A stretch of 64,000 nt of DNA from Pseudoxanthomonas sp. CF385. Lineage in GTDB: Bacteria; Pseudomonadota; Gammaproteobacteria; Xanthomonadales; Xanthomonadaceae. The DNA is taken from contig NZ_FNKZ01000001.1 of NCBI RefSeq assembly GCF_900104255.1, forward strand, positions 62,001 through 126,000, read 5' to 3'. Of the stretch, positions 1 to 64,000 are shown piece by piece; the first letter of the stretch is position 1, and each line of letters opens with the position of its first letter. The translations under genes and the position numbers were made by a program. Under the pieces are notes generated by a model, which saw only the letters and a program-made list of their open reading frames with translations, was not told where the DNA came from and did not search any database.

Positions 1-119
1 TGCACGCCGGCGGCCCGATGCAGCAGCTCGGGAAACGGCAGGTCGAACAGGGCCAGCAGCTCGTCGCGCCGCCAGTCGTGACGCAGACTGGGGGGCGGAC
101 TGGAAATGTGCAAAGACAT
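1..119 (-). CDS. bioB: biotin synthase BioB, N-terminal part (cut by window edge)
   Basis: Only the first 39 codons lie in the window, read on the minus strand from ATG at 119. The visible residues include [17 protein letters not shown] and [10 protein letters not shown], the N-terminal signature of xanthomonad BioB ahead of the radical-SAM cluster. BioB inserts sulfur into dethiobiotin to form biotin in the cytoplasm. The gene is divergent from comF (start 181), leaving about 60 bases for both promoters. The bioB/comF pairing is a known Xanthomonadaceae arrangement and helped to place the transposon insertion. The catalytic CxxxCxxC motif lies outside the window, so the call rests on the N-terminus and the neighbour. 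Confidence 0.85.
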
Positions 120-180
120 CGCGGACTCGCGCGGATAGAGTCGGGGAAGTCTGGAAACCACGGACGGAGCTGTCAACCGC

Positions 181-238
181 ATGGATGCCGGTTTAGTTGA
201 CAGGTGGCGCATGGCCTGCCGATGGCTGCTGCCACCCC
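181..238 (+). pseudogene. comF: comF 5' fragment, severed by the Tn7-like element
   Basis: An ATG at 181 opens a frame of 19 codons ending ...CRWLLPP exactly where the transposon begins at 239. The transposon terminus TGTAG supplies a TAG stop at 241-243, so only a 20-residue peptide can be made. Joining base 238 to base 34133 restores the frame as ...WLLPP-RCLICRESG..., giving the usual ComF start with its first zinc-binding CxxC pair. ComF is a phosphoribosyltransferase-fold protein needed for DNA uptake in naturally competent bacteria. The remainder of the gene is at 34128-34776. Confidence 0.88.
234..238. repeat. target-site duplication, left copy (ACCCC)
   Basis: ACCCC lies directly outside the left TGTAG terminus and is repeated at 34128-34132 directly outside the right terminus. 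Five-base duplications are characteristic of Tn7-family insertion. The two copies are identical and in the same orientation. Confidence 0.92.
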
Positions 239-307
239 TGTAGGATCCGGGAAAAGGTGAGACTCGTTGGTGCAAAAAGCGAGACCGTTTCGCCGAAAAG
301 ACGAGAT
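239..307 (+). repeat. transposon left end with three TnsB-type sites
   Basis: The terminal TGTAG (239-243) is followed, after 8 bases, by AAAAGGTGAGAC (252-263). Related copies follow: AAAAAGCGAGAC (274-285) and GAAAAGACGAGAT (295-307). The outermost 25 bases match the right end in inverted orientation at 18 positions, with TGTAG and AAAAGGTGAGAC equally spaced. In Tn7, arrays of TnsB-binding sites mark the ends, so these repeats are inferred to be TnsB sites. Between 308 and 584 I see no convincing gene. Confidence 0.85.
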
Positions 308-584
308 TTTTCGGGAGCTTTCAGCTGCGCAAACGTGCGCAAAATAGCCGGAGTTATGCACATTAGGCGTCTATTTCGCCGATCTTGACTCACTAGGCAC
401 CCTCCCCGCCACCTGAATCGACGTGTTGCTGGCAAGGCCGCTACCCGTGCTGCCAAAGCAGGGCATCGGGCTGGTTACATGGGCGGCCACCAAAGCCCAT
501 GCATACAGGCCGCAGCCAATACGCCCCCTACGAGCGAGCGCGCCGGACCGCTCGCGCGCCGACTTGCCGCGGGGGCCAGGGCGC

Positions 585-1451
585 TCAGCGGGTACGCTCC
601 TCCCACGGCTGCCAGGCACTCATGCCGCGCGGCAATACCAGCAGAGTTAGCGTCGTGTCGTACTCAGTCGCGGAAATTTTCATCTCACGAACTGACAGCT
701 GTTTCGGTGCGTGAGGAAACCATGTCGCCGCCGCAACCTCCATGCCAGCACGGTCATCGCTGATGGAGTCGTTAGCGGCTAAAGATCCTGCGGGGACTTC
801 AACCAATTGCTTACGAGACCGGAAAAATGCTCCATTCCTTGCTGCCGCGGTGCTCGAGAATGCCCACTTCATAAAGCCATCGCGATGGACAATGAGAACG
901 GCAGCCAAGTCCGTATGCTTCAACCATCGCAGCGTGACCGCTGTTAGCGAAACGCCGTACCTTGCGGCGCACGCACCCAATCCCTGGAAATCCGCGCACC
1001 CGCTCATCTGCTCGCGAAAATCGTTGAGCGGCATCAGCAACGTTGCTGCAAATGCATCTGCCTGTGCCTCAACCGTGACCTCGTCTGTGTCACGGTTTAC
1101 AACATCGTCCTCTGCACAGCTGAACTGATCACGCTGCTGGCGATGAAGAACGTAGTGCCCCAGCTCGTGAGCTTGAGTGAACCGAATTCGGCCGGGCGAC
1201 CTGATAGCTTCGTTGTATAGCAAACACCACTTGCTCTTTTCATCGTTAGCGAAAAGAGCGCCCTCAAACCCCGGTATGCGAGCCGCTTTCACCTCAGTGA
1301 TAGGGTCCTTCCAACCCAACTGGTTGGCAGCGTCCTGAGCCAGCTCGCCCACATCCACAGGAAATCTCCGTGTGCCGTGGAACTGGGCAAACAGATCAAG
1401 AACATGAGTGAACTTGTATGCCGCCTTTGACGGCGTCAGCTCCACAGTCAT
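585..1451 (-). CDS. ImmA/IrrE-family zinc metallopeptidase
   Basis: A 288-residue protein with the HELGHYVLH zinc motif (H95, E96, H99) and the downstream VEAQADAF stretch (third ligand E128), typical of ImmA/IrrE (COG2856) peptidases. Such enzymes cleave a partner XRE repressor in the cytoplasm and so switch on mobile-element or stress genes. The start is ATG at 1451, overlapping the stop of the upstream XRE gene by one base (TGATG), so the pair is translationally coupled. It is the outermost gene at the left end of the transposon. Inference: it inactivates the adjacent XRE protein and could relieve repression of cargo or transposition genes; the substrate is not shown by sequence. The C-terminal ~120 residues have no motif I recognise. 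Confidence 0.88.
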   Translation of the reverse strand: MTVELTPSKAAYKFTHVLDLFAQFHGTRRFPVDVGELAQDAANQLGWKDPITEVKAARIPGFEGALFANDEKSKWCLLYNEAIRSPGRIRFTQAHELGHYVLHRQQRDQFSCAEDDVVNRDTDEVTVEAQADAFAATLLMPLNDFREQMSGCADFQGLGACAARYGVSLTAVTLRWLKHTDLAAVLIVHRDGFMKWAFSSTAAARNGAFFRSRKQLVEVPAGSLAANDSISDDRAGMEVAAATWFPHAPKQLSVREMKISATEYDTTLTLLVLPRGMSAWQPWEERTR

Positions 1452-1774
1452 CAAGGGCTCTTCTTGAACGACTCCATGATCTGGCGCATTACAGCTTTGC
1501 CGCTTGCATCAAGATCCTTGTAGTTACGAAAGAAGGCTTCGTCCACATGCGCTTCTGCAGGCGTTGTCACTTCGTCTTCAAGAAAGTAGGCGACCGGTTG
1601 GCCAAGGATCTTAGCGAGCGCATCGAGCTTCTCCGCAGAGGGCTTAGGAGCGGGACGATTTTCCAGCTCCCATAGGTAGCTCTTGCTCATTCCGGCCCCT
1701 GAGGCCAGCTCATCTAACGTCAACCCTCGCTCCTTTCGAAGCGCGCGGATCTTGTCGCCCAGTTTCGTGCTCAT
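1451..1774 (-). CDS. XRE-family helix-turn-helix regulator
   Basis: A 107-residue protein. Residues about 6-60 form a Cro/C1-type HTH (KIRALRKERGLTLDELA, then GMSKSYLWELE), followed by an acidic linker and a short C-terminal helix. It heads a two-gene unit with the ImmA-type peptidase (stop TGA 1451-1453 overlaps the next ATG). XRE/ImmA pairs act as a repressor with its own protease, as in ICEBs1 and many phages. Three ACCGAAC heptamers lie just upstream (1815-1880) and could be its operators. The start ATG at 1774 is the first codon of the HTH domain and gives a normal length. Confidence 0.9.
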   Translation of the reverse strand: MSTKLGDKIRALRKERGLTLDELASGAGMSKSYLWELENRPAPKPSAEKLDALAKILGQPVAYFLEDEVTTPAEAHVDEAFFRNYKDLDASGKAVMRQIMESFKKSP

Positions 1775-1811
1775 AACATTGTTAATATTTCGTTACATTC
1801 CCCGGTACCAC

Positions 1812-1880
1812 TATACCGAACTTTCTGTTTGACAACACCGAACCAGCGGGGCACACTCAATCCCGTTCGTCAGACCGAAC
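1812..1880. promoter_or_regulatory. three ACCGAAC repeats upstream of the XRE gene
   Basis: The heptamer ACCGAAC occurs at 1815-1821, 1837-1843 and 1874-1880 in the same orientation, in the leader of the minus-strand XRE/ImmA unit. On the minus strand a TTGTCA hexamer and a TATAGT hexamer lie within this region, but their spacing (14 bases) is short for a sigma-70 promoter. Repeated heptamers next to an XRE gene suggest autoregulatory operators; this is inference. Confidence 0.4.
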
Positions 1881-2213
1881 AAAAGTTGCCGGGGTCATGT
1901 TAGAAATCTGGCACTCCGTCACGCAGAGTGCTAGGCTGTTAAGCAAACGATAAGGGCCCGGCACTGTGGCCGAGCCCCTGATATAGAAGTTCACGCTCTT
2001 TCAAAACACAAGATCTTGAGGCCGACTCGTAATCGGCCGAATCCCAAAATCACACCTGCAAGGTATTCAGCTTGGTGTGGTCTTGCGGGGAAGAGCGGCT
2101 ACCCGCCAGGGCAGACGAAGAATTATGTTTGCTCAAATCCTAGTCTGTCAACAGCCGCGCTAATTCCCTGTGAGTTCCTGGTTGGATACCTCCTGCCATG
2201 AGGATTCACGACG
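1881..2213. other. gene-free stretch with three hairpins
   Basis: No credible ORF is seen. Three short inverted repeats follow each other: GCACTC/GAGTGC (1911-1916 and 1926-1931), GGGCCCGGC/GCCGAGCCC (1954-1962 and 1969-1977, one G-U pair) and GGCCGA/TCGGCC (2020-2025 and 2033-2038). They could be attenuator or small-RNA structures ahead of the small gene at 2214, or chance. No riboswitch class is recognised. Confidence 0.35.
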
Positions 2214-2363
2214 ATGTCTTCCCAGACACCGACAACTCCCCATCGCCCTGGTTACAGGCTGATCTACCGGCCTGTCATTACCCTGAAGAACGGCAAGAAA
2301 TTGCATGCCGCTTCCAAGGGTTTGAAGGCCTGGCCGATCTGGGTGCGCGATGACGGCAAGTAA
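2214..2363 (+). CDS. small basic protein, 49 residues, unknown
   Basis: ATG at 2214 follows a GAGGA ribosome site and encodes 49 residues ending in TAA at 2361-2363. The product is basic, with lysine-rich GKKLHA and a C-terminal WPIWVRDDGK. No signal peptide or membrane segment is visible. It is followed by a perfect 11-bp hairpin (2380-2407), then by a second small gene at 2472 on the same strand. I do not recognise the family. The coding call rests on the ribosome site, the compact frame and the flanking hairpin. Confidence 0.5.
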   Translation: MSSQTPTTPHRPGYRLIYRPVITLKNGKKLHAASKGLKAWPIWVRDDGK

Positions 2364-2379
2364 GGCCGTTTAGTGCAAT

Positions 2380-2407
2380 GGCTGGGTAGCAGCAATGCTA
2401 CCCAGCC
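2380..2407 (+). other. strong 11-bp hairpin between two small genes
   Basis: GGCTGGGTAGC (2380-2390) and GCTACCCAGCC (2397-2407) pair perfectly around a six-base loop. There is no T-tract after it, so it is more likely an mRNA stabiliser, a processing site or a weak terminator than a classical intrinsic terminator. Confidence 0.55.
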
Positions 2408-2471
2408 AGCGAGGTGAGGTGCCGACACTCGTCATGACTCCATACACTCTTCATCACCACAAGGAACCGCA

Positions 2472-2642
2472 ATGGCTACTAATCCGCCGAAGGGAGACGG
2501 GCACCGCAACGGCGCTGTCCGCGAACGCTCCCAAACCCAGACTCCGTCTGGTCACTTCGTGAAACGCGACACCAACTCCGGGCGCTTCATGGACGTCAAA
2601 TCAGATGGAAAGCCCTTCAAGGGTGTGCGCAAAGAAAAATAG
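2472..2642 (+). CDS. small conserved-type hydrophilic protein, 56 residues
   Basis: ATG at 2472, preceded by AAGGAA, encodes 56 residues. The sequence is very hydrophilic, beginning MATNPPKGDGHRNGAVRERS and ending with GKPFKGVRKEK. The pattern PPKGDGHRNGAVRERSQ, then a phenylalanine/valine pair and a basic tail, matches a small family I have seen annotated as hypothetical in many proteobacteria; no function is known to me. A textbook intrinsic terminator follows directly (2661-2689), which supports a real transcription unit. Confidence 0.7.
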   Translation: MATNPPKGDGHRNGAVRERSQTQTPSGHFVKRDTNSGRFMDVKSDGKPFKGVRKEK

Positions 2643-2660
2643 CTGAGTGCTAGCTATGAG

Positions 2661-2689
2661 GAGGGGGCCATGCGGCCCCCTCTTTTTTT
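2661..2689 (+). terminator. rho-independent terminator
   Basis: GAGGGGGCC (2661-2669), loop ATGC, GGCCCCCTC (2674-2682), then seven T residues. The 9-bp perfect stem plus T-run terminates the unit ending with the 56-residue gene. Confidence 0.92.
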
Positions 2690-2958
2690 GCGCCGCAATA
2701 GCGCTCGTGGCTGCAGCCACTCATCTGCCCCGCAGGAGCATAGGCGCAGATCATGCTTCCGGAACGGAACCTACCCATCGAGCGCTCGAGTGCGCACTTA
2801 TCGCGTAGTTGGCTAACATCAAATGCTGTTACTCGCATTGCTTCCAAGATAGGTGTGATCTTCGCAGCTGTTGCATTGTCTGCAGGACTTGCTAGATTTG
2901 GTCATGTGAACACTTCTTACCGCCCGCTCCGAATACCTGGCTGATCAGCAACTGATCA

Positions 2959-3051
2959 GCCCCTGTAGCTCAATGGTTAGAGCAGCGGTTTTATAACCCG
3001 TCAGCGCCAGATAAGCGGCTTGTGCCGGTTCGAGTCCGGCCAGGGGCACCA
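2959..3051 (+). tRNA. atypical tRNA, apparent anticodon UAU (Ile), long variable region
   Basis: A 93-nt cloverleaf. Acceptor GCCCCTG/CAGGGGC, discriminator A, encoded CCA (3049-3051), D-arm GCTC/GAGC, and T-arm GCCGG-TTCGAGT-CCGGC are all canonical. The anticodon arm reads GCGGT-TTTATAA-CCCGT, giving UAU, which would decode the AUA isoleucine codon; the closing pair is mismatched. Between the anticodon stem and the T-stem there are 22 bases. A region this long is normal only for Leu, Ser, Tyr and Sec tRNAs and is not expected for Ile. It sits alone in transposon cargo, just ahead of two exonuclease genes. It may be an element-borne tRNA for rare AUA codons, a decoy, or a tRNA with an insertion. 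Decoding identity is uncertain. Confidence 0.75.
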
Positions 3052-3125
3052 TATCTGTTACCCCTGCCCCATAGTTCGGGCAGAACAGGTGATGTGGCCG
3101 AAGAAGTACGAGCCAAGCTGACGTC

Positions 3126-3677
3126 ATGACCTATCTCTTCCTAGACACCGAATGGGCGGACCCGACAGGGTCCGAGCTAGTGAGCTTGGCGCTCGTCAGC
3201 GAGGACGGCATCCATAGGTTCTACGCCGAGCGTGATCCCCTGCCGGATGTGGCAACCGACTTTGTGCGGTCGGTGGTCTATCCCCTGCTGGAACGGGGTC
3301 AGTGGTGCATGCCCGACCAAGCGATGACAACGGGACTACGCGCCTTCTTGGCGGCTGTTGCCGACCCCATTGTGGTGGCTGACTACCCCAACGACTTGGC
3401 ACTTCTGCAGTACGTGGTAGCGGGCTTCGATCTCCCAGACGATCAAGCTGCAGCATGTGGACCGATCCCTAAGCCCGTGATAACGAGAATGCTCAAGGAA
3501 GGTGCCATGGGCATGCTGATTGAAGACTACTTCGCAGGTCACCCCGATGCTGCGGCTCGGCGCCATCATGCACTCATTGATGCAGAGGCCCTGCGCATGG
3601 CCTGGCTGGTCGTTACGGGGCGTGTTTCTACACCGCCTTGGGCGACGACCATGCTCCGCCATAAGGCCCAACCTTAG
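3126..3677 (+). CDS. DEDDh 3'-5' exonuclease-like protein (copy 1)
   Basis: A 183-residue protein with the DEDDh exonuclease motifs: FLDTEW near the N-terminus (D7, E9), a middle acidic motif in VVADYPNDLALL, and the C-terminal HHALIDAEALR (His and Asp). Length and motif order match the small 3'-5' exoribonucleases of the Rv2179c/RNase T-like group, which trim RNA or DNA ends in the cytoplasm using two metal ions. Its stop (3675-3677) abuts the ATG of a paralogue at 3678, so the two form an operon. It lies 75 bases after the atypical tRNA, which invites the guess that it acts on tRNA or other RNA ends; nothing in the sequence proves this. Confidence 0.82.
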   Translation: MTYLFLDTEWADPTGSELVSLALVSEDGIHRFYAERDPLPDVATDFVRSVVYPLLERGQWCMPDQAMTTGLRAFLAAVADPIVVADYPNDLALLQYVVAGFDLPDDQAAACGPIPKPVITRMLKEGAMGMLIEDYFAGHPDAAARRHHALIDAEALRMAWLVVTGRVSTPPWATTMLRHKAQP

Positions 3678-4325
3678 ATGATCCGGCTCTTCCTCGACTC
3701 CGAATGGGCCAACGACGCGCTGCGTGAACTCGTCAGCCTGGCTCTAGTCAGTGAGGACGGCGAGCATGTCTTCTACGCGGAGCGAGATCCGCTACCTGGC
3801 ATGCCTTCCAGCTTCGTACGCGAGAGTGTTTACCCGCTCCTCGACCGTGGGGAAGCGGCGATGAAGGACAGCGCCATGACGCACGCGCTTCGGAGCTTTC
3901 TGGAACCCCTAGGTGACTGCGAGGTCTTCGCAGACGCACCGCTCGACTTCTCGATGCTCAGCCGGGTATGGAAGGGACGTGACCGGACATCGCCCGAACC
4001 GCCATTCCGCACGAGGCTTGCACGCGAAGGGAACCTGATGCCGAGCGTCGAGCGCTATTTTGAGCTCAATCCCGACCATAGGGCGCTTCGACACCATGCT
4101 CTCGTAGACGCCATGGCACTTCGATCAGCTTGGATCGTGGAGAACTACAGCCTTGATGGCGATGTGGGCAGCGCCACCTCATATGACCCCTGCTATGACG
4201 AATGGCTCCTCGCAAAGGTCGGGGCGGCGCGGGCAGATCCGCGGTCGTCCATCCCTCACGAGACCGTCATGGAGAAGCTCAGAAAGCGCCTCGAGGCCAT
4301 GAAAGCTGAGCGAGATGACCACTAG
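3678..4325 (+). CDS. DEDDh 3'-5' exonuclease-like protein (copy 2)
   Basis: A 215-residue paralogue of the preceding gene, starting on the base after that gene's stop codon. It retains FLDSEWA (D7, E9), VFADAPLDFSML, and HHALVDAMALRSAW, so all four acidic residues and the histidine of a DEDDh active site appear present. Relative to copy 1 it has a charged C-terminal extension of about 40 residues ending KRLEAMKAERDDH, likely helical. The clear but diverged similarity along the length indicates an old tandem duplication. The two products could form a heterodimer, because RNase T-type enzymes act as dimers; this is inference. Confidence 0.82.
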   Translation: MIRLFLDSEWANDALRELVSLALVSEDGEHVFYAERDPLPGMPSSFVRESVYPLLDRGEAAMKDSAMTHALRSFLEPLGDCEVFADAPLDFSMLSRVWKGRDRTSPEPPFRTRLAREGNLMPSVERYFELNPDHRALRHHALVDAMALRSAWIVENYSLDGDVGSATSYDPCYDEWLLAKVGAARADPRSSIPHETVMEKLRKRLEAMKAERDDH

Positions 4326-4334
4326 CCAAAGATA

Positions 4335-4360
4335 TGTCTGCTATCGACCCATAGCGGACA
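4335..4360 (+). terminator. possible terminator hairpin after the exonuclease pair
   Basis: TGTCTGCTAT (4335-4344) and ATAGCGGACA (4351-4360) form a 10-bp stem with one G-U pair, 9 bases after the stop codon. No T-tract follows, so termination is only probable. Confidence 0.45.
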
Positions 4361-4482
4361 TTCGGTGAGATAGGAGTTCGCACTGCCTGAAAAGGGTTGT
4401 CACGAATCAGCTCAACAAGTTGCGTCCAACATCACCGCGACTGGATAGAGCCTAAGTGGCGCCATGTCCGCCCTGAATGACC

Positions 4483-4782
4483 CTAAGCTAGCATTGAGGT
4501 CAATGTGAAGAAGTACCCGTTGGCATCCAGCATGTCGCGTAGCTTCTGCTCAGCCGGAATTCGGCTAATGGCCTGTCCCGCCCAAAGGCCGTAGCACGGA
4601 CGGATGCCGTAGCCAGCATTGTCCTGGGCACGACGGCTTACGCTGACATCAGGCGAATCACAAGCCGTGGCCCATATCGCTGTCAATGCCGTTGGTCCAA
4701 TGGACTGGCCAACGCCCAAACGAAGAACGAAGACCTGCCGTCTTTCGTTCCGAGCTTCTGTCCGATAGTAGCGCAGTGGCAT
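4483..4782 (-). CDS. hypothetical protein, 99 residues
   Basis: A minus-strand frame from ATG 4782 with 99 residues. It contains a moderately hydrophobic middle (SIGPTALTAIWATA) and an aromatic C-terminus (ANGYFFTLTSMLA). I recognise no domain. It follows the 80-residue gene (ending 4807) by 24 bases on the same strand and may be the last gene of a three-gene unit starting at 5353. Base use is less GC-rich than the chromosome. Coding status is plausible but not proved. Confidence 0.42.
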   Translation of the reverse strand: MPLRYYRTEARNERRQVFVLRLGVGQSIGPTALTAIWATACDSPDVSVSRRAQDNAGYGIRPCYGLWAGQAISRIPAEQKLRDMLDANGYFFTLTSMLA

Positions 4783-4806
4783 TAGTTCTGATCGCTTAGA
4801 TGGCGA

Positions 4807-5049
4807 CTAATGGAAGTTTCCCGGCCAACGAGAATGGTGCGTAGATGCATACCATTGCTGAGCGCGGGAAAGAGCCTCCGGCTTAGTAAGATCGGCATTG
4901 GCGAAGAAGAGCCAGCAAACGTCACCTTCGAAGTTTTTCTGCTCATGAACAAGGCGAAATGAATTCAATCGCGAGTCCATCTCCGGATCAAGACGACTGT
5001 CGATGCACTCAACGCTTTGCGACGAAATAACTAACGAGATGCTATTCAT
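4807..5049 (-). CDS. hypothetical protein, 80 residues
   Basis: The frame runs from ATG 5049 (MNSISLVISSQSVE) to a stop at 4807-4809. The composition is balanced, with several aromatic residues (CWLFFANADL, QQWYASTHHSRWPGNF), which makes a real protein plausible. Its start overlaps the last bases of the gene ending at 5042, suggesting translational coupling. No family is recognised. Confidence 0.5.
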   Translation of the reverse strand: MNSISLVISSQSVECIDSRLDPEMDSRLNSFRLVHEQKNFEGDVCWLFFANADLTKPEALSRAQQWYASTHHSRWPGNFH

Positions 5050-5353
5050 GGCTGCGATACCGTGCACCCGAGGTCACAAGCGCCAACCCGCGTCGCGTGC
5101 TCGGTCCTACGCGACGAAGTTCCGTGGTTCTTCCTGACCAGAAGGACGTCTCCTCTTCGGCATACTTATCCCTTTGCTGCACGACGCACTGAACAAGATT
5201 GGACTTGGCTATCGCCAAGTAAGGTTCGACCGCATCTCTAAGGACGGGCCATCCCTCATTCTCGGCACACTGCAGCGCACGCTCTCTTAGGGCATGAGTG
5301 ATGTTCTGAAACGGGGAATCGGTCGAAACGACACGGTGTCGTTTGATAGTCAT
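5042..5353 (-). CDS. hypothetical protein, 103 residues
   Basis: ATG 5353 (MTIKRHRVVSTDSPF) gives 103 residues; an in-frame ATG 33 bases upstream (5386) is also possible. The N-terminal half looks helical (ITHALRERALQCAE) and the C-terminus is arginine-rich. It would be the first gene of a minus-strand trio (5353 to 4483) with an 8-base overlap to the next. No domain is recognised and function is unknown. Confidence 0.48.
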   Translation of the reverse strand: MTIKRHRVVSTDSPFQNITHALRERALQCAENEGWPVLRDAVEPYLAIAKSNLVQCVVQQRDKYAEEETSFWSGRTTELRRVGPSTRRGLALVTSGARYRSHE

Positions 5354-5660
5354 GGCAGCTCCGGCAAATTGTGCGAGCCGGCACACTGCGGGCGCGAAAG
5401 CTAACCAAGCATCGGAATTCCGCGTTGTACGAAGCTACCACGTTACGGGCGGAATAGAACGTGATCTTGCGGATAGCGTCACACCAGACTAACAACCAAA
5501 GGCGCAGGGTGCGGGTGTTGCGGTGCAATACCGTATCGGCTGCTCAGCCGCGCTCCACCCCTCCTACTCTCCGCATTGAGCTCGCGCCTGGCATTTCGCC
5601 CGGCCACGGCTTTGGCCGTCCGCTTGACCCTGATACGGGTCTACTTCGTAGGAAATTCCC
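5354..5660. other. gene-free stretch before the fasciclin gene
   Basis: No convincing ORF, tRNA or strong hairpin is seen. It must hold the promoters of the minus-strand trio starting at 5353 and of the fasciclin gene at 5661. A TAGGAAA ribosome site lies just before 5661. Confidence 0.4.
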
Positions 5661-6113
5661 ATGGAAATGCAACAGAAAGAAGGCCTCGCCCAGCAGAATC
5701 TGTTGGGTACGCTGAAGACCAACAAGTCCTTCTCGACCTTCATCAATGCCATCGACAAGGCGGGCCTTACGGCCTCACTGGCGGGGGATGAGCAGTTCAC
5801 GCTTTTTGCCCCAACTGACGAGGCATTCTCCGGTCTACCGACAGGTGCGCTCGATCGGTTGCTCGAGCCTGCCAATAAGGATGAACTGACTTCAGTGATC
5901 AACTATCACTTGGTCAGTGGCCGCAAGACGACGACCGATGTCGGGAAGTGGCAATCGGCGCGCACGGTGCACGGCCAGCATGCGCCGATCAAGGTCACTG
6001 AAGGCAAGCTCAGCATCGGTGCCGCTCGTGTGACGCTCCCGGACATCCTTGCCAAGAATGGCGTGATCCACGGCATCGACAAGGTCAACCTCCCGGAATC
6101 CAAACCTAACTAA
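5661..6113 (+). CDS. fasciclin (FAS1) domain protein
   Basis: A 150-residue single FAS1 domain covering nearly the whole chain. The first conserved FAS1 box is FTLFAPTDEAFSGLP (about residues 46-60) and the second is the VIHGIDKV motif near the C-terminus. FAS1 domains mediate adhesion or protein interaction and are usually exported. Here no signal peptide is visible, because the N-terminus MEMQQKEGLAQQNLLG is hydrophilic, so location is uncertain. The start ATG has a TAGGAAA ribosome site. It is an isolated cargo gene; a GC hairpin follows at 6137-6160. Confidence 0.9.
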   Translation: MEMQQKEGLAQQNLLGTLKTNKSFSTFINAIDKAGLTASLAGDEQFTLFAPTDEAFSGLPTGALDRLLEPANKDELTSVINYHLVSGRKTTTDVGKWQSARTVHGQHAPIKVTEGKLSIGAARVTLPDILAKNGVIHGIDKVNLPESKPN

Positions 6114-6136
6114 GGTGCGGATGCAAAGGACTGCCA

Positions 6137-6160
6137 GCGGCGGGGAGGAATTCCCGCCGC
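6137..6160 (+). terminator. possible terminator hairpin after the fasciclin gene
   Basis: GCGGCGGG (6137-6144) and CCCGCCGC (6153-6160) form a perfect 8-bp stem 24 bases after the stop codon. The following sequence has only scattered T residues. Confidence 0.5.
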
Positions 6161-6187
6161 ATCACTTCCTTCGGTGGTTGAACTCCC

Positions 6188-6499
6188 ATGGGCCCATCTA
6201 TCAAACACCACGTATCGGTCTCAATCGGCGCTGGGACGGACCGCGCTAAGACCGCTACCGCTCTTATGAACAAGATCGCCTATCAGCTGAGGCCAGCCAG
6301 TAAGACGACGATGTCGCCCTGCGCACGATGCTGCAGGCCCAGTCCGTGCGGTCAGCCTTGCGCAAAGTGTCTGACAGACGAGTTGGGCAGCCTCATTGAG
6401 AATTATGGTGCAGCGGCACGTTGGCTTGAGTCGACCAAACAAGCCACTCAAGACGAAGGCACGGTGCTCCGGTATGCAGGGCTCGCAACCGTAGGTTGA
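6188..6499 (+). CDS. possible small cysteine-rich protein, 103 residues
   Basis: ATG 6188 opens a 103-residue frame. The middle contains CARCCRPSPCGQPCAKC, which could bind a metal, followed by a helical-looking tail (LGSLIENYGAAARWLES). No ribosome site is obvious and a similar-length frame exists on the other strand, so coding is uncertain. No family is recognised. Confidence 0.33.
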   Translation: MGPSIKHHVSVSIGAGTDRAKTATALMNKIAYQLRPASKTTMSPCARCCRPSPCGQPCAKCLTDELGSLIENYGAAARWLESTKQATQDEGTVLRYAGLATVG

Positions 6500-6523
6500 A
6501 CGCTTCCAGTACCTCATAAGCGA

Positions 6524-6544
6524 AGAGCCCCTGTCTGGGGCTCT
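6524..6544 (-). terminator. hairpin terminator of the 45-residue gene
   Basis: AGAGCCCC (6524-6531) pairs with GGGGCTCT (6537-6544) around a five-base loop, 6 bases beyond the stop of the minus-strand small gene. On the minus strand the stem is followed by TTC then GCTTAT, a weak T-tract. It could also serve the plus-strand frame ending at 6499. Confidence 0.55.
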
Positions 6545-6550
6545 CTATGC

Positions 6551-6688
6551 TCAGCGCTTCTTCTGCTCTTGACCGCGTTTCTGGTCCTGCTGCGGCTTCG
6601 CCTGTTTGCCAGTCTCGTCTTTTGATTTCTGTTGGCCTTTCTCGCCGGGCTTACCCTGCGAATCGCGCTGCCCAATGTTGCTGCTCAT
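6551..6688 (-). CDS. 45-residue glutamine/lysine-rich protein
   Basis: ATG 6688 (MSSNIGQRDSQGKPGEKGQQ) encodes 45 residues dominated by Gln, Lys, Gly and Asp, with no hydrophobic segment. It is almost certainly disordered. A GGAGAC ribosome-like site precedes the start and a hairpin follows the stop. Short low-complexity proteins of this kind accompany stress genes in xanthomonads, but I cannot assign a family. Confidence 0.5.
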   Translation of the reverse strand: MSSNIGQRDSQGKPGEKGQQKSKDETGKQAKPQQDQKRGQEQKKR

Positions 6689-6884
6689 CGGAACGTCTCC
6701 TACTCGGCGGAATGCCGAGCACCACGAGGCTGCGCCGCCCGATGTGATCGGGGTGTGCTCAACGGATATGGGGCGAAAATTATGCCGACGTGCCGCCCGG
6801 ACGTGGAATGCCTTTCAGCGAGATGCAGGCAGGCTTTGCCAGCGAGTACCGGGGCCGGTAGAGAGTGACTACTATTTGGTGATA

Positions 6885-7148
6885 ATGATGAGAACAGCAT
6901 CAGAGCTCAGCGCTTGTCTACGAGAGAGCATGGCGAGGCTGCGCGACGAACAAGTCGGTTGTGACGCTCGGGGTTTCGTCAGAGCACTACGTGCACAGTT
7001 GCTGGCTGATGCGCCCGAAGAGATGCGATTTTCCATCTGGGTGCGCCTGGCTGCAATGGACAAGGTACTGGACCAGAGAGAAGCGGCCTTTCGAAGCTTT
7101 GCGAGGAGGACGGTTGCGCTAGACAATGCTGACGCTGATGCGGGCTGA
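6885..7148 (+). CDS. hypothetical protein, 87 residues
   Basis: Paired ATG codons at 6885 and 6888 start a frame of 87 or 86 residues ending at 7148. The sequence looks helical and arginine-rich (MARLRDEQVGCDARGFVRALRAQL), with FSIWVRLAAMDKVL in the middle and no signal peptide. An open frame continues upstream to 6606, but that part overlaps the minus-strand 45-residue gene and looks non-coding. No domain is recognised. Confidence 0.45.
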   Translation: MMRTASELSACLRESMARLRDEQVGCDARGFVRALRAQLLADAPEEMRFSIWVRLAAMDKVLDQREAAFRSFARRTVALDNADADAG

Positions 7149-7320
7149 TCATCCGTTGGCGCCCGAACGGCCTTGGTGCGATTTTGGAGTGCTGCGTGAT
7201 TCCAGTTCTGCGCGACATGCTGTCCGCTTATGGCCGGAAGCAGCGTTCGGACCACCTTTTTTGACCAGGGCAACGCCATGGGGGCTGGCAGCACAACATC
7301 ACGCCATGCCTGTCGTGGCC

Positions 7321-8160
7321 TTACTTCAGACGCTTGAGCAATTCCTGCGCGACGCCAACCGCAGATGCCGGATTCTGGCCGGTGATCAACTCGCGATCGA
7401 CGACGACGTTGGCCATCCACCGCTCGACGTTGCTGCGGTACTGGACCCCGGCCTGCTGCAGCGCGGTCTGCGGATAGAACTTCATCTCGCCGCCGCCGAG
7501 TTGCGGCTTGGCCTGTTCTTCTTCCTGGTTGCTGATCACAGTGACCTGGTAGCCGCTGTAGATCCATAGCGGCGCACGTTTGGCCTGACCTGATTCCAGT
7601 GCGGCAACGAAGCCACTGGCGTCCGGCAGCGTCGACAGCAACGCGATCGGGCCATGGCAGACCAGTGCGGTCGTCTTGTTGCGGCCATGGAAGTCGGCGA
7701 GCAGGCGCCCCAGTGCCGGACTCTTCAGCAGATCCTGCATCGGCGCGTGGCCGCCGGGAATATAGACCGCATCGAAACGGCCGTAGCCCATCTGTTCAAT
7801 GCGCGCCAGGCTCACTACCGGGGACTTTTCCTTAGAGGTCAACGCCAGTTGGTTGAGCAGGTCCTGGTGCGCCCGCAAGTCCGCGGCGCTGTTGCCGAAG
7901 TACATAGGGCTAATCGACTTCGCGTCGACCGTCGGGGCCTGCCCCGTCGGCGTTGCGAAGGTGACCTGATGGCCGGCATCGAGCAGCATTTTGACCGGCT
8001 GCATCAGTTCGTTGAGATAAAAGCCAGTCGGGAAGACCCTCCCGTCTTTCAGGTCCAGATGATCGGCATCGGACAGCACGACCAGCACTTCACCGGCCTG
8101 GGCGGTGGTGGCCGCGAGGGTCATGACGATCGCGGCGGCGAGTGTTTGCATCAGCTTCAT
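7321..8160 (-). CDS. DJ-1/PfpI-family protein with signal peptide
   Basis: A 279-residue class I glutamine-amidotransferase-like protein. A Sec signal ([22 protein letters not shown]) should be cut after residue 22. The family elements are the YIPGGHAP loop, the nucleophile elbow LVCHGP with C168 and H169, and an acidic residue E51. The family includes chaperone/deglycase proteins (Hsp31, YajL), proteases and isonitrile hydratases; a periplasmic member probably handles electrophile or oxidative damage, but its substrate cannot be read from sequence. It lies 46 bases after a cytoplasmic paralogue on the same strand, suggesting co-transcription under the divergent LysR regulator. Confidence 0.88.
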
Positions 8161-8206
8161 TGCAGTGGACTCCTTGCGGGATATCAGTTCGTTGGGGCGT
8201 TTGCGA

Positions 8207-8908
8207 TCACTGGGCCAGGAGCGCTTCGCGCATCGCGGCGCCGACGCCGCTAGCCGACTGCGGGTTCTGCCCCGTGATCAGGCGGCCATCAATGACGACC
8301 TTGGCGGTCCAGTCCGGTGCGGCGTGGTGGTGGGCGCCACGCTGCTCCAGCGTGGAAGCCAGCAGGAACGGCACAACGTCATCCAGTTGCACGGCGCGCT
8401 CCTCGCTGTCGGTGAACGCACTGACGTTCTTGCCGGTCACCAGGTGAGCGCCATTGCTCAGCGTGATGTCCACCAGCGCGGCAGGGCCGTGACAGACTGC
8501 GCCCACCAGTCCGCCGGCCTCATAGATCTCGCGAGTGACGCGCTGTACGTCGGCGTTGCCCGGGAAGTCCCACATCGCACCGTGACCGCCTGCGAAGAAG
8601 ATGCCGGCGTATCGCGAGGCATCCACATCGCCCAGGCGCTGGGTATGCCGCACCGCATCGCGGAAGCTGGCGTCGTTCCAATAGCGCGCATTGGTGGCGT
8701 CTTCCAGGTTCAGGTCATCGACCGGCGGCTCGCCGCCTTGGATCGAAGCGAATTCGACCGGGATGCCGGCTTCCTGCAATTCGGCTAACGGGTGGGTGAC
8801 CTCGCCCAGGTAGTAGCCGGTCGGTTGGCCGGTACGGCCCTTGGTGCCATGGCTGGTCAGCACAAACAGCACGGGTTTGGTGGCGGGAGCGGAAGTGCGC
8901 TTGTTCAT
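8207..8908 (-). CDS. DJ-1/PfpI-family cytoplasmic protein
   Basis: A 233-residue Hsp31-like member of the DJ-1/PfpI group without a signal peptide. Family marks are GYYLGEVTHP (E36), FFAGGHGAMWD, and the nucleophile elbow AVCHGPAAL with C139 and H140. The ATG at 8908 is chosen over an in-frame GTG three codons earlier. It is the first gene of a two-gene unit with the periplasmic paralogue downstream (7321-8160) and is divergent from a LysR regulator at 9007. Inference: a reactive-carbonyl or oxidative-stress module carried as transposon cargo, with one product for the cytoplasm and one for the periplasm. Confidence 0.9.
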   Translation of the reverse strand: MNKRTSAPATKPVLFVLTSHGTKGRTGQPTGYYLGEVTHPLAELQEAGIPVEFASIQGGEPPVDDLNLEDATNARYWNDASFRDAVRHTQRLGDVDASRYAGIFFAGGHGAMWDFPGNADVQRVTREIYEAGGLVGAVCHGPAALVDITLSNGAHLVTGKNVSAFTDSEERAVQLDDVVPFLLASTLEQRGAHHHAAPDWTAKVVIDGRLITGQNPQSASGVGAAMREALLAQ

Positions 8909-9006
8909 GGCAGTCACCCTGTGATGAGGAATGGCGCCACTGTATTCAGTCCTTTTGTGGCGATAAACTGGCCATCGAGAAAAACATTTGTTCCCACGAG
9001 GATAAG
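8909..9006. promoter_or_regulatory. divergent promoter region, PfpI unit / LysR
   Basis: The 98 bases between the divergent starts must contain both promoters. LysR proteins usually bind T-N11-A sites here, but no single site stands out. An AGGA ribosome site precedes the LysR ATG. Confidence 0.5.
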
Positions 9007-9921
9007 ATGAGCCGCAAGTTCGACTACCTCGGCGATGTGGAGGCCTTCATGGCCGTGGTCGAGCACGGCTCGTTCACCGCGGGGGCGGTGGCGTTATCGA
9101 CGACGCCCTCTGTGCTGAGTCGCGCCGTAGCACGGCTGGAGGCACGCCTGGGGCGGCAGTTGTTGCAGCGAACCACGCGCCGTCTCGGCTTGACCGAAAC
9201 CGGGCGGCTGTATCTCGAGCAGGCCCGCTCGGCCTTCTCCCAACTCGACGAGGCCGAACGCGAGGCGCAGGGCCAGGAAGGCGAACTGGCCGGGCGCGTG
9301 CGAATGAGCGTGCCGACTACCTATGGCCATTACCGGTTGCCGCCGTTGCTTGCGCGCTTTACCCAGCTATACCCGCGCGTCCACGTGGAATTGAACATCA
9401 CCAACCGCAACGTCGACCTTGTGGCAGAGGGATTCGATCTCGCCATTCGCCTGGGCCACCTGCCCGACAGTGGCCTGGTGGCGCGCAAGCTCGAAGACGC
9501 CGCGCTGCTGCTGGTCGCATCCCCCGATTACATCCAGCGGATGGGGACGCCGCAATCGCTGGATGACTTGCGGCAACACGTGTGCCTGCCCTTCGTGATG
9601 CCACGCACCGGCCGCCTCGCACCCTGGGTATTCCGCGATGGCGAGCGTGATGTCGATTGGCTGCCCGCGTCGTCCCTCGAAATCTCGGATGACGTCCTAG
9701 GCGTGGTGTCGTTGGCCGAGCAAGGTATCGGTATTTGCCAAAGCTACGAATTCATCGTCCGTGACCGGATGGAACGTGGTCGGTTGGTGGAGGTGCTGCC
9801 GCAGTTGCGAGGACGGTCGCGACCGTTCTCCGTAGTGTACGCGCCGCACCAACGCCAATCTTCAGCTGCGCGGGCAATGATTGATCTGCTAACCGCAAAT
9901 GCGACTTCTCTTGAAGAGTAA
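9007..9921 (+). CDS. LysR-family transcriptional regulator
   Basis: A 304-residue LysR-type regulator. Residues about 5-65 hold the winged HTH (AFMAVVEHGSFTAGAVALS, then LSRAVARLEARLGRQLLQR), and residues about 90-300 the substrate-binding effector domain (YGHYRLPPLLARF). It matches the AaeR/DsdC-like subgroup commonly placed divergently beside enzyme genes. By position it most likely controls the DJ-1/PfpI pair at 7321-8908. The ATG at 9007 is the first codon of the HTH domain and has an AGGA ribosome site. The inducer is unknown. Confidence 0.93.
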   Translation: MSRKFDYLGDVEAFMAVVEHGSFTAGAVALSTTPSVLSRAVARLEARLGRQLLQRTTRRLGLTETGRLYLEQARSAFSQLDEAEREAQGQEGELAGRVRMSVPTTYGHYRLPPLLARFTQLYPRVHVELNITNRNVDLVAEGFDLAIRLGHLPDSGLVARKLEDAALLLVASPDYIQRMGTPQSLDDLRQHVCLPFVMPRTGRLAPWVFRDGERDVDWLPASSLEISDDVLGVVSLAEQGIGICQSYEFIVRDRMERGRLVEVLPQLRGRSRPFSVVYAPHQRQSSAARAMIDLLTANATSLEE

Positions 9922-10059
9922 GCTGAAGCCACCTCACGTTCGCGCGCCCTCTGGGTAAAACCTTGCAATCAATCGCAGAGTTTGAGCTAAGGCTTAGTGC
10001 GCCGCGTTCAACCCAAATACGGATGAGTGGGTATTGCTGATAGTTGGGTGAAGCGAGCC

Positions 10060-10614
10060 TCAACGCACCGGTCGCGGTTTCCATTTCATCTCGCCCTGTT
10101 GCGGCGGCGCAGCGACGGGCGTGCCACTAGGCTGGGCCGGAGCGCCACCTTTCAAGACGAAGTCGGCAATTTCATCGGCATGTCCCCGCAGCAGGCCACC
10201 AGCCGAGCCGACCGCAGTAGTATTGCCAGACTCCACGTTCAGTCGCCCCAGCTCCTGACCGGTAGCCGGGTCGAGGACCTGCACGGTGCTCAGTACTGTG
10301 TCCTTGCCCGCCATGATGCCAACTAGCGCGCGCGCCGCGCCGTGGCGCATGCGGTAGGCCGTGATCGTCACCTTGACGTGCACCGCATCGGGGCTGCCCT
10401 CGTCTGCTCTCACGCTCGCAAAGCGCTCGTCAAGACGCGAACGTAGCACTGCCATTCCCTCTGCCGTCATGCCTCCGGGGTTGTCGACGGTGTACCAAAG
10501 CTTCGCTCCTACGGCCGAGGCGTTCGGCCTAGCCACTTTGCTGGACGTGCCTATGCAACCAGTAAGAAGGATGCAACAAACGGCTACCGCGACCACCCAC
10601 CCAGACTTGATCAT
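10060..10614 (-). CDS. DUF4410-type outer-membrane lipoprotein
   Basis: A 184-residue protein with a lipoprotein signal: ILLTGC with lipidated C20. The mature part carries an AVLRSRLDERFASV helix and an ARALVGIMAGKDTVLSTVQVLD segment typical of DUF4410 proteins, then a Pro/Gln-rich tail. The final Gly, Ala and Pro residues look like a disordered C-terminus. DUF4410 proteins are envelope lipoproteins of unknown role. No same-strand partner lies close; the next minus-strand gene starts about 140 bases upstream. Confidence 0.75.
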   Translation of the reverse strand: MIKSGWVVAVAVCCILLTGCIGTSSKVARPNASAVGAKLWYTVDNPGGMTAEGMAVLRSRLDERFASVRADEGSPDAVHVKVTITAYRMRHGAARALVGIMAGKDTVLSTVQVLDPATGQELGRLNVESGNTTAVGSAGGLLRGHADEIADFVLKGGAPAQPSGTPVAAPPQQGEMKWKPRPVR

Positions 10615-10755
10615 GTCGCCCCCTTTTTCTGCTTAAGCCAGATTCTCCCGTATTCCACTTGCCGGTTGTCGGTCTGGCCGATGGCAAGGCTCAACCGACA
10701 TCATGCCCTTACTAAGGCCGGTGCGTTTTCTTCATAACTCTTGCGCGACAAAGTA

Positions 10756-10956
10756 TCAGCGCTCTATGTGACTGCGTAGGATTGTCTTGAGAACCTGATA
10801 CTTGTCCGCGGATGCGCGAAAAGCGAGCAAATGCGGAATGTCTCGCTGCAGATGCCCATGAAAAGCAAGAATCTGGTCCTCGGTCCGCTGCCCGGCTGGT
10901 TGCTGTCGCAGCCACTCTTGCACGATCAAGGGCTCTAGATCACATCGCTTCGCCAT
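10756..10956 (-). CDS. small hypothetical protein, 66 residues
   Basis: ATG 10956 follows a GGAGG ribosome site with a 5-base gap. The 66-residue product looks helical: LEPLIVQEWLRQQPAGQRTE, then ILAFHGHLQRDI and a KYQVLKTILRSHIER tail. The pattern of helix, turn and basic C-terminus is seen in small uncharacterised proteobacterial proteins. It lies just downstream of the attC-like site that ends the HEPN/AbiU2 gene, so it may be in the same transcript. Function unknown. Confidence 0.62.
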   Translation of the reverse strand: MAKRCDLEPLIVQEWLRQQPAGQRTEDQILAFHGHLQRDIPHLLAFRASADKYQVLKTILRSHIER

Positions 10957-10972
10957 GACGCCTCCCCAAGAG

Positions 10973-11033
10973 TTCTAATGTCTGAACTAAGCCGACCCAC
11001 GGAGAGGGTTCGGCTTAAATGAACTGTTAAGAC
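10973..11033 (-). repeat. attC-like integron recombination site
   Basis: On the minus strand the order is GTCTTAAC, a short spacer, TAAGCCGA, a loop, TCGGCTTA, a spacer and ATTAGAA. The inner arms TAAGCCGA/TCGGCTTA (10988-10995 and 11010-11017) match the L''/L' boxes of classical integron attC sites. The outer boxes differ from the consensus (RYYYAAC and GTTRRRY) by one or two bases. The TAA stop of the HEPN gene lies inside the outer box, as is common at cassette ends. No integrase gene or second clear attC is seen, so it could also be a terminator-like hairpin. Confidence 0.5.
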
Positions 11034-11668
11034 GCACCCGACGCAGCCTCGAGGCGCTCAAATTTGCGTAACTTCGAAACCAGTACTCTTGCACCGCTTT
11101 CATCAACGAAGTCCTCATAGAAGGTTGTACTTTCTTTGAAATGCAGGTTCAGACGGTTCATGATCGCGCGGAGCGCCGAGAGCATGGTCTCGACCCGCTC
11201 CCGACTGATGCCGCTCAGTGAGTTTGCCGCCCTATCAGTGGCGTATCCATGGTCTTGATGAGCGATACGCTTGTTTCGATGCTCTCTCGCGAAGGCGGCT
11301 TGAGCTAGCGCAGCACTACAGAGATCCTGCAGCTCCTTTCTTAACGCAGGATCGTCGACAAGGGGGGGCAGGGAATGAATCGTAAGGTTCTTCTTGCCGC
11401 GAGTCTCAGGAGGATCAGTCATCCGGGAAATGCCAAGGAGAACGCTGTCCCAGATTTCGTCTTGAACGATCTTGAAGAAGAGGCCGGCAGTTCGATTAAG
11501 CAGCGCCACCGTCTCATCGTCCAGCCCGAACAGTTGCCGGTATTGCTGCCACAACATATGTAGCTCGATAAGCTTTCCATGAAGAGTGGAGAACGCTAGA
11601 CCAAGCTCGTCACCCTTCAGTGCCACGTAGTTTGCGTGCACCTCTTCCATGGACTGCGTGGAGGTCAT
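11027..11668 (-). CDS. HEPN-domain (AbiU2-like) protein
   Basis: A 213-residue, mostly helical protein with the motif HRNKRIAH (R131, N132, H137). This is the RX4-6H signature of HEPN ribonucleases and fits the AbiU2 subgroup. AbiU2 comes from a lactococcal abortive-infection system, and many HEPN proteins cut RNA during anti-phage or toxin-antitoxin responses. ATG 11668 has an AGGGAGC ribosome site. The stop codon lies within an attC-like element, so the gene may have arrived as an integron cassette. No obvious antitoxin is adjacent; the small gene downstream (10756-10956) is the nearest candidate. Activity is inferred from the motif only. Confidence 0.75.
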   Translation of the reverse strand: MTSTQSMEEVHANYVALKGDELGLAFSTLHGKLIELHMLWQQYRQLFGLDDETVALLNRTAGLFFKIVQDEIWDSVLLGISRMTDPPETRGKKNLTIHSLPPLVDDPALRKELQDLCSAALAQAAFAREHRNKRIAHQDHGYATDRAANSLSGISRERVETMLSALRAIMNRLNLHFKESTTFYEDFVDESGARVLVSKLRKFERLEAASGAS

Positions 11669-11729
11669 TTAGTGCTCCCTAAAGCCTAAGTTAGGTCGCG
11701 CCGCGACCCGGGCTCTTATTGATGAACCG

Positions 11730-12191
11730 TCAACCATCAACCCCATGCGCCTTGTAAGAGTAGGTCGACGGTTGCACCTTAAACAAAACTCCAGCAAGGT
11801 CCATCTGCAGCGAAATCCGCTCCTTGCCAAGGCTGACTCGCATTTCGTCGCACAGGCTGCGGAAGGCCAGAATCTCCTGTTCCTTCTCTAGAGTGCCGCC
11901 TTGCAGCCAGAAGCGTTCTAGACTCTTGAGAACGGAGGTATCAGCCGACAGCAGAATGCGGGTTTTAGCGTCATTGAGGCGGGCTAGCTCTTCAATCTCA
12001 TCTTCTGTGCGCCCCGCCCGCCTCGCTGTGAAAAGCAGTGACGTGGATCGCACGAAGTCCACGTAAGCCGTCATCCGCATTGCAGCCAGCTCATCTAGTC
12101 GCGCTCGTTTGGCGCTAAGGATGTGTCCTAGCGCAACGCCGAGAAGCGCCGCTACGCCGGACAGCATTGCAATGAGTAGTGCAGAAGGCAT
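11730..12191 (-). CDS. membrane-anchored coiled-coil protein, 153 residues
   Basis: One N-terminal membrane segment (LLIAMLSGVAALLGVALGHIL, residues 5-25) is followed by a long charged helical region rich in Glu, Arg and Leu (ARLDELAAMRMTAYVDFV and EDEIEELARLNDAKTRILL). The layout resembles small single-pass proteins that expose a cytoplasmic helical bundle. The ATG at 12191 opens directly on the membrane segment. It lies 60 bases upstream of the HEPN gene on the same strand and may be co-transcribed with it. No family is recognised. Confidence 0.6.
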   Translation of the reverse strand: MPSALLIAMLSGVAALLGVALGHILSAKRARLDELAAMRMTAYVDFVRSTSLLFTARRAGRTEDEIEELARLNDAKTRILLSADTSVLKSLERFWLQGGTLEKEQEILAFRSLCDEMRVSLGKERISLQMDLAGVLFKVQPSTYSYKAHGVDG

Positions 12192-12334
12192 CGGCCGGGT
12201 CCTTGATCCGAAATTGCGATCGATTGCCCATCAAACGGCGGGCTATCCCCTTGATACGGTTTGATATTAGGGTCGCCAGGTCCGGCGAACAAGCCGACAT
12301 ATAGGCGGGCCCACATAGGCTGTGTCCAAAGGCG

Positions 12335-13444
12335 TTACCTGGGGCGCTGCCCGCTTCGAACCCAGTCAACCAAGACCTGGAACGCCTCGGCAATCTGCTT
12401 GGACGAGAATCCGCAATGCCCGTCACCGGCAGCGGGTAGTGTGAGTGGTCTTGTCGTCCCTCCCGCGTTGGAAAGGTCCGCGAAGATGGACTGGAAGTGC
12501 GGGGTGATCGTGGGGTCCGCGCGGTTGTACTGGAGTACCAAAGGCCGGGTTGGTTGGCCCGTCAACGCGGGTGCGGAGGCAACGTATCGTATAGCCTTCG
12601 CGTCGCCGGCGTAACGACGCACGCCGGCATTGAAGGCCTTGTCATCGTCGAAGCCACGATAGACGGTCGCCCGGTTGTCGACCGGCATCCCGCCGGCGCG
12701 CTGCGCGATGTCCTGGAAAACGAGGTAGTGCAGGCTGACGACGCCGGGCAATGCGTCGGAGGGCACCTGCAGCGCCCGGGCAAGCTGGTTGGTGACCTCA
12801 GGTTTGCCGGCGAGCGCACCGGCGATGGCCGACATGACCTCACCCTGGTTGGATGCGGCCTGAGGCGTCGACAGTCCACCTCCCTTGCCCGTTGCGTCGG
12901 GAAGGAAGTAGTCGAAGGACACCAGGGTGGTCAGCAGTTCCTGTGCGAGGCGCGCGCCGGGCACATTGGCGCCGCACAGGGACAGGGCGCCTTGGTAGTC
13001 GCCGGCGTGCTGTTCCAGGCTGGCCGCCGCGATCCCCCCTCCCATGGAGAAGCCTACGAGATAGGTGCGGCGGGCGGCCCCGTACTGTCGGATGAAATGC
13101 TGTCGCAGCCGTTCGATGTCGGCGATCGCGTCGCGCACAGCCCATCCCTGAGAGGAATAGCCACTCTGCGCCACGGCATAACCCCGCGACAGGAAGACGG
13201 ATGTTGCTTCATTGGGTGGCATTGGCAGGGTGCGTGGTATTCCCACCGGCTCGAAACCGCGCGCGAGGATGACGAGTTCGCCGTTCCAGCGCTCGGGAAT
13301 GTCGATCAGATAGGGCGCTTCGCCCAGCATGCCCGCCAGCTCGACCGGAGCCACAGTGCGGTGCATGGCAGGTTCCGCGGCGGATGCCTGGAACACCAAT
13401 GCGCAGGCCATCGCGAGGCAGACTGATTTCCGCGGGTTCGACAT
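12335..13444 (-). CDS. secreted alpha/beta hydrolase
   Basis: A 369-residue protein with a Sec signal (CLAMACALVFQASA, likely cleavage near residue 22) and an alpha/beta-hydrolase fold. The nucleophile elbow is LVGFSMGGG with S133, the acid is probably in YNRADPTITP, and the base is probably the histidine of GDGHCGF near the C-terminus. Residues about 90-130 hold the lid region (YAVAQSGYSSQGWAV). Proteins of this type are periplasmic or secreted esterases or peptidases. The ATG at 13444 follows AGGAAGAG. It is a single-gene unit inside the cargo; its substrate is unknown. Confidence 0.8.
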   Translation of the reverse strand: MSNPRKSVCLAMACALVFQASAAEPAMHRTVAPVELAGMLGEAPYLIDIPERWNGELVILARGFEPVGIPRTLPMPPNEATSVFLSRGYAVAQSGYSSQGWAVRDAIADIERLRQHFIRQYGAARRTYLVGFSMGGGIAAASLEQHAGDYQGALSLCGANVPGARLAQELLTTLVSFDYFLPDATGKGGGLSTPQAASNQGEVMSAIAGALAGKPEVTNQLARALQVPSDALPGVVSLHYLVFQDIAQRAGGMPVDNRATVYRGFDDDKAFNAGVRRYAGDAKAIRYVASAPALTGQPTRPLVLQYNRADPTITPHFQSIFADLSNAGGTTRPLTLPAAGDGHCGFSSKQIAEAFQVLVDWVRSGQRPR

Positions 13445-13597
13445 GGCTCTTCCTGAGCTGGCAGATGGCCCACGTTACCAGAGACTGCACCAAGAACATG
13501 GCGGCGTCCCTGCTCCGGGGACCGCGCGAGAGGCCGAGGTGAGCCGACCGGAACGCACGGTCGAGTCCACCGTCCTGAGGCACGACACCTCTTTAAC

Positions 13598-13620
13598 GAC
13601 GGTGGGACAGTCCCACCGTC
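13598..13620 (-). terminator. hairpin at the end of the TPR-CHAT gene
   Basis: GACGGTGGGA (13598-13607) and TCCCACCGTC (13611-13620) form a perfect 10-bp stem with a 3-base loop. It overlaps the TGA stop (13619-13621) of the minus-strand gene and is followed on that strand by GTTAAAG. Probably a terminator or 3' stabiliser. Confidence 0.6.
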
Positions 13621-16171
13621 ACAGCAAGCCATAGATAGCGAGGCCAGCGGTGAAGTACGTCGCCGAGAACATGCCCTCTTCAGGCGCGTTCCGAAGCCGC
13701 TCAATAGCCTCGCCAAGAACTCCATCCGGCAGGCTATTTGAAAGTATCGACCTGACCTGTTCTCGCCGCATCGTCGGAAGACGACCAATTGCGCTCGAAA
13801 GTGCGGCAAATGGCGCGAGCCCATTGCGCAATCCATCTCCAGTAAGATGGGACAGCACGAAGCTTGCGGTGTCGGAGATCTTCCACGCCCCTGCGAAAGC
13901 CACGGCGCGGCGATTGAGCAGGAACATGCCTGGGATGCTTACGGAGTCCGGCGTCCGGAAAGTCGTTTGAAAGTTCCGGTTGGACCTGGACCCCGAGTAA
14001 CAAGCATTAAGAATCACCAGACCAAGCTTCAGAGAGGGAGCAGCCCGCTGGATCGCCTCAATGCTAATCAGATTCCGACCGTCAGGGCCTCCAAGCCGTG
14101 CAAAGTAGGCATCAGTGAATCTGCCTAGAGAGAACCCGTGCGTTGAAACCATCAGAGCGTCGGCATCCGCCAACAGAACACCCAGGTCCTCCCGAGCATT
14201 CGCCTGAACGATGCGAGTCAACTCCAAGCCTGCTGCGGCAGTAAATGCAGAACCTTCGTGAGGAGCTAGAAGCAACCCCTCTGCACTGTCGATCACAGAC
14301 ACCGTCTTCTCGATGTCACTAGGACTGCCCAGACTAGAGGCTATTGCAGGCACGATGCGCACATGAAAATCTCCGAATCGCATCCGCTCCAACAAGACCG
14401 CATTTCGCATCACGAACGGATTCAGCGGCAAATCACCACGGAAATCCTCCATGTAGCACACAGAGGCGCATTCTTCCTGCTCGATCTTCTTAAAGACCGA
14501 ATCCATGGAAGGCGAGATCACTTCCACAAACCCAAGTATTTCTCGATCAAAGGTAGCCCTATTGATTGAGCCCTCAGAGAACCTATGCTGGGCCTCCATC
14601 CACTTCACAAGCCCTTGGACTGGAATAGCAACACGCTGGTACAGATCCCCGATGAACACCCATAGCTGCGCATTCTCGCCGGCGTAAGTCATGAACATCA
14701 TGCAATGACCATCCCTTAGCTTGGACATGCACAGAGACGCCTGCGATCCACTGGTGGCCAGGGCCAAAGGCAGCGGCAGCCCCATATCTCTAAGTTGTGC
14801 ACACAGCTCAGAGAGATCGTCCCAGGCCGAGCCTTCGATGTTTGGACTCCAAGGGTCGTCGTACTTCTCCCTGAATCCATACAAGTGTGGCGCACCCATC
14901 TCTCGGATCCTCGAGAGGATGGCATCCAAACGAGACAGTAATTGCGCCGGCAAGGAACTCTCCGCCTCAAGCCCCGCCCTCCAACTCAGGATGGCAAGCC
15001 AATCGCCCATGGCGTTCCCGTGGGTGCACACTAGGGGCTGCAGAACATCTGAAGCTCTCCCTTCGCCTGGAAGTGCCTGTAGAAGCCCTTCGATAGTCCT
15101 GATGTAGTGCTCTCGAATACCTCGCCTGTGGTGCAGCCTGAGCACCTGACCAAGAACGCCGTCCAGCCTCTCCGAAATAGCTTGTAACTGCTCCTGTAGA
15201 CGTTTAACGTCAGAGCTTGCTATCGCGAGCTTTGCCGCAGAGATCGCGATCGCCATTTCCACTTCATGATCTTTCTCATCTGCTATCGCGGCCAGGGCCA
15301 GATTCAGGGCCATGTCAGCGTCCTCTAGTCGGCCACTCTTCCGGTAGCAGCTAGCTAGATTCAACTGGGCTGCGGACATCTCCTTCGACGCATCGTCGCT
15401 TTTCTCGACCACCTTCTGGAAGAAATCAATGGCAGACTCTAGATCACCGGAGTTCATGTGCGCATACCCGAGATTGCACAACAACCCGCTTGGCGGGCTT
15501 AGATCACAGTCCGCATATGCACTCATCGCTTTAGCTCCAACGTCTATTGCCCAAGAAAAGTCGGGCTCTCGACAAGAGACCTCCACAGCAGTGGCATAGC
15601 AATGAGCCAGCAACGGAATGGACCTGACCTCATGGGCGATAACCTCGGCATCATGAAGGATCCGGTATGCCGCCTGACTCGCTCCATGCGATGAGTAGAT
15701 GGTGGCGCACAGAAGGTATGACCTCGCGATCTCCTCCTTCATCTGATAGCGAAGGTAGATGGCTTCAACCCTACTTATCGTGCGCGGCAGATGATCAATC
15801 CCGATACCAAATGACGCGGGTGACTCAAGCATGTCGCTGGCAATATCGAGCGCAATCGACTTGGCGGCAACAGAGTCGATCTCGATCATCTTCTCAACCG
15901 TTGCCAGCGCGCTATCCACGTCACCTGCCTGGAGAAATGATCTGGCAAGCAACTCCCGGAAGAGCAGTGCTTCCTGCTGGCTGTCCGCCTCCGTGAACAC
16001 CTGAACTAACGTTTCTGCGATCCCTGCAACCAAAAGAGGACGCTCCTTGGCCACACCTACCAGCTCGTTATAGAGCTTCAGTGGGTCAAAGCTGCAACTT
16101 GAATCCAACTCTTGATTCAGCTTCTCCTTGAGTTCGGAAGCAGGAAGATCAATCCATTGATGAATGTCCAT
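13619..16171 (-). CDS. TPR-CHAT caspase-like protease
   Basis: An 850-residue protein. Roughly residues 1-450 are helical repeats of TPR type (for example GDLESAIDFFQKVVEKS and LNLASCYRKSGRLEDADMAL). The C-terminal ~350 residues form a CHAT caspase-like domain with catalytic His in VSTHGFS (H678) and catalytic Cys in LNACYSG (C724), about 46 residues apart as in caspases. CHAT proteases cut partner proteins when a sensor is triggered, as in type III-E CRISPR (Craspase) and in some gasdermin loci. Start ATG 16171 (MDIHQWIDLP) was chosen because the 64 upstream residues in frame are arginine-rich and implausible. It is the last gene of a minus-strand trio with a seven-TM protein and an unknown protein, suggesting one system. 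No gasdermin or CRISPR genes are present. Confidence 0.87.
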   Translation of the reverse strand: MDIHQWIDLPASELKEKLNQELDSSCSFDPLKLYNELVGVAKERPLLVAGIAETLVQVFTEADSQQEALLFRELLARSFLQAGDVDSALATVEKMIEIDSVAAKSIALDIASDMLESPASFGIGIDHLPRTISRVEAIYLRYQMKEEIARSYLLCATIYSSHGASQAAYRILHDAEVIAHEVRSIPLLAHCYATAVEVSCREPDFSWAIDVGAKAMSAYADCDLSPPSGLLCNLGYAHMNSGDLESAIDFFQKVVEKSDDASKEMSAAQLNLASCYRKSGRLEDADMALNLALAAIADEKDHEVEMAIAISAAKLAIASSDVKRLQEQLQAISERLDGVLGQVLRLHHRRGIREHYIRTIEGLLQALPGEGRASDVLQPLVCTHGNAMGDWLAILSWRAGLEAESSLPAQLLSRLDAILSRIREMGAPHLYGFREKYDDPWSPNIEGSAWDDLSELCAQLRDMGLPLPLALATSGSQASLCMSKLRDGHCMMFMTYAGENAQLWVFIGDLYQRVAIPVQGLVKWMEAQHRFSEGSINRATFDREILGFVEVISPSMDSVFKKIEQEECASVCYMEDFRGDLPLNPFVMRNAVLLERMRFGDFHVRIVPAIASSLGSPSDIEKTVSVIDSAEGLLLAPHEGSAFTAAAGLELTRIVQANAREDLGVLLADADALMVSTHGFSLGRFTDAYFARLGGPDGRNLISIEAIQRAAPSLKLGLVILNACYSGSRSNRNFQTTFRTPDSVSIPGMFLLNRRAVAFAGAWKISDTASFVLSHLTGDGLRNGLAPFAALSSAIGRLPTMRREQVRSILSNSLPDGVLGEAIERLRNAPEEGMFSATYFTAGLAIYGLL

Positions 16172-16304
16172 TGGGTATCTGCTATGCGCTTTTGGGTTAG
16201 TCGGCGATCTGCGCAGCGGCCGCCTTTTCGCTGATTGCTTCTTCCATTTTCGCCGTGATGACGCGCTTACATACTGCAGGGCTCTACGGGGCTGGTTTGA
16301 CGAT

Positions 16305-17345
16305 CTATTGGGTCGAGGCGCTCCATTGCACTGAGAGCACCTCCTCGTTAGGCAGAAGAACACGCATACTTCCCTTGTCGCCTAAGGTATTCGGTGCTGA
16401 AAGCAAGGTATCGGCCCCAACCCTTGTCCAGATATCCACAGCTCCAGTTGAACGCAGCCCTTCGGTGGATTTTGGATCCTTGCATCGAACATTGGCGGCC
16501 GCAGCAGCGCTTAGAATCGCGCAACCCTTTTCAGTGACGATCAGTTCCGCATTTCGCATCATGCCAAACTGAAAGAATGTACTGATTCGCTCGCTATAGA
16601 AGTTGGATAGCGAACTTGCCACGAGCAGCATCAGTGCCAAGCACCCCACCATTGCGGCGCGCACTTTCAGCGGTTCGCCTTGACTGAAATAGACGGCACA
16701 CTGAACCAATAGCACTATCACCAGAATGATGCTGATGTTGAGCAAACTTCCCGCTTGCTGCCCAACATTCCCCAAGGCATACAGGAAGGTGAAAGACATG
16801 GTGCCAAAAAGCAGAAAACTGATGAAGAAGTGGAAGCAACTCCACCATCGTGCCTGCTTCAGTACGCCAAATCCAAACACTTCTGCGAGCATCCAGACCA
16901 GCAACCACACAACCATTGATGCCCATATCACCCCCGAGACCAACCAATCGGGGGGGTCACTTAGGACCAGTGTCGACATCGCAACGACAGCCGCGAAACT
17001 ACCGATCGCCCAGTTGATCAGCAACGTCTTGCGCTTCTCCAGTACTGCCGTTCGATCCTCGGAATCTGCAGGCACGCGCCTTGGCATCTTCTCGATTATT
17101 CCCGCTTCGTCACTAAGCTGGAGCACAAGACCAGGGAGCACGAGGAGCATCGACATGACCATGAGAAACAGGAATCCAAGGCCGGCAACGCCCGCAATTG
17201 TTCCCATCAAGCTGGCAAGATCAAAGCGAGGGAGGTAGCCGATCTTGTAGAAGTGCGCCAACAGTAGCCCACCTCCAAACAATGCTCCCCACCAGCAAAT
17301 CGCTTGGGCTGCAGCCGTGGCACGAGTGACAAATCCCGACTCCAT
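16305..17345 (-). CDS. seven-TM membrane protein with soluble C-terminal domain
   Basis: A 346-residue polytopic protein. About seven hydrophobic segments are visible, from ICWWGALFGGGLLLAHF near the N-terminus to KVRAAMVGCLALMLLVASS, followed by a ~90-residue polar domain (residues about 255-346; NAELIVTEKGCAILS and later LLPNEEVLSVQW). ATG 17345 has a good GGGGAG ribosome site; a TTG at 17405, three bases after the previous stop, would add 20 residues. It lies between an unknown protein gene and the TPR-CHAT protease gene. Inference: it may be the membrane effector or anchor whose tail is cut by the protease. I know of no named family for it. Confidence 0.8.
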   Translation of the reverse strand: MESGFVTRATAAAQAICWWGALFGGGLLLAHFYKIGYLPRFDLASLMGTIAGVAGLGFLFLMVMSMLLVLPGLVLQLSDEAGIIEKMPRRVPADSEDRTAVLEKRKTLLINWAIGSFAAVVAMSTLVLSDPPDWLVSGVIWASMVVWLLVWMLAEVFGFGVLKQARWWSCFHFFISFLLFGTMSFTFLYALGNVGQQAGSLLNISIILVIVLLVQCAVYFSQGEPLKVRAAMVGCLALMLLVASSLSNFYSERISTFFQFGMMRNAELIVTEKGCAILSAAAAANVRCKDPKSTEGLRSTGAVDIWTRVGADTLLSAPNTLGDKGSMRVLLPNEEVLSVQWSASTQ

Positions 17346-17408
17346 GTCTGCTCCCCGAATCTTGTCTTTCGATCGAATCTCAGAATGTTGAGGTTCCTCG
17401 TCCAAAGC

Positions 17409-18305
17409 CTACTCCCTCACTGTGTCCAACGTTTTCGTGGCCTCTCTGAATGCAGCTTCAGCCTCGTTCATCTCGGCCATGGCCAGCACCTGTTCTGGAA
17501 ACCACTCCCTCAGAAACCGCTCCGTGATGCTGTCTGGGACCGCAAAGATGGGCCTGAGTCGACCGCCGATCCCCTCGACATCCCAGATCTTCTTGGCCAC
17601 CTCCTCTTGGAGTGTGCGCCAACTCACCAGCAGCTGCGGTTGGTTCATGGCAGCGAACATGAATTCCTGCCTTGTAATATCGGCTGCGTGCCTAGCTACC
17701 TTGGGCTTGCGCGCACGTTTTGCGATGAAGTAGCACGCCATAGCGAACACGAATCGATCCTGCGCTCTCAGTTCGCTGAAGTGCGGATCAGAGAAGGCCT
17801 CTTCGATGACACCCGTATCCTGGTAGATCTCGATGTTGGGATTGCCCGAGCCCGGTTCACTGCCGCTGTGCGCCCAAGGCCAGAAGCGCTCCCGCACGCG
17901 CCCCCATACCGAATCCACCGCATAGGTCATGACCGCACCGAATCTGGCGTCATGCTCGGTGCAATCGAGCATGTGGAAGATCGGGTGGTTCCCCCAGTAG
18001 ATAGCGTCTATGTCCGGGCGGCCCTGCTCGATACTGGACACCGTGATCCAGCTGGGACCATGGCCGTTGCGTAGATTGCGCATCGTGCCGTTGGTGGGAT
18101 GGGTCCCGCCCGCTGCTTTGCGTAGCACCAGGTCCAGCCGGTCCGGCTCCCACACGCCCACTTTCATGGCGGCTTCGCAGAAGACCGCCTTACCTACGCA
18201 TGGGCGCACCCCCTCTCCCCAACGCTTCTTGCCCTTGAGCGCCTGGGGCAACGGGAGGGGCGTTACCACATAGCACGGGGCGTCTTCCCGATAAATTCTG
18301 TACAA
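17409..18305 (-). CDS. hypothetical protein heading the CHAT trio, 298 residues
   Basis: A soluble protein of about 298 residues if TTG 18305 is used, or 251 from ATG 18164 (MKVGVWEPDRLDLVLRK). No signal peptide or membrane segment is seen. Segments include IDAIYWGNHPIFHMLDC, rich in aromatic and His residues, and a C-terminal helix (VLAMAEMNEAEAAFREATK). The start is uncertain because no strong ribosome site precedes either codon. It ends four bases before the longest possible start of the membrane gene, so the three genes probably form an operon. It could be the sensor or a substrate of the downstream protease; function unknown. Confidence 0.68.
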   Translation of the reverse strand: MYRIYREDAPCYVVTPLPLPQALKGKKRWGEGVRPCVGKAVFCEAAMKVGVWEPDRLDLVLRKAAGGTHPTNGTMRNLRNGHGPSWITVSSIEQGRPDIDAIYWGNHPIFHMLDCTEHDARFGAVMTYAVDSVWGRVRERFWPWAHSGSEPGSGNPNIEIYQDTGVIEEAFSDPHFSELRAQDRFVFAMACYFIAKRARKPKVARHAADITRQEFMFAAMNQPQLLVSWRTLQEEVAKKIWDVEGIGGRLRPIFAVPDSITERFLREWFPEQVLAMAEMNEAEAAFREATKTLDTVRE

Positions 18306-18369
18306 GTTTCGGCCCCGCGCGCGGACGACTTAGCTATCGTCTCAGTACCGCACGATTCCGGACAGTAGG

Positions 18370-18660
18370 TTGTTTCCTGACAATGACATTGCCGCGCGCG
18401 GCCAGGAACTGGAGCGCTGGCTGCTGACAGAGTTCGGACCGGTTCTGAGTGGCCTGCCCCTGAGCAAGCTGCTCGGCCATCCCTCTCCTGGAGCATTCAG
18501 GCAGGCGGTGCGCCGCCATGGCGCCCCCGTTGCCTTGTTCCAACAGGGCGGCCGGAAGGGCTGGTGTGCCGCTACCAAAGAGGTCGCCTTCTGGATTGCC
18601 CGTACCGAGGCCGCCGCCCAGGCGCTCTCCACTCAAACCCCACCGGAGAAGACCCCATGA
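18370..18660 (+). CDS. small protein upstream of tnsA, possible regulator, 96 residues
   Basis: The frame starts at TTG 18370 (no good ATG) and ends at 18660. The product is soluble, with a helical start (ELERWLLTEFGPVLS) and a basic middle (GAFRQAVRRHGAPVALFQQG, then RKGWCAATKEVAFWIART) that could bind nucleic acid. It is divergent from the CHAT trio (65-base gap) and about 200 bases upstream of tnsA on the same strand. Small regulators often sit beside tns operons, so a role in transposition control is possible but not shown. No family is recognised. Confidence 0.58.
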   Translation: MFPDNDIAARGQELERWLLTEFGPVLSGLPLSKLLGHPSPGAFRQAVRRHGAPVALFQQGGRKGWCAATKEVAFWIARTEAAAQALSTQTPPEKTP

Positions 18661-18705
18661 ACTGACCCACATAGAGGCTTACACACTCTCCGGGCCAGAA
18701 ACGCA

Positions 18706-18731
18706 GAAAGCCAGACTCACGTCTGGCTTTC
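18706..18731 (+). terminator. 11-bp hairpin between the small gene and tnsA
   Basis: GAAAGCCAGAC (18706-18716), loop TCAC, GTCTGGCTTTC (18721-18731): a perfect stem 45 bases after the small gene. The T residues sit at the stem end. It probably ends the upstream transcript and insulates tnsA. Confidence 0.65.
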
Positions 18732-18836
18732 CGGAATTGCAAACAAAAGCTTTGGCCGGCTTTGTTGCGATTCTGGACTGCGCGGCCGCCCCCTGTCAAC
18801 GGGGTGAGCCCTCGTGCCCGGATCTTTCCTTTACCT

Positions 18837-18860
18837 GTGCCGCCATGCGGCACTAAGGAT
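18837..18860 (+). promoter_or_regulatory. hairpin and ribosome site in front of tnsA
   Basis: GTGCCGC/GCGGCAC (18837-18843 and 18847-18853) flank CAT and form a tight hairpin, followed at once by AAGGAT, a plausible ribosome site for the ATG at 18867. A hairpin abutting the ribosome site, or the same palindrome as a protein-binding site, could limit TnsA synthesis. This is inference. Confidence 0.4.
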
Positions 18861-18866
18861 GATCCG

Positions 18867-19619
18867 ATGTCCCTGTTTACCCCTGACTTGGGCGTACCGC
18901 GCCCCAGCTTTCCGATGGTCCTGCCCCGCTGGCCGGCCCCCGATCTTCACGATGCCCTGATCACCTGGTGGTGGCCCCCCGCTGGGGAGGTGCGGGCACG
19001 CAACGTGCTCAGCCGTGGCGCCATGCGGGCCATCTACCGCTTCAGCAGCTGGAAGCTGGCTCGAAGCGTTCACTTCGAATCTGCCCTTGAGGAGCAAGTC
19101 GCGCTGCAGCTGGATGCCTGTCCCACCGTGCGCGCCTACGCCGAGCAGCCAGTGCTCATGGAGTATGCGACGCCTTACGGCGGCTGGGCTCGCCACTATC
19201 CGGACTTCGCGGTGCTTCACCGCGGGTTGCGAGCCTTTGTCGAAGTTAAGTTCGCGCGTGACGTGGATGCGTCGGTTCTGGAGCGCACTCAGCACTTGAG
19301 CATGCTGCTGGCGCCCCTGGGCATCGCGTATCGGCTGGTGACCGAGGTCGACCTGCCGTCTCCTGCTCGTCTGGCCAATGCTTGGTCCCTGTTGTCTCGT
19401 GGACGTACTGCCATCACGGACCTCCAGGCCCTGCTGGTCCATCAACAGGCGCTAGACGGCGTATCGCTGGCTGATCTGGGCTGGGGACGAGTCGCTAACG
19501 CACGGTCACTGGCTCGCCAGATCATGGAGGGGCGCATCAGTGTGGACCTGTCCCGGCCGATCGGCTTGGACACCATGGCCTACACCTCCGAGCATAAGGA
19601 GGGTTGGCTGTGGGCATAG
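18867..19619 (+). CDS. tnsA: Tn7-like transposase subunit TnsA (endonuclease)
   Basis: A 250-residue TnsA-type PD-(D/E)xK endonuclease. Catalytic residues are E71 (HFESALEEQ), D113 (HYPDFAV) and E126/K128 (FVEVKFA). In Tn7, TnsA cuts the 5' strands at both ends and works only with TnsB, giving cut-and-paste rather than replicative movement. ATG 18867 follows AAGGAT. An upstream extension of the frame to 18762 is Pro-rich and lacks a ribosome site, so it was rejected. It is the first gene of tnsA-tnsB-tnsC-tniQ, and its stop overlaps the tnsB start. All nuclease residues appear intact. Confidence 0.95.
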   Translation: MSLFTPDLGVPRPSFPMVLPRWPAPDLHDALITWWWPPAGEVRARNVLSRGAMRAIYRFSSWKLARSVHFESALEEQVALQLDACPTVRAYAEQPVLMEYATPYGGWARHYPDFAVLHRGLRAFVEVKFARDVDASVLERTQHLSMLLAPLGIAYRLVTEVDLPSPARLANAWSLLSRGRTAITDLQALLVHQQALDGVSLADLGWGRVANARSLARQIMEGRISVDLSRPIGLDTMAYTSEHKEGWLWA

Positions 19620-21640
19620 GACTCTTCAAGGCCGGCCAGCATTTTGATCTGGACGGCAAACGACAAAAGATCACCCGGCTGCTCGATAAAGAGCGTATCG
19701 AGTTCGAAGATCCGCAGTCGTCTCGCCGGCAAGAACTGACACGGAGTGAAGCGCTGGATCTGTACACCAGCGGTAACTTCGTCTTTCGGCCCATCATCAA
19801 TGTCGAACCGGACAAGCGCGCCCGTTCGCGGGTCATGAGCAACACCCTGCTCGCCTCTGTGCCACCCCTGCTGCGGGACCTGGCCAAGCTGCGACTGCAC
19901 TTTGTTACAAAGCTTGCCCACTTCCCGACCACGCGAGCTCGTCTGACGCCGCTAGTGCAAGCCTTGTGGGAAAAGCTCAAGCCAGCAGACCTTGCACTGA
20001 TGCCTGAGTGTCCGCATGCCAGCAGTGTGGCGCGCTGGATGAAGCAGTACCGCGACGCGGAGAACAACATTGTCGCCCTGCTCGATCAGCATGCACTGAA
20101 GGGCCATCGCGATCGCATCCCGCAGAAGGTGCTGGACCTCATGGAGGACTGCGTTCGGGATGGCTATCTCACCCCTCATCGCAGAAACATCACATCTGTA
20201 CTAAGCGACATCAATGGTCTGATCGATGACACCAATCTGATGCTCACCCCATCAGAGCAACTGTCCCCGATCAGCTACGAGCAGCTCCGCAAGTACATCA
20301 GCAAGCTTCCCGCCTATGAGGTCTATGCGGCCCGCTACGGCGAGCAAGCGGCGGACATGAAGTTTCGCAACACGGGCAAAGGGGCGTCGGCCGCCCTGCC
20401 CTTGCAGCGCGCTGAGATGGATCACTGCAGACTCGATCTGTTCGTGGTCGACATGGAAACGGGTCTGCCACTGGGTCGACCCTGGCTGACGGTGATCATC
20501 GATGCGTGCACCCGCATGATCCTGGGCTTCTCTCTGAGCTTCGATGCGCCCAGTAGCTTGACGGTCATGCGAGCCCTGCGGCATGCGGTACTACCGAAGA
20601 CAGACCTGGACGATGTCACCCAGCCTTGGCCGACCTGGGGAATCATGCGCACCTTGGTGGTGGACAACGGCGTCGAGTTCCACGGCTCCAGCTTGGACTA
20701 CGCCGCCGGCCAATTCGGTATCACGATTCAGACGTGCCCTCGGCGCCAGCCCTGGTTCAAAGGCAGGATTGAGCGGTTCTTCCGCACACTTCAGACCGAT
20801 CTGATCTCTCTGATCCCGGGGCGAACGTTCTCTTCCATTATCGAACGCGGCGATTACGACAGCTCCAAGCACGCCGCGATCACCTTAGAGACACTGAATC
20901 GGGTGATCAACCTCTGGATTGCGGATATCTATCACCAGAGCACCCACTCCTCCATCAGACAAACACCCGCCCAGAAGTGGGAAAGCCTCATCGATAAGGT
21001 GGACCGCCACCTTCCCGACTCGGCCCAGTGGGTGGATGCGGCATTCGGGAAGCCGGAGACGCGCGTTGCTGGCCACGAAGGCATCTTGAAGGATTCGCTT
21101 TACTACAACTGCGCCGAGCTCGGCGTCATGCGGCAACAACTGGGCGAAAGGATCACGGTCGACATCATTACCAACGATGAGGACGTGGGCTATCTGTATG
21201 TCGTACATCCCGAGACTGGCGACTACATCAAAGTGCCGGCGATTGATGAGGACTACGCGAGCGGCCTGACCCGCTGGCAACACACCAAGTGCAAGGAGTA
21301 CGCCAGGTACCTGTCGGAGAAGGGCGAGGATCGCGTCAGCCTGCGCGACGCGAAGCTGAAGATCGTCGAGATGATTGAAGAGGACATGGTGGTGAATCGC
21401 CGCAAGAGCCGCGCAGCGCAAAGCCGAGCCCGCAGCATGAGGAAGCAGAACTCTTCCAAGCCCGCTACCACTTCCGCACGGCCAACCTCGTCAGCTAAGC
21501 GAAAGGGAGGAGCCTCAGCGCGGCCTGCGGAACAGGACGCCATGCACTCGCCTCGCAACCCTTCAGTCGCTCGTGATGACGATCTTCTCGACCTCACCGT
21601 CACCGTTGCCGTGCCCTACACACAGGAGGCCGCCGCATGA
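19610..21640 (+). CDS. tnsB: Tn7-like transposase TnsB (DDE integrase)
   Basis: A 676-residue DDE recombinase. The retroviral-integrase core has D271 (AEMDHCRLDLF), D352 (LVVDNGVEFHG) and E388 (GRIERFFRTLQ), with the typical 35 residues between the last two. N-terminal DNA-binding domains precede it, and a basic Arg/Ser/Lys-rich tail (after about residue 585) probably contacts TnsC. TnsB recognises the end repeats and joins the 3' ends to target DNA. GTG 19610 is chosen because AAGGAGG lies at the right distance; a TTG six bases earlier is too close to it. The gene overlaps tnsA by 10 bases and tnsC by 4 (ATGA). Confidence 0.96.
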   Translation: MGIGLFKAGQHFDLDGKRQKITRLLDKERIEFEDPQSSRRQELTRSEALDLYTSGNFVFRPIINVEPDKRARSRVMSNTLLASVPPLLRDLAKLRLHFVTKLAHFPTTRARLTPLVQALWEKLKPADLALMPECPHASSVARWMKQYRDAENNIVALLDQHALKGHRDRIPQKVLDLMEDCVRDGYLTPHRRNITSVLSDINGLIDDTNLMLTPSEQLSPISYEQLRKYISKLPAYEVYAARYGEQAADMKFRNTGKGASAALPLQRAEMDHCRLDLFVVDMETGLPLGRPWLTVIIDACTRMILGFSLSFDAPSSLTVMRALRHAVLPKTDLDDVTQPWPTWGIMRTLVVDNGVEFHGSSLDYAAGQFGITIQTCPRRQPWFKGRIERFFRTLQTDLISLIPGRTFSSIIERGDYDSSKHAAITLETLNRVINLWIADIYHQSTHSSIRQTPAQKWESLIDKVDRHLPDSAQWVDAAFGKPETRVAGHEGILKDSLYYNCAELGVMRQQLGERITVDIITNDEDVGYLYVVHPETGDYIKVPAIDEDYASGLTRWQHTKCKEYARYLSEKGEDRVSLRDAKLKIVEMIEEDMVVNRRKSRAAQSRARSMRKQNSSKPATTSARPTSSAKRKGGASARPAEQDAMHSPRNPSVARDDDLLDLTVTVAVPYTQEAAA

Positions 21641-22731
21641 ACCACGTTCTTACTGTTCCGCCACAGCCCAACACTGACCTCACGCTCCACCTGAGCAAGA
21701 TGGCTATGTTGAGGGTCGAGACACCGATATTCGTCGAATCACACGACATCTTGGATCGAGTGCTGAAAGAAGTTGGCACTACGTGTACACCCGCCTTCAA
21801 GCATTTTGTCGGTCATTCAAAAGCTGGCAAGTCCTACATATTCCGGCAATTCGAGATGAGGTTCCCAGCCGAACGAACTCCAACCGGAATACGCAAGGAG
21901 GTGATCTACGTCCAGGTTCCTTCACAGGGCACCATCACCGGCGTCGTTGAAGCGTTGCTTGAGGCGCTCGGAGACCCCAAGTACGCCGAGGGGCCAGTCA
22001 ACAAGAAGACGGCAAGACTCAATAAGCTGCTCGTCAAGGTCGGCTGCAAGATGGTGATTCTTGACGAGTTCCAGGAACTCGTGGACAAGAACCAGAACAG
22101 GTCGCTCAGTCTCACCACTAACTGGCTCAAAGAGCTTGCTGAGATGGGCACCTTGAGCGTCGTATGTGTCGGCTTGCCAAGCTCCAGTCGGATTGTTCGG
22201 CATTGGGAACAACTGCGCACGCGATTCAGCCGCACCATCGAGATCCCCGTACACGACTGGACCGATGCACGATCCAGGAAGGTCTTCCGCTCTGTGCTTC
22301 GCGGCGTCTACAGCTCCATGGCACCTTTCAGTGTCCCAGACCTGACTTCAGAAGAGCTCTCGCTTCGCTTTTTCATTGCATGCGGCGGTCGCCTCGGTTT
22401 GCTGTGGCGCATCCTCGACCAAGCAGTGAAAGATGCAATCTGGGAGAGCCGGACCGAGATCTCGCTGGCGCACCTCGACGCGGCTTTCCAAGAGGCCATC
22501 TGGTATGCGGGCGAAATCCCCATGGAAGGCGGACCGTTCTATGGCTCCCTTTCTCCTGACCAGCAGCAGCGGCTATGCGGCGTCGCCATGTACTTGGCGC
22601 AAAGGCCACCCAAAGATCAGGAGGACGAAGAGCTGCATCTGGGATCCATGCAGAGGGATAAGGAAGAGGCCCCAGCCAAACCCTTGAGTAAGAAGCAGCT
22701 GAAGGCCGAGTTGAATCGGGCTCTGACATGA
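21637..22731 (+). CDS. tnsC: Tn7-like AAA+ regulator TnsC
   Basis: A 364-residue AAA+ ATPase with Walker A GHSKAGKS (residues 59-66) and Walker B VILDEFQEL (D143, E144). TnsC links target selection by TniQ/TnsD to the TnsAB transposase, and its polymerisation also underlies target immunity. The C-terminal ~60 residues are charged (QEDEELHLGSMQRDKEE). The start overlaps the tnsB stop (ATGA) and the end overlaps tniQ (ATGA), so the operon is translationally coupled. Length and motifs are normal for the family. Confidence 0.95.
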   Translation: MNHVLTVPPQPNTDLTLHLSKMAMLRVETPIFVESHDILDRVLKEVGTTCTPAFKHFVGHSKAGKSYIFRQFEMRFPAERTPTGIRKEVIYVQVPSQGTITGVVEALLEALGDPKYAEGPVNKKTARLNKLLVKVGCKMVILDEFQELVDKNQNRSLSLTTNWLKELAEMGTLSVVCVGLPSSSRIVRHWEQLRTRFSRTIEIPVHDWTDARSRKVFRSVLRGVYSSMAPFSVPDLTSEELSLRFFIACGGRLGLLWRILDQAVKDAIWESRTEISLAHLDAAFQEAIWYAGEIPMEGGPFYGSLSPDQQQRLCGVAMYLAQRPPKDQEDEELHLGSMQRDKEEAPAKPLSKKQLKAELNRALT

Positions 22732-24221
22732 GCTTGCTCTCGGAGATTCAGGCAACCGATCCGGTTCGCCCCCTAGTGGTCACGCCGCTTCCCGATCCCC
22801 GGGAGGCGGCTATCGGCTACGCCCTACGGTTGTGCGATGAGAACTCCTACGACTCACCCACCATGTTTCTGGGTGGTGTAGGCCTAGACCTCACAAGTCA
22901 GGCGCTGGGTGGAACGGCGCCAGTCCTCTCCGCTTTGACTGTCAAAGATGAAGCCACGTATGAGCGGATCGTTATCCGCAAGGCAGAGGATCATTCCTAT
23001 TTCCTGAAGGAGCAGCGTCTATCGGGACGACATGTGAACTTCCATCATCACAAGATCTGCCCGGTCTGCGTACACACTTATGGCGTCCACGATGCGAGCT
23101 GGCATCTCTCGCTGATTACACACTGTCCGGCACATAGAGTGGCACTAGCTAACGAATGTCGGCAGTGTGGCTCGGGCTATCGGATGAACCGGCCGGGTAC
23201 TAATCGCTGCAAATGTGGGGCTCCGGTTTCCGAGCACCCTTCTGCGCAGCCGTGCAGCACCGAGGTTGCAACTCTCTTCGCCACTATGAGAGCGAAGCTT
23301 TTCAATGACACGTGTATCGCAACGCCGCCTCGCGAGCTTTCCGCGTTTGAGGATGCAAGTCTCAATGAGTTCCTGAACCTCATCAATGCTATGCACAAGT
23401 TCGTAGTCCAGCACTGCCGAAACCTGGTCGGGGATAAGCTTCTGACCCGTGAGCAGAGGGCCATGCATGTTGTCGCCACCGCGCTACTCCAGCTAGAACA
23501 GGGGGTTGACGTATTTCATGGAACATTGAGGGGCAGGCCTGTTGCATCGGATGAGTACGTGCCTGCAGCAGCCTTCCGTTGGTTCAAGGTGCACCATGCG
23601 GGGCTGATCAAGACGGCTGGACTTTCGTTCCTGGCAGGAAGGATTGATGCCTTCCTTGCCGAGCGACGCGTGCTCAGACCCAAGAGCGAAGCCCAGCGCG
23701 GGCCGAGATCCCCAGAGGCGGCGCTGCGGCGGGAGGAAGCACTGCGAGACTCAGAGGCCTTCAACAGAAAGTGGGTGCTAGCCGACAAAGCAGGCTCTCT
23801 GACAGACTGTGACGACGACTATGTCAGATGGGCAGCGCGCCTGAAGCTCTTCACTTGGGCGAAGGGCATTGGCAATCGCATGGTCGTGGCACGAGAGGAG
23901 ATCTTGCGGCTGCGGCTCTCTGCCTCCATCGGATTGCAGCCCGAGGAGGCTTCCGCTCTCGCGGACATCCCCGTCCAACTGTTCAATCGCCTGGCGCGAT
24001 CTAGGATACATGTCGCGCAGTTCATCCCTTCGACGGGGGGGCCGCACTCAAAAGAGGATGTACTACGCCTTAAAGGTTCTATCGATGACGCACGTCACGT
24101 CGTCATTGAGGGGCTTGGGCAGACCGTCCAGCAGTTCCTCAATCGAACCCCGAAGTCGATGCTGAACTCCACAAAACCTTTAGTGGAGACAATGGCCAAG
24201 CATAGACGCAGCACTCAGTAG
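22728..24221 (+). CDS. tniQ: TniQ/TnsD target-selection protein
   Basis: A 497-residue TniQ-domain protein. The N-terminal half carries the zinc-binding cluster CPVCVHTYG (C111, C114), then HCPAHRVAL and ECRQCG...CKCG, typical of TniQ. The second half is TnsD-length, long enough for a DNA-binding region that reads a fixed site. Short TniQ proteins of about 300-400 residues are typical of CRISPR-associated elements, whereas long ones bind chromosomal attachment sites. As the only TniQ here and with the element inside comF, it most likely recognises comF sequence; this is inference. It is the last gene of the tns operon. Confidence 0.92.
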   Translation: MSLLSEIQATDPVRPLVVTPLPDPREAAIGYALRLCDENSYDSPTMFLGGVGLDLTSQALGGTAPVLSALTVKDEATYERIVIRKAEDHSYFLKEQRLSGRHVNFHHHKICPVCVHTYGVHDASWHLSLITHCPAHRVALANECRQCGSGYRMNRPGTNRCKCGAPVSEHPSAQPCSTEVATLFATMRAKLFNDTCIATPPRELSAFEDASLNEFLNLINAMHKFVVQHCRNLVGDKLLTREQRAMHVVATALLQLEQGVDVFHGTLRGRPVASDEYVPAAAFRWFKVHHAGLIKTAGLSFLAGRIDAFLAERRVLRPKSEAQRGPRSPEAALRREEALRDSEAFNRKWVLADKAGSLTDCDDDYVRWAARLKLFTWAKGIGNRMVVAREEILRLRLSASIGLQPEEASALADIPVQLFNRLARSRIHVAQFIPSTGGPHSKEDVLRLKGSIDDARHVVIEGLGQTVQQFLNRTPKSMLNSTKPLVETMAKHRRSTQ

Positions 24222-24245
24222 GAGCTACGAGCTAGCTCTTTCGAC

Positions 24246-24725
24246 TCAAGCGCCTCCCGAGCCGTAGACAGCGAGTTTTAACTCGAGATATTGCCTTTCG
24301 ACAGTACTGAAGTCCGCGCTATCTAGCCACCGTCTGAAGTCGGTTCCCGGATCTGAGCTTGCTTCCCTCTCGACCTCCTTGACCAACCTAGGATCTCCGA
24401 ACACGACAGAGAATCTGTTGGTTGAATCCTTGAACAGGAACAATTCAGCTGAAGCTTCGAGAACTACTGCCGCGTATGAGAACTCCGACAGATATGCCGT
24501 CAGAGCCAACTCGTTGGACTCCAGTGTCTCGACTGATATGAAATCCAGGCCATTGACGGCGAAAGCTTTAACGAGTTCGCCCCGTGTACAGCAAGATCGG
24601 ACTAGGTCGTCGGAAGGGAAGTCGGGGAATATCGCGCTGCTCCAGCGCCTTGCTGAGATGACATCAACAGAAGGCTGCCCCTTCGCATCCATTAGCGCTG
24701 GATGCCCGCCTACCTTAATCATCAT
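24246..24725 (-). CDS. hypothetical protein, possible immunity protein
   Basis: A 159-residue soluble, acidic protein with no signal peptide. Features are DFISVETLESNELALTAY and SAELFLFKDSTNRFSVVFGD in the centre and a C-terminal helix VERQYLELKLAVYG. It is convergent with tniQ (24-base gap) and third in a minus-strand row after the RHS gene and a small membrane protein. Genes downstream of RHS toxins often encode immunity proteins, but I see no family match. An unrelated cargo gene is equally possible. Confidence 0.58.
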   Translation of the reverse strand: MMIKVGGHPALMDAKGQPSVDVISARRWSSAIFPDFPSDDLVRSCCTRGELVKAFAVNGLDFISVETLESNELALTAYLSEFSYAAVVLEASAELFLFKDSTNRFSVVFGDPRLVKEVEREASSDPGTDFRRWLDSADFSTVERQYLELKLAVYGSGGA

Positions 24726-24765
24726 TCCCTCAGGTCAACACGGCCTATAAAGGCACACGCCCCAC

Positions 24766-25110
24766 CTACCGTTCAAGCGACCACACTCCCATGGAGACCG
24801 CGATAACAACGATGGTTGCGACAACTACCCACAGAAGCAGTGTCGGTAAAGAACCAAATACGACGCCAACAAAGTCGCGATGCAAAGCTCCGACGAGCTC
24901 ACTAGCGTCGTTGTTATACTTCTCTCGGAAGTAGCGCCACCTGTAGACAGAGTACAGCGTCGTCATCGCCCATGCGGCGGTTAGTCCGGCTGTTGCCGGA
25001 CGCGAGCCATCTTGACTAAGGATTGCCACTACCACAACTAACGGGCCCATCGCCATCAAATACATTAGGGCGAACCGACCCCAACTCAAGCTAAATGCGC
25101 TGTCCGACAT
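24766..25110 (-). CDS. small membrane protein, possible RHS immunity
   Basis: A 114-residue protein with three hydrophobic segments: LMYLMAMGPLVVVVAILSQ, then a shorter one around LTAAWAMTTLYSVYRW, and LPTLLLWVVVATIVVIAVSM near the C-terminus. A basic loop (RWRYFREKYNNDASEL) lies between. It begins 64 bases after the RHS stop, beyond a perfect hairpin, on the same strand. Small multi-pass proteins can be immunity proteins for membrane-active toxins; this is only an inference from position. Confidence 0.6.
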   Translation of the reverse strand: MSDSAFSLSWGRFALMYLMAMGPLVVVVAILSQDGSRPATAGLTAAWAMTTLYSVYRWRYFREKYNNDASELVGALHRDFVGVVFGSLPTLLLWVVVATIVVIAVSMGVWSLER

Positions 25111-25133
25111 ATCGTCATCTCACCATTGAAGTA

Positions 25134-25160
25134 GGTGGTCGGCGCAGCGCGCCGACCACC
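25134..25160 (-). terminator. 12-bp hairpin between RHS and the small membrane gene
   Basis: GGTGGTCGGCGC (25134-25145) and GCGCCGACCACC (25149-25160) pair perfectly around a 3-base loop. No T-tract follows on the minus strand, so it may be an attenuator reducing expression of the downstream genes rather than a full stop. Confidence 0.6.
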
Positions 25161-25174
25161 GAGAAGAATAGCGT

Positions 25175-28100
25175 CTATTTATTGCATGGGCACGGATCAG
25201 CGGCGTAGCGATCATTCAATGCCTTTCCTCCTTTGATAGCGTCCGCCGCATCTGACTCGTTGCCGATGCGCGACAGTATTCTCCGAACCCCTCGGAGCTT
25301 GCCACCCATCGTCATGCCGAATGACAGGACTTCTCCAGCCTCGGCGCCATGTGCGCCAAGGAGCGCACCGCCGACTACGGCGTATGCAGAGTCTCTGGGC
25401 TGATGGTCGATAGCGGTCATAATTCCAGTGACACCATCGTAGGTTGTCATTCCACCGTTTGCGATAACCAAGCCTCCTGCGCCGACGACGAGAGGATTCA
25501 GAGCCGCTGCGCCCATAACTGAGGCGTCGGCACCCACTCCCATCTCTGCGATCCCGCCAGCCACGTCGATGACACCCACGGCCAAGCCAAGATAGTCGAT
25601 GCACAAGCCCGTTGGGTCAGTGTTCCACAGAGGGTTTCCTAGCGCGTACGCATAAGAATTCAATCCGCCACCGATGCCCACCGGATCACTCTGCAGGTAC
25701 CGCCCGAGGCGGGCATCATAGTAGCGCTGGTTGTTGTACCAAAGATCGCTTTCTTGATCGTAGTACTGCCCGGGCAAACCGATATTCAAGCCACCAATCG
25801 CATCCAAGGTAACCCGTCTGTCGAACGGATAGTTGGCGGCTCGCCAAACCACGGCTCTTGCCGTGTTGGTGACTACTTCGGGCCTGCCCAAAGCATCGTT
25901 GTGAACATAGTAAACGCTGGCGGCACGAACCAGGCCGATAAGCTGGCCATCAAACCAAAGGTAGTTTGACCAAGCGCCGCTGTTGTCCGACCTTTCGGCC
26001 AACAAGTTTCCTTGGGCACCGTAGACAAATCGCGACCCTTGACCATTCGCCGCAACTTTCCTGACGCGCCTACTCAATGCGTCGTTGGTATAGGTACTAA
26101 CCCCGCCTACGAGGCTAACATTCGCGTAGTTTGGCTGCGTGAAGCTTACCGCTTGACCACGGCTAATGCTCGCCAATCCATTGAAAGCATCATATGCATA
26201 AGCTGCACTTGAACCAGACCATGAATGAGATGCGACATTGCCCCTTGCATCGCTCGAGTACCCGTGACTACCCATACCGGAAACCCGATTGCTCTGGGCA
26301 TCGTGTTGCAGGTATTCATCAAAGTTCCATATATGGCGAGTCTTGTTGCCATTGACATCCCAAACGAACTGCTGATTTCCTGAAGGGGATGAGAACGACG
26401 CAAGGCGGCTTTGAACGTCATACGTATATGTCTGACTTAAGGAAGAGTCAGTTGCGCTAGCGATTCCTGAAACGCGCGCATTAGCGTCGTAACTATACGT
26501 GAGACCTTGGACTACCTGGGCCCCATAGGCAACCTGAACACCTGTAAGGCGGCCATCCTGATCGGTGCCGAGAGTTCGAGTCAATCCATTACCAAGCGAC
26601 ATCTCCGCGATGCCGCCAAATGGCTCATACAGACTTCCAGCGACGATATTCGTAATCGTGCCACCCACGTTGACTGTCATCGTCGTGAGTTTGTCAGAGG
26701 CATATCCGTAGCCCACCGCAATGCCACTCGGATATGAAATAGCATTCAACCGGCCGAACTGATCATATTGGTAGCCCGTCCAGAACTCGCTACCTCCGGC
26801 AGAAGTGATATCGCGCTGCACGGCCATACGCCCGTCACTGAGGTATCCGAATATCGACGATGTCACCTCCACGCCGTTGGAAAACGACGCCACCCCACAG
26901 AGAAGTCCTTTCCCTGAGTTACACCAATCATAGCTAAGCGTCCTACTCTCGGCGCCCCCAGACGCCTGAACAAGCCGCCCGATTGAATCGTAGGAGTACG
27001 AGAGCGAACTCCCATCTGCGCGCGCCATTACACTCACGCGGCCGACGGCATCTCTCTGGTATGACGTGGCCCCCGTCTCTGCTGTGTATCGAGCCCACAG
27101 GCCACCAAAACCGTCATACACATAGGTCTGAACCCGGCCCAGTGGATCCGTCAGCTTGGTCAGCTTGTCGTTCTCGTTGTACTCGAACTGAATCACGCCT
27201 CCATCTGCATAGAGCGCGCTCTTCAACCGATTTAGCTCGTCATACGTGAAGCTCACGGCGTTGGAACCAGCAGAATTCCTGATGGTTTGTATGTTGCCAT
27301 TCGGGTCATACGTGTATCGTATGTTCATGCCATAGCTTCCGCGGATGCCTCTTGGCCTGCTGAGCTCGTCGTAGTCCAACGAAGCTATCTTCTTCTGCAC
27401 GTAACCCGGAATCCACTGCTCCTCCCAGAATGGCTCCATGCACTCCTCTTCCGGAGCGCCTACCGGCCCCATGCAGGTGAAGACGAATGTCTGAACTGTT
27501 TCGACGGATACGTCTTGGCTGAACTTCAGGTTGCCCGCTGAATCGTAGGTGTAGGACTGTTCTTCGTCCGTCGCAAAGTTGACCAGTGTTCCGCCCGACG
27601 CCCTTCTTGTCCTGAAAAGCCGCAGCGAAGACGTATAGTCGTAGTTGGTGGTAACTCCAGATGGCGACGTCACAGAAGCCAATGTCCCGTTCGGTCCGTA
27701 CACATAAAGCGTATCCGCAGGATTGCTTCCATCCGGATATCTACGGAACCGTGTAACGCGGCCTTGAGCGTCATAGATGTAGTCGGTATGCGCGCCATTG
27801 ACGCCCGTATGGCGCCCGGGGAGGCCAAGACCATTGTGGTTACTGTAGGTCTCGATGTGTCCGAGCGAGTTTGCACGCGACGTCAGATTTCCCAAGCTAT
27901 CGTACGTGACCACGATGTTGTCACCGAGTCCCGCCATCGGCCCATCAACTTGTGCGGAGGCGAGCATGCCGCCTGCGAGCGCGCCACCGGATCCACCCCC
28001 GTAGTAGCTGTACGTGAAGTTGGTGGTCCTCACCTGGTTGGCAACACCATTCGCGGAGATGTTCTTCTCCGATACGGAAGATAACGTTCCAAGCGGGTGG

Positions 28101-29566
28101 TAGTAGTACGTAGTTTCCAGCTGTCCGACGACCGTCTTCTTGAAAACTTTGTCTTGAAGGTTGCCGCCATACCACTCGTAAGTAGTGGTACGCTGCCTCG
28201 GAGTTCCGTAGGCCTCGATCATCACTAGCAACTGACCTTTATCGCTGTATTGATAGGCTGTCTTGTTGCCATTGTGATCCTCCTGCATGGCCGGATGTCC
28301 ATTCACGTCGTACTCGGTAAGCGCATATGTAGCGACCGGGCAGTTCGGACTTGCATGCCCCACCGTGCTGATGTGGCGACCGTTTTCAAACGCGAAGGTG
28401 GTTTGCTTCCCTAGCGGGTTAGTTTGCACCACGGACATTGCACCATTGGCGCCCGTTGTGTACTGAAAGGTGAACTTATCAAGCCCGTTGTGTTCGCTGC
28501 TCGTCGCACGGCGAGATGCGTCGTAGGTAAACTTTGAGTACCGTACGCCGTTGAAACTCTTACCAGTTAGCGCGGTGTTATCCGCTATTTCATAGTGGTA
28601 GGTAATTGTTGACGCTGGTACTCCCGGCTTTGCTGTAGCGACCAACCTGTTGTATCCGGCGCCAAATGTGTTCTCGTTGTAAGAGTAGCCATAGTAGTTG
28701 CCAGCGGGATCCCTAACAGCCGTCAGACGGTTTCCGGTCCAGCTAAATTCGACGTACCGCCCGGAAGTATGGGTGACTCGATAGGGGTAAGTCCCGTTGG
28801 TGTACGTGAATGTCCAGCCAACGTTAAACCTGTTGTACCTGGATTGAATGTAGCCAGCGGACGAGTAGACCTCCGTTTCACCATCTTCAGTGAAGAGAAT
28901 AAAGCTTCCGTTCGGCTGCTGTTCAATTCGAGCGATCGGTCCCGGTCGATCCTCGTAGAAGATTCCGTTAGCGTCACGATCAAACTTTAGCGTCCTTCCA
29001 TCAGGGCGCCATGCATAGATCGTGGTTTCAGCGCCGATGCCACAAGCACCGCCTCCTGGGCGTGGGTGACATGAGTCCAGCGCGATTGTCCCAAATGTTA
29101 GCTTGTAATCGAAGTTGCTTATCCAGTGCTTGCCGAAGAGGCCAACACCCGTCCAGTAGTGGTTGTATGTTCTAGCCAGACTTAGGCTCATGTCGCCACT
29201 GGTGGAGAAGTCCAGCTCCGGTTCGATCTTGTTCCCCGTCGAAATCACGATCGGATTTCCACCGCATGGAGCTAGCGCCGCGGCGACAGTCTCACCTATC
29301 GATCTAAGTAGATCTGGAAGATCATCTATTGGTGACATCGACTCCGATTCAACTAGGTCAGCTCGACTTCCTCCACCCGAGCTACCTAGCCCGCCCGCAC
29401 CAGGGACACCAACGAAGCTGCACTCCTCCCTTACACCAACGACATTTCCCTGGTCATCTCGTACGGTTACGTAAGTCTTGACGTAGCCGACAGGGCATGC
29501 CGAAGCAACGAAGCTAGTACCAAGGATCATTAGCCCCGCCAATGCTGCGGCCCAGCGTCGTCTCAT
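25175..29566 (-). CDS. Sec-exported RHS-repeat protein, probable polymorphic toxin
   Basis: About 1463 residues from ATG 29566 ([16 protein letters not shown]), which starts directly on a signal peptide; ATG 29635 would add 23 residues. After an N-terminal DUF6531-type region ([11 protein letters not shown]) come many YD/RHS repeats ([31 protein letters not shown]). The RHS core ends at [26 protein letters not shown] and DPTGL, the usual boundary before a variable C-terminal toxin. The tail is about 140 residues, hydrophobic at first ([16 protein letters not shown]), and ends with PCPCNK; I recognise no toxin family. RHS shells encapsulate and deliver toxic tips in competition. As transposon cargo with possible immunity genes downstream, it could be an interbacterial weapon or an addiction-like module. 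Confidence 0.88.
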
Positions 29567-30012
29567 AGGACGTCCGCCAACCAGAATTCTGCGCCGCACG
29601 AATCCACCGACAGTCAGATCTGACGCCACTTCCATATAGATTTACCCCTGGTCGCCTAAGCGAGCGCGTCACCCCTGACGCGCTTCGACTTCAGGCTAAA
29701 CCCATTCGCTCAGTACACGCATTTATCAAGGCACGCTGAGGTTTGGGGCGCACTGGCTACGCTTGAATGGCGATCGAGTTGAAGTTCCAGTGATTCTACG
29801 CATGCTTAGGATGAGCCGAACTGATCGCAGCCCGCCCCTTGGCATCGCATTGCTTACTTCGGCGGCGCATGCTGACACGAGATGCTGGGGCGCACTTGGG
29901 GAGGTTAGCTAACTTCGCACTTAGGTATCGGATACAAAGGAACAATGGGCGGCCGTCGGCTTGCGAGAGGGAACGCTTTCCTTCCCGTACCGCCGGCGGG
30001 AATCCGAGAGCA
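29567..30012. other. gene-poor region between ietS and RHS
   Basis: No convincing gene is seen. AGCGCGTCA/TGACGCGCT (29663-29671 and 29676-29684) form a perfect 9-bp stem around CCCC, just upstream of the RHS frame. The region must hold the RHS promoter and the end of the ietS transcript. Confidence 0.4.
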
Positions 30013-32602
30013 CTATCCCGCTCGAATCTCCACTGGCGGTTCGATCCGCTGGCGTATCTCTTGATACAGTGGAATTTCGGAGTTGATTGCTACCTCCAAC
30101 GACACGCATATGCAGAAGCGGATGGGCTCTGAGAAGCCTCCGGCATCCTCAGCGCAGTTAACTTTGCAAGTGAATTTTGCCCCATCAACGTAGGCGAGAG
30201 CACGCTCGCCCTCGAAGATCTGATGCTGCACTGTGCCTCGACGTGCAGCGTTATGCTCTGCTGAGTTCTCTCTTTCAACGCCAACTTCCGTACCGACGCC
30301 AGTCATCCATAGCCGGGCGCAGCGATAGCTTTGATGTGCGTGATTTGTTGGCGAGATCCAAGCAAGTGTCGCAGTCATTCGTCGCCACTCTGTTGTCCCA
30401 GCCAAACTGGGCGGTAATGGTGCTGAGAACTCGAATGCATTGTCGGCGCTCAATGCGCCCACACCGATAATCGTTGCTCGCTGAGCTGTGGAAGCGAGTG
30501 ACCGCTCAGGGTTCAAAGCGCCGTAACCCAGCCACCTCGCTAGGAAGTCTTTCTCCTTCCTACGCCTTGCAGCTGTGTCCTGGATCTCCGCTATATCGGC
30601 TCGGAGCGCCAAGAGTGCGTTTTGAAGGTCACCCCATGAAGTGCCATGCACTAGCAGCGCCTTGATCAACACCGCGTCGTATTGAGGCCCCGGGGCAGAT
30701 GGGATGGTTCGCCTCAAATCCTCAAGGCCCTCGTAAATCTGTACTGCGAGCCGGCTCGTTAATGCCGCAGCGTTGCTGGTTCCACGAGTGTATCCCGTGG
30801 GATCTGCGGCATCTGAGAGAGGCGGTACGGCAACTCGCTGACCTGGTGACCGGCGAACGGAAACGGGCACTGCACGAGTGATGTTCGCATCTCCACCAAA
30901 CCCCTCAGCGTGCAGACATCTACCTCCAGGAGCTAGTAGGTCTGGCTTGATTGATCGCTTGTAGCCATGGCCTATTCTAGAAAGTGGACTTATACCCGGC
31001 GTGCTGAACAGATCGATGCGATCGACCACAGGAGTGATGTTTGCGGCATCGGAGTGGAGTGCTCCTATGGTCAGTGCATTCATCGCCTCTGCGGGCGATA
31101 TAAAGCCTGCGACGATCCGCTTGCTGGAGCAGAGTAGCCAATGCGAGATCACGCCTCTGCGTTTCGAGCATGCCGGACAAGCTTCCCCGAGGCACTGGCA
31201 TCTCTAGCTCGCTAGCATCGTTCCCCGCACTCACTATGAAGAGCACGTTATAGCGATGCGAAAGCCAGTCGATCAGCCGAGCCCACGGAGAAATGTCTCG
31301 TGAGAAGACTCTGTTCGAGTCGCCGAGAGAAAGATTGATGATCTTTATGCTTGGCGCGATCGGGCCGCTACCGGACTCTCCTTGGCATATCCTCTTTACT
31401 GCTCGGTGAACCAGGTCGATAAGCAGCACATCATTAGGTACGGATTCTGCACGTCGCTCGTGGTAGTTGTCTTCGGGATCTGGCCTAAGGACGGGACGAG
31501 CATAGATCTTTCTCGACAGAGGGACTTCATTCGCGTCTAGCTCTCCGTGAAAGATCAGCGACGCCATTGCCGTTCCATGTACGCGATCCTTGGCCTCGTA
31601 GGCGGATTCCCAGCCGTCTGGGTCATCTATGATGAGCGCGCTCCTCAACAGAGCGTGATTTGCCATCGGCAGGCCGTCGAGTAGAGCAAGAACAGGGGGG
31701 GAACTTTCCTCTACCCGAGTCTCTGCTAAGACTTGTTCACTCTCCTCTATTTCTCCTCCCTCCACACATTGTGGCCGTGGCCGGAAGTACATGATTCGGT
31801 CAGACAGGACCAGATCATTCACTTCTCCACTCAGGATCTTCTCGATTGCATGCCGTGGGAGCTCCACCAGAACTCCTTGGTAGGCGATCTCATGGATGTG
31901 AGCCTCGCTTATGACTGTGCCATTGAGGTCGCCTATCTGGCGCCTTATCTGCGCGACGGTTGCTGCATTCTTGTCAAAAGAGTTGAAGTACCACGCCTCA
32001 ATCTCGAAACGAATAAGTTCCTTTCCGCTATCTAACTCATCTTGCCAGTATGCAAGAACATCCGTATTTAGTCGGTCCTGCACATCCCAATAGCGGATGG
32101 CTTTCAGGTGTTTGAAGACGTACTTGAAGGATGCATACCCATGGTCGAATGGTGCCTGCGGGTCGCGCTCGTAACGCTGCCAAAGCGCAATGAGCTGGTC
32201 CAGCGCTTCCTTGTTCGATCCAACGAGGAAGATGCGCCCTGTTAGATTCGACATTGGAGCATCTGGAACGAAGAAGTCTTCATCAGGCGCGACTTGTTCC
32301 TCCATCAGCTCAAATAGCCACTCCAGGCCTTGAACTCGCCCAACAGCATTGGCAAATTGTTCGGTCGAGCCCATGACCTCCATCACGAGCACCAGCTCTG
32401 GATTGTCTACAGGCGAGTCGCCTTGAATTCTCAGGCGCCTACCATCCATCGCGCCCTGCAGAACAGAAAACTGTGGCGCGATGCGCTCGCGCTGTCGCTC
32501 AATTGGCGGGGTATGTATAGAGGGAGGGCGGCCGCTTAGATCATTGCGCGCCAGAGCCGCACGCTCGGGAAAGAACAGTAGCGGAAAGTCACCTTGCGAC
32601 AT
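30013..32602 (-). pseudogene. ietS: frameshifted ietS, subtilisin-like protease of an IetAS pair
   Basis: Two minus-strand frames together make one S8 (subtilisin-like) protease of about 860 residues. The upstream frame (32602 down to 30977) has the catalytic Asp in LALLDGLPM (D309) and His in VHGTAMAS (H342). The downstream frame, reaching 30013, has the catalytic Ser in GYTRGTSNAAAL. The frames meet near 31104, where the minus strand reads AGGCTTTATATCG; removing one T would restore RRRLISPAEAMNALTIGALH. So a 1-base insertion separates Ser from Asp/His and should inactivate the enzyme, unless it is a sequencing error or programmed frameshift. IetS works with the AAA+ ATPase IetA in an anti-phage system. 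ietA lies 16 bases upstream and is intact. Confidence 0.83.
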
Positions 32603-32618
32603 CCATGTCTCCCAGTGA

Positions 32619-33599
32619 TTAGGCTTGCGCGACTACGCTAAACCTCGATTGCCACTGCTTCAGGCGCTCTTGGAGAATCGCCTTCAAATTGGCATTTGGC
32701 AAAGAAAGTACATACCTTCGTTGAACGTCTTCGCAGAACTGTTCGAGATCAGAGAAGTTGCCGACGTTAAGCTTTGCTGCAAGCGACTTGGGTGTAATTC
32801 CGAGTGGCGCCTCCAATTTTTCCTGAAGGCGACGGAACCAGTCTTCTTTCTGCTCAAGCGTGGGTGCGGGCATCTCTAGACGCAACTGAAATCTGCGCCA
32901 AACGGCGCGATCTAGCAGCTCCGCATGATTAGTAGCTGTAATGACGACAACATGACTCGGAAGCGCATCGATCTGGAGAAGCAGCGAACTTACGACACGC
33001 TTAATCTCGCCAGTCTCATGGGTATCACCACGTTCTTTTCCGAGAGTATCGAACTCATCGAAGAAAAGGACACATTGATGAGTTCGAACGAAATCGAATA
33101 GCCGCTTAAGGCGACTACTTGTTTCACCAAGGAAGCTACCAATCACCGCCTCGTAGCGCACCACAAAGAGTGGCGCCATAAGCTCGTGCGCTACAGCTTC
33201 TGCAAGTGAAGTTTTGCCGTTTCCAGGAGCCCCGGAAAGCAGCATGCGGTGACGCGGCTCCAGCCCGTAAGACCGCAGCAGATCGCGCCTCTGCTGCTCT
33301 TCAATCAACTCTCGACAGGCAGCCCGGACTCCCTCGCTGAGCAGCATCGAGTCGAGCGAGCGCGCCGGGTCAATTTCGTACAGCAATCCACCGTGGCCGC
33401 CGTCATGCGCCCGAATGACTTCTGCCGTCCGCCCACGCGGTGTTGCCGACTTCAGGTTCTGAACCAGTCGGTCCGCCAATTGGTGATGCTGTTTGGCCCG
33501 CTCTTCGGCCGCCATCGCTTCGACGGTGGTCCGAAAGAGCTGTTGGTCGCCCTCACTACCAGCCTTCACCAAGTTAACGATTAGGTCTGCTCGGGACAT
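32619..33599 (-). CDS. ietA: IetA, AAA+ ATPase of an IetAS defence pair
   Basis: A 326-residue AAA+ ATPase. Walker A is GAPGNGKT (residues 123-130), Walker B is VLFFDEFDTL (D181, E182), and sensor residues lie around ITATNHAELLDRAVWRRF. An N-terminal helical region of about 80 residues precedes the ATPase. The pair of AAA+ ATPase plus S8 protease in this order matches the IetAS anti-phage system reported among experimentally tested defence systems. ATG 33599 has GGTGGG upstream. It is first in the ietA-ietS operon; with ietS frameshifted, the system may be defective. It is divergent from a ribbon-helix-helix gene at 33739. Confidence 0.85.
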   Translation of the reverse strand: MSRADLIVNLVKAGSEGDQQLFRTTVEAMAAEERAKQHHQLADRLVQNLKSATPRGRTAEVIRAHDGGHGGLLYEIDPARSLDSMLLSEGVRAACRELIEEQQRRDLLRSYGLEPRHRMLLSGAPGNGKTSLAEAVAHELMAPLFVVRYEAVIGSFLGETSSRLKRLFDFVRTHQCVLFFDEFDTLGKERGDTHETGEIKRVVSSLLLQIDALPSHVVVITATNHAELLDRAVWRRFQLRLEMPAPTLEQKEDWFRRLQEKLEAPLGITPKSLAAKLNVGNFSDLEQFCEDVQRRYVLSLPNANLKAILQERLKQWQSRFSVVAQA

Positions 33600-33712
33600 G
33601 TACCCACCTGACGTTGCTCATGTTCGTCCATGCCGTGTACGGCTGTCCACGCACGGCCATTGAAGTCCATTGAAGTCCGGCTCCGTCTCGTCGCCTGTGA
33701 CAATATTGATAT

Positions 33713-33728
33713 TATCATAAATATGATA
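33713..33728. promoter_or_regulatory. AT-rich palindrome before the RHH gene
   Basis: ATCAT (33714-33718) and ATGAT (33723-33727) with flanking T/A form a 16-base inverted repeat ten bases before the ATG of the ribbon-helix-helix gene, between it and divergent ietA. Such sites are typical autoregulatory operators of RHH proteins. It could control both divergent units. Confidence 0.5.
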
Positions 33729-33738
33729 TGTTTTATGT

Positions 33739-33963
33739 ATGTCTAGCTTGGAACGACTCAGCCTTTGCCTTGCTGAGGATGAAATCGAGGCGTTGGAGAG
33801 CCTGCGCCGGAGGCTGGGGCTACAGGGCGCGCTCCTCAATAGGAGTGAGGTTATCCGTGCCGCCATTCGCCACCTGGCTGGGCGGGACGAAGCCGAGCTT
33901 CTACTCGCAGTAGAGGAAGTGCCCCGATTTAAGCCTGGGAGGCGCGCTAAGCGAGACGAATAG
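33739..33963 (+). CDS. ribbon-helix-helix (CopG-like) regulator
   Basis: A 74-residue protein with the RHH layout: a short strand (ERLSLCLAEDEIEALES) then two helices (LRRRLGLQG, NRSEVIRAAIRHLAG), followed by a basic tail (PGRRAKRDE). CopG/ParD-type RHH proteins bind as dimers to short palindromes, and one lies just upstream (33713-33728). The stop is about 30 bases before the innermost right-end TnsB-type site, so the gene is the last before the transposon end. Inference: a local repressor, possibly of ietA or of itself. No toxin gene is adjacent, which argues against a ParD antitoxin role. Confidence 0.72.
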   Translation: MSSLERLSLCLAEDEIEALESLRRRLGLQGALLNRSEVIRAAIRHLAGRDEAELLLAVEEVPRFKPGRRAKRDE

Positions 33964-33991
33964 GCGGGCGGCGCAAAGGGGATTCCGAAAA

Positions 33992-34127
33992 ATCTCGCTT
34001 TTTGCTGGACCGCTCCCCGGAAAATCTCGCCTTTCGGCCCACTTTCGATCTCGCACGAAGTGCAACGATCCCGCCTAAGTGGCTGATTACTAAAGGGGAC
34101 AGGTCTCACCTTTTGGCCCCCTCTACA
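33992..34127 (-). repeat. transposon right end with TnsB-type sites
   Basis: Read inward on the minus strand from 34127 the end is TGTAG, 8 bases, then AAAAGGTGAGAC (34103-34114), matching the left end at the same spacing. Further copies are GAAAGGCGAGAT (34024-34035) and AAAAAGCGAGAT (33992-34003), and a weaker GTGCGAGATC lies near 34047-34056. These are inferred TnsB-binding sites. A TGA stop in the comF frame lies at 34084-34086, so transcription from the element cannot give a ComF fusion. Confidence 0.85.
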
Positions 34128-34132
34128 ACCCC
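34128..34132. repeat. target-site duplication, right copy (ACCCC)
   Basis: ACCCC immediately outside the right terminus, identical to 234-238. Together they show that the element moved as a unit and used a 5-base staggered cut. Confidence 0.92.
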
Positions 34133-34776
34133 GATGCCTGATCTGCCGCGAATCGGGTGCCTATGGCCTCGATCTGTGCCTCAACTGCACGCAATCGTTG
34201 CCTTGGAATCACGCGGCCTGCATGCGCTGCGGCCTGCCCTTGCCTGTTCCCGGCGAATGCGGCGCGTGCCTGACGGACCCGCCACCGGTCGCGGCCACCA
34301 CCGCCGTGTTCGTCTACGGGTTTCCCCTCGATCGCCTGGTGCCGCGCTTCAAGTTCCACCAGGATCTGGCGGCCGGGCGCCTGCTCGCGGAGATGGCGGC
34401 GGGTCCGCTGGGGAAGGCCCCGCGACCGGACGCCCTCATCCCGATCCCCCTGCATGCGCATCGCCTGCGCGAACGGGGATACGACCAGGCCCTGGAACTG
34501 GCGCGCCCACTCGCCCGGACACTCTCGCTTCCGCTGCATGCGGATCGCCTGGTACGCCATCGTGCGACGGCGGCGCAATCGGAACTGCATGCGGACGCCC
34601 GGAAACGCAACGTCGCCCGCGCGTTCGGCATCGCCGGCACCGCGTCGCTGCCCGGACACGTGGCCTTGTTGGACGATGTGATGACGACAGGCGCGACCCT
34701 GCATGCCGCCGCCCGCACGCTGCACGCTGCAGGCGTCCGCCGCGTCGATGCCTGGGTCATCGCCCGCGTACCCTGA
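34128..34776 (+). pseudogene. comF: comF 3' fragment (most of the gene)
   Basis: The remainder of ComF after the insertion: RCLICRESG, then a second CxxC (LCLNC), CMRCG and CGAC of the zinc region, and the phosphoribosyltransferase fold with IPIPLHAHRLRERGYDQA and the PRPP loop VALLDDVMTTGAT. The frame is open from the insertion to the stop at 34774-34776. No start precedes it; a TTG at 34198 could give a 192-residue product lacking the first zinc pairs. ComF is required for transformation in competent bacteria, so this insertion probably abolishes that function. It is convergent with ubiA (6-base gap). Confidence 0.9.
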
Positions 34777-34782
34777 ACGCGC

Positions 34783-35676
34783 TCAGCGCACCAGGTCGAG
34801 CCAGAGCCCGGCGAACACCACCAGGCCTATCCAGTTGTTGTGCAGGAACGCCTTGAAGCACCCGCCCCGCTCCCGCTGCCAGGCGAGCCTGAACTGCCAG
34901 CAGATCAGCAGGGCGGAGACGGCCAGCGCACCCCCGTAATAGACGCCGAGACCCGCCTGGCGGCCGACGAGCCCCAGCGCCACCAGCACGAGCGCATACA
35001 GCACGCCCTGGATGACGAGATCCAGGTCGCCGAACAGGATGGCCGTCGACTTGGACCCGGCCCGGATGTCGTCTTCGCGATCGACCATCGCGTACCAGGT
35101 GTCGTAGGCCGTGGCCCACAGGATGTTGGCGCCGTACAGCACCCACGCCACCGGCGGCACCTCGCCCCGGATCGCCGCGAACGCCATCGGGATGCCCCAG
35201 CCGAAGGCCAGGCCCAGATAGACCTGCGGCAGGTAGGTATAGCGCTTCAGATACGGATAGCTGGCCGCCAGGAACAGGCCGACCACGCTCAGCAAGACCG
35301 TGAGCCGGTTCATCGTCAGCACCAGGCCGAACGCCACCAGCATCAGCACCGCGAACACTGCCAGCGCCTCGCGCCCGCTGACCGCGCCCGTCGCCAGCGG
35401 ACGTTCGCGTGTGCGCTCGACCTGCGGGTCAAGCCAGCGATCGGCGTAGTCGTTGATCACGCAGCCCGCCGAGCGCGTCAGCCAGACGCCTGCGGTGAAC
35501 ACGAACAGCGTCCACCACGACGGCACGCCATCCGCGGCCAGCCAGAGCGCCCACCACGTCGGCCACAGCAGCAGCAGCACGCCGATCGGGCGGTCGCCGC
35601 GCACCAGCTTCCAGTACTGCCCCAGCCGCTCGCGCCAGCGCGGCCCGGCGGCATGCTCGAAACGTTCGTATCCCAT
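34783..35676 (-). CDS. ubiA: 4-hydroxybenzoate polyprenyltransferase UbiA
   Basis: A 297-residue integral membrane prenyltransferase. The two Asp-rich motifs are NDYADRWLD (about residue 93) and [14 protein letters not shown] (about 207), which bind the polyprenyl diphosphate through Mg2+. Multiple hydrophobic helices run throughout. UbiA attaches the octaprenyl chain to 4-hydroxybenzoate in ubiquinone synthesis at the inner membrane. Length and motif spacing are normal. It sits next to comF and the tRNA-Arg, the order expected for this family of bacteria, which supports the orthologous location. Confidence 0.96.
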
Positions 35677-35776
35677 GCGGGAAGGGTATCAGGCCCGCCC
35701 GCAGCCCCGACGCGCGGCGCCGCCGCTGCGCGAAGTGGGCCAATGCGTCGGTTTGCGGCTAGAATGCCCGTCCCGT

Positions 35777-35853
35777 GCGCCCGTAGCTCAGCCGGATAGA
35801 GTAGTGGCTTCCGAAGCCATTGGTCGGGGGTTCGAATCCCTCCGGGCGCGCCA
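35777..35853 (+). tRNA. tRNA-Arg (CCG)
   Basis: A 77-nt cloverleaf: acceptor GCGCCCG/CGGGCGC, discriminator G, encoded CCA (35851-35853), D-arm GCTC/GAGT, anticodon arm GTGGC-TTCCGAA-GCCAT with anticodon CCG, and T-arm GGGGG-TTCGAAT-CCCTC. It decodes CGG arginine. It is a chromosomal gene downstream of ubiA and normal in structure. Confidence 0.96.
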
Positions 35854-36030
35854 TCCTCCTGCGGACATGCTTACCCCTCGCCGAGCGCGCTACGCTCGCG
35901 CCATGGGATGCATGTCCGCTCGCGCCTCCAGGCCCCGAACATTCCCCGTGCCGACACGAAGGGCGGCATCACGGGTCATTCCTGCGCCTCGGATCGCGCG
36001 CGGCCTTCCCCTCTCGCCTGATGCCCGCCG

Positions 36031-38736
36031 ATGTCCGATCTAGAGGCCCGCGCGCTCGCCCTGTTCGACGACTACGTCGATCTTCCCCCGCCGCGTCGCG
36101 CGGCCGCGCTCGCGCGGCTGGCCGCCCAGGACGCGCCGCTCCATGCGGCGCTCGATCGCCTGCTGGTCGCCGATGCCGCCGACCATCCCCTCGACAACGT
36201 CGGCTTCAGTGATCTGCTGGGATTGCCGGGCACGAGCGAGGATCCCGCCGGATCCGATGGCGATGGCGATGGCGAAGCCGCATCGGACCGCATCGGCAAT
36301 CGGCTGGGACCATGGCGCATCGATCGCGTGCTGGGCACGGGCGGCATGGGAACCGTGTACGAAGCCAGCCGCGCCGATGGCCAGTACGAGAAACGGGTGG
36401 CGCTCAAATGCATCCGTACCGAGATGTCGTCGCCCTCGCTCATCGATGCCTTCATGCGCGAGCGAAACCACCTCGCGCAGCTCGAGCACCCGCATATCGC
36501 CCCGCTACTCGACGGTGGCATCGAAGCGGACGGACATCCCTGGTTCGCGATGCAGCTGCTGCATGGGACGTCGATCGACCTGTGGGCCGACCAACAAGCG
36601 CTGAACCTCACCGAACGCATCCGGCTGCTGCTGCAGGCCTGCGACGCGCTGCACTACGCCCACAGCCAGGGCGTGCTGCACCAGGACATCAAGCCCGGCA
36701 ACGTGCTGGTGGCGCAGGACGGTCGCGTCTACCTCGTCGACTTCGGCTTGTCGGCCGTCATGGGCGGCACGGAAGGTGGCGCCTCACCGCGTATCGCCGT
36801 ATCCCATGGTTACGCCGCGCCGGAAATACTGGCAGGCGAGGCTTCTTCGGTCGCCAGCGAGATCTATGCGCTGGGGGTGATGCTCTACCAATTGCTCGTG
36901 GCGAACTGGCCGCGCCCGCTCTTGCCGCTGCACGCCAGCCTCAGCCGCCTGCCCCCGGGCAAACCGCATCCGCCCTCCGTGCTGGCCGATGCGGCCTGGG
37001 CTGGGGTCGCCTCGCAACGCCGATGCCGGGACAACGCGCAGCTGCGCAAACAGGTGCGGGGCGACCTGGATGCGATCGCACTCAAATGCGTCGCCGCCGC
37101 ACCCGGCGACCGCTATGCGAGCGTCGGCGCATTGATCGCCGACCTGCATCATTGGCTCGCGCGCGAGCCCGTGGCCGCGCGCGATGGCGGACGCCTGTAC
37201 GTGGCGCGCCGCTTCGTGCAGCGCCACGCCGTGGCAAGCGCGCTTGCGGCCGGCACGCTGTTGTTCGCCCTGGTCGCCGCGGGCGCATTCGCGTGGTACC
37301 ACCTGCGTGACCAGCAGGAGAGTCGCGACATGCAAGCGGTGTCCACGCTGTTCGAGGAAACGCTGGGCGCCGCCACGTTGTCGGGGCTGGCGGAAACCCG
37401 CCCCTCGTCGCGTCAGTTGCTCGAGCAGACCGAAGCGCATCTGCGGCGTCTTCCCTTGGCGTCCAGCCCTGCGCTCAAGGCGCGCGCGCTGGTCTCGCTG
37501 GCCCGCAGCTACGCGGTACTGGGCGATTACCCGCATGCGCTGGTTCTGGCGGATGAAGCCAACGGCTTGCTCGCCGATGATCCGGTCTTGCGCCCGGAAA
37601 CCCACGCCACGCTCGCGACCCTGTTGAACCTGCAGGCGCGGCACGCGGAAGCGCGCGACGTCGCGCTGGCCGGCCTGCAGCAGATCACGACCTCACGACA
37701 CAAGGCCGACACGACGTCGCTCGGGCTGCTGACCGAGCTGGCGCGCGCGCACTGGGGGCTGTCGGATCATGCCGCCGCCTTCGAAACCCTCGCCTTCGTC
37801 GATGGCACCGCCGACGGCCTGCCCGCCCCGCTTGCTCGCACGACGCGTATCGACCTGCTGACGTTGCGAGGCCAGTGGCATGCGCAGCTCCTGAACCTGG
37901 GCGACGCCCACCGCGATCTGCGCGACGCGATCGCACTGGCGGGCGCGGACCGGTCCCCTGCCGCCGACACTGCGCGCGAACTGCTCTCGACACTGCTCGT
38001 GCGCGAAGGGCATCCGCAGGACGCGCTGCGCATCGCCGGCGACCTGCTCGCCTCTCGCCAGCAGCGGCTCGGCCCGACGCATCCTGATACTTCGCGCAGC
38101 CTGCGCCTGAAACTGGAGGCCGCGCTGGCGGCGGCGCCCGCTTCCGTCGATGACGCGGCCTTGCGACACGCCCACGAAGCGATCGTGGCCAGCTTCGGCA
38201 CCCATCATCCTGAGTACGCGCGCCAGCGCCTGCTGGAAGCGCGCGTATCGGCGAGAACGGATCTCGCGCAAGGCATCGGCTACGCACGCGAGGCGGCAAC
38301 GCTGTTGGAAAGCACGCTCGGACCCCGGCACGAAGCGACACTGGCCGCCAAGGAGACGCTGGCCACCCTGCTGCTCGCATCGCCGACGGGCGCGATACCC
38401 GCACCCCCGCATATCGAAGACGCCATCGGGTTGCTGCAGGAAGTGATCCAGGCGGCACATCAGGGACGATGGCCTGCCCCCGTCGCCCGCCTGGCCCTTG
38501 CGCAGGCGCTTCGCTTGCGGGCACGTCCCCAGGAACGCGACACCCCCTCCGACGATGCGTCAGCGGAACGGCTGCTGCAGGATGCGCTGGTGGAGGCGCG
38601 TCGCCACCTCGGAGCCGATCACGCGATCACGCGCCAGATCCGGTACAGCCTGATGGCGCGTCCCCCCGTGCGCGAACGATCCGCCGTGCCCGACGACGGG
38701 AACCGCGCCAGCACGCCTCCTCAGCAAGGCCTATAG
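36031..38736 (+). CDS. transmembrane Ser/Thr protein kinase with TPR-like sensor
   Basis: A 901-residue protein. Residues about 95-380 form a Hanks-type kinase: glycine loop GTGGMGTVY (102-110), VALK with K126, catalytic loop HQDIKPGN (217-224), DFG (237-239) and APE (about 263). The usual HRD arginine is Gln (HQD). A membrane segment (SALAAGTLLFALVAAGAFAWY) near residue 410 separates it from a ~470-residue C-terminal region of TPR-like helices. The same layout occurs in many xanthomonad and myxobacterial kinases that sense envelope or protein partners. It overlaps tail-to-tail with the DUF11 gene by six bases (CTATAG, 38731-38736). Substrate unknown. Confidence 0.9.
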   Translation: MSDLEARALALFDDYVDLPPPRRAAALARLAAQDAPLHAALDRLLVADAADHPLDNVGFSDLLGLPGTSEDPAGSDGDGDGEAASDRIGNRLGPWRIDRVLGTGGMGTVYEASRADGQYEKRVALKCIRTEMSSPSLIDAFMRERNHLAQLEHPHIAPLLDGGIEADGHPWFAMQLLHGTSIDLWADQQALNLTERIRLLLQACDALHYAHSQGVLHQDIKPGNVLVAQDGRVYLVDFGLSAVMGGTEGGASPRIAVSHGYAAPEILAGEASSVASEIYALGVMLYQLLVANWPRPLLPLHASLSRLPPGKPHPPSVLADAAWAGVASQRRCRDNAQLRKQVRGDLDAIALKCVAAAPGDRYASVGALIADLHHWLAREPVAARDGGRLYVARRFVQRHAVASALAAGTLLFALVAAGAFAWYHLRDQQESRDMQAVSTLFEETLGAATLSGLAETRPSSRQLLEQTEAHLRRLPLASSPALKARALVSLARSYAVLGDYPHALVLADEANGLLADDPVLRPETHATLATLLNLQARHAEARDVALAGLQQITTSRHKADTTSLGLLTELARAHWGLSDHAAAFETLAFVDGTADGLPAPLARTTRIDLLTLRGQWHAQLLNLGDAHRDLRDAIALAGADRSPAADTARELLSTLLVREGHPQDALRIAGDLLASRQQRLGPTHPDTSRSLRLKLEAALAAAPASVDDAALRHAHEAIVASFGTHHPEYARQRLLEARVSARTDLAQGIGYAREAATLLESTLGPRHEATLAAKETLATLLLASPTGAIPAPPHIEDAIGLLQEVIQAAHQGRWPAPVARLALAQALRLRARPQERDTPSDDASAERLLQDALVEARRHLGADHAITRQIRYSLMARPPVRERSAVPDDGNRASTPPQQGL

Positions 38737-40908
38737 ACCGCTGGCGGTCACGGTGCACTGCATCGTGACATCGACCTGGCCGCCCACCGGCAGTGTTGGA
38801 ATCGAGATGCCACTCCCGAGCAGGCTGCTTACCGGCACCGTTGGCGATGGGCAGCTCGCCCCCCCGGTCGCGGTACAGGTCGCCGTCGTCGAAGGCGACA
38901 TGCAGTTCTGCCCGCCGCTCGCCGCATCCGTCAACAGCACGTTGTTCGCCTGGCTGGGACCGTTGTTGGTGACCGTCAGTGTGTAGGTGATGTCATTGCC
39001 GCTGGTCACGGTACCCGGACTCGCGGCTTTGACCACCTGGATATCGGCCTGCTGCAAGGTATTCGTGAATGTGCAGATGATATCGCTGCCCGCAGCCGTC
39101 GCAGCGGCATTCAGCGTCACCGACCGATTGGCGAGGTCGGGTGTGGCGCTGCCGCCGACACCGAGACCGGAGCAGGCGATGTCGCTGACGCGGTATGTCA
39201 CGGGGCTCGTGCTCTCTGTCACTGTGGTGGCGGTATCGGTCGCGGCCAGTGTCTGGCTGGCGCCACTGATCGGCGTCCCCGCGACGGTCGTGGTGAGCGT
39301 CTGTGTCACGATGCCGTTCGTACCGGTGAAACCGAAGCTGTCCACCCCCCCGATGCTGATCTTGCGCAGCGTCATCCGCGTGAGCGCGCCATCGGTGTCC
39401 GTCGCCGAATTGTTGCCCGGTGTCGCATCCGTGTACCCCGACGGAACGGCCACCATCGCCGTGTTGGCGACCGGCGACACGCCAGTGGCCACCGTCGCGG
39501 TCACGGTGAACGTCATTGTGCTGTTGGGAGGCAACGTCGGGATGGCGATGCCCGGGACACTTTCGATCGCTGCCACCGTGACGGCGCCGGCGAGCGGGCA
39601 GACGGCACCCGCGGTGACTGCGGTACAGCTGACCCCTGTCTTCGTCAGGCCACTGGTGGCAGGATCCGTCAGCATCGCGCCATCCACATAGTTGATGGAC
39701 GTGTTGGAGATCACCAGCGTGTAGGTCGTCGCGTTCCCCGGCAGCACGCCATCGTTCGTCTGATCCACGTTGCCATTGACGCCAGGCGTGTTGGTCTTGG
39801 TGATCGAAAGGTCGACCAGTGCCCGCGTCAGCGTGAACTTCGCCGCCATGCCACCCGATGTGGACTGGGAAGATGTCAGTGCACCGTTCTGCGACTGCAG
39901 AGTGACGTTTGCCGTCGGCGTTCCATTGGCGAACTGGAAGGAGCTACTGAAGCCGTCCGACTCGGTTCCCGCAAGGAAGTGCGCGCCTGTCGCGCCGGTC
40001 GTCCCGGGATCGGTGTTGGTTACCGACGGATTCAGCACTTCGGAGAACCCCGCTACCGTCGCGAAGTCCAGGGGGCCGCTTCGTGCGTAACCATTAAATC
40101 CGACCAGCAGCACTCCGTCGCCCGCGTTGACGGGCGCTTGCCCGGCGTCGTAACCGTTGAGGCATAAGGACCAGTTACCGGGTGCGTTGACGCCCGCCGC
40201 GAATGGCAGACCGGTGTTGCAATTCGTCCGCGTCGTTTCGATGGCGGAGCGGACGATCCCCGTTCCTGCCCCACCCGTCGTTACCTGGTTCACGTGATTG
40301 AACTGGATGGCCGACAGGATGGCCTCGTCTCCGTTCCGGTGGGGCGCTTGCGCGTCGGGCAGCGTGACAGTGATCGTTCCGCTGGCAGCGCCGCCCAGGA
40401 GCGTACGCAACTGGGCTTCGTAAAGGACGAAGAAGTACATCTCCTGCGAGTAGCTGGCTCGGCTGGCCCCCGAGAGCCCCGTAGCCACCGAGTAGATGTT
40501 GCCGAAACGCAAGTCTCCGGCCGGTTGCGCGAGCGGGTTGGCCGCCGTGATCGACCCTCCTGGCCCTGTCGCGGTGAACTGGATCTGCACGTTCGCGCCA
40601 TCGTTGGCGACGAAAACCGGCGAGGCGAAGTTGCTGTTCGCGGCAGTCTCGTCGATGCAGGTCGCCAGCGTTTCGGTCGTATCGGTCGTGCAATGGTCGC
40701 GTTCGAACGCCGCGGTGATGAACACGGCCCGATTCTGTCCAGCGGATACGGTGAAACTGAGCGATGGCGTCCCTGCGGAGCCGGCGCCGGTCGCCGTGGC
40801 GAACGCGCCATGATCCACCGTGACCGTCTGCGCCCGCGCAGGCGTGCCCGTCGCCGTGAGCAGCAATACGGCCACAGCCACCATGGCGGCTTGAAGTTCC
40901 TTCCTCAC
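38731..40908 (-). CDS. secreted DUF11-repeat surface protein (paralogue A)
   Basis: 725 residues from GTG 40908 (MRKELQAAMVAVAVLLLTATGTPARA signal, cleaved before QTV); an earlier TTG at 40950 is less likely, and AGGGG precedes the GTG. The N-terminal ~370 residues are a unique Ser/Thr/Gly-rich exported region, followed by DUF11 domains (LSITKTNTPG, TYTLVISNTSINY). Then come a prealbumin-like domain (LRKISIGGVDSFGFTG) and a C-terminal DUF11 domain ending VDVTMQCTVTASGL. DUF11 proteins are surface or secreted adhesin-like. The last ~210 residues are nearly the same as in the gene at 41780. Probable surface protein; ligand unknown. Confidence 0.82.
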   Translation of the reverse strand: MRKELQAAMVAVAVLLLTATGTPARAQTVTVDHGAFATATGAGSAGTPSLSFTVSAGQNRAVFITAAFERDHCTTDTTETLATCIDETAANSNFASPVFVANDGANVQIQFTATGPGGSITAANPLAQPAGDLRFGNIYSVATGLSGASRASYSQEMYFFVLYEAQLRTLLGGAASGTITVTLPDAQAPHRNGDEAILSAIQFNHVNQVTTGGAGTGIVRSAIETTRTNCNTGLPFAAGVNAPGNWSLCLNGYDAGQAPVNAGDGVLLVGFNGYARSGPLDFATVAGFSEVLNPSVTNTDPGTTGATGAHFLAGTESDGFSSSFQFANGTPTANVTLQSQNGALTSSQSTSGGMAAKFTLTRALVDLSITKTNTPGVNGNVDQTNDGVLPGNATTYTLVISNTSINYVDGAMLTDPATSGLTKTGVSCTAVTAGAVCPLAGAVTVAAIESVPGIAIPTLPPNSTMTFTVTATVATGVSPVANTAMVAVPSGYTDATPGNNSATDTDGALTRMTLRKISIGGVDSFGFTGTNGIVTQTLTTTVAGTPISGASQTLAATDTATTVTESTSPVTYRVSDIACSGLGVGGSATPDLANRSVTLNAAATAAGSDIICTFTNTLQQADIQVVKAASPGTVTSGNDITYTLTVTNNGPSQANNVLLTDAASGGQNCMSPSTTATCTATGGASCPSPTVPVSSLLGSGISIPTLPVGGQVDVTMQCTVTASGL

Positions 40909-41031
40909 GCGAACCCCTGTCGTGTCCTTCCTGTGGATGTCGGACGTCAACGCGCGGCATCTCGAGGCGTGTTCCTTGTGGAAACGAACAAGCGCCGCAC
41001 CGTCTCGCGCCGATGCCCCGCGGCGCGATAG

Positions 41032-41532
41032 TCAGCCGTTCCCGCCCCCACCTGCATCGCCGCACTCTCCGCTGCCGATCAGGGCGTTGTTCCAATCGTC
41101 CAGCACGCGCGACAGCGCGATCAGCTCTTCGCGTACCGCGCTGTTCTTGGGTATCGCGGCAACCTGCTGGGGCGTGTACTGCCCCATCACCTGGTTGGCC
41201 CTGGCCAACGCATCGGAGACGAGGGAAGGCGTCTGCGCGCCGAGTGCGTAATTCGCTTGGGCCGCGACCAGCTGATGTGCCAGGACCCAGTACGCGTTGC
41301 CCTTGGGCGGCACCAGGAGGACTTGCTGGTAGCTCAGACCGGAGAGATAGAACGCCTGGTCGCGCACCGACAACCAGACTTCAGTCGTCAGATCGTTGGC
41401 GTTCTGGGCGCGATTCTGCCAGTAGCCCTGGGTAAACTGGCATTGGCCTTCCGCACGCGCGCCCATCGGTGCAACTGACGAGGCGATCATCATCGCCAGC
41501 AGGCCGCACACCGCATATCGAGACTGCATCAT
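41032..41532 (-). CDS. small exported protein with QGYWQN motif
   Basis: A 166-residue protein with a Sec signal (AVCGLLAMMIASSVAPMGARA). The mature start CQFTQGYWQNRAQ resembles the QGYWKNH-type motif of small exported proteins linked to DUF11 surface proteins, followed by LVPPKGNAYWVLAHQLVAAQANYALGA. The C-terminus is Gly-rich with a Cys. ATG 41532 or 41529 follows GAGG. It sits between the two DUF11 paralogues on the same strand, so a role with them on the cell surface is likely. Function unknown. Confidence 0.75.
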   Translation of the reverse strand: MMQSRYAVCGLLAMMIASSVAPMGARAEGQCQFTQGYWQNRAQNANDLTTEVWLSVRDQAFYLSGLSYQQVLLVPPKGNAYWVLAHQLVAAQANYALGAQTPSLVSDALARANQVMGQYTPQQVAAIPKNSAVREELIALSRVLDDWNNALIGSGECGDAGGGGNG

Positions 41533-41779
41533 TTCATGACCTCAGGTTTGGAGGGGGTCAGGCGTCATGGCACGCACGACGCCCGTCGCTTGAGACAGCA
41601 ATCGCCCCACCGTCCTGTTCCCGACCACATCCCGCTTCGGCTTTGCTGCGTCACCCGATATGTTTCGCGACGCACGTCCCGAAGCGGACACACGAGATCA
41701 TTCCACCCGTGCGGCAAGAATCGCGCCGCTGACGATGGCGTGCGCAACCGGCTGGCGGCACGCGGGATATGCGCATCCG

Positions 41780-43669
41780 CTACAGCCCAGTCGCGTTGAC
41801 CGTGCATTGCAGCGTGACTGTGACACGCCCGCCGACAGGCAAGACGGGAATGGTCATGCCGGCGCCCAGCAAGGTAGTGACGGGCACGGTCGCGGACGGG
41901 CAACTTGCGCCGCCGGTGGCAGTGCATGTGGCCGTCGTGCTCGGAGCCGTGCAGGTCTGCCCGGTGGACGGCGCGTCGCTCAGTACGGCGTTCGTCACCG
42001 CGTTCGCGCCGTTGTTGCTTACCACCAACGTGTACGTCACTACATCGCGCGATACCACCGGACTGGGCGTGGCGGTCTTGACCACCTGGATGTCTGCCTG
42101 TTGCAGCGTATTGGTGAACGTGCAGATGATGTCGTTGCCTGCCGCCGTGGCCGCGGCATCGAGCGTCACGGTCCGATTCACGAGGTCGGGCGTTGCGCTG
42201 CCACCGCTGCCCATGCCGGTACAGGTGATGTCCGTCACCCGATAGGTCGCCGGCGAGGTGCTTTCGGTGATCGTGGTGGCGGTCGCTGCCGCAGACAGCG
42301 CCTGTGTTGCCCCACTCACCGCGGCACCTGCCGTCGTGGTGGTCAGCGTCTGGGTCTGCACGCCATTCGTGCCCGTGAACCCGAACCCGCCCACGCCGCC
42401 CACGCTGATCTTGCGGAGCGTCAGCCGCGGATTGCGTACCTGCAAGGTCGCATTCGGTGGGGGCACCAGGCCGGTCGTCGTCACGTTGCTGGCGCCGTTG
42501 GTGTAGGCGCCCTCCGTCGTGGCGACCACATTGACCGACACGGTGCATGACGTTTGTCCTGCGGCCAGGTCGCCACCCGTTATCGTGATCGTGTTGGTCC
42601 CGGGGGTCGCCGAGATCACGCCATTTCCGCACCCGTTGTTGACGGCGCTGGCGGGATTCGCTACGAGCACTCCCGTCGGCAGGGTGTCCAGGAATGCCCA
42701 GTTCGGCTTGGCGGCAAGCTCCGTAGTATTGACGATGGTGAACGTCAGCGTCACGGGTTGATTGGTGCCCGCGGGATTGGGTGCGAACGCCTTGTACAAC
42801 GACGGCGTGACATCGAGCACGCGGATGTTGTCGAACGCGGCGTCGTTGCCGGTGCCCGATCCGTTGAGATTAGTCATCCGGATGCCGAGCGAGTTTCCAT
42901 TGAACAGGATAGGCGTCGCCGAGCTGACGGTTCTTGCATAGTAGTCGGCTGGATTGGAGACACCGCTTGCAGGGCAACCATTCAAGCCAGGCGTGCATTG
43001 CACGCCCGGAACACCGATGATGTTCGAAACCGAAGCGCTCGTGCACAGCGCACCGGTCGTGCCTGCTGAGATCGCTGTCCCGGTGGATGTGATCAGATTG
43101 AAGTCATAGTTGGGCGCGCTGTTGGACCAACAGGAGGTCGCGGCAGCGTCAACACTGAAACTTATGAAGCGACTCGTTGTCGTCGCGGGCAGGGGAATCT
43201 GGTTGACCGTTGCGATCTCGATGTTGACACCAGGATTGGCCCCATCGGTGTAAGCCGTCACCGCGCGGTTGGTGGTCTGGTTCCACGTCATTGACGTGGT
43301 GTCGCTGCCGTTGAGTACGCCAAGGGTCCAGGCCAGTTGGCGAACGACGTTGAATGCATCCTGGTCCTGCACCGCCGTCTTGAGCGTGCAGTTGCTCAAT
43401 GGCTGCTGGGACTGCAGCGTTGAACCGGCCACGATCTGGCCGTTGCAAGCCGCCAACCAGTTGGGATGGGCCGTGTAGGTGACGCCTGTCGCGGACGCGT
43501 ACGCGGTCAGTAGCTGGATGTTCGTATCCGGACCGTTCTCGAAATCCTCCGCGTAGAGCACGGTCGGAGCCTGCGGCGTTTGAGCGAGGGCGCTGCCCAC
43601 CATGCCCAACATAGCGAGGGCGACCGCGGTCACCCACTGCAGACACTGACGGAATCGCAGCGCTCGCAT
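41780..43669 (-). CDS. secreted DUF11-repeat surface protein (paralogue B)
   Basis: 629 residues from ATG 43669 (MRALRFRQCLQWVTAVALAM, signal cleaved near ALAQ); upstream in-frame codons give an implausible arginine-rich extension. The N-terminal ~240 residues form a unique domain (EDFENGPDTNIQLLTAYASA). Next come a DUF11-like domain (LYKAFAPNPAGTNQPVTLTF), the prealbumin-like LRKISVGGVGGFGFTG domain, and a C-terminal DUF11 domain ending TVTLQCTVNATGL. The last ~210 residues are closely related to paralogue A at both protein and DNA level, indicating tandem duplication. Probably exported to or beyond the outer membrane. Ligand unknown. Confidence 0.83.
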   Translation of the reverse strand: MRALRFRQCLQWVTAVALAMLGMVGSALAQTPQAPTVLYAEDFENGPDTNIQLLTAYASATGVTYTAHPNWLAACNGQIVAGSTLQSQQPLSNCTLKTAVQDQDAFNVVRQLAWTLGVLNGSDTTSMTWNQTTNRAVTAYTDGANPGVNIEIATVNQIPLPATTTSRFISFSVDAAATSCWSNSAPNYDFNLITSTGTAISAGTTGALCTSASVSNIIGVPGVQCTPGLNGCPASGVSNPADYYARTVSSATPILFNGNSLGIRMTNLNGSGTGNDAAFDNIRVLDVTPSLYKAFAPNPAGTNQPVTLTFTIVNTTELAAKPNWAFLDTLPTGVLVANPASAVNNGCGNGVISATPGTNTITITGGDLAAGQTSCTVSVNVVATTEGAYTNGASNVTTTGLVPPPNATLQVRNPRLTLRKISVGGVGGFGFTGTNGVQTQTLTTTTAGAAVSGATQALSAAATATTITESTSPATYRVTDITCTGMGSGGSATPDLVNRTVTLDAAATAAGNDIICTFTNTLQQADIQVVKTATPSPVVSRDVVTYTLVVSNNGANAVTNAVLSDAPSTGQTCTAPSTTATCTATGGASCPSATVPVTTLLGAGMTIPVLPVGGRVTVTLQCTVNATGL

Positions 43670-44050
43670 GTTCTTTGAATCTGCGGCGGTGGCCGGCGAC
43701 GTGCGCACTTGCGATCCCGCTGCGACCGACGATGGTGCGACTCTAGGACTGCGCGCAGCTCCAGCGCGATCCTTCGAGCGGTATGTAATGCTCATTATTT
43801 TCCTGCAGGAACTTTTCCTACAGACGAGCGTCGTTCTTGCGGGCGGATGCAGGACATCGCCCGTCCCTTCAGAGAAAGGTCCCCATGCGCGCTCATAGGG
43901 ACGATATGGCGGCACGCGCACCGCACCGCACCGCGACCGATCTATGGCGCGAATGCTGCGAAGATGCTTCGGCACAGGGCGGCGCGCCATCGCCACCGCA
44001 CCGCAAGAACCGACGCCGGCTTCCCAGCAGGTATTTGCGCTATTGCAGTG
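43670..44050. other. gene-free stretch between the barrel gene and DUF11 paralogue B
   Basis: No convincing ORF is seen on either strand. It must carry the promoter of paralogue B on the minus strand. The sequence around 43795-43830 is less GC-rich (ATGCTCATTATTTTCC), the only feature that looks promoter-like. Confidence 0.35.
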
Positions 44051-47000
44051 TCAGTACGTGCCGACCAGGTTGAGGAACCAGCCCTCGTGGTCGTAGTCGA
44101 AGTCGGTCAGGTCATCGCTGAAATCGGTAAAGTTGTAGCCCACACCGATGCGGAAGTTCTTGTTGAGGTCGCGGTCGAGACCGAGCAGCACGCCTTGCTT
44201 GGTGCCGCCATCCTCGACGTCCAGCCATCGGTACTCGGCCAGCGCATGCCACTGCGTACGCAGGTCGTAGCGGACCTGGGCGGCGGCGAATGTGGTGGCC
44301 GAATCCAGCCACACGCCGGTACCGCGTCCCATGCGGACCTTACCCTCGCGGCGTGCCAGCTTGCCGGCGAACTCCCAGTGCTGATCGAGCTTGTAGACGC
44401 CTTCGAACGAGAGGATCTGAGATTTCTGGTCGTAGTCGGCGCCACCCACCTGACCCAGCGTCGCCAAGTCGTACAGATAGGTGTACCGGCCGAACAGACC
44501 CCATCGCTGGTTGTCCCAAGGGCGGTAGGCGAAGCCGACGTTGCCCTCGATGAACTTCGCGCTGGCCAGCGGGTTGAGCTGGTCGTCGGTGTCGGCGTAG
44601 TTCACGCGTGCGGCGATCCGCCAGCTCTCGTTGATCTTGTGCGTGAGCCGGTTGGTGCTGACCCATTGCTCGCGCTGCTCGGCGCCACGATCCTCGCGCC
44701 ATTCCAGTTTGCTCTGCCAATCTGTATCCGGCGACGTGCGGCCACCCGACACGCTAATGGCGCGACGGTCGACATTGCCACCGGCGGTGTTGGTCAGCTC
44801 GCCATCCGACAGAGTGAAGCCCATGTTCCAGCCCTGCGCAGGATAAAAATCCATGCCGAAGGTATGCGCCAGGCCGGACTGGTTGGGCTCCTTCAGGAAC
44901 TGGCTCTCGTTGTAGAGGTTGACCTGGTTGGACAAACGCCAGCGCTGGCCCAGCGTCCAGCCGTTCTGCGCGTTGCGTGTGAACAGCGAGTCGTAGGCAG
45001 TCGTGTCGGTGGAGTAGGTGTAGGCGCCGTAGACCGAGTGCTCGGCGGTCAGGCGATGCTCGGCGTTGACGGTCGCCGCTTCGCCGCGATCGCCGGTGGT
45101 CAGCTCGGCACCCACGGAGGAATTGTCGCCGTAGAGGTACTTTCCGCCCGCCGTGAACGCGTCGTTGTCCGCGTACTGGCCACCGTCGTCGTCCAGCGTG
45201 AGCTGCGCGAGGCCGTAAAGCTCCAGCGAACTGCCGAAGCGGTGCAGGTACTTCAGCGCGCCGAGCGTACCGACCGCGTCGGTCGACGTGCCCTCGGTGT
45301 CGACGCGGCGGACTTCGGCGCTGAGCGTGCTCGTATCGTCAATCCGCCATTCCAGCGTGGCCTGCGCTTGGGTCAGCGACTCGGCACCGCTTTCAGCACG
45401 CGTGTAGCGTGCATATACGCCCAGGTTCGGCGTGAACTGGCCCAACAGCTCGGCCCCGTACTCCGTCACCGGGCGGCCGGTGTCATAGCGCGAGATCGAG
45501 TAGCCCGCGGTGGTGTTGCGCCACCACGCGCCTGCGCTCCACTCCTGCGTCGTCCAGCCAAGTTCCTTGAAGTTGGCGCGCGCCTCGAGCGATTTCGCCT
45601 CGCCTTCCCGGTACAGGGACGTGTCGTTCTGCTGGATGAAGCTCAGGCCACCGTTGTCGGAGAAGAACACCGGAGAACCGAAGGATTCGGTCTGCGCGTA
45701 CTCCCCCTTGAGGTAGGTACCCTTGCCCGCCTGCAGCGTCAGATCGCCCGCCGCCAGGGTGTAGTCCTCACCCGCGCGGTTCTCCTGCACGTAGGTCGCG
45801 CCCACGCCCACGTGGTTGCCGAACCAGTGCTTGCCGCGGAAGCCGGCGCTGACGTCATCGGCATCGAAGCCCGACGGCACCCATTCGTAGTCCACCAGCA
45901 GGCGCTGTTCGAAACCGTCCAGCGGCGCATCTCGGGTCAGCGTGGGGATGTTCTCGCGGGTGATCTGCGCCAGCGGGCGGGTCAGCAGGATGCGACCCTG
46001 GAGTTCGTCGATCTCGTAGTCCGCGCCACGCTGCAGGACGATGCGGTTCTCGACGCGGCCCGTGGTCAGGTCGCGGATTTCCAGGGTGACGACATCCGAG
46101 CCGGGCAGCAGGTCGGTATGGCGCAGGTAATAGAGGCTGCCGCCGGTACCGATGAATTCGTTGTGGCCGGGTGCGGTTTCGGCCTGCGCGCCGAACACGC
46201 GCAGTTCCGTTCCCGGATCGCCCCAGCGGTTGGTGGCGAGCGAGCGCCAGTTCAGCGCGGCGCCGTACAGCGAGCGCTGGTACTGGGCGTACTCGGTGCC
46301 GGTGATGCCGGTGGAATAGTTGCCCCACAGGGCCTGGTTCTTGTCCCAGTCCACGCGCAGGTAGAACCGCCCCATGGTGTCCACGTCGCGATACGTCGTG
46401 GAATCATCGCCGTACACCGGGTAGTAGAGGTCCGGATCCAACCGGCGGAACACATCCTGCGGATCGGCCTGGGTGAAGCCGTTGAACAACCGGTCCAGGT
46501 CGCGCTGGGTGGTGTCCGCCTGCGCGGTCACCAGGTACTTGCCCCGCAGCTTCGCCTTGCCGTAAAACGCCAGGCGACCATCGCTGATCACGTCGTCCTG
46601 GTAGTTCACGTCGTTGGCGAACGGCGCGGCCGAGCCGCTGGCCTTGTTCTGCGCAATCGTCACGTCGGCCAGGCCGACGCCGAAAAAATAGCGACCGGTG
46701 ACGTCGATATCGAGCGTATGCGCGGCTTTGGTCGCGCCTTCGCCGCCCTGCCCGCCCAGGCCGATGTCGAACCTGTGGTGGCCCACCGGCACTAGGTACT
46801 CGGCGACGAACTTGCGTTCCTGGTCGACCGGGTAGTCTTCACCGTTGATCTTCAGCGCGACGTCGAGCGGAAGATTGCGACCCTGGATGCGGATGCGCGA
46901 CCCGTACATCGGGATGTTCTGCTGGCGCAGCCCGTTCTCGGCGAATGCCGTGTCGATCAGGCTCTGACTCTCCGCCTGGGCCGTCGTCAGCGCGCTGCCC

Positions 47001-47770
47001 AGCGTGCGCTCGACGGTGCTGCGCAGCAGGTCTGCGCCGCGCTCGGCTTCCTCTGGCGACACCAGCTGCAGGGTCCGCGGACGGGTCTCGTCGAAACGCG
47101 AGTCGCCGTCGTAGGCACGCAGCACGTACACCAGTTCGTCGCCCTTCCGGAACGGATAGCGCGACGGCAGCGCGCCATCCCAGTCGGCGCGGGTGACGCC
47201 GGCCACGTCCAGGGGAATCGCCGCGATCGGTTCGATCAGATCCCCATCACTGCTGCGGTACAGGGTGACTTCCAGGCGCTTGATGAAGGCCGGGTAGTTG
47301 CCACGCACGTAGAACGAGACCGGCTTGGTGATGCGCTGGCCATCGAAGGGCACGATCGAGGGCGCCGACACCGACAGTTCCGGCTGACCCAGCGTGGGGT
47401 CTTCGGTCGCCCAGATCACGCCACCGCCTGGCAGGTCGATGGAGAACTTGCCCATCGCCGTCGCCTTGCCCGGCTGCTCCATCGCCACGGTCACCCGGCG
47501 GTCGGGTTGCAGGACCTCGGAGGACGAAGCCTGGCTCGTCCCCTGTGTCACCGGCTTGTCGTAGCTGCGCGTGCGCAGGCGGAACAACAGACCTTCTTCA
47601 CCGGTGCAGCGCTCACCATCGCAGGCGACCGGCGCAGCGGTGCCCTCGGCGCGATCCTGCTGCGCCTGGGGGGAAGGCGCCGCGGTCTGCGCGGCGGCCA
47701 TTGGCGCACCGCCCGCGAGCAGGCCGATCAGCGTGTAGTCCAGCAGCTTCATCTTCATCCGCTTCTTCAT
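44051..47770 (-). CDS. large outer-membrane beta-barrel protein
   Basis: A 1239-residue exported protein. The signal (MKKRMKMKLLDYTLIGLLAG) starts at ATG 47770 with GGGG upstream. Residues about 30-370 hold a periplasmic portion with Ig-like strands (VSFYVRGNYPAFIKRLEVTL and IRIQGRNLPLDVAL). From about 390 the chain alternates short polar and aromatic strands, for example GRFYLRVDWDKNQALWGNYS, ending with WFLNLVGTY: a barrel with a C-terminal aromatic (Tyr) for BAM recognition. It starts 10 bases after the stop of the DUF11/OmpA gene (47781), so the two form an operon. It may assemble or export that giant partner; this is inference. Confidence 0.85.
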   Translation of the reverse strand: MKKRMKMKLLDYTLIGLLAGGAPMAAAQTAAPSPQAQQDRAEGTAAPVACDGERCTGEEGLLFRLRTRSYDKPVTQGTSQASSSEVLQPDRRVTVAMEQPGKATAMGKFSIDLPGGGVIWATEDPTLGQPELSVSAPSIVPFDGQRITKPVSFYVRGNYPAFIKRLEVTLYRSSDGDLIEPIAAIPLDVAGVTRADWDGALPSRYPFRKGDELVYVLRAYDGDSRFDETRPRTLQLVSPEEAERGADLLRSTVERTLGSALTTAQAESQSLIDTAFAENGLRQQNIPMYGSRIRIQGRNLPLDVALKINGEDYPVDQERKFVAEYLVPVGHHRFDIGLGGQGGEGATKAAHTLDIDVTGRYFFGVGLADVTIAQNKASGSAAPFANDVNYQDDVISDGRLAFYGKAKLRGKYLVTAQADTTQRDLDRLFNGFTQADPQDVFRRLDPDLYYPVYGDDSTTYRDVDTMGRFYLRVDWDKNQALWGNYSTGITGTEYAQYQRSLYGAALNWRSLATNRWGDPGTELRVFGAQAETAPGHNEFIGTGGSLYYLRHTDLLPGSDVVTLEIRDLTTGRVENRIVLQRGADYEIDELQGRILLTRPLAQITRENIPTLTRDAPLDGFEQRLLVDYEWVPSGFDADDVSAGFRGKHWFGNHVGVGATYVQENRAGEDYTLAAGDLTLQAGKGTYLKGEYAQTESFGSPVFFSDNGGLSFIQQNDTSLYREGEAKSLEARANFKELGWTTQEWSAGAWWRNTTAGYSISRYDTGRPVTEYGAELLGQFTPNLGVYARYTRAESGAESLTQAQATLEWRIDDTSTLSAEVRRVDTEGTSTDAVGTLGALKYLHRFGSSLELYGLAQLTLDDDGGQYADNDAFTAGGKYLYGDNSSVGAELTTGDRGEAATVNAEHRLTAEHSVYGAYTYSTDTTAYDSLFTRNAQNGWTLGQRWRLSNQVNLYNESQFLKEPNQSGLAHTFGMDFYPAQGWNMGFTLSDGELTNTAGGNVDRRAISVSGGRTSPDTDWQSKLEWREDRGAEQREQWVSTNRLTHKINESWRIAARVNYADTDDQLNPLASAKFIEGNVGFAYRPWDNQRWGLFGRYTYLYDLATLGQVGGADYDQKSQILSFEGVYKLDQHWEFAGKLARREGKVRMGRGTGVWLDSATTFAAAQVRYDLRTQWHALAEYRWLDVEDGGTKQGVLLGLDRDLNKNFRIGVGYNFTDFSDDLTDFDYDHEGWFLNLVGTY

Positions 47771-47780
47771 GATCCGCCCC

Positions 47781-50700
47781 TTACTTCCGTACGCCGACAG
47801 GGGCTGTCGGATCGTTGCTGGTTTCCACGCGGACCTTGGCACGCACCTCCGGACTCAGACGTTTGGCGAGCGCTTCGTAGACCGCCTTGGCACGACGCAT
47901 GCCCAGGGCGACGTTGTAGGCATGGGACGCGCGCACGTCGGTGTGACCGACGATGGCGATGCTGCCCCCACCCCTCTTCTCCAGTGCCGTCGCCACCTTG
48001 TCGAGCAGGGGCTCGAACGCGGGCTTGATCGCGGACTTGTCGGTATCGAACAGCACGGTGCCCAGGAGCGCGCCGCCTTCGTCCACACCGACGATCATGG
48101 AACTCGGGTCGTCGACCGTGCCGCGTACGCTGACCACCAGTCCCTTGGCCGAAGCGGCATCCAGCGTGCTCAGCAGGGCGGCCTTGACCGCATTCGCGCG
48201 GTCGAATGCCAGACCCTCGCTGTCGCCGTTGGCGTGGATGACGACTTCGCCGCCCTGGTACTCGCGCACCTTGGCCGCCATCGCTTCGATCACCGGCAGG
48301 TACTTCTCCCGCACTTCGGCGCTACCGGGGGCGAAGAAGACTTCGCCCATCTCCAGCTCAACCTGCTTGGAGCCGCCCTCGATCACCTGTTCCGGCAGCT
48401 TGACGCCCCAGTCGAACCGGACCGGCACACCCGGCGTGATCCGGCGCAGGAGCGGGTTGTCGGTGGTGAACTCGGCGCCGGCCGGCAGCGTGGACGGGTC
48501 GACCTTCAGGATGAAGTTGCGCCCGCGCTCCCACGCGCCACCCGGCACGCCCGCCAAGTGGTAGCGGCCGAACTGGTCGGTTTCGATCAGCAGGCCTTCC
48601 ACCGACGCGATGCGCACGCCCGGGATGCCGCGTTCGTCGATGCCGGCGTTGCGGATGACGTAGTCGACCACATAGCCACCGTCGCCCTGGGCCACGCGTC
48701 GCTCCACCGTCGGCGCCGCCGCCGTCAGGCCCTTGGCGGCATCGCCATTGGTCTGCACGGTGGTGTTGCCCGCCGCGTCCATGCGAACGGTGACGCCCTC
48801 GGCGCTCGTCAGGACGAAGTCGTCTGTGAAGGCGGGTTCGCTCAGGTGCTGACGGATGACCACCGCGTGCTGTTCGACAGGATCGGTCACGGACTGGCGA
48901 CCGGTGATGGCGCCCACGGCGATCCCGTGCAGCAGCGGCGAACTGGCGTCCGCCTCAGGCTGCAGTCCTGCGCCGCGGTCTACGGTCGTGGAGTTCGCGA
49001 TGTAGGCCGTCGGTGCGAAACCGCCCTGGACCTTCACACCGCTGAGTGCAGCGCTGTCCTGCCAGCCGTCGCCGTCGCGGTCGTTGAAGACCGTGCCGAA
49101 GAGCAGGCTGTCATTCAGCAGCGGATCCGCCGTCAGTTGCACCTCTGCCGTGGCGATATTCGACACCGGATCGTCCGTCGCCGAACGCACCTGCGCCTGG
49201 TTGACGTGGGTGCCCGGACGCACGCCCGCGCCCACCCGCATCACGTACACCAGCGTCGCCGTCTGCCCCGCGGCGACATCCACGCCACTGAAGCGCAGCG
49301 GACTGCCACCCGATACCGTCGCCATACCGTCGGCGTCGTTCGCAACCAGCGAACCTTCGACATAGCTGAAGCCTGCCGCCGGCGTGTCTACGATGCTGCC
49401 GCCCACCAAGTCCATCGCGCCCACGTTCTCGATCGCCAGGGTGTAGCGGACCAGGTCGCCGATGCGAACCTCGCGCGAGCCGGCCGTCTTGCTCACACGG
49501 ATTTCCGGCGCGTCCAGCTGATGTTCGGTGCTGCACGCGGTACACACCGGCGTCTCGCCGCCGCCACCGGTCGCCACCACCTGGTTGCCCACGACGGTAC
49601 CGGCATTGGCGTTCACGACCGCGTCGTAGCTCAACGCATGCAGACCCGTGGTGGTGCCGGCAGGCAAGCGGCAGGTCAGCACGGTCCCATCGAACGAACA
49701 GCCTGCGGGCAGCGCGCCCAACGTCAGGCCACGGTCCGGTGTATCCACCAGGACCACCTCGCCCGTCAGCGCGGAGACGCCGACATCGACCGACAGTGTG
49801 TAGCGCACCGTCTGTCCGACCTGCACCTGGGTACCGGTCGCAGGATTGGAGGACTTGGAGACCGTCACGCGGGGCTCCGCAACCGGCGACGACGTGCCAC
49901 AGTTGCCCGCACAGGTCGGCGCGTCGTTACCGGTGCCGACGACCGCGTTGTTCACAGTGCCACGCGCCGCCGGATTCACGATCGCGGTATAGCTCACGAT
50001 GTACGTGCCCGGAGTGGTACCGGCCGGCAACGTGAAGCGCAGCACGGGGGCGCCGCTGGTGTTGGCCGCGTAGGCGCCGGCATTGGTCACCGTGCCGAAG
50101 GTCAGGCCCGCACCGAGGGTGTCGGTCAGGACCACGTCGGCCGTCGTCACGGCATTGATGACGTTCGTCGTCAGCGTGTAGGTGACGCTGTCGCCCACGG
50201 CCACTTCCGACCGTCCGGTCGGAAGGACGGCGCTCTTGGCGTACGTCACCAGGGGCGGCAGCGGTTCGGTCACCGGCGTCTCGGTACGGCACGTGCCCGC
50301 GCAGGTCGGCGCATCATCGCCGGTGCCCACGACGGTGTTCCTCACGGTGCCGGTCGCCTGATCGTTGACGATGGCCGTATAGCTGACCGAATAAGTGCCC
50401 GGCGCAGTGCCTGCAGGCAATGTGCACACCAGCGGGTTCGAGGTGCCGCACGAGAAGCTGCCGGCAGACACGGTCGCCAGCGTCAGGCCGGCTCCCAGGG
50501 TGTCGGTCAAGGTTACGACGGAGGTGGTCGCCGCGGCCGAGACCTGCACGTTCAAGGTGTAGGTGAGGGTGTCGCCCGTCGAGACTTCCGTCTGTCCGAT
50601 CGGGAGCGCGACCGCCTTGGCATAGGTCACAACCGGGTTGATGACCGGAGTGTCGATCGTCGTCGTGCACGCCGGAGCGGTGCTGCCCACCGGGCAGACC

Positions 50701-53576
50701 GGACTGGTTACCACCGCCGTGTTGCGGATGTTGCCCGCATCGGCGTCGGCCTGGGTCACCGTGTACGTACCCACCAGCTGGCAGGTCGCACCCGGCGCCA
50801 CATTCGGGCAGGTGATGCTGTTCGGGGTGATCAGCGCATCGCTCATCACCACGTTGGCCAGGGTCGTGTTGCCCGTATTGGTCATCGTGACCGTGTAGGT
50901 CAGCACGTCGCCCACCGCGACCGCACCACCGGTGCTATCGGCGGTCATCGCCTTCACCAGGCTTTGGCCCGGCGTCTGCGTCGCCGTCACCGTCACCGTG
51001 TCCGTCGGCGAGGTCGTGGTGCCATCGCTGGCGCGGGCGATGTTCGTCACCGTGCCCGCATCCAGGTCCGCCTGCGTCACCGTGTACGTCGCCGAACACG
51101 TGATCGACTGCGTCGGCAACAGGCCACCGGCCGGCAGCGCCGGGCACGTCACCGTCGCGATCCGGTCGTCGACCACCGTGATGGCCGAGGTGATCGTCGT
51201 GTTGCCGCTATTGGTCACCAGGTAGCTGTACGACAGCACCTGGCCCACCGACGCATACGTCGGCGTGGTCGTGGTCTTGTCCAGCGTCAGCGCACGCGTC
51301 TGCGTCGCCGTCACCGTCACCGTGTCCGTCGGCGAGGTCGTGGTGCCATCGCTGGCGCGGGCGATGTTCGTCACCGTGCCCGCATCCAGGTCCGCCTGCG
51401 TCACCGTGTACGTCGCCGAACACGTGATCGACTGCGTCGGCAACAGGCCACCGGCCGGCAGCGCCGGGCACGTCACCGTCGCGATCCGGTCGTCGACCAC
51501 CGTGATGGCCGAGGTGATCGTCGTGTTGCCGCTATTGGTCACCAGGTAGCTGTACGACAGCACCTGGCCCACCGACGCATACGTCGGCGTGGTCGTGGTC
51601 TTGTCCAGCGTCAGCGCAGGTGCCGACTGGAACGTATTGACGATCGTGCAGGTCGCGGTCTGTCCGTTCGCAAGCACCACCCGGTTGCCCGATAGGGTTC
51701 CGGCCGTGCAGTTCCAAGCGCCAGCGACGTAGTCGGCGGGGCCTGCGGATTCGGACAACGTATAGCTACCCGCGGAAACCTGCCCGGTTGCACCACCCGC
51801 TCCACTGATGGAAGTCGGTCCGGTCGCGGTCAACGTCCAGCTTGCCGGAGTCGCGGTGCCGCCCCCCGTATTCACGACCGTCTTGACCAACGTCAGCGTG
51901 GCGGCCTGATCATTGTTGGTGATCGAGCAGCTCGCGCTTTGGCCATTGGAAAGGGTCAGCTGATTGCCGGACAAGGTGCCAGCCGTGCAACTCCAGCTGC
52001 CGGCGGTGTAACCGGCCGCGGTCACTTCTGACAGCGTGTACACACCGGCGTTGACCGAAGCATTGGTCACGGCGGCCGCACCGGACACGCCAGTAATCGT
52101 CGTCGGACCGGTCGCCGTCAGCGGGAAGTTGCTGATCGTGGCGGTACCGCCGTTGTCGTTGATGACCGTCTTGACCAGCGTCAGCGTGGCGGCCTGATCA
52201 TTATTGGTGATCGAGCAGCTCGCGCTTTGGCCATTGGCCAGGGTCAGCTGATTGCCGGACAAGGTGCCAGCCGTGCAGCTCCAGCTGCCGGCGGTGTAAC
52301 CGGCGGCTGTCACTTCCGACAGCGTGTACACACCGGCGTTGACCGAGGCATTGGTCACGGCCGCACTACCGCTCACACCCGTGATCGTCGTCGGACCGGT
52401 CGCCGTCAGCGGGAAGTTGCTGATCGTGGCGGTACCGCCGTTGTCGTTGATGACCGTCTTGACCAGCGTCAGCGTCGCCGCCCGGTCGTTGTTGGTGATC
52501 GAGCAGCTCGCGCTTTGGCCATTGGCCAGGGTCAGCTGGGTACCGGACAGGGTCCCAGCCGTGCAGCTCCACGAACCTGCCGTGTAGCCTGCCGCGGCCA
52601 CTTCCGACAGCGTGTACACACCGGCATTGACCGAGGCATTGGTCACGGCGGCCGCACCGGACACGCCAGTAATCGTCGTCGGACCGGTCGCCGTCAGCGG
52701 GAAGTTGCTGACCGTGGCGGTACCGCCGTTGTCGTTGATCACTGTCTTGACCAGCGTCAGCGTGGCGGCCCGGTCATTGTTGGTGATCGAGCAGCTCGCG
52801 CTCTGGCCATTGGCCAGGGTCAGCTGGGTGCCGGACAAGGTACCGGCCGTGCAGCTCCAGCTGCCGGCGGTGTAACCGGCGGCTGTCACTTCCGACAACG
52901 TGTACACGCCCGCGTTGACCGACGCATTGGTCACGGCGGCCGCACCGGACACGCCGGTAATCGTCGTCGGACCGGTCGCCGTCAGCGGGAAGTTGCTGAC
53001 CGTGGCCGCGCCACCATTGTCATTGATGACCGTCTTGACCAGCGTGAGTGTGGCCGCTTGGTCGTTGTTGATGATGGTGCAGGTCGCGACATCGTTGCCG
53101 ACCAGGCTGATGCTGTTCGCAGAGACCGCCGCAGCCCCGTTCTTGACGCAGCTCCAGGTGCCCGCCGTATAGCCCGCGGCTCCTCCGGTCTCGGAGAGGG
53201 CGTACGTACCCGCAGGAACCGTCGCATTGGTGACCGCCGCCGTGCCCGTGGCGCCTGAAATGGTGGTCGATGCTCCCGCCGCCACCAGCGTCCATGCCGC
53301 GGCCGCGGCCGCGCCCCCGTTGTCGTTGACGACCTGCTTGACCAGCGTCAGGCGGGGGAGCGCAAGCACTCCAACCGTGGCAGTGGACGTGTTGTTCGCA
53401 GGATTGCTGTCGACGACCGGTGCACCCGGGGGCAGCGCCACCGTGGCGGTGTTCTGGACCGACGTCTGCGCATGGGCGGGTGCAAGGAACGCCAATGCGG
53501 CAAGGAACAGACCTGATGCGGTCGCCACGCGGCGGCGGCGGAAAGCCGCTTTGAAGAAATGGGTCAGGCCGTGCAC
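47781..53576 (-). CDS. giant DUF11-repeat protein with C-terminal OmpA domains
   Basis: 1931 residues from GTG 53576, which has AAGGGA at the right distance and opens on a signal peptide (ATASGLFLAALAFLAPAHA). Order: an N-terminal DUF11 segment, about six ~96-residue SpaA/DUF11-like repeats (LTLVKTVINDNGGTATVSNF...), two 108-residue identical repeats (LTLDKTTTTPTYASVGQVLS...), more DUF11 domains, then an OmpA-type peptidoglycan-binding region with IAIVGHTDVRASHAYNVALG near the C-terminus. An earlier OmpA-like copy (VVIHANGDSEG) is degenerate. So it is probably an outer-membrane-anchored fibre attached to peptidoglycan. It is first in an operon with the barrel gene. Confidence 0.88.
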   Translation of the reverse strand: MHGLTHFFKAAFRRRRVATASGLFLAALAFLAPAHAQTSVQNTATVALPPGAPVVDSNPANNTSTATVGVLALPRLTLVKQVVNDNGGAAAAAAWTLVAAGASTTISGATGTAAVTNATVPAGTYALSETGGAAGYTAGTWSCVKNGAAAVSANSISLVGNDVATCTIINNDQAATLTLVKTVINDNGGAATVSNFPLTATGPTTITGVSGAAAVTNASVNAGVYTLSEVTAAGYTAGSWSCTAGTLSGTQLTLANGQSASCSITNNDRAATLTLVKTVINDNGGTATVSNFPLTATGPTTITGVSGAAAVTNASVNAGVYTLSEVAAAGYTAGSWSCTAGTLSGTQLTLANGQSASCSITNNDRAATLTLVKTVINDNGGTATISNFPLTATGPTTITGVSGSAAVTNASVNAGVYTLSEVTAAGYTAGSWSCTAGTLSGNQLTLANGQSASCSITNNDQAATLTLVKTVINDNGGTATISNFPLTATGPTTITGVSGAAAVTNASVNAGVYTLSEVTAAGYTAGSWSCTAGTLSGNQLTLSNGQSASCSITNNDQAATLTLVKTVVNTGGGTATPASWTLTATGPTSISGAGGATGQVSAGSYTLSESAGPADYVAGAWNCTAGTLSGNRVVLANGQTATCTIVNTFQSAPALTLDKTTTTPTYASVGQVLSYSYLVTNSGNTTITSAITVVDDRIATVTCPALPAGGLLPTQSITCSATYTVTQADLDAGTVTNIARASDGTTTSPTDTVTVTATQTRALTLDKTTTTPTYASVGQVLSYSYLVTNSGNTTITSAITVVDDRIATVTCPALPAGGLLPTQSITCSATYTVTQADLDAGTVTNIARASDGTTTSPTDTVTVTATQTPGQSLVKAMTADSTGGAVAVGDVLTYTVTMTNTGNTTLANVVMSDALITPNSITCPNVAPGATCQLVGTYTVTQADADAGNIRNTAVVTSPVCPVGSTAPACTTTIDTPVINPVVTYAKAVALPIGQTEVSTGDTLTYTLNVQVSAAATTSVVTLTDTLGAGLTLATVSAGSFSCGTSNPLVCTLPAGTAPGTYSVSYTAIVNDQATGTVRNTVVGTGDDAPTCAGTCRTETPVTEPLPPLVTYAKSAVLPTGRSEVAVGDSVTYTLTTNVINAVTTADVVLTDTLGAGLTFGTVTNAGAYAANTSGAPVLRFTLPAGTTPGTYIVSYTAIVNPAARGTVNNAVVGTGNDAPTCAGNCGTSSPVAEPRVTVSKSSNPATGTQVQVGQTVRYTLSVDVGVSALTGEVVLVDTPDRGLTLGALPAGCSFDGTVLTCRLPAGTTTGLHALSYDAVVNANAGTVVGNQVVATGGGGETPVCTACSTEHQLDAPEIRVSKTAGSREVRIGDLVRYTLAIENVGAMDLVGGSIVDTPAAGFSYVEGSLVANDADGMATVSGGSPLRFSGVDVAAGQTATLVYVMRVGAGVRPGTHVNQAQVRSATDDPVSNIATAEVQLTADPLLNDSLLFGTVFNDRDGDGWQDSAALSGVKVQGGFAPTAYIANSTTVDRGAGLQPEADASSPLLHGIAVGAITGRQSVTDPVEQHAVVIRQHLSEPAFTDDFVLTSAEGVTVRMDAAGNTTVQTNGDAAKGLTAAAPTVERRVAQGDGGYVVDYVIRNAGIDERGIPGVRIASVEGLLIETDQFGRYHLAGVPGGAWERGRNFILKVDPSTLPAGAEFTTDNPLLRRITPGVPVRFDWGVKLPEQVIEGGSKQVELEMGEVFFAPGSAEVREKYLPVIEAMAAKVREYQGGEVVIHANGDSEGLAFDRANAVKAALLSTLDAASAKGLVVSVRGTVDDPSSMIVGVDEGGALLGTVLFDTDKSAIKPAFEPLLDKVATALEKRGGGSIAIVGHTDVRASHAYNVALGMRRAKAVYEALAKRLSPEVRAKVRVETSNDPTAPVGVRK
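50974..51621 (-). repeat. two-copy 324-bp tandem repeat inside the DUF11/OmpA gene
   Basis: Units 50974-51297 and 51298-51621 are 324 bp (108 codons) apart and look identical by eye over about 320 bases, including third codon positions. Each encodes LTLDKTTTTPTYASVGQVLS through TVTVTATQT. Perfect identity implies recent duplication or gene conversion. Confidence 0.85.
51885..53036 (-). repeat. four-copy 288-bp tandem repeat inside the DUF11/OmpA gene
   Basis: A GACCAGCGTCAGCGTG-type anchor recurs at 51885, 52173, 52461, 52749 and 53037, a strict 288-base (96-codon) period. The four enclosed units are near-identical; more diverged units flank them on both sides. Copy number is likely to vary between strains. 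Confidence 0.85.
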
Positions 53577-53970
53577 GGTGGTCCCTTGCGACTGGATCAG
53601 GAATAGCCAGCCAGGGACTGCCTCCCCCAAGGCTGTCTTGAAGTTGCTGCCCTCGTCCGCGCCGCCAGCGCGCGGATCAACGGGTCAAAGTCACAGCTCG
53701 CATCCGTGTGGTTAAAGCGGACATAGGTCCAGATAAATCGTGACGTTCACCCCAATTCACGTGATATTAACGTCAAGAAGTCGGCGCAGGCAACTACACG
53801 CGCGTACATCATCGCCCCAATAAGCGGGCGGGCGTCAAGATTTTGGCGTCCCGGGACGGCTTAGGGCACGCAAACGGCCCACCGGGCTGCAGCGCGGCGG
53901 GTTGGAACTCAGCGTCAGGGGGTCTTGCGTCGGCTCGGCCGGGCCGGCCGGGGCCGGTCGGGGCCGGTGT
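53577..53970. other. long leader of the DUF11/OmpA operon
   Basis: No gene is seen in these 394 bases. A 7-bp inverted repeat TGACGTT/AACGTCA (53741-53747 and 53769-53775) encloses a TCACGTGA palindrome (53757-53764); it is a plausible operator of the minus-strand operon starting at 53576. A GC-rich run of GGCCGG repeats (about 53935-53970) lies next to the GntR stop codon. Confidence 0.45.
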
Positions 53971-54720
53971 TCAGTCGCTCTGCAATTCAGCGACGAAGTC
54001 GTAGGCATCGCCGCGGTAGTAGGAGCGGGTGGATTCGACGACCCGCCCGTCCTCCAGGAAGGCGCGCCGCTCGACCAGCAAGCCCGGGGCACCCACGGGC
54101 AATTCGAGATGGCGGGCTGCCTCTTCATCCAGGGCGACCGCCCGCAGACGCTGCAAGGCCCGCTTGGGCCGGTGGCCGTAGGCGTCCAGCGCCTCGTACA
54201 GCGAGGTGGTGACGCTGTCGGGGTCCGGCAGCAGGGCGTAGGGCACGAGGGTGCGCTCGATGGCGATCGGCGACCCGTCCACATGGCGCAGGCGGTACAT
54301 GCGCACGACGCCGCTGCCAGGCGACAGATTCAGCGCCATGGACTCTTCCGGGGTCACTTCACCCACCGTGCGCTCGAGGAACTTCACCTGCGGGTTGAGC
54401 CCCCGCTCGCGCAGGTCGTCGGTGAAGCTGGTCAGGCGGGAGAACTGCCGAAGGATCCGCTCGGCCACGAAGGTACCGGCACCCTGCCGCTGCACGAGCA
54501 GACCACTTTCGATCAACCCCGCCAGCGCCTTGCGAATGGTCACCCGCGACAGATCGAGCAACTGGGCCAGGTCGCGCTCGCTGGGAAGCGCCTGTCCGGG
54601 CCGCAGCACGCCGGCATCCATCAGGTTCTGCAGCGCGCGGCGCAGGCGCAGGTAGGCCACTGCCCGGGTGGACTCACCGGTCTGCAGCCGCTGGTATTCC
54701 TCGAGCAGGTTCGTTTGCAT
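53971..54720 (-). CDS. GntR/HutC-family transcriptional regulator
   Basis: 249 residues from ATG 54720 (MQTNLLEEYQRLQTG). The N-terminal winged HTH has ALPSERDLAQLLDLSRVTIR and LVQRQGAGTFVAE; the C-terminal UTRA ligand-binding domain includes MYRLRHVDGSPIAIERTLVP. HutC-type regulators sense sugars, amino-sugars or amino acids. It is divergent from zwf (start 54844), so it probably represses zwf and itself through TGGTA/TACCA sites in the 123-base gap. A 16-residue extension upstream in frame is unlikely. The effector is not predictable; NagR-like ligands (amino-sugar phosphates) are one option. Confidence 0.9.
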   Translation of the reverse strand: MQTNLLEEYQRLQTGESTRAVAYLRLRRALQNLMDAGVLRPGQALPSERDLAQLLDLSRVTIRKALAGLIESGLLVQRQGAGTFVAERILRQFSRLTSFTDDLRERGLNPQVKFLERTVGEVTPEESMALNLSPGSGVVRMYRLRHVDGSPIAIERTLVPYALLPDPDSVTTSLYEALDAYGHRPKRALQRLRAVALDEEAARHLELPVGAPGLLVERRAFLEDGRVVESTRSYYRGDAYDFVAELQSD

Positions 54721-54843
54721 GACAAACAAGATACCAGTGACGTACCAATACCGCAACAATCCCTTCACGTTGCGGACCTGTTGGCATCACGTGGTACCGC
54801 GGTGGTATTGTGGCGGCTCTTTCCCGCTGCACCGAGATACCCC
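54721..54843. promoter_or_regulatory. divergent zwf / GntR control region
   Basis: Four TACCA or TGGTA elements lie here: ATACCA (54731-54736), TACCAATACC (54743-54752), GTGGTACC (54791-54798) and GGTGGTATTG (54801-54810). HutC/NagR-type regulators bind TGGTAT-like half-sites, so these are candidate operators. No -10/-35 pair is unambiguous. Confidence 0.5.
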
Positions 54844-56322
54844 GTGACTGCGAAGACCTTGCCCGTCGACACCTTCGATCTCGTCATCTTCGGCGGCACC
54901 GGTGACCTGGCGTTGCGCAAGCTGCTGCCGGGCCTGCTGCGGCGCTATGCCGACGGTCAGATTCCGGAAGAGAGCCGCATCATCGGCGTGGCCCGCGACA
55001 AGCAGGGCGATGCCGAATACCGCGCGAAGGTCGGCGAAGCACTGGCCCGCGTCGCGGCCAACGACGACACACTGAAGGCCAAGCTGCCCGCATTCCTGGA
55101 GAAGCTGGGCTATGTGGCGCTGGATGCCACCAAGGACGAGGGCTGGGACGAATTCGCCGCTCGCCTGCAGACCAGCGGCGATCGCATCCGCGTCTTCTAT
55201 CTGTCCACCAGCCCCACCCTGTTCGTGAACATCTGCGACCGCCTGCGCGCGCACGGCCTGAATACCGGCAACGCCCGCGTGGTCATCGAGAAGCCGATCG
55301 GCCACGACTCGGCCAGCGCCGCGGTGATCAACGACGCCGTCGGCAGCGCGTTCGCGGAAAGCCAGATCTTCCGCATCGACCACTACCTGGGCAAGGAAAC
55401 CGTCCAGAACCTGCTGGCCCTGCGGTTCGCCAACATCCTGTTCGAGCCGCTGTGGAACGCCAGCCGCATCGATCATGTGCAGATCACCGTGGCCGAGACC
55501 GTCGGCCTGGAGAAGCGCGCCGGGTACTACGACACCTCCGGCGCCCTGCGCGACATGGTCCAGAACCACCTGTTGCAGCTGCTGTGCATGGTGGCGATGG
55601 AACCCCCGGCCGCCCTGCAGGCCGATGCCGTGCGCGACGAGAAGCTGAAGGTGCTGCGCTCGCTCAAGCCGATCCGCGGCGAAGACGTGGGCCATCTCTC
55701 CGTGCGCGGCCAGTACCGTGCCGGTGCCAGCAGCGGTGCCGCCGTGCCCGGCTACCTGGAGGAACTGGGCAAGCCCGATTCGCGCACCGAGACCTTCGTG
55801 GCGCTGAAGGCCGAAGTCGACAATTGGCGCTGGGCCGGCGTGCCGTTCTACCTGCGCACCGGCAAGCGCCTGTCCGAGCGCGTGTCCGAGATCGTCATCG
55901 CCTTCAAGCAGATCCCGCACTCCATCTTCGACGACAGCGCGGGCCCGGTTATGGGCAACAAGCTGGTGCTGCGCCTGCAGCCGGACGAAGGCGTGAAGCT
56001 GTGGATCATGATCAAGGATCCGGGCCCGGGTGGCCTGCGCCTGCAGCACGTGCCGCTGGACATGAGCTTCGCCGAGGCCTTCGGCGTGCACCAGCCGGAA
56101 GCCTATGAGCGCCTGCTGATGGACGTGGTGCGCGGCAACCAGACCCTCTTCATGCGCCGCGACGAAGTCGAGGCCGCGTGGGCCTGGATTGACCCGATCC
56201 TCGCCGCCTGGGAGGCCGGGCGCGAGACGCCCAAGGCCTACACCGCCGGCTCCTGGGGCCCCAGCGCCGCCGTGGCACTGGTCGAACGCGACGGCCGCAC
56301 CTGGCACGAAGACACCGTCTGA
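54844..56322 (+). CDS. zwf: glucose-6-phosphate 1-dehydrogenase
   Basis: A 492-residue enzyme from GTG 54844. The NADP-binding loop FGGTGDLALRKLLPGL is near the N-terminus, the active-site motif RIDHYLGKE lies at about residues 178-186, and the C-terminal domain is full length. It oxidises glucose-6-phosphate to 6-phosphogluconolactone, feeding the Entner-Doudoroff and pentose-phosphate routes and making NADPH. A longer open frame continues upstream, but it runs through the regulator gene. Downstream are a terminator-like hairpin and pgl, the next enzyme of the pathway. Regulation by the divergent GntR/HutC protein is likely. Confidence 0.96.
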   Translation: MTAKTLPVDTFDLVIFGGTGDLALRKLLPGLLRRYADGQIPEESRIIGVARDKQGDAEYRAKVGEALARVAANDDTLKAKLPAFLEKLGYVALDATKDEGWDEFAARLQTSGDRIRVFYLSTSPTLFVNICDRLRAHGLNTGNARVVIEKPIGHDSASAAVINDAVGSAFAESQIFRIDHYLGKETVQNLLALRFANILFEPLWNASRIDHVQITVAETVGLEKRAGYYDTSGALRDMVQNHLLQLLCMVAMEPPAALQADAVRDEKLKVLRSLKPIRGEDVGHLSVRGQYRAGASSGAAVPGYLEELGKPDSRTETFVALKAEVDNWRWAGVPFYLRTGKRLSERVSEIVIAFKQIPHSIFDDSAGPVMGNKLVLRLQPDEGVKLWIMIKDPGPGGLRLQHVPLDMSFAEAFGVHQPEAYERLLMDVVRGNQTLFMRRDEVEAAWAWIDPILAAWEAGRETPKAYTAGSWGPSAAVALVERDGRTWHEDTV

Positions 56323-56329
56323 CGTCGCC

Positions 56330-56348
56330 GGCCCCGCCTTGCGGGGCC
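56330..56348 (+). terminator. hairpin between zwf and pgl
   Basis: GGCCCCGC (56330-56337), loop CTT, GCGGGGCC (56341-56348), then TTC. A short GC stem with a weak T-tract; it may only partly stop transcription before pgl (start 56412). Confidence 0.55.
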
Positions 56349-56411
56349 TTCACCCGGCACCCCCACGCCGGCCTGCCTTCCCCCGGGAAGCCCCCACTCC
56401 CGAGCCGCACC

Positions 56412-57125
56412 ATGCCCCCCACCGATCTCTCGCTGCAGATCCAGCTGCACCCCTTCCCGGACGGCGACGCCGTCGCCCAGGCCCTGGCCCAGGCAGTAGC
56501 CGACGATCTGCGCGCTGCCGTCGCCCTGCGTGGGCAGGCCAGCGTGGCCCTGTCCGGTGGCACGACGCCGCGCCGCTTCCTGCAAGCCTTGTCCCGGCAG
56601 GTGCTGGACTGGGCGAACGTCACCGTCACCCTGGTCGACGAACGCTGGGTGGACGGCGCCCACGAACGTTCCAACGCCCGCCTGGTGAAGGAGTACCTGC
56701 TGCAGGACGCCGCCGCCAGCGCGCGCTTCGTCCCGCTGTACCGTGCCGCCGCCACGCCCGACGAGGCCCTGGCCGAGGTCGCCGCCGCCCTGCCGGCCAC
56801 GCTCGATGTCGCCGTGCTGGGCATGGGCGGCGACGGCCACACCGCCTCGTTCTTCCCCGGCGGTGACCGCCTGGCCGAGGCGATGGATCCGGAAACCGCC
56901 GCGACCGTGCTACCGATGCGCGCCGCGGGCGCCGGCGAACCCCGCATCACCCTGACCCTGCCGGTGCTGCGCGATGCCGGCCGCCTGTACCTGCACATCG
57001 AGGGCGGCGAGAAGCGGCAGGTGCTGCAGCAGGCGCTGTCCGGCCAAGGTGCTGGTGCGGGCTATCCGATGCGCGCGGTGCTGCAGGCCCTGCATGCGCC
57101 GTTGCAGGTCTATCTGGCGCAGTGA
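56412..57125 (+). CDS. pgl: 6-phosphogluconolactonase
   Basis: A 237-residue protein of the SOL/DevB group: a glucosamine-isomerase-like fold with LSGGTTPRRFLQAL, VTLVDERWVDG and LGMGGDGHTASFFPGG in order. It hydrolyses 6-phosphogluconolactone to 6-phosphogluconate, the step after zwf. The ATG at 56412 gives the usual family length. It lies 90 bases after zwf on the same strand, separated by a hairpin, so it may be co-regulated. Confidence 0.94.
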   Translation: MPPTDLSLQIQLHPFPDGDAVAQALAQAVADDLRAAVALRGQASVALSGGTTPRRFLQALSRQVLDWANVTVTLVDERWVDGAHERSNARLVKEYLLQDAAASARFVPLYRAAATPDEALAEVAAALPATLDVAVLGMGGDGHTASFFPGGDRLAEAMDPETAATVLPMRAAGAGEPRITLTLPVLRDAGRLYLHIEGGEKRQVLQQALSGQGAGAGYPMRAVLQALHAPLQVYLAQ

Positions 57126-57292
57126 GCCCGGATGCGCCGGTGTTGAGGCAAAGACGGCCTCACTGCTTATAATGTGCCCTTGCCCGCGGCGTCCCGGCGC
57201 CCGGTCCCGCCTGGAACGCGCATCGCGCGGACCGTCGGCCCCCGTTTTCGTAGCCATGCGCGGCCCCGCGGCCGTGCTGCCAAAGGTGGAAA

Positions 57293-57811
57293 GTGCGTAA
57301 CTACGACCTCGAATTCCTCAAGCATTTCTCGATGGTGATCGGCTTCCTGGTGCTGGTCACCGGTGGTCTGATCGTCGGTGCGCATTTCCTGCATGACGCG
57401 ATTCCGCCGGAAGTGAACCCGAAGACCGTCCAGATCACCGAGGGCCGCATCGCCCCGGCCGGCGCGGTCTATGCCGGCGAGACCGGTGCCGCGGCCCAGG
57501 CCGCCGCGGCCCAGGCCGCCAAGGCCGCCGCCGCCTCGCAGGTCGCCTACGGCGGCACCACCGACGGCAGCGTGATCTACCAGAACCTCTGCGGCGCCTG
57601 CCACACCAACGGCGTGGGCAAGGCCCCCACCCTGACCGCCGCCGGCATGGGCGCGCGCGCCAGCAAGGGCAAGGACACCCTGTACAAGCACGCCATCGAA
57701 GGCTTCACCGGTCCGGACGGCGGCATCATGCCCCCGAAGGGCGGCAATGCGTCGCTGACCGACGAGCAGGTGCATGCCACCGTCGACTGGATGCTGGCCA
57801 ACATCAAGTAA
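57293..57811 (+). CDS. membrane-anchored cytochrome c5
   Basis: A 172-residue protein from GTG 57293. One N-terminal membrane helix (FSMVIGFLVLVTGGLIVGAHF) is followed by an Ala/Gln-rich linker and a cytochrome c domain with heme motif CGACH, an axial Met in the GIMPPKGG loop, and a C-terminal helix DEQVHATVDWMLANIK. It is a c5-type electron carrier in the periplasm, anchored to the inner membrane. No oxidase genes are nearby. A strong terminator follows. Confidence 0.93.
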   Translation: MRNYDLEFLKHFSMVIGFLVLVTGGLIVGAHFLHDAIPPEVNPKTVQITEGRIAPAGAVYAGETGAAAQAAAAQAAKAAAASQVAYGGTTDGSVIYQNLCGACHTNGVGKAPTLTAAGMGARASKGKDTLYKHAIEGFTGPDGGIMPPKGGNASLTDEQVHATVDWMLANIK

Positions 57812-57830
57812 GGCCTCGCGCCTTCCGCAG

Positions 57831-57857
57831 AAACGCCGCCTCCGGGCGGCGTTTTTG
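57831..57857 (+). terminator. rho-independent terminator of cytochrome c5
   Basis: AAACGCCGCC (57831-57840), loop TCCG, GGCGGCGTTT (57845-57854), continuing with T residues (GTTTTTGTTTT). A 10-bp perfect stem plus T-tract. Confidence 0.9.
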
Positions 57858-58150
57858 TTTTCGCGAAGAAGCTTCGGGGAGATTCCCTTCTCCCCGCCTG
57901 CGGGAAGAAAGTGCCTGGAGAGCGAATGAGGGACGAACGAAGTTCCATTCCCATGGTCGAAAGCGGCCCCCTGACGATCCAGACACCGCGGTCGCGAGGC
58001 CGCCGCGGCGACGTCGCCCCTCACCCGCCTTCGGCACCCTCTCCCCGTGGAGACGGGGAGAGGGAAGACCTGCATCCTGCCTCGCGACGAAAACCTGCCC
58101 GTCACCCAATCCGTTTACCCTTGCCGCCTCGATTTCCCGGTCGCCTCCCG
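57858..58150. other. intergenic region with family-type palindromic repeat
   Basis: No gene is seen. At 58037-58064 CCCTCTCCCCGT and ACGGGGAGAGGG form a perfect 12-bp stem around GGAG, followed by AAGACC. The CCTCACCC-GCCTTCGG-CACCCTCTCCCC phrasing is common in intergenic DNA of xanthomonads, which suggests a dispersed palindromic repeat. It may also hold the promoter of the nuclease gene starting at 58151. Confidence 0.5.
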
Positions 58151-59872
58151 ATGACGCCTTCCCGCTCGCTGCTCACCCTCGCCCTGCTCGCCCCCCTCGC
58201 GCTGCCCGCCTGCGCGGCCACACCGAAGGAGCGCGTCACGCCCATCGGCGAGGTACAGGGTGAGGGCGCGCGCAGTGCACTCGACGGCCAGACCGTCACC
58301 GTCGAAGGCGTGGTCACCGGTGTCTTCGCCGATCTCGGCGGCTTCTTCGTGCAGGACGCCGGCGATGGCCAGGCGGCGACCTCCGACGCGGTCTTCGTCG
58401 CCTTCGAAGAGGGCGCTCCCGCGCCTTCCGTCTCCGTGGGCGACCGCATGCGCGTGCGCGGCATCGTCGGCGAGCGCAAGGCCGGCAGCGACGACACGCT
58501 GACCGCGCTGCATGCGCCGGTGGTGCAGGCACGCGGCAAGGGCACCATCGCGCCCCTCGTGCTCACCGCGCAGCCCGACGCCTGGGAACGCTACGAAGGC
58601 ATGCTCGTCCGCATCGACGCCCCGCTCACGCTGAGCGGCACCGATGCGCTGGGCCGTTTCGGCGAACTCACCACCAGCTTCGGCGGCCGCCTGTGGCAAC
58701 CCAGCGAAGTGGCCGCGCCGGGCAGTGCCGAGGCCAAGCGCCTGGCCGCCGACAACGCGCGCCGCACGCTGGTGCTGGACGACGGCAGCGCGAAGCGCGA
58801 TCCCGCCACCGTCTGGTACGTGAAGCAAGGCCAGCCGCTGCGCACCGGCACCGTGCTGACCGGCGTGCAGGGCATCGTCGATGCGCGGCACGGCGGCTGG
58901 CGCCTGCAGCTCACCGTCGCGCCGACGATCGCCGCGCCGGAACGCCCGGCCGCGCCGCAGGTCGCGGGCAACGTGCGCGTGGCCGCGTTCAATCTGGAGA
59001 ACCTGTTCAACGGCGACGGCAAGGGTGGCGGCTTCCCCACCGAGCGCGGCGCCAAGACGGCCGCGCAGTACCAGGCGCAAATGCACAAGCTGGTTGGCAC
59101 CATCCGCGGCCTGAACCCCGACATCGCCGCGCTGATGGAACTGGAGAACGACGGCTACGGCGCCGACTCCAGCCTCGCCCAGCTCGTCACTGCGTTGAAC
59201 GCCGGCGGCGGCACGTGGCGCTTCATCGATGCGAAACAGGGTCCGGGGCCGGACACCATCCGCGTGGGCATCATCTACCGCAGCGACAAGGTGAAGCCCA
59301 CCGGCAAACCCGCCACGCTGCAGGAAGGCCCGTTCGGCGAACGCAGCCGCAGCCCGCTGGCGCAGGGGTTCGTGCACGGCAAGGGCGCAACCTTCGTCGT
59401 GGTCGCCAATCACTTCAAGTCGAAGGGCTGCTCGGAAGCCGCTGGCCCGGACACCGACCAGAAGGACGGCGCCGGTTGCTGGAACGCGCTGCGCCTGGAT
59501 TCGTCCAAGCGCCTGGATGCGTGGCTGAAGTCCGATCCCACCCGCACCCGCAGCGATCGCATCGTCATGCTCGGCGATTTCAACGCCTATGCGATGGAAG
59601 CGCCGGTGCGCTGGCTGCGCGACGACGCCGGCTGGGTGGATGCCTTCAAGCAGGCCGGCATCGAACAGCCCTACAGCTACGTCTACAGCGGCCTCAGCGG
59701 CCGCCTCGACCATGCCCTGCTCAGCCCGACGTTGGCGAAGCAGCTGCGCGGCGCGGCCGAGTGGCACATCAACGCCGACGAACAGGACGCGCAGGGTTAC
59801 GCCGACGGCGATCCGGCCGTGCCCTACCGCAGCTCCGACCATGATCCGCTGCTGCTGGGCTTCGATCTTTAA
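58151..59872 (+). CDS. ExeM/NucH-family extracellular endonuclease
   Basis: A 573-residue exported protein; the signal LLTLALLAPLALPACAATP could be Sec or lipoprotein type. The N-terminal half has OB-fold elements (GQTVTVEGVVTGVFADLGG, FFVQDAGDG). From about residue 280 comes the endonuclease/exonuclease/phosphatase domain with FNLENLFN, LMELENDG, HFKSKGC, LGDFNAYAMEAP and SDHDPLLLGF, the family's metal and catalytic motifs. ExeM/NucH nucleases degrade extracellular DNA, for example in biofilms or for nutrients. ATG 58151 is preferred because the upstream open frame is low-complexity. Confidence 0.9.
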   Translation: MTPSRSLLTLALLAPLALPACAATPKERVTPIGEVQGEGARSALDGQTVTVEGVVTGVFADLGGFFVQDAGDGQAATSDAVFVAFEEGAPAPSVSVGDRMRVRGIVGERKAGSDDTLTALHAPVVQARGKGTIAPLVLTAQPDAWERYEGMLVRIDAPLTLSGTDALGRFGELTTSFGGRLWQPSEVAAPGSAEAKRLAADNARRTLVLDDGSAKRDPATVWYVKQGQPLRTGTVLTGVQGIVDARHGGWRLQLTVAPTIAAPERPAAPQVAGNVRVAAFNLENLFNGDGKGGGFPTERGAKTAAQYQAQMHKLVGTIRGLNPDIAALMELENDGYGADSSLAQLVTALNAGGGTWRFIDAKQGPGPDTIRVGIIYRSDKVKPTGKPATLQEGPFGERSRSPLAQGFVHGKGATFVVVANHFKSKGCSEAAGPDTDQKDGAGCWNALRLDSSKRLDAWLKSDPTRTRSDRIVMLGDFNAYAMEAPVRWLRDDAGWVDAFKQAGIEQPYSYVYSGLSGRLDHALLSPTLAKQLRGAAEWHINADEQDAQGYADGDPAVPYRSSDHDPLLLGFDL

Positions 59873-59897
59873 GCGGTAGGGACGCGCCCGCGAAGCG

Positions 59898-60449
59898 TCA
59901 GCCGTGGACCTTGTCCACCAAGGCCTGCAACTTCAGCACCGTGGCCCAGTTGCGGGTGGTGGCGGCCTTGCCGGCCTTGCCGACCAGTGCCTCGCCCGCC
60001 TTGCTTTCGAGGATGCCGCGCGCGCAATGCAGGTAGGCGGCTTCGCGCCCGACGAGGAATTGTTCCGGCGGCACCACCAGGGGCGCGATGGCGGACAGCG
60101 CGGGTAGCGCACCGGCTTCCTGCACGAACGCGACCAGCAGACGCGAAGGATCGTCTGCCGTTTCGGCCAGCGCGTTGCCGTCGAGGATCGTGGCCAGGTC
60201 CTTCGCCGACTTCACGATGACGGGCACGTCGATCTTCAATTGCGCGGCGATGGCCGCTGTGATCTCCACCGCGAGCTTGGCGGATGCCTTCTTGCTGGAG
60301 CGGAACACCACGTTGCCACTGTTGAGCAGCGTGGCGACGTCGGTATGGCCGAGCCCTTCCAGCAGCGCGCGCAGGTCCGCCATCGCGATGCGCTTGGCCT
60401 TGCCGACGTTGATGCCGCGGAGCAGGGCGATGTAGGTGGTCATGGACAT
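59898..60449 (-). CDS. DUF1697 family protein
   Basis: 183 residues from ATG 60449 (MSMTTYIALLRGINVGKAKR). DUF1697 marks are TYIALLRGINVGK near the N-terminus, LLNSGNVVFRSS, and EAAYLHCARGILESK with TTRNWATVLKL at the C-terminus. The family is widespread but its function is unknown. It is convergent with the ExeM-type gene (25-base gap) and is a single-gene unit. The start is supported by the conserved N-terminal motif. Confidence 0.9.
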   Translation of the reverse strand: MSMTTYIALLRGINVGKAKRIAMADLRALLEGLGHTDVATLLNSGNVVFRSSKKASAKLAVEITAAIAAQLKIDVPVIVKSAKDLATILDGNALAETADDPSRLLVAFVQEAGALPALSAIAPLVVPPEQFLVGREAAYLHCARGILESKAGEALVGKAGKAATTRNWATVLKLQALVDKVHG

Positions 60450-60506
60450 GTTTCGGCGTGAGGTAGGAGCGACTTGCAACAAGGCGAGGACGCCCTTGAT
60501 GAGCCA

Positions 60507-60932
60507 TCAGCTGCCCAGCACATACACCCTCGCGCCCTTGGATGCGAAGGACACTCTATAGCCCCGCAGGTGCCTCATGAATTCTTCCGCCGCGATGCTT
60601 ATTTCTGAGCGCGGCGATGCGCCCAGTGACTCGATACACACACTGTAAAGCTTGCTGCCGCGACGAGTCCGCTCGAGCGTCCCTAGGAACCGTCCGAGGG
60701 CATCGCACGAGGCTTTGCTCTGGTCGTCGCCAGGCGCATCTATGTCGAGAACGTCCCAACCACAGCCACATCCCGTATGCGGCTCGAGGTAGTAGACGTA
60801 CCGGGAGCCGAGCACTGAACGAACCGCCTTCGCCTCGGGCGACGCTGACGGGACGAGGGTCAAAGAGAAGTCATGCGTTCTCACCTCGTCGAGTTGCTTG
60901 TCCACGCCAACGTAGAGCTGCGAGCAGTTCAC
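60507..60932 (-). CDS. hypothetical protein, 141 residues
   Basis: The frame starts at GTG 60932 (MNCSQLYVGVDKQLDEV) or at ATG 60974, which would overlap the DUF1653 gene. The product has a central Cys-rich segment (EPHTGCGCGWDVLDIDAPG) that might bind metal and a helical C-terminus (AAEEFMRHLRGYRV). It lies 4 bases after the DUF1653 stop on the same strand, so the two are probably co-transcribed. No family is recognised. Confidence 0.6.
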   Translation of the reverse strand: MNCSQLYVGVDKQLDEVRTHDFSLTLVPSASPEAKAVRSVLGSRYVYYLEPHTGCGCGWDVLDIDAPGDDQSKASCDALGRFLGTLERTRRGSKLYSVCIESLGASPRSEISIAAEEFMRHLRGYRVSFASKGARVYVLGS

Positions 60933-60936
60933 GCGC

Positions 60937-61167
60937 TCACCCAACCGGTGCGAAGCGACGCACCGACTGCCCATCCACGATCACCTCCTCGCAGAACATC
61001 GCGTACGGCCGCACCCACAAGCCGCCTTCGCCATACAGCGCGCGATAGACCACCACCGGCTCCAGCGTCTCGCTGTGCCGCGCCACCGCGACCACTTCGT
61101 AATCGTTGCCCTTGTAGTGGCGGTAGAGACCGGGGGTGAGTTCGGGGAGGGCGGGGAGTGTGGCCAT
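60937..61167 (-). CDS. DUF1653 family protein
   Basis: 76 residues from ATG 61167 (MATLPALPELTPGLYRHYKG). The DUF1653 core is YRHYKGNDYEVVAVARHSET, then VVVYRALYGEGGLWVRP and FCEEV. These small SH3-like proteins are common in bacteria and of unknown role. An in-frame start 18 codons upstream would extend into the inverted repeat at 61189-61289, so the internal ATG is preferred. It is followed directly by the 141-residue gene. Confidence 0.88.
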   Translation of the reverse strand: MATLPALPELTPGLYRHYKGNDYEVVAVARHSETLEPVVVYRALYGEGGLWVRPYAMFCEEVIVDGQSVRRFAPVG

Positions 61168-61188
61168 GTGTATCCCTGTTCGTGTTTC

Positions 61189-61289
61189 GTAGGATGGGTT
61201 GAGCGAAGCGATACCCATCATGTGTTTGAGGGTGAAGCTCCGGTGGGCCCGCTTTCTCTTTGAAGGCTGTTTCGCTCAATCCATCCTAC
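61189..61289. repeat. 101-bp MITE-like inverted-repeat element
   Basis: GTAGGATGGGTTGAGCGAA (61189-61207) and TTCGCTCAATCCATCCTAC (61271-61289) are inverted copies with one mismatch in 19. The GTAGGATGGGTTGAGCG-type sequence is a dispersed intergenic motif in many gammaproteobacteria. The right arm overlaps the last codons of the gene ending at 61286. No target duplication is evident. Confidence 0.65.
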
Positions 61290-61717
61290 ACAGTCGTTCC
61301 GTCCCGGTTAGCGACTCGCCTGGCGGGCAACCCCGCCTCAATGGCGTCGCGCAGGCGCTCCAACGGGGGGCTTTGCAGGCGTGCCAGCAGTTGGTGCTCG
61401 GTGCGTCCCGTCTCCGGGAACAAGGGTGTCGCTCGCCTTGCCCAGGCGAGTAGTTTCGGCAGCGCTGGATAGCGTGTGGTGAGACGTGCCACCTCGATCC
61501 AGCCGTCGGCGTAGGGCTGGACATCCAGAGCCTGGCGGATTCCGCCCTCCCACCACCAGAGCTGCCAGTTGCCGGCGTCGTAATGGGTGTCGTGGGCGAC
61601 AGAGATTCCGCGCTCGCGGGCGATGGACTCGATAAGCGGGCGGAGGGAGGGCGCGTTTTCCACAGTGCTCCATGAAGCGTCAACCGAAATGATGGGTGTC
61701 GCCTGCGGCTCAGTCAT
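61286..61717 (-). CDS. hypothetical protein, 143 residues
   Basis: ATG 61717 (MTEPQATPIISVDASWSTV) gives a soluble 143-residue protein with WQLWWWEGGIRQALDVQPY in the centre and an Arg-rich C-terminus. The last codons overlap the right arm of the inverted repeat, so the C-terminus may have been altered by that element. No domain is recognised. It lies ten bases after the 77-residue gene on the same strand. Confidence 0.65.
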   Translation of the reverse strand: MTEPQATPIISVDASWSTVENAPSLRPLIESIARERGISVAHDTHYDAGNWQLWWWEGGIRQALDVQPYADGWIEVARLTTRYPALPKLLAWARRATPLFPETGRTEHQLLARLQSPPLERLRDAIEAGLPARRVANRDGTTV

Positions 61718-61726
61718 CCTATGCGA

Positions 61727-61960
61727 CTAAAGGTTGTGACGCGGATACCACACGCCGCGGATCACCAAAGGCCCAGCGTTGGGCATGACGTGGGAGGCAT
61801 CCAGAGCGTCCACGGCAACATCCTCGATGACGCCCGTGATCCTTTCATCGCTACGCGGATAACCGTACTTCGTGAGCAAGCCGCGCGCATCATCGACCGA
61901 TAGCGCGGTCACGCCGTATCCAAGGCCACGGTCAACCTGGAACCAATAGCGTCTCAGCAT
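61727..61960 (-). CDS. hypothetical protein, 77 residues
   Basis: ATG 61960 (MLRRYWFQVDRGLGYGVTAL) encodes 77 residues, compact and soluble, with SVDDARGLLTKYGYP and a C-terminal VIRGVWYPRHNL. It resembles small uncharacterised bacterial proteins that open with a YWF-type strand and a GYGVTA turn; no function is known to me. It is 10 bases from the ggt stop on the same strand, so it may be co-transcribed with ggt. Confidence 0.68.
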   Translation of the reverse strand: MLRRYWFQVDRGLGYGVTALSVDDARGLLTKYGYPRSDERITGVIEDVAVDALDASHVMPNAGPLVIRGVWYPRHNL

Positions 61961-61970
61961 CGTGAATCCC

Positions 61971-63704
61971 TCAATACCCCGCCGCCTGCCCGTCCTTGCG
62001 GCTCTCGCTGGCGCCGTAGTACACGCCGGTCTTCGGGTCGCGCTTGATGGCCTGATAGCCACCGTAGGGGCCGAGGGCCCATTCGACGTGGTGACCCTTG
62101 TCCATCAGCGCGCGGATGGTTTCGTAGGGATAGCCGGATTCCAGCTGCACCACGCCGCCATCAGTCATCGCGGTGGCGCTGCCGACCGGTTCGGTGGAAC
62201 CGTCGTGCTGGATGCGCGGCGCATCGCCGGCCTCCTGCAGGGTCATGCCGAAGTCGACCAGGTTCATCACGATCTGCACGTGTCCCTGCGGCTGCATGGC
62301 GCCGCCCATCACGCCGAAGCTGACCCACGGCTGCCCGTCCTTCATGATGAAGGCGGGAATGATCGTCTGGAACGGCCGCTTGCCCGGCGCGTAGCAGTTG
62401 GGGTGCGGCGTGGCGCCTTCGCAGCCCTGCAGCACGAACATCTCGCCGCGGTCCTGCAGGATGAAGCCCAGGCCGGTCGGCGTCATGCCGCTGCCCATGC
62501 CGCGGTAGTTGGACTGGATCAGCGAGACCATCATCCCGTCCTCGTCGGCCACGGTCATGTAGATGGTGTCGCCTTCGTCCAGTTCCTTCGGCGTGCCCGG
62601 CTGCACTTCGCGCAGCACCTTGTCCGGCGAGATCAGCTTCGCACGCTCGCGCGCATACGGCTTGGAGATCAGGCGCGCGACGGGCGCCGGCTGGAACGCC
62701 GGATCGGCATACCAGCGGGCGCGATCGGCGAAGGCGAGCTTCTTCGCTTCGACGAACAGGTGCACGTGCTCGGCGCTGCCGAACGGAATCTTGCTGAAGT
62801 CGTAGCCTTCCAGCACGTTGAGCATCTGCAGCGCGGCGATGCCCTGCCCGTTCGGCGGCAGTTCCCACACGTCGACCCCGCGGTAGCGCGTGCTGACCGG
62901 CTCGACCCATTCGCCGCGGTGCGCCGCCATGTCCTCATACGCGAGGAAGCCGCCATTGGCCTTGAAGTACGCATCGATCGTGCGCGCGATGTCGCCGGTG
63001 TAGAACGCGTCGCGACCGCCGTCGGCGATCTTCTGCAGCGTGTTGGCCAGATAGGGGTTCTTCCACATCTCGCCGGTGCGGGGCGCGCGCCCGCCGATCG
63101 TGAACTGCTCGGTGAAACCGGGGAACTTCGACAACCGCGGCACCGAGCGATCCCAGTAATAGGCGATCGTCTGGTGGACCGGGTGGCCCTCGCGCGCATA
63201 GCGGATCGTGGGCGCCAGCAGGTCCTTCACCGGCAGCTTGCCGAAGCGGTCGTGCAGTGCGAACCACGCATCGACGGTGCCCGGCACGCTGACCGGCAAC
63301 GGCCCGTGCGCGGGGATGTCCGTGATGCCGTGCTGGGTGAAGTAACCCAGCGTCAGCGCTTTCGGCGACCGGCCCGAGCCGTTGTAGCCGTGCAGTTTCT
63401 TCGTCTTCGGGTCCCAGACGATGGCGAACAGGTCGCCGCCGATGCCGTTGCCGGTGGGCTCCATCAGGCCGAGCGCGGCATTGGCGGCGATGGCCGCGTC
63501 CATCGCGGTGCCGCCCTGCTTCATCACGTCCAGCGCGATCTGCGTGGCCAGGGGATGCGAGGTGGCCGCCATCGCATGCGGCGCGATGACGTCCGAGCGG
63601 GTGGCGAACGCGCGGCCGGCGATGCGGTCGGCGGCGACGGCGGGCAACGCGGCGGCGACGGCTAGGGCCATCGCCACGCAGGACACAAGGCGGGTGCGCA
63701 TCAT
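61971..63704 (-). CDS. ggt: gamma-glutamyltransferase, periplasmic
   Basis: A 577-residue Ntn-hydrolase precursor with a Sec signal (RLVSCVAMALAVAAALPAVAA). The conserved start of the large subunit is MAATSHPLATQIALDVMKQGG. The autoprocessing/catalytic threonine lies in DEGDTIYMTVADEDG, and the small subunit carries the GMGSGMTPTGLGF and GVMGGAMQPQGH motifs. The enzyme cleaves gamma-glutamyl bonds, for example in glutathione, in the periplasm. Length is normal. It is followed by two small genes on the same strand. Confidence 0.93.
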   Translation of the reverse strand: MMRTRLVSCVAMALAVAAALPAVAADRIAGRAFATRSDVIAPHAMAATSHPLATQIALDVMKQGGTAMDAAIAANAALGLMEPTGNGIGGDLFAIVWDPKTKKLHGYNGSGRSPKALTLGYFTQHGITDIPAHGPLPVSVPGTVDAWFALHDRFGKLPVKDLLAPTIRYAREGHPVHQTIAYYWDRSVPRLSKFPGFTEQFTIGGRAPRTGEMWKNPYLANTLQKIADGGRDAFYTGDIARTIDAYFKANGGFLAYEDMAAHRGEWVEPVSTRYRGVDVWELPPNGQGIAALQMLNVLEGYDFSKIPFGSAEHVHLFVEAKKLAFADRARWYADPAFQPAPVARLISKPYARERAKLISPDKVLREVQPGTPKELDEGDTIYMTVADEDGMMVSLIQSNYRGMGSGMTPTGLGFILQDRGEMFVLQGCEGATPHPNCYAPGKRPFQTIIPAFIMKDGQPWVSFGVMGGAMQPQGHVQIVMNLVDFGMTLQEAGDAPRIQHDGSTEPVGSATAMTDGGVVQLESGYPYETIRALMDKGHHVEWALGPYGGYQAIKRDPKTGVYYGASESRKDGQAAGY

Positions 63705-63755
63705 CGACAGGCGATGGCGCGCGGCAGGCGCGCCTTCATCCGCCGATGGTACGCG

Positions 63756-64000
63756 TTACGGCCAGCGCGGCGGATTGGCCTGCCAGGCGCCGAGCACTTC
63801 GGCCAGCGTGTCGCGGTCTTCCTGCCGCCAGCCGGGCAACAGGCTGTCGTAGTTGCGGGCATCGGTCCACAGCAGCGGCTCGGTGCGCACGGCGGCGCCG
63901 TACCACGCCACCGCTTCGGCCTTGCGATCCAGCTTCCACATCGCCAGCGCCATCGTCGGCGGTATCCACGAAGGCCCGCCCGTCGTGCCCAGCAGGGTCG
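63756..64000 (-). CDS. C-terminal part of a TPR-type protein (cut by window edge)
   Basis: The last ~80 codons of a minus-strand gene, open to the window edge. The residues MALAMWKLDRKAEAVAWYGAAVRTEP match a tetratricopeptide helix pair, followed by LLPGWRQEDRDTLAEVLGAWQAN. It lies upstream of ggt by about 50 bases on the same strand. The N-terminus and any enzyme domain are outside the window. Confidence 0.75.
   Translation of the reverse strand, partial: TLLGTTGGPSWIPPTMALAMWKLDRKAEAVAWYGAAVRTEPLLWTDARNYDSLLPGWRQEDRDTLAEVLGAWQANPPRWP

Follow-up and report, generated by a model that had tools for sequence, protein, structure and literature searches.

We analysed a 64-kb stretch of a 3.88-Mb Pseudoxanthomonas genome (the window, G000:C1:62001-126000) and found a complete Tn7-like transposon at positions 239-34127 (33,889 bp), with boundaries exact to the base. 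It is very probably a cut-and-paste element of a lineage that homes to codon 20 of comF through a TnsD-type TniQ and disables that gene. Insertions at the same site are present in four species, other species carry the site empty, and the element has recently passed from one species to another. The features of the window are as follows.

172-201, no strand: dyad GTCAAC-N18-GTTGAC in the bioB-comF control region, a candidate recognition site (4/4 occupied, 21/26 empty loci)
181-238, + strand: comF start codon and first 19 codons, severed from the remainder
234-238, no strand: left copy of the target-site duplication, ACCCC, identical to 34128-34132
239-307, + strand: end upstream of tnsA ("right end" in the Tn7 convention), with a TGTAG terminus and three packed TnsB-site-like repeats (252-263, 274-285, 296-307)
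585-1774, - strand: CapP-like (585-1454) and CapH-like (1451-1774) pair (PADLOC, 2.8e-74 and 3.3e-29)
17409-18305, - strand: orphan gene transcribed away from the tns operon; each of the four comF elements has it, in shortened form in P. sacheonensis
18370-18660, + strand: small, conserved 96-aa ORF ahead of tnsA (98/72/66% in three relatives; 28% for the ORF preceding tnsA in G212)
18690-18760, + strand: conserved stem-loop lying between this ORF and tnsA (fold z -3.8)
18867-19619, + strand: tnsA (open from 18762, ATG at 18867; PF08722, 4.6e-6)
19604-21640, + strand: tnsB, DDE transposase (solved PseTnsAB, 3.9e-68; Tn6677 TnsB, 3.1e-63)
21637-22731, + strand: tnsC, AAA ATPase (PF05621 TniB, 1.4e-24)
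22728-24221, + strand: tniQ, 497 aa, TnsD-type (the model shows a TniQ domain and, C-terminally, tandem MerR/BldC-like domains)
30013-32602, - strand: IetS, split into two frames (30977-32602 and 30013-31152); in P. mexicana it is a single frame of 862 aa
32619-33599, - strand: IetA of the IetAS phage-defence system (PADLOC, 2.2e-153)
33992-34127, - strand: opposite end, in which a TGTAG terminus is followed by three spaced repeats (34103-34114, 34024-34035, 33992-34003)
34128-34132, no strand: right copy of the target-site duplication, ACCCC, identical to 234-238
34133-34776, + strand: comF remainder from the first zinc-finger cysteine (PF18912 and PF00156)

TGT/ACA termini, TnsB-site arrays and a 5-bp duplication are all present, as in Tn7-like transposons. 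The first-pass annotation had described inverted, equally spaced termini with ACCCC outside both ends, and this description held: the pattern TGTAG-N8-AAAAGGTGAGAC lies at 239-263 (+) and 34103-34127 (-), and the 12-mer AAAAGGTGAGAC is exact at both ends. The 64 kb contain this gapped pattern twice, compared with a mean of 0.07 in shuffles (0/100 reached two), and no further copy appears in the window with three mismatches allowed. Among 95 window pairs flanking the tns operon with TGT..ACA ends and a matching outer 5-mer, the true pair scored 30.8 and the runner-up 10.6. Ungapped similarity over 25 bp is not unique by itself, as 18/25 was reached by 4 of 896,196 matching-5-mer pairs, including the true one; we accept the end pair as real on the strength of its exact 12-mer and TGT/ACA termini, and of the relatives described below. 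The element is single copy in its own genome (one match to the left end, one occurrence of each end pattern), and across 395 family genomes the exact pattern was found only at its own two ends. The ends of relatives have diverged, and the TnsB protein was therefore used as the query to find them.

The tnsA, tnsB, tnsC and tniQ genes are all open reading frames, so the annotation of these genes as intact is borne out, and tnsB, tnsC and tniQ share one operon, a Tn7-like feature. The catalytic residues named in the same annotation, E71/D113/K128 of TnsA and D271/D352/E388 of TnsB, were found at those positions, provided that TnsA is counted from ATG 18867 and TnsB from two codons past TTG 19604. 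In TnsB, the D, D and E align with those of the solved PseTnsAB (Tn7016-type) sequence. The PF08722 match of TnsA is just over its cut-off (27.5 vs 26.5 bits), and a TnsA with E, D and K residues predicts a cut-and-paste element. In the TniQ model, a zinc-finger core resembling solved TniQ proteins is followed by two MerR/BldC-like C-terminal domains. No Rfam match was found near tnsA. The element may still be active; near-identical cargo in another species and open, undecayed comF remnants strengthen this suggestion.

Cargo, including phage-defence genes, lies on both sides of the tns operon. An IetAS pair (AAA ATPase IetA and S8 peptidase IetS) is present, but its function here is doubtful, with IetS broken.

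In the comF remainder, a double zinc ribbon is recognised along with a phosphoribosyltransferase domain, and the GntX and ComF (TIGR00201) models fall below their curated cut-offs, as a start-less protein may score. bioB is well identified in the window's genome (TIGR00433, 403.9 bits vs a cut-off of 225). Four of the 36 Pseudoxanthomonas genomes scanned with TnsB (BLASTP) have a TnsB at least 52.8% identical to that of the window; three others reach only about 30%. The relatives are P. mexicana DSM 17121 (G264), P. sacheonensis DSM 19373 (G218) and Pseudoxanthomonas sp. PXM01 (G242), in which TnsB identity to the window is 97% for P. mexicana and 57% and 53% for the other two, and TniQ identity 92% for P. 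mexicana and 44% and 32% for the others. All four elements sit between bioB and comF, inside comF. Their ends lie at 36094-66887 in P. mexicana (duplication CGCCA), 76713-101445 in PXM01 (CCGAG) and 105534-142603 in P. sacheonensis (GCCAC). In the ranking of end pairs, chance pairs were placed ahead of these true ends, which came third, second and third, and they were accepted on their TGTAG start and their position in comF. Both copies of the duplication are identical in each element, and the four duplications, ACCCC included, differ. The duplication ends 2 (window), 3 (P. mexicana), 1 (PXM01) or 2 nt (P. sacheonensis) from the first cysteine codon, and in all four cases the tns operon is directed at the comF body.

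A preferred site is thus seen in 4/4 elements. The first-pass annotation had proposed searching for homologues elsewhere with a different 5-bp duplication. The homologues do have the same TGTAG termini and differing duplications, but none is elsewhere, as all lie within the same 3 nt of comF. This points to targeted homing; comF is the homing site and not the incidental place that the annotation took it for.

The ends of the four elements also share an architecture. We scored them with a 12-base TnsB-site matrix, which is partly circular as it was built partly from the same ends; at the same threshold it gives 14-29 matches inside each element, so single matches carry little weight and the common spacing is the evidence. 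The tnsA-side end has sites at about 13, 35 and 57 bp, those near 35 and 57 present in 4/4 elements and that at about 13 scored in 2/4 (no score in PXM01 and P. sacheonensis); PXM01 adds sites at 169 and 212. At the opposite end, sites lie 13, 92-93 and 123-125 bp from the terminus in all four, and the window and P. mexicana add one at 361.

Searches at wider range returned few relatives. An order-level scan of 398 genomes at E 1e-15 found the four comF elements and two weaker matches (G180 and G476), and a class-level scan of 369 genomes at E 1e-20 found no match apart from the window's own genome. Beyond Pseudoxanthomonas, no comF-type TniQ was found in genome_contigs, whose three loci are all of this genus (records near the window's genome may be absent), and none in viral contigs; plasmids gave nine weak partial matches, all of them over less than 80% of the query. 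In the protein database there are five more TniQ clusters at 83-91% identity and three at 34-42%, as sequences without genomic context, so the lineage exceeds the four elements. In other elements, automatic end finding gave no clear ends in G246, G212, G308 and G126, and a stricter end motif had no match in these four or in G180.

Next, we looked at the unoccupied site. comF is present once in each of 38 genomes of the genus. Thirty of these loci were read: four are occupied, and in 26/26 others, from other species, comF is unbroken across the site, which is the intact gene that the first-pass annotation had proposed looking for. Each occupied species has an empty relative (G294, G117, G330, G353) with comF DNA 82-93% identical, and for the partners of the window (G294) and of P. 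sacheonensis (G353) the alignment across the joint is gap-free. From these comparisons, the insertions look independent and later than the splits from the empty relatives. Between the window and P. mexicana, IetA is 100%, RHS 99.9% and the IetS pieces 98-99% identical, whereas host ComF is 71% identical; the cargo has therefore moved recently and horizontally between species. The block common to both, 17459-34757, is 96% identical in DNA and reaches into comF, and the left cargo is mostly different.

Counts of nonsynonymous/synonymous changes in comF are 3/34 (window), 4/9 (P. sacheonensis), 3/11 (P. mexicana) and 3/20 (PXM01) for the occupied genomes, 13/74 in sum, and 6/20, 3/14, 1/9 and 4/6 for the respective empty partners, 14/49 in sum. 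The occupied-branch ratio is higher for P. sacheonensis and P. mexicana and lower for the window and PXM01, the counts being small; a second outgroup for P. mexicana gave 4/7 vs 4/17. No clear relaxed constraint on comF of the occupied branches was seen in these small numbers of codon changes, and it looks as if the insertions are young or comF is occasionally restored.

These data bear on two other explanations of the shared site. A single insertion into comF in an ancestor, passed on vertically within Pseudoxanthomonas without repeated homing, would suit four hosts of one genus and a single orientation. Yet each host has relatives with an empty site, the insertion register varies by up to 2 nt, every duplication is perfect on both sides and suits its own host's comF, cargo identity is far above host identity, and comF on the occupied branches shows no clear relaxed constraint; we consider common descent of the insertion very improbable. 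Nor do we give much more than nominal weight to random insertion in which the survivors would be those in comF on account of a benefit to the element's persistence from lost DNA uptake. Elements that break competence genes are known, for example in comM (PMC11472951, in excerpt), but such selection would accept about 700 bp and both orientations, and all four elements lie within 3 nt in one orientation. Selection may nonetheless have favoured the choice of comF as a site.

In the homing model that we favour, a single TnsD-type TniQ would recognise host DNA adjoining the insertion point and would then recruit TnsC. TnsA/TnsB would join the TGTAG ends in one fixed orientation, 1-3 nt ahead of the codon for the first zinc-finger cysteine, and leave the 5-bp duplication. 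bioB retains the DNA up to the comF start, and a comF without its start codon should block natural transformation. We infer that TniQ is the site selector and that it binds the target.

The arguments on which flank is recognised conflict, polarity favouring the bioB side and the distance kept to the cysteine codon speaking against it. The dyad GTCAAC-N18-GTTGAC, a putative BirA-type box, lies 37-66 bp from the insertion. This overlaps +23 to +58, the stretch covered by TnsD in Tn7 (PMC2918618, in excerpt). Furthermore, the end with overlapping TnsB sites appears to lie closest to the recognised site (PMC11406308, in excerpt), and G180 and G212, whose TnsB is 40-42% identical, fit this polarity, as their tnsA-side end faces a TSCPD-domain gene; the G180 ends are located about 30 bp beyond the stop of that gene. 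By this rule, the recognised DNA of the comF elements would lie on the bioB side. However, the window's lineage (with G294 and G318) is one codon shorter between dyad and insertion: from ATG to insertion we count 58, 60, 62 and 61 nt, vs 2, 3, 1 and 2 from insertion to cysteine codon (window, P. mexicana, PXM01, P. sacheonensis). The insertion keeps its distance to the cysteine codon despite the missing codon, which argues against recognition on the bioB side. A conserved block in the left flank (4/4 occupied, 15/26 empty) and a motif in the right (4/4 occupied, 10/26 empty) do not separate occupied from empty genomes; as both were picked once the occupied sites had been viewed, we attach no significance to these counts.

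A selector other than TniQ is also conceivable. The orphan gene at 17409-18305 adjoins the tns operon in all four comF elements, and no copy was detected in the stretches retrieved for five others (G246, G212, G308, G180 and G126). It has no family match in Pfam, NCBIfam, PADLOC or PHROGs and only two database homologues at E 1e-4. Its protein model is all helical (pTM 0.81), with no fold match in the PDB or BFVD at E 0.001 or better. Its product, alone or with TniQ, could choose the site, as TnsF does with TniQ in Tn6022, and its distribution and scarcity of homologues would agree. However, the orphan is C-terminally shortened in P. sacheonensis, whose element still occupies the same site; profile comparison shows no relation to TniQ; TniQ already has TnsD-like C-terminal domains; and a regulator or cargo gene would show the same pattern. 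We therefore think this role improbable. A fuller picture seems possible to us but doubtful, in which the MerR-like domains of TnsD would read the bioB-comF dyad, so that the element lands by the control site of a conserved biosynthetic gene and silences DNA uptake, converging with the comM route without TnsF and aided by a helical orphan protein of a new family.

For the host, the element splits the comF start from the zinc-finger part. No in-frame ATG/GTG/TTG lies between the last stop and the zinc-finger cysteines in the window, P. mexicana and P. sacheonensis, and PXM01 has a TTG seven codons ahead of these cysteines. No sigma-70-like promoter able to drive the cut comF was found in 33600-34250. 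We infer from this reading of the locus that comF is switched off and natural transformation lost. In H. pylori, a ComFC in which two of the four zinc-finger cysteines had been replaced failed to restore transformation (PMC9005727, in excerpt). In the four occupied and two empty genomes, comEC and comM are stop-free and match their models over most or all of the length; in the occupied genomes comM matches its whole model without stops and has no insertion. The literature searched contained no reports on the transformation ability of occupied strains (Xylella only).

In general, the element resembles Tn7 (TnsABC+D, attTn7 beside glmS) in its tnsA-tnsB-tnsC-tnsD operon order, TGT/ACA termini, 5-bp duplication, one packed (right) and one spaced (left) TnsB-site end, TnsD-sized selector and fixed orientation. 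Unlike Tn7, its target lies within coding sequence and the gene is broken, the insertion being in comF and not downstream of glmS, and cargo flanks the operon on both sides; no TnsE-named match was found among the subset of element ORFs scanned. The nearest solved TnsB sequences are those of type I-F3 CAST (Tn6677, 3.1e-63, and Tn7016, 3.9e-68), and no cas family was found among the ORFs scanned in the window. G180 and G212 share the operon order and have a tnsA-side end facing a conserved gene. Unlike the comF elements, the G180 element lies just downstream of its TSCPD-domain gene (C-terminal zinc ribbon), which is intact; the end of the same gene is found upstream of tnsA in G212.

Like the Tn6022/AbaR backbone (comM, TniQ+TnsF), the element is Tn7-like and homes into and breaks a natural-transformation gene. 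It differs in that the gene is comF and not comM, and in its single long TnsD-type TniQ, with TnsF not recognised among the ORFs scanned. Tn6022/AbaR breaks the competence gene comM (PMC11472951 and PMC10293859, both in excerpt). Tn6022 does so through TnsF. Tn7-like elements mostly use harmless sites, the exceptions being Tn6022 and a type I-B1 CAST group that use comM (PMC11406308, in excerpt); comF is absent from the example table of that paper in the part available. Open-access main texts, searched in part, contained no report of a comF-homing Tn7-like element; in the one that joined Tn7 with comFC, comEC was interrupted, comFB was intact and Tn7 served only as a tool. Thus, homing by TnsD in Tn7-like elements and breakage of a competence gene in comM are already known, and comF as a home was not met in the literature searched, as far as these partial texts extend.

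If our reading is true, a separate lineage repeatedly entering comF with phage-defence cargo would give convergent support to the idea that mobile elements shut down transformation to avoid removal, and related occupied and empty species would make that idea testable. A TnsD with a new target would also join the set useful for targeted DNA insertion.

The genes carried by the window element include a tRNA, two large proteins, a defence gene and a possible second one; these, together with a stem-loop in front of tnsA, are listed here by window position.

2959-3051, tRNA-Ile with anticodon TAT
11027-11668, HEPN AbiU2-domain protein (domain match)
13619-16363, TPR protein of 914 aa (profile matches)
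18690-18760, stem-loop between a small ORF and tnsA
25175-29635, RHS-repeat protein of 1486 aa (profile match)
30013-32602, IetS of the IetAS phage-defence pair, broken into two frames

Several of these features recur in the P. mexicana element, a relative inserted in the same gene, comF. The stretch containing the tRNA-Ile, whose TAT anticodon is unusual for isoleucine among bacteria, has a 91% match there, and the RHS-repeat protein has a counterpart that is 99.9% identical. IetS is also present; however, it is a single 862-aa frame in that element, unlike the two frames of the window copy. The HEPN AbiU2-domain gene is possibly a further abortive-infection gene of the cargo. The C-terminal half of the TPR protein, which by eye we take to resemble a CHAT-type protease, had no match to any model. 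The stem-loop is kept in all four comF elements and is a possible terminator or control element.

A more distant relative occupies a different site. The element of genome G180, with a TnsB ~41% identical to the window's, ends at positions 11416 and 45957 of contig C182 (loci L051 and L052), with the duplication CAGGT, and a TSCPD-domain gene lies immediately upstream. The end of the same gene was found upstream of tnsA in genome G212. The site by the TSCPD-domain gene is a second home for this broader clade.
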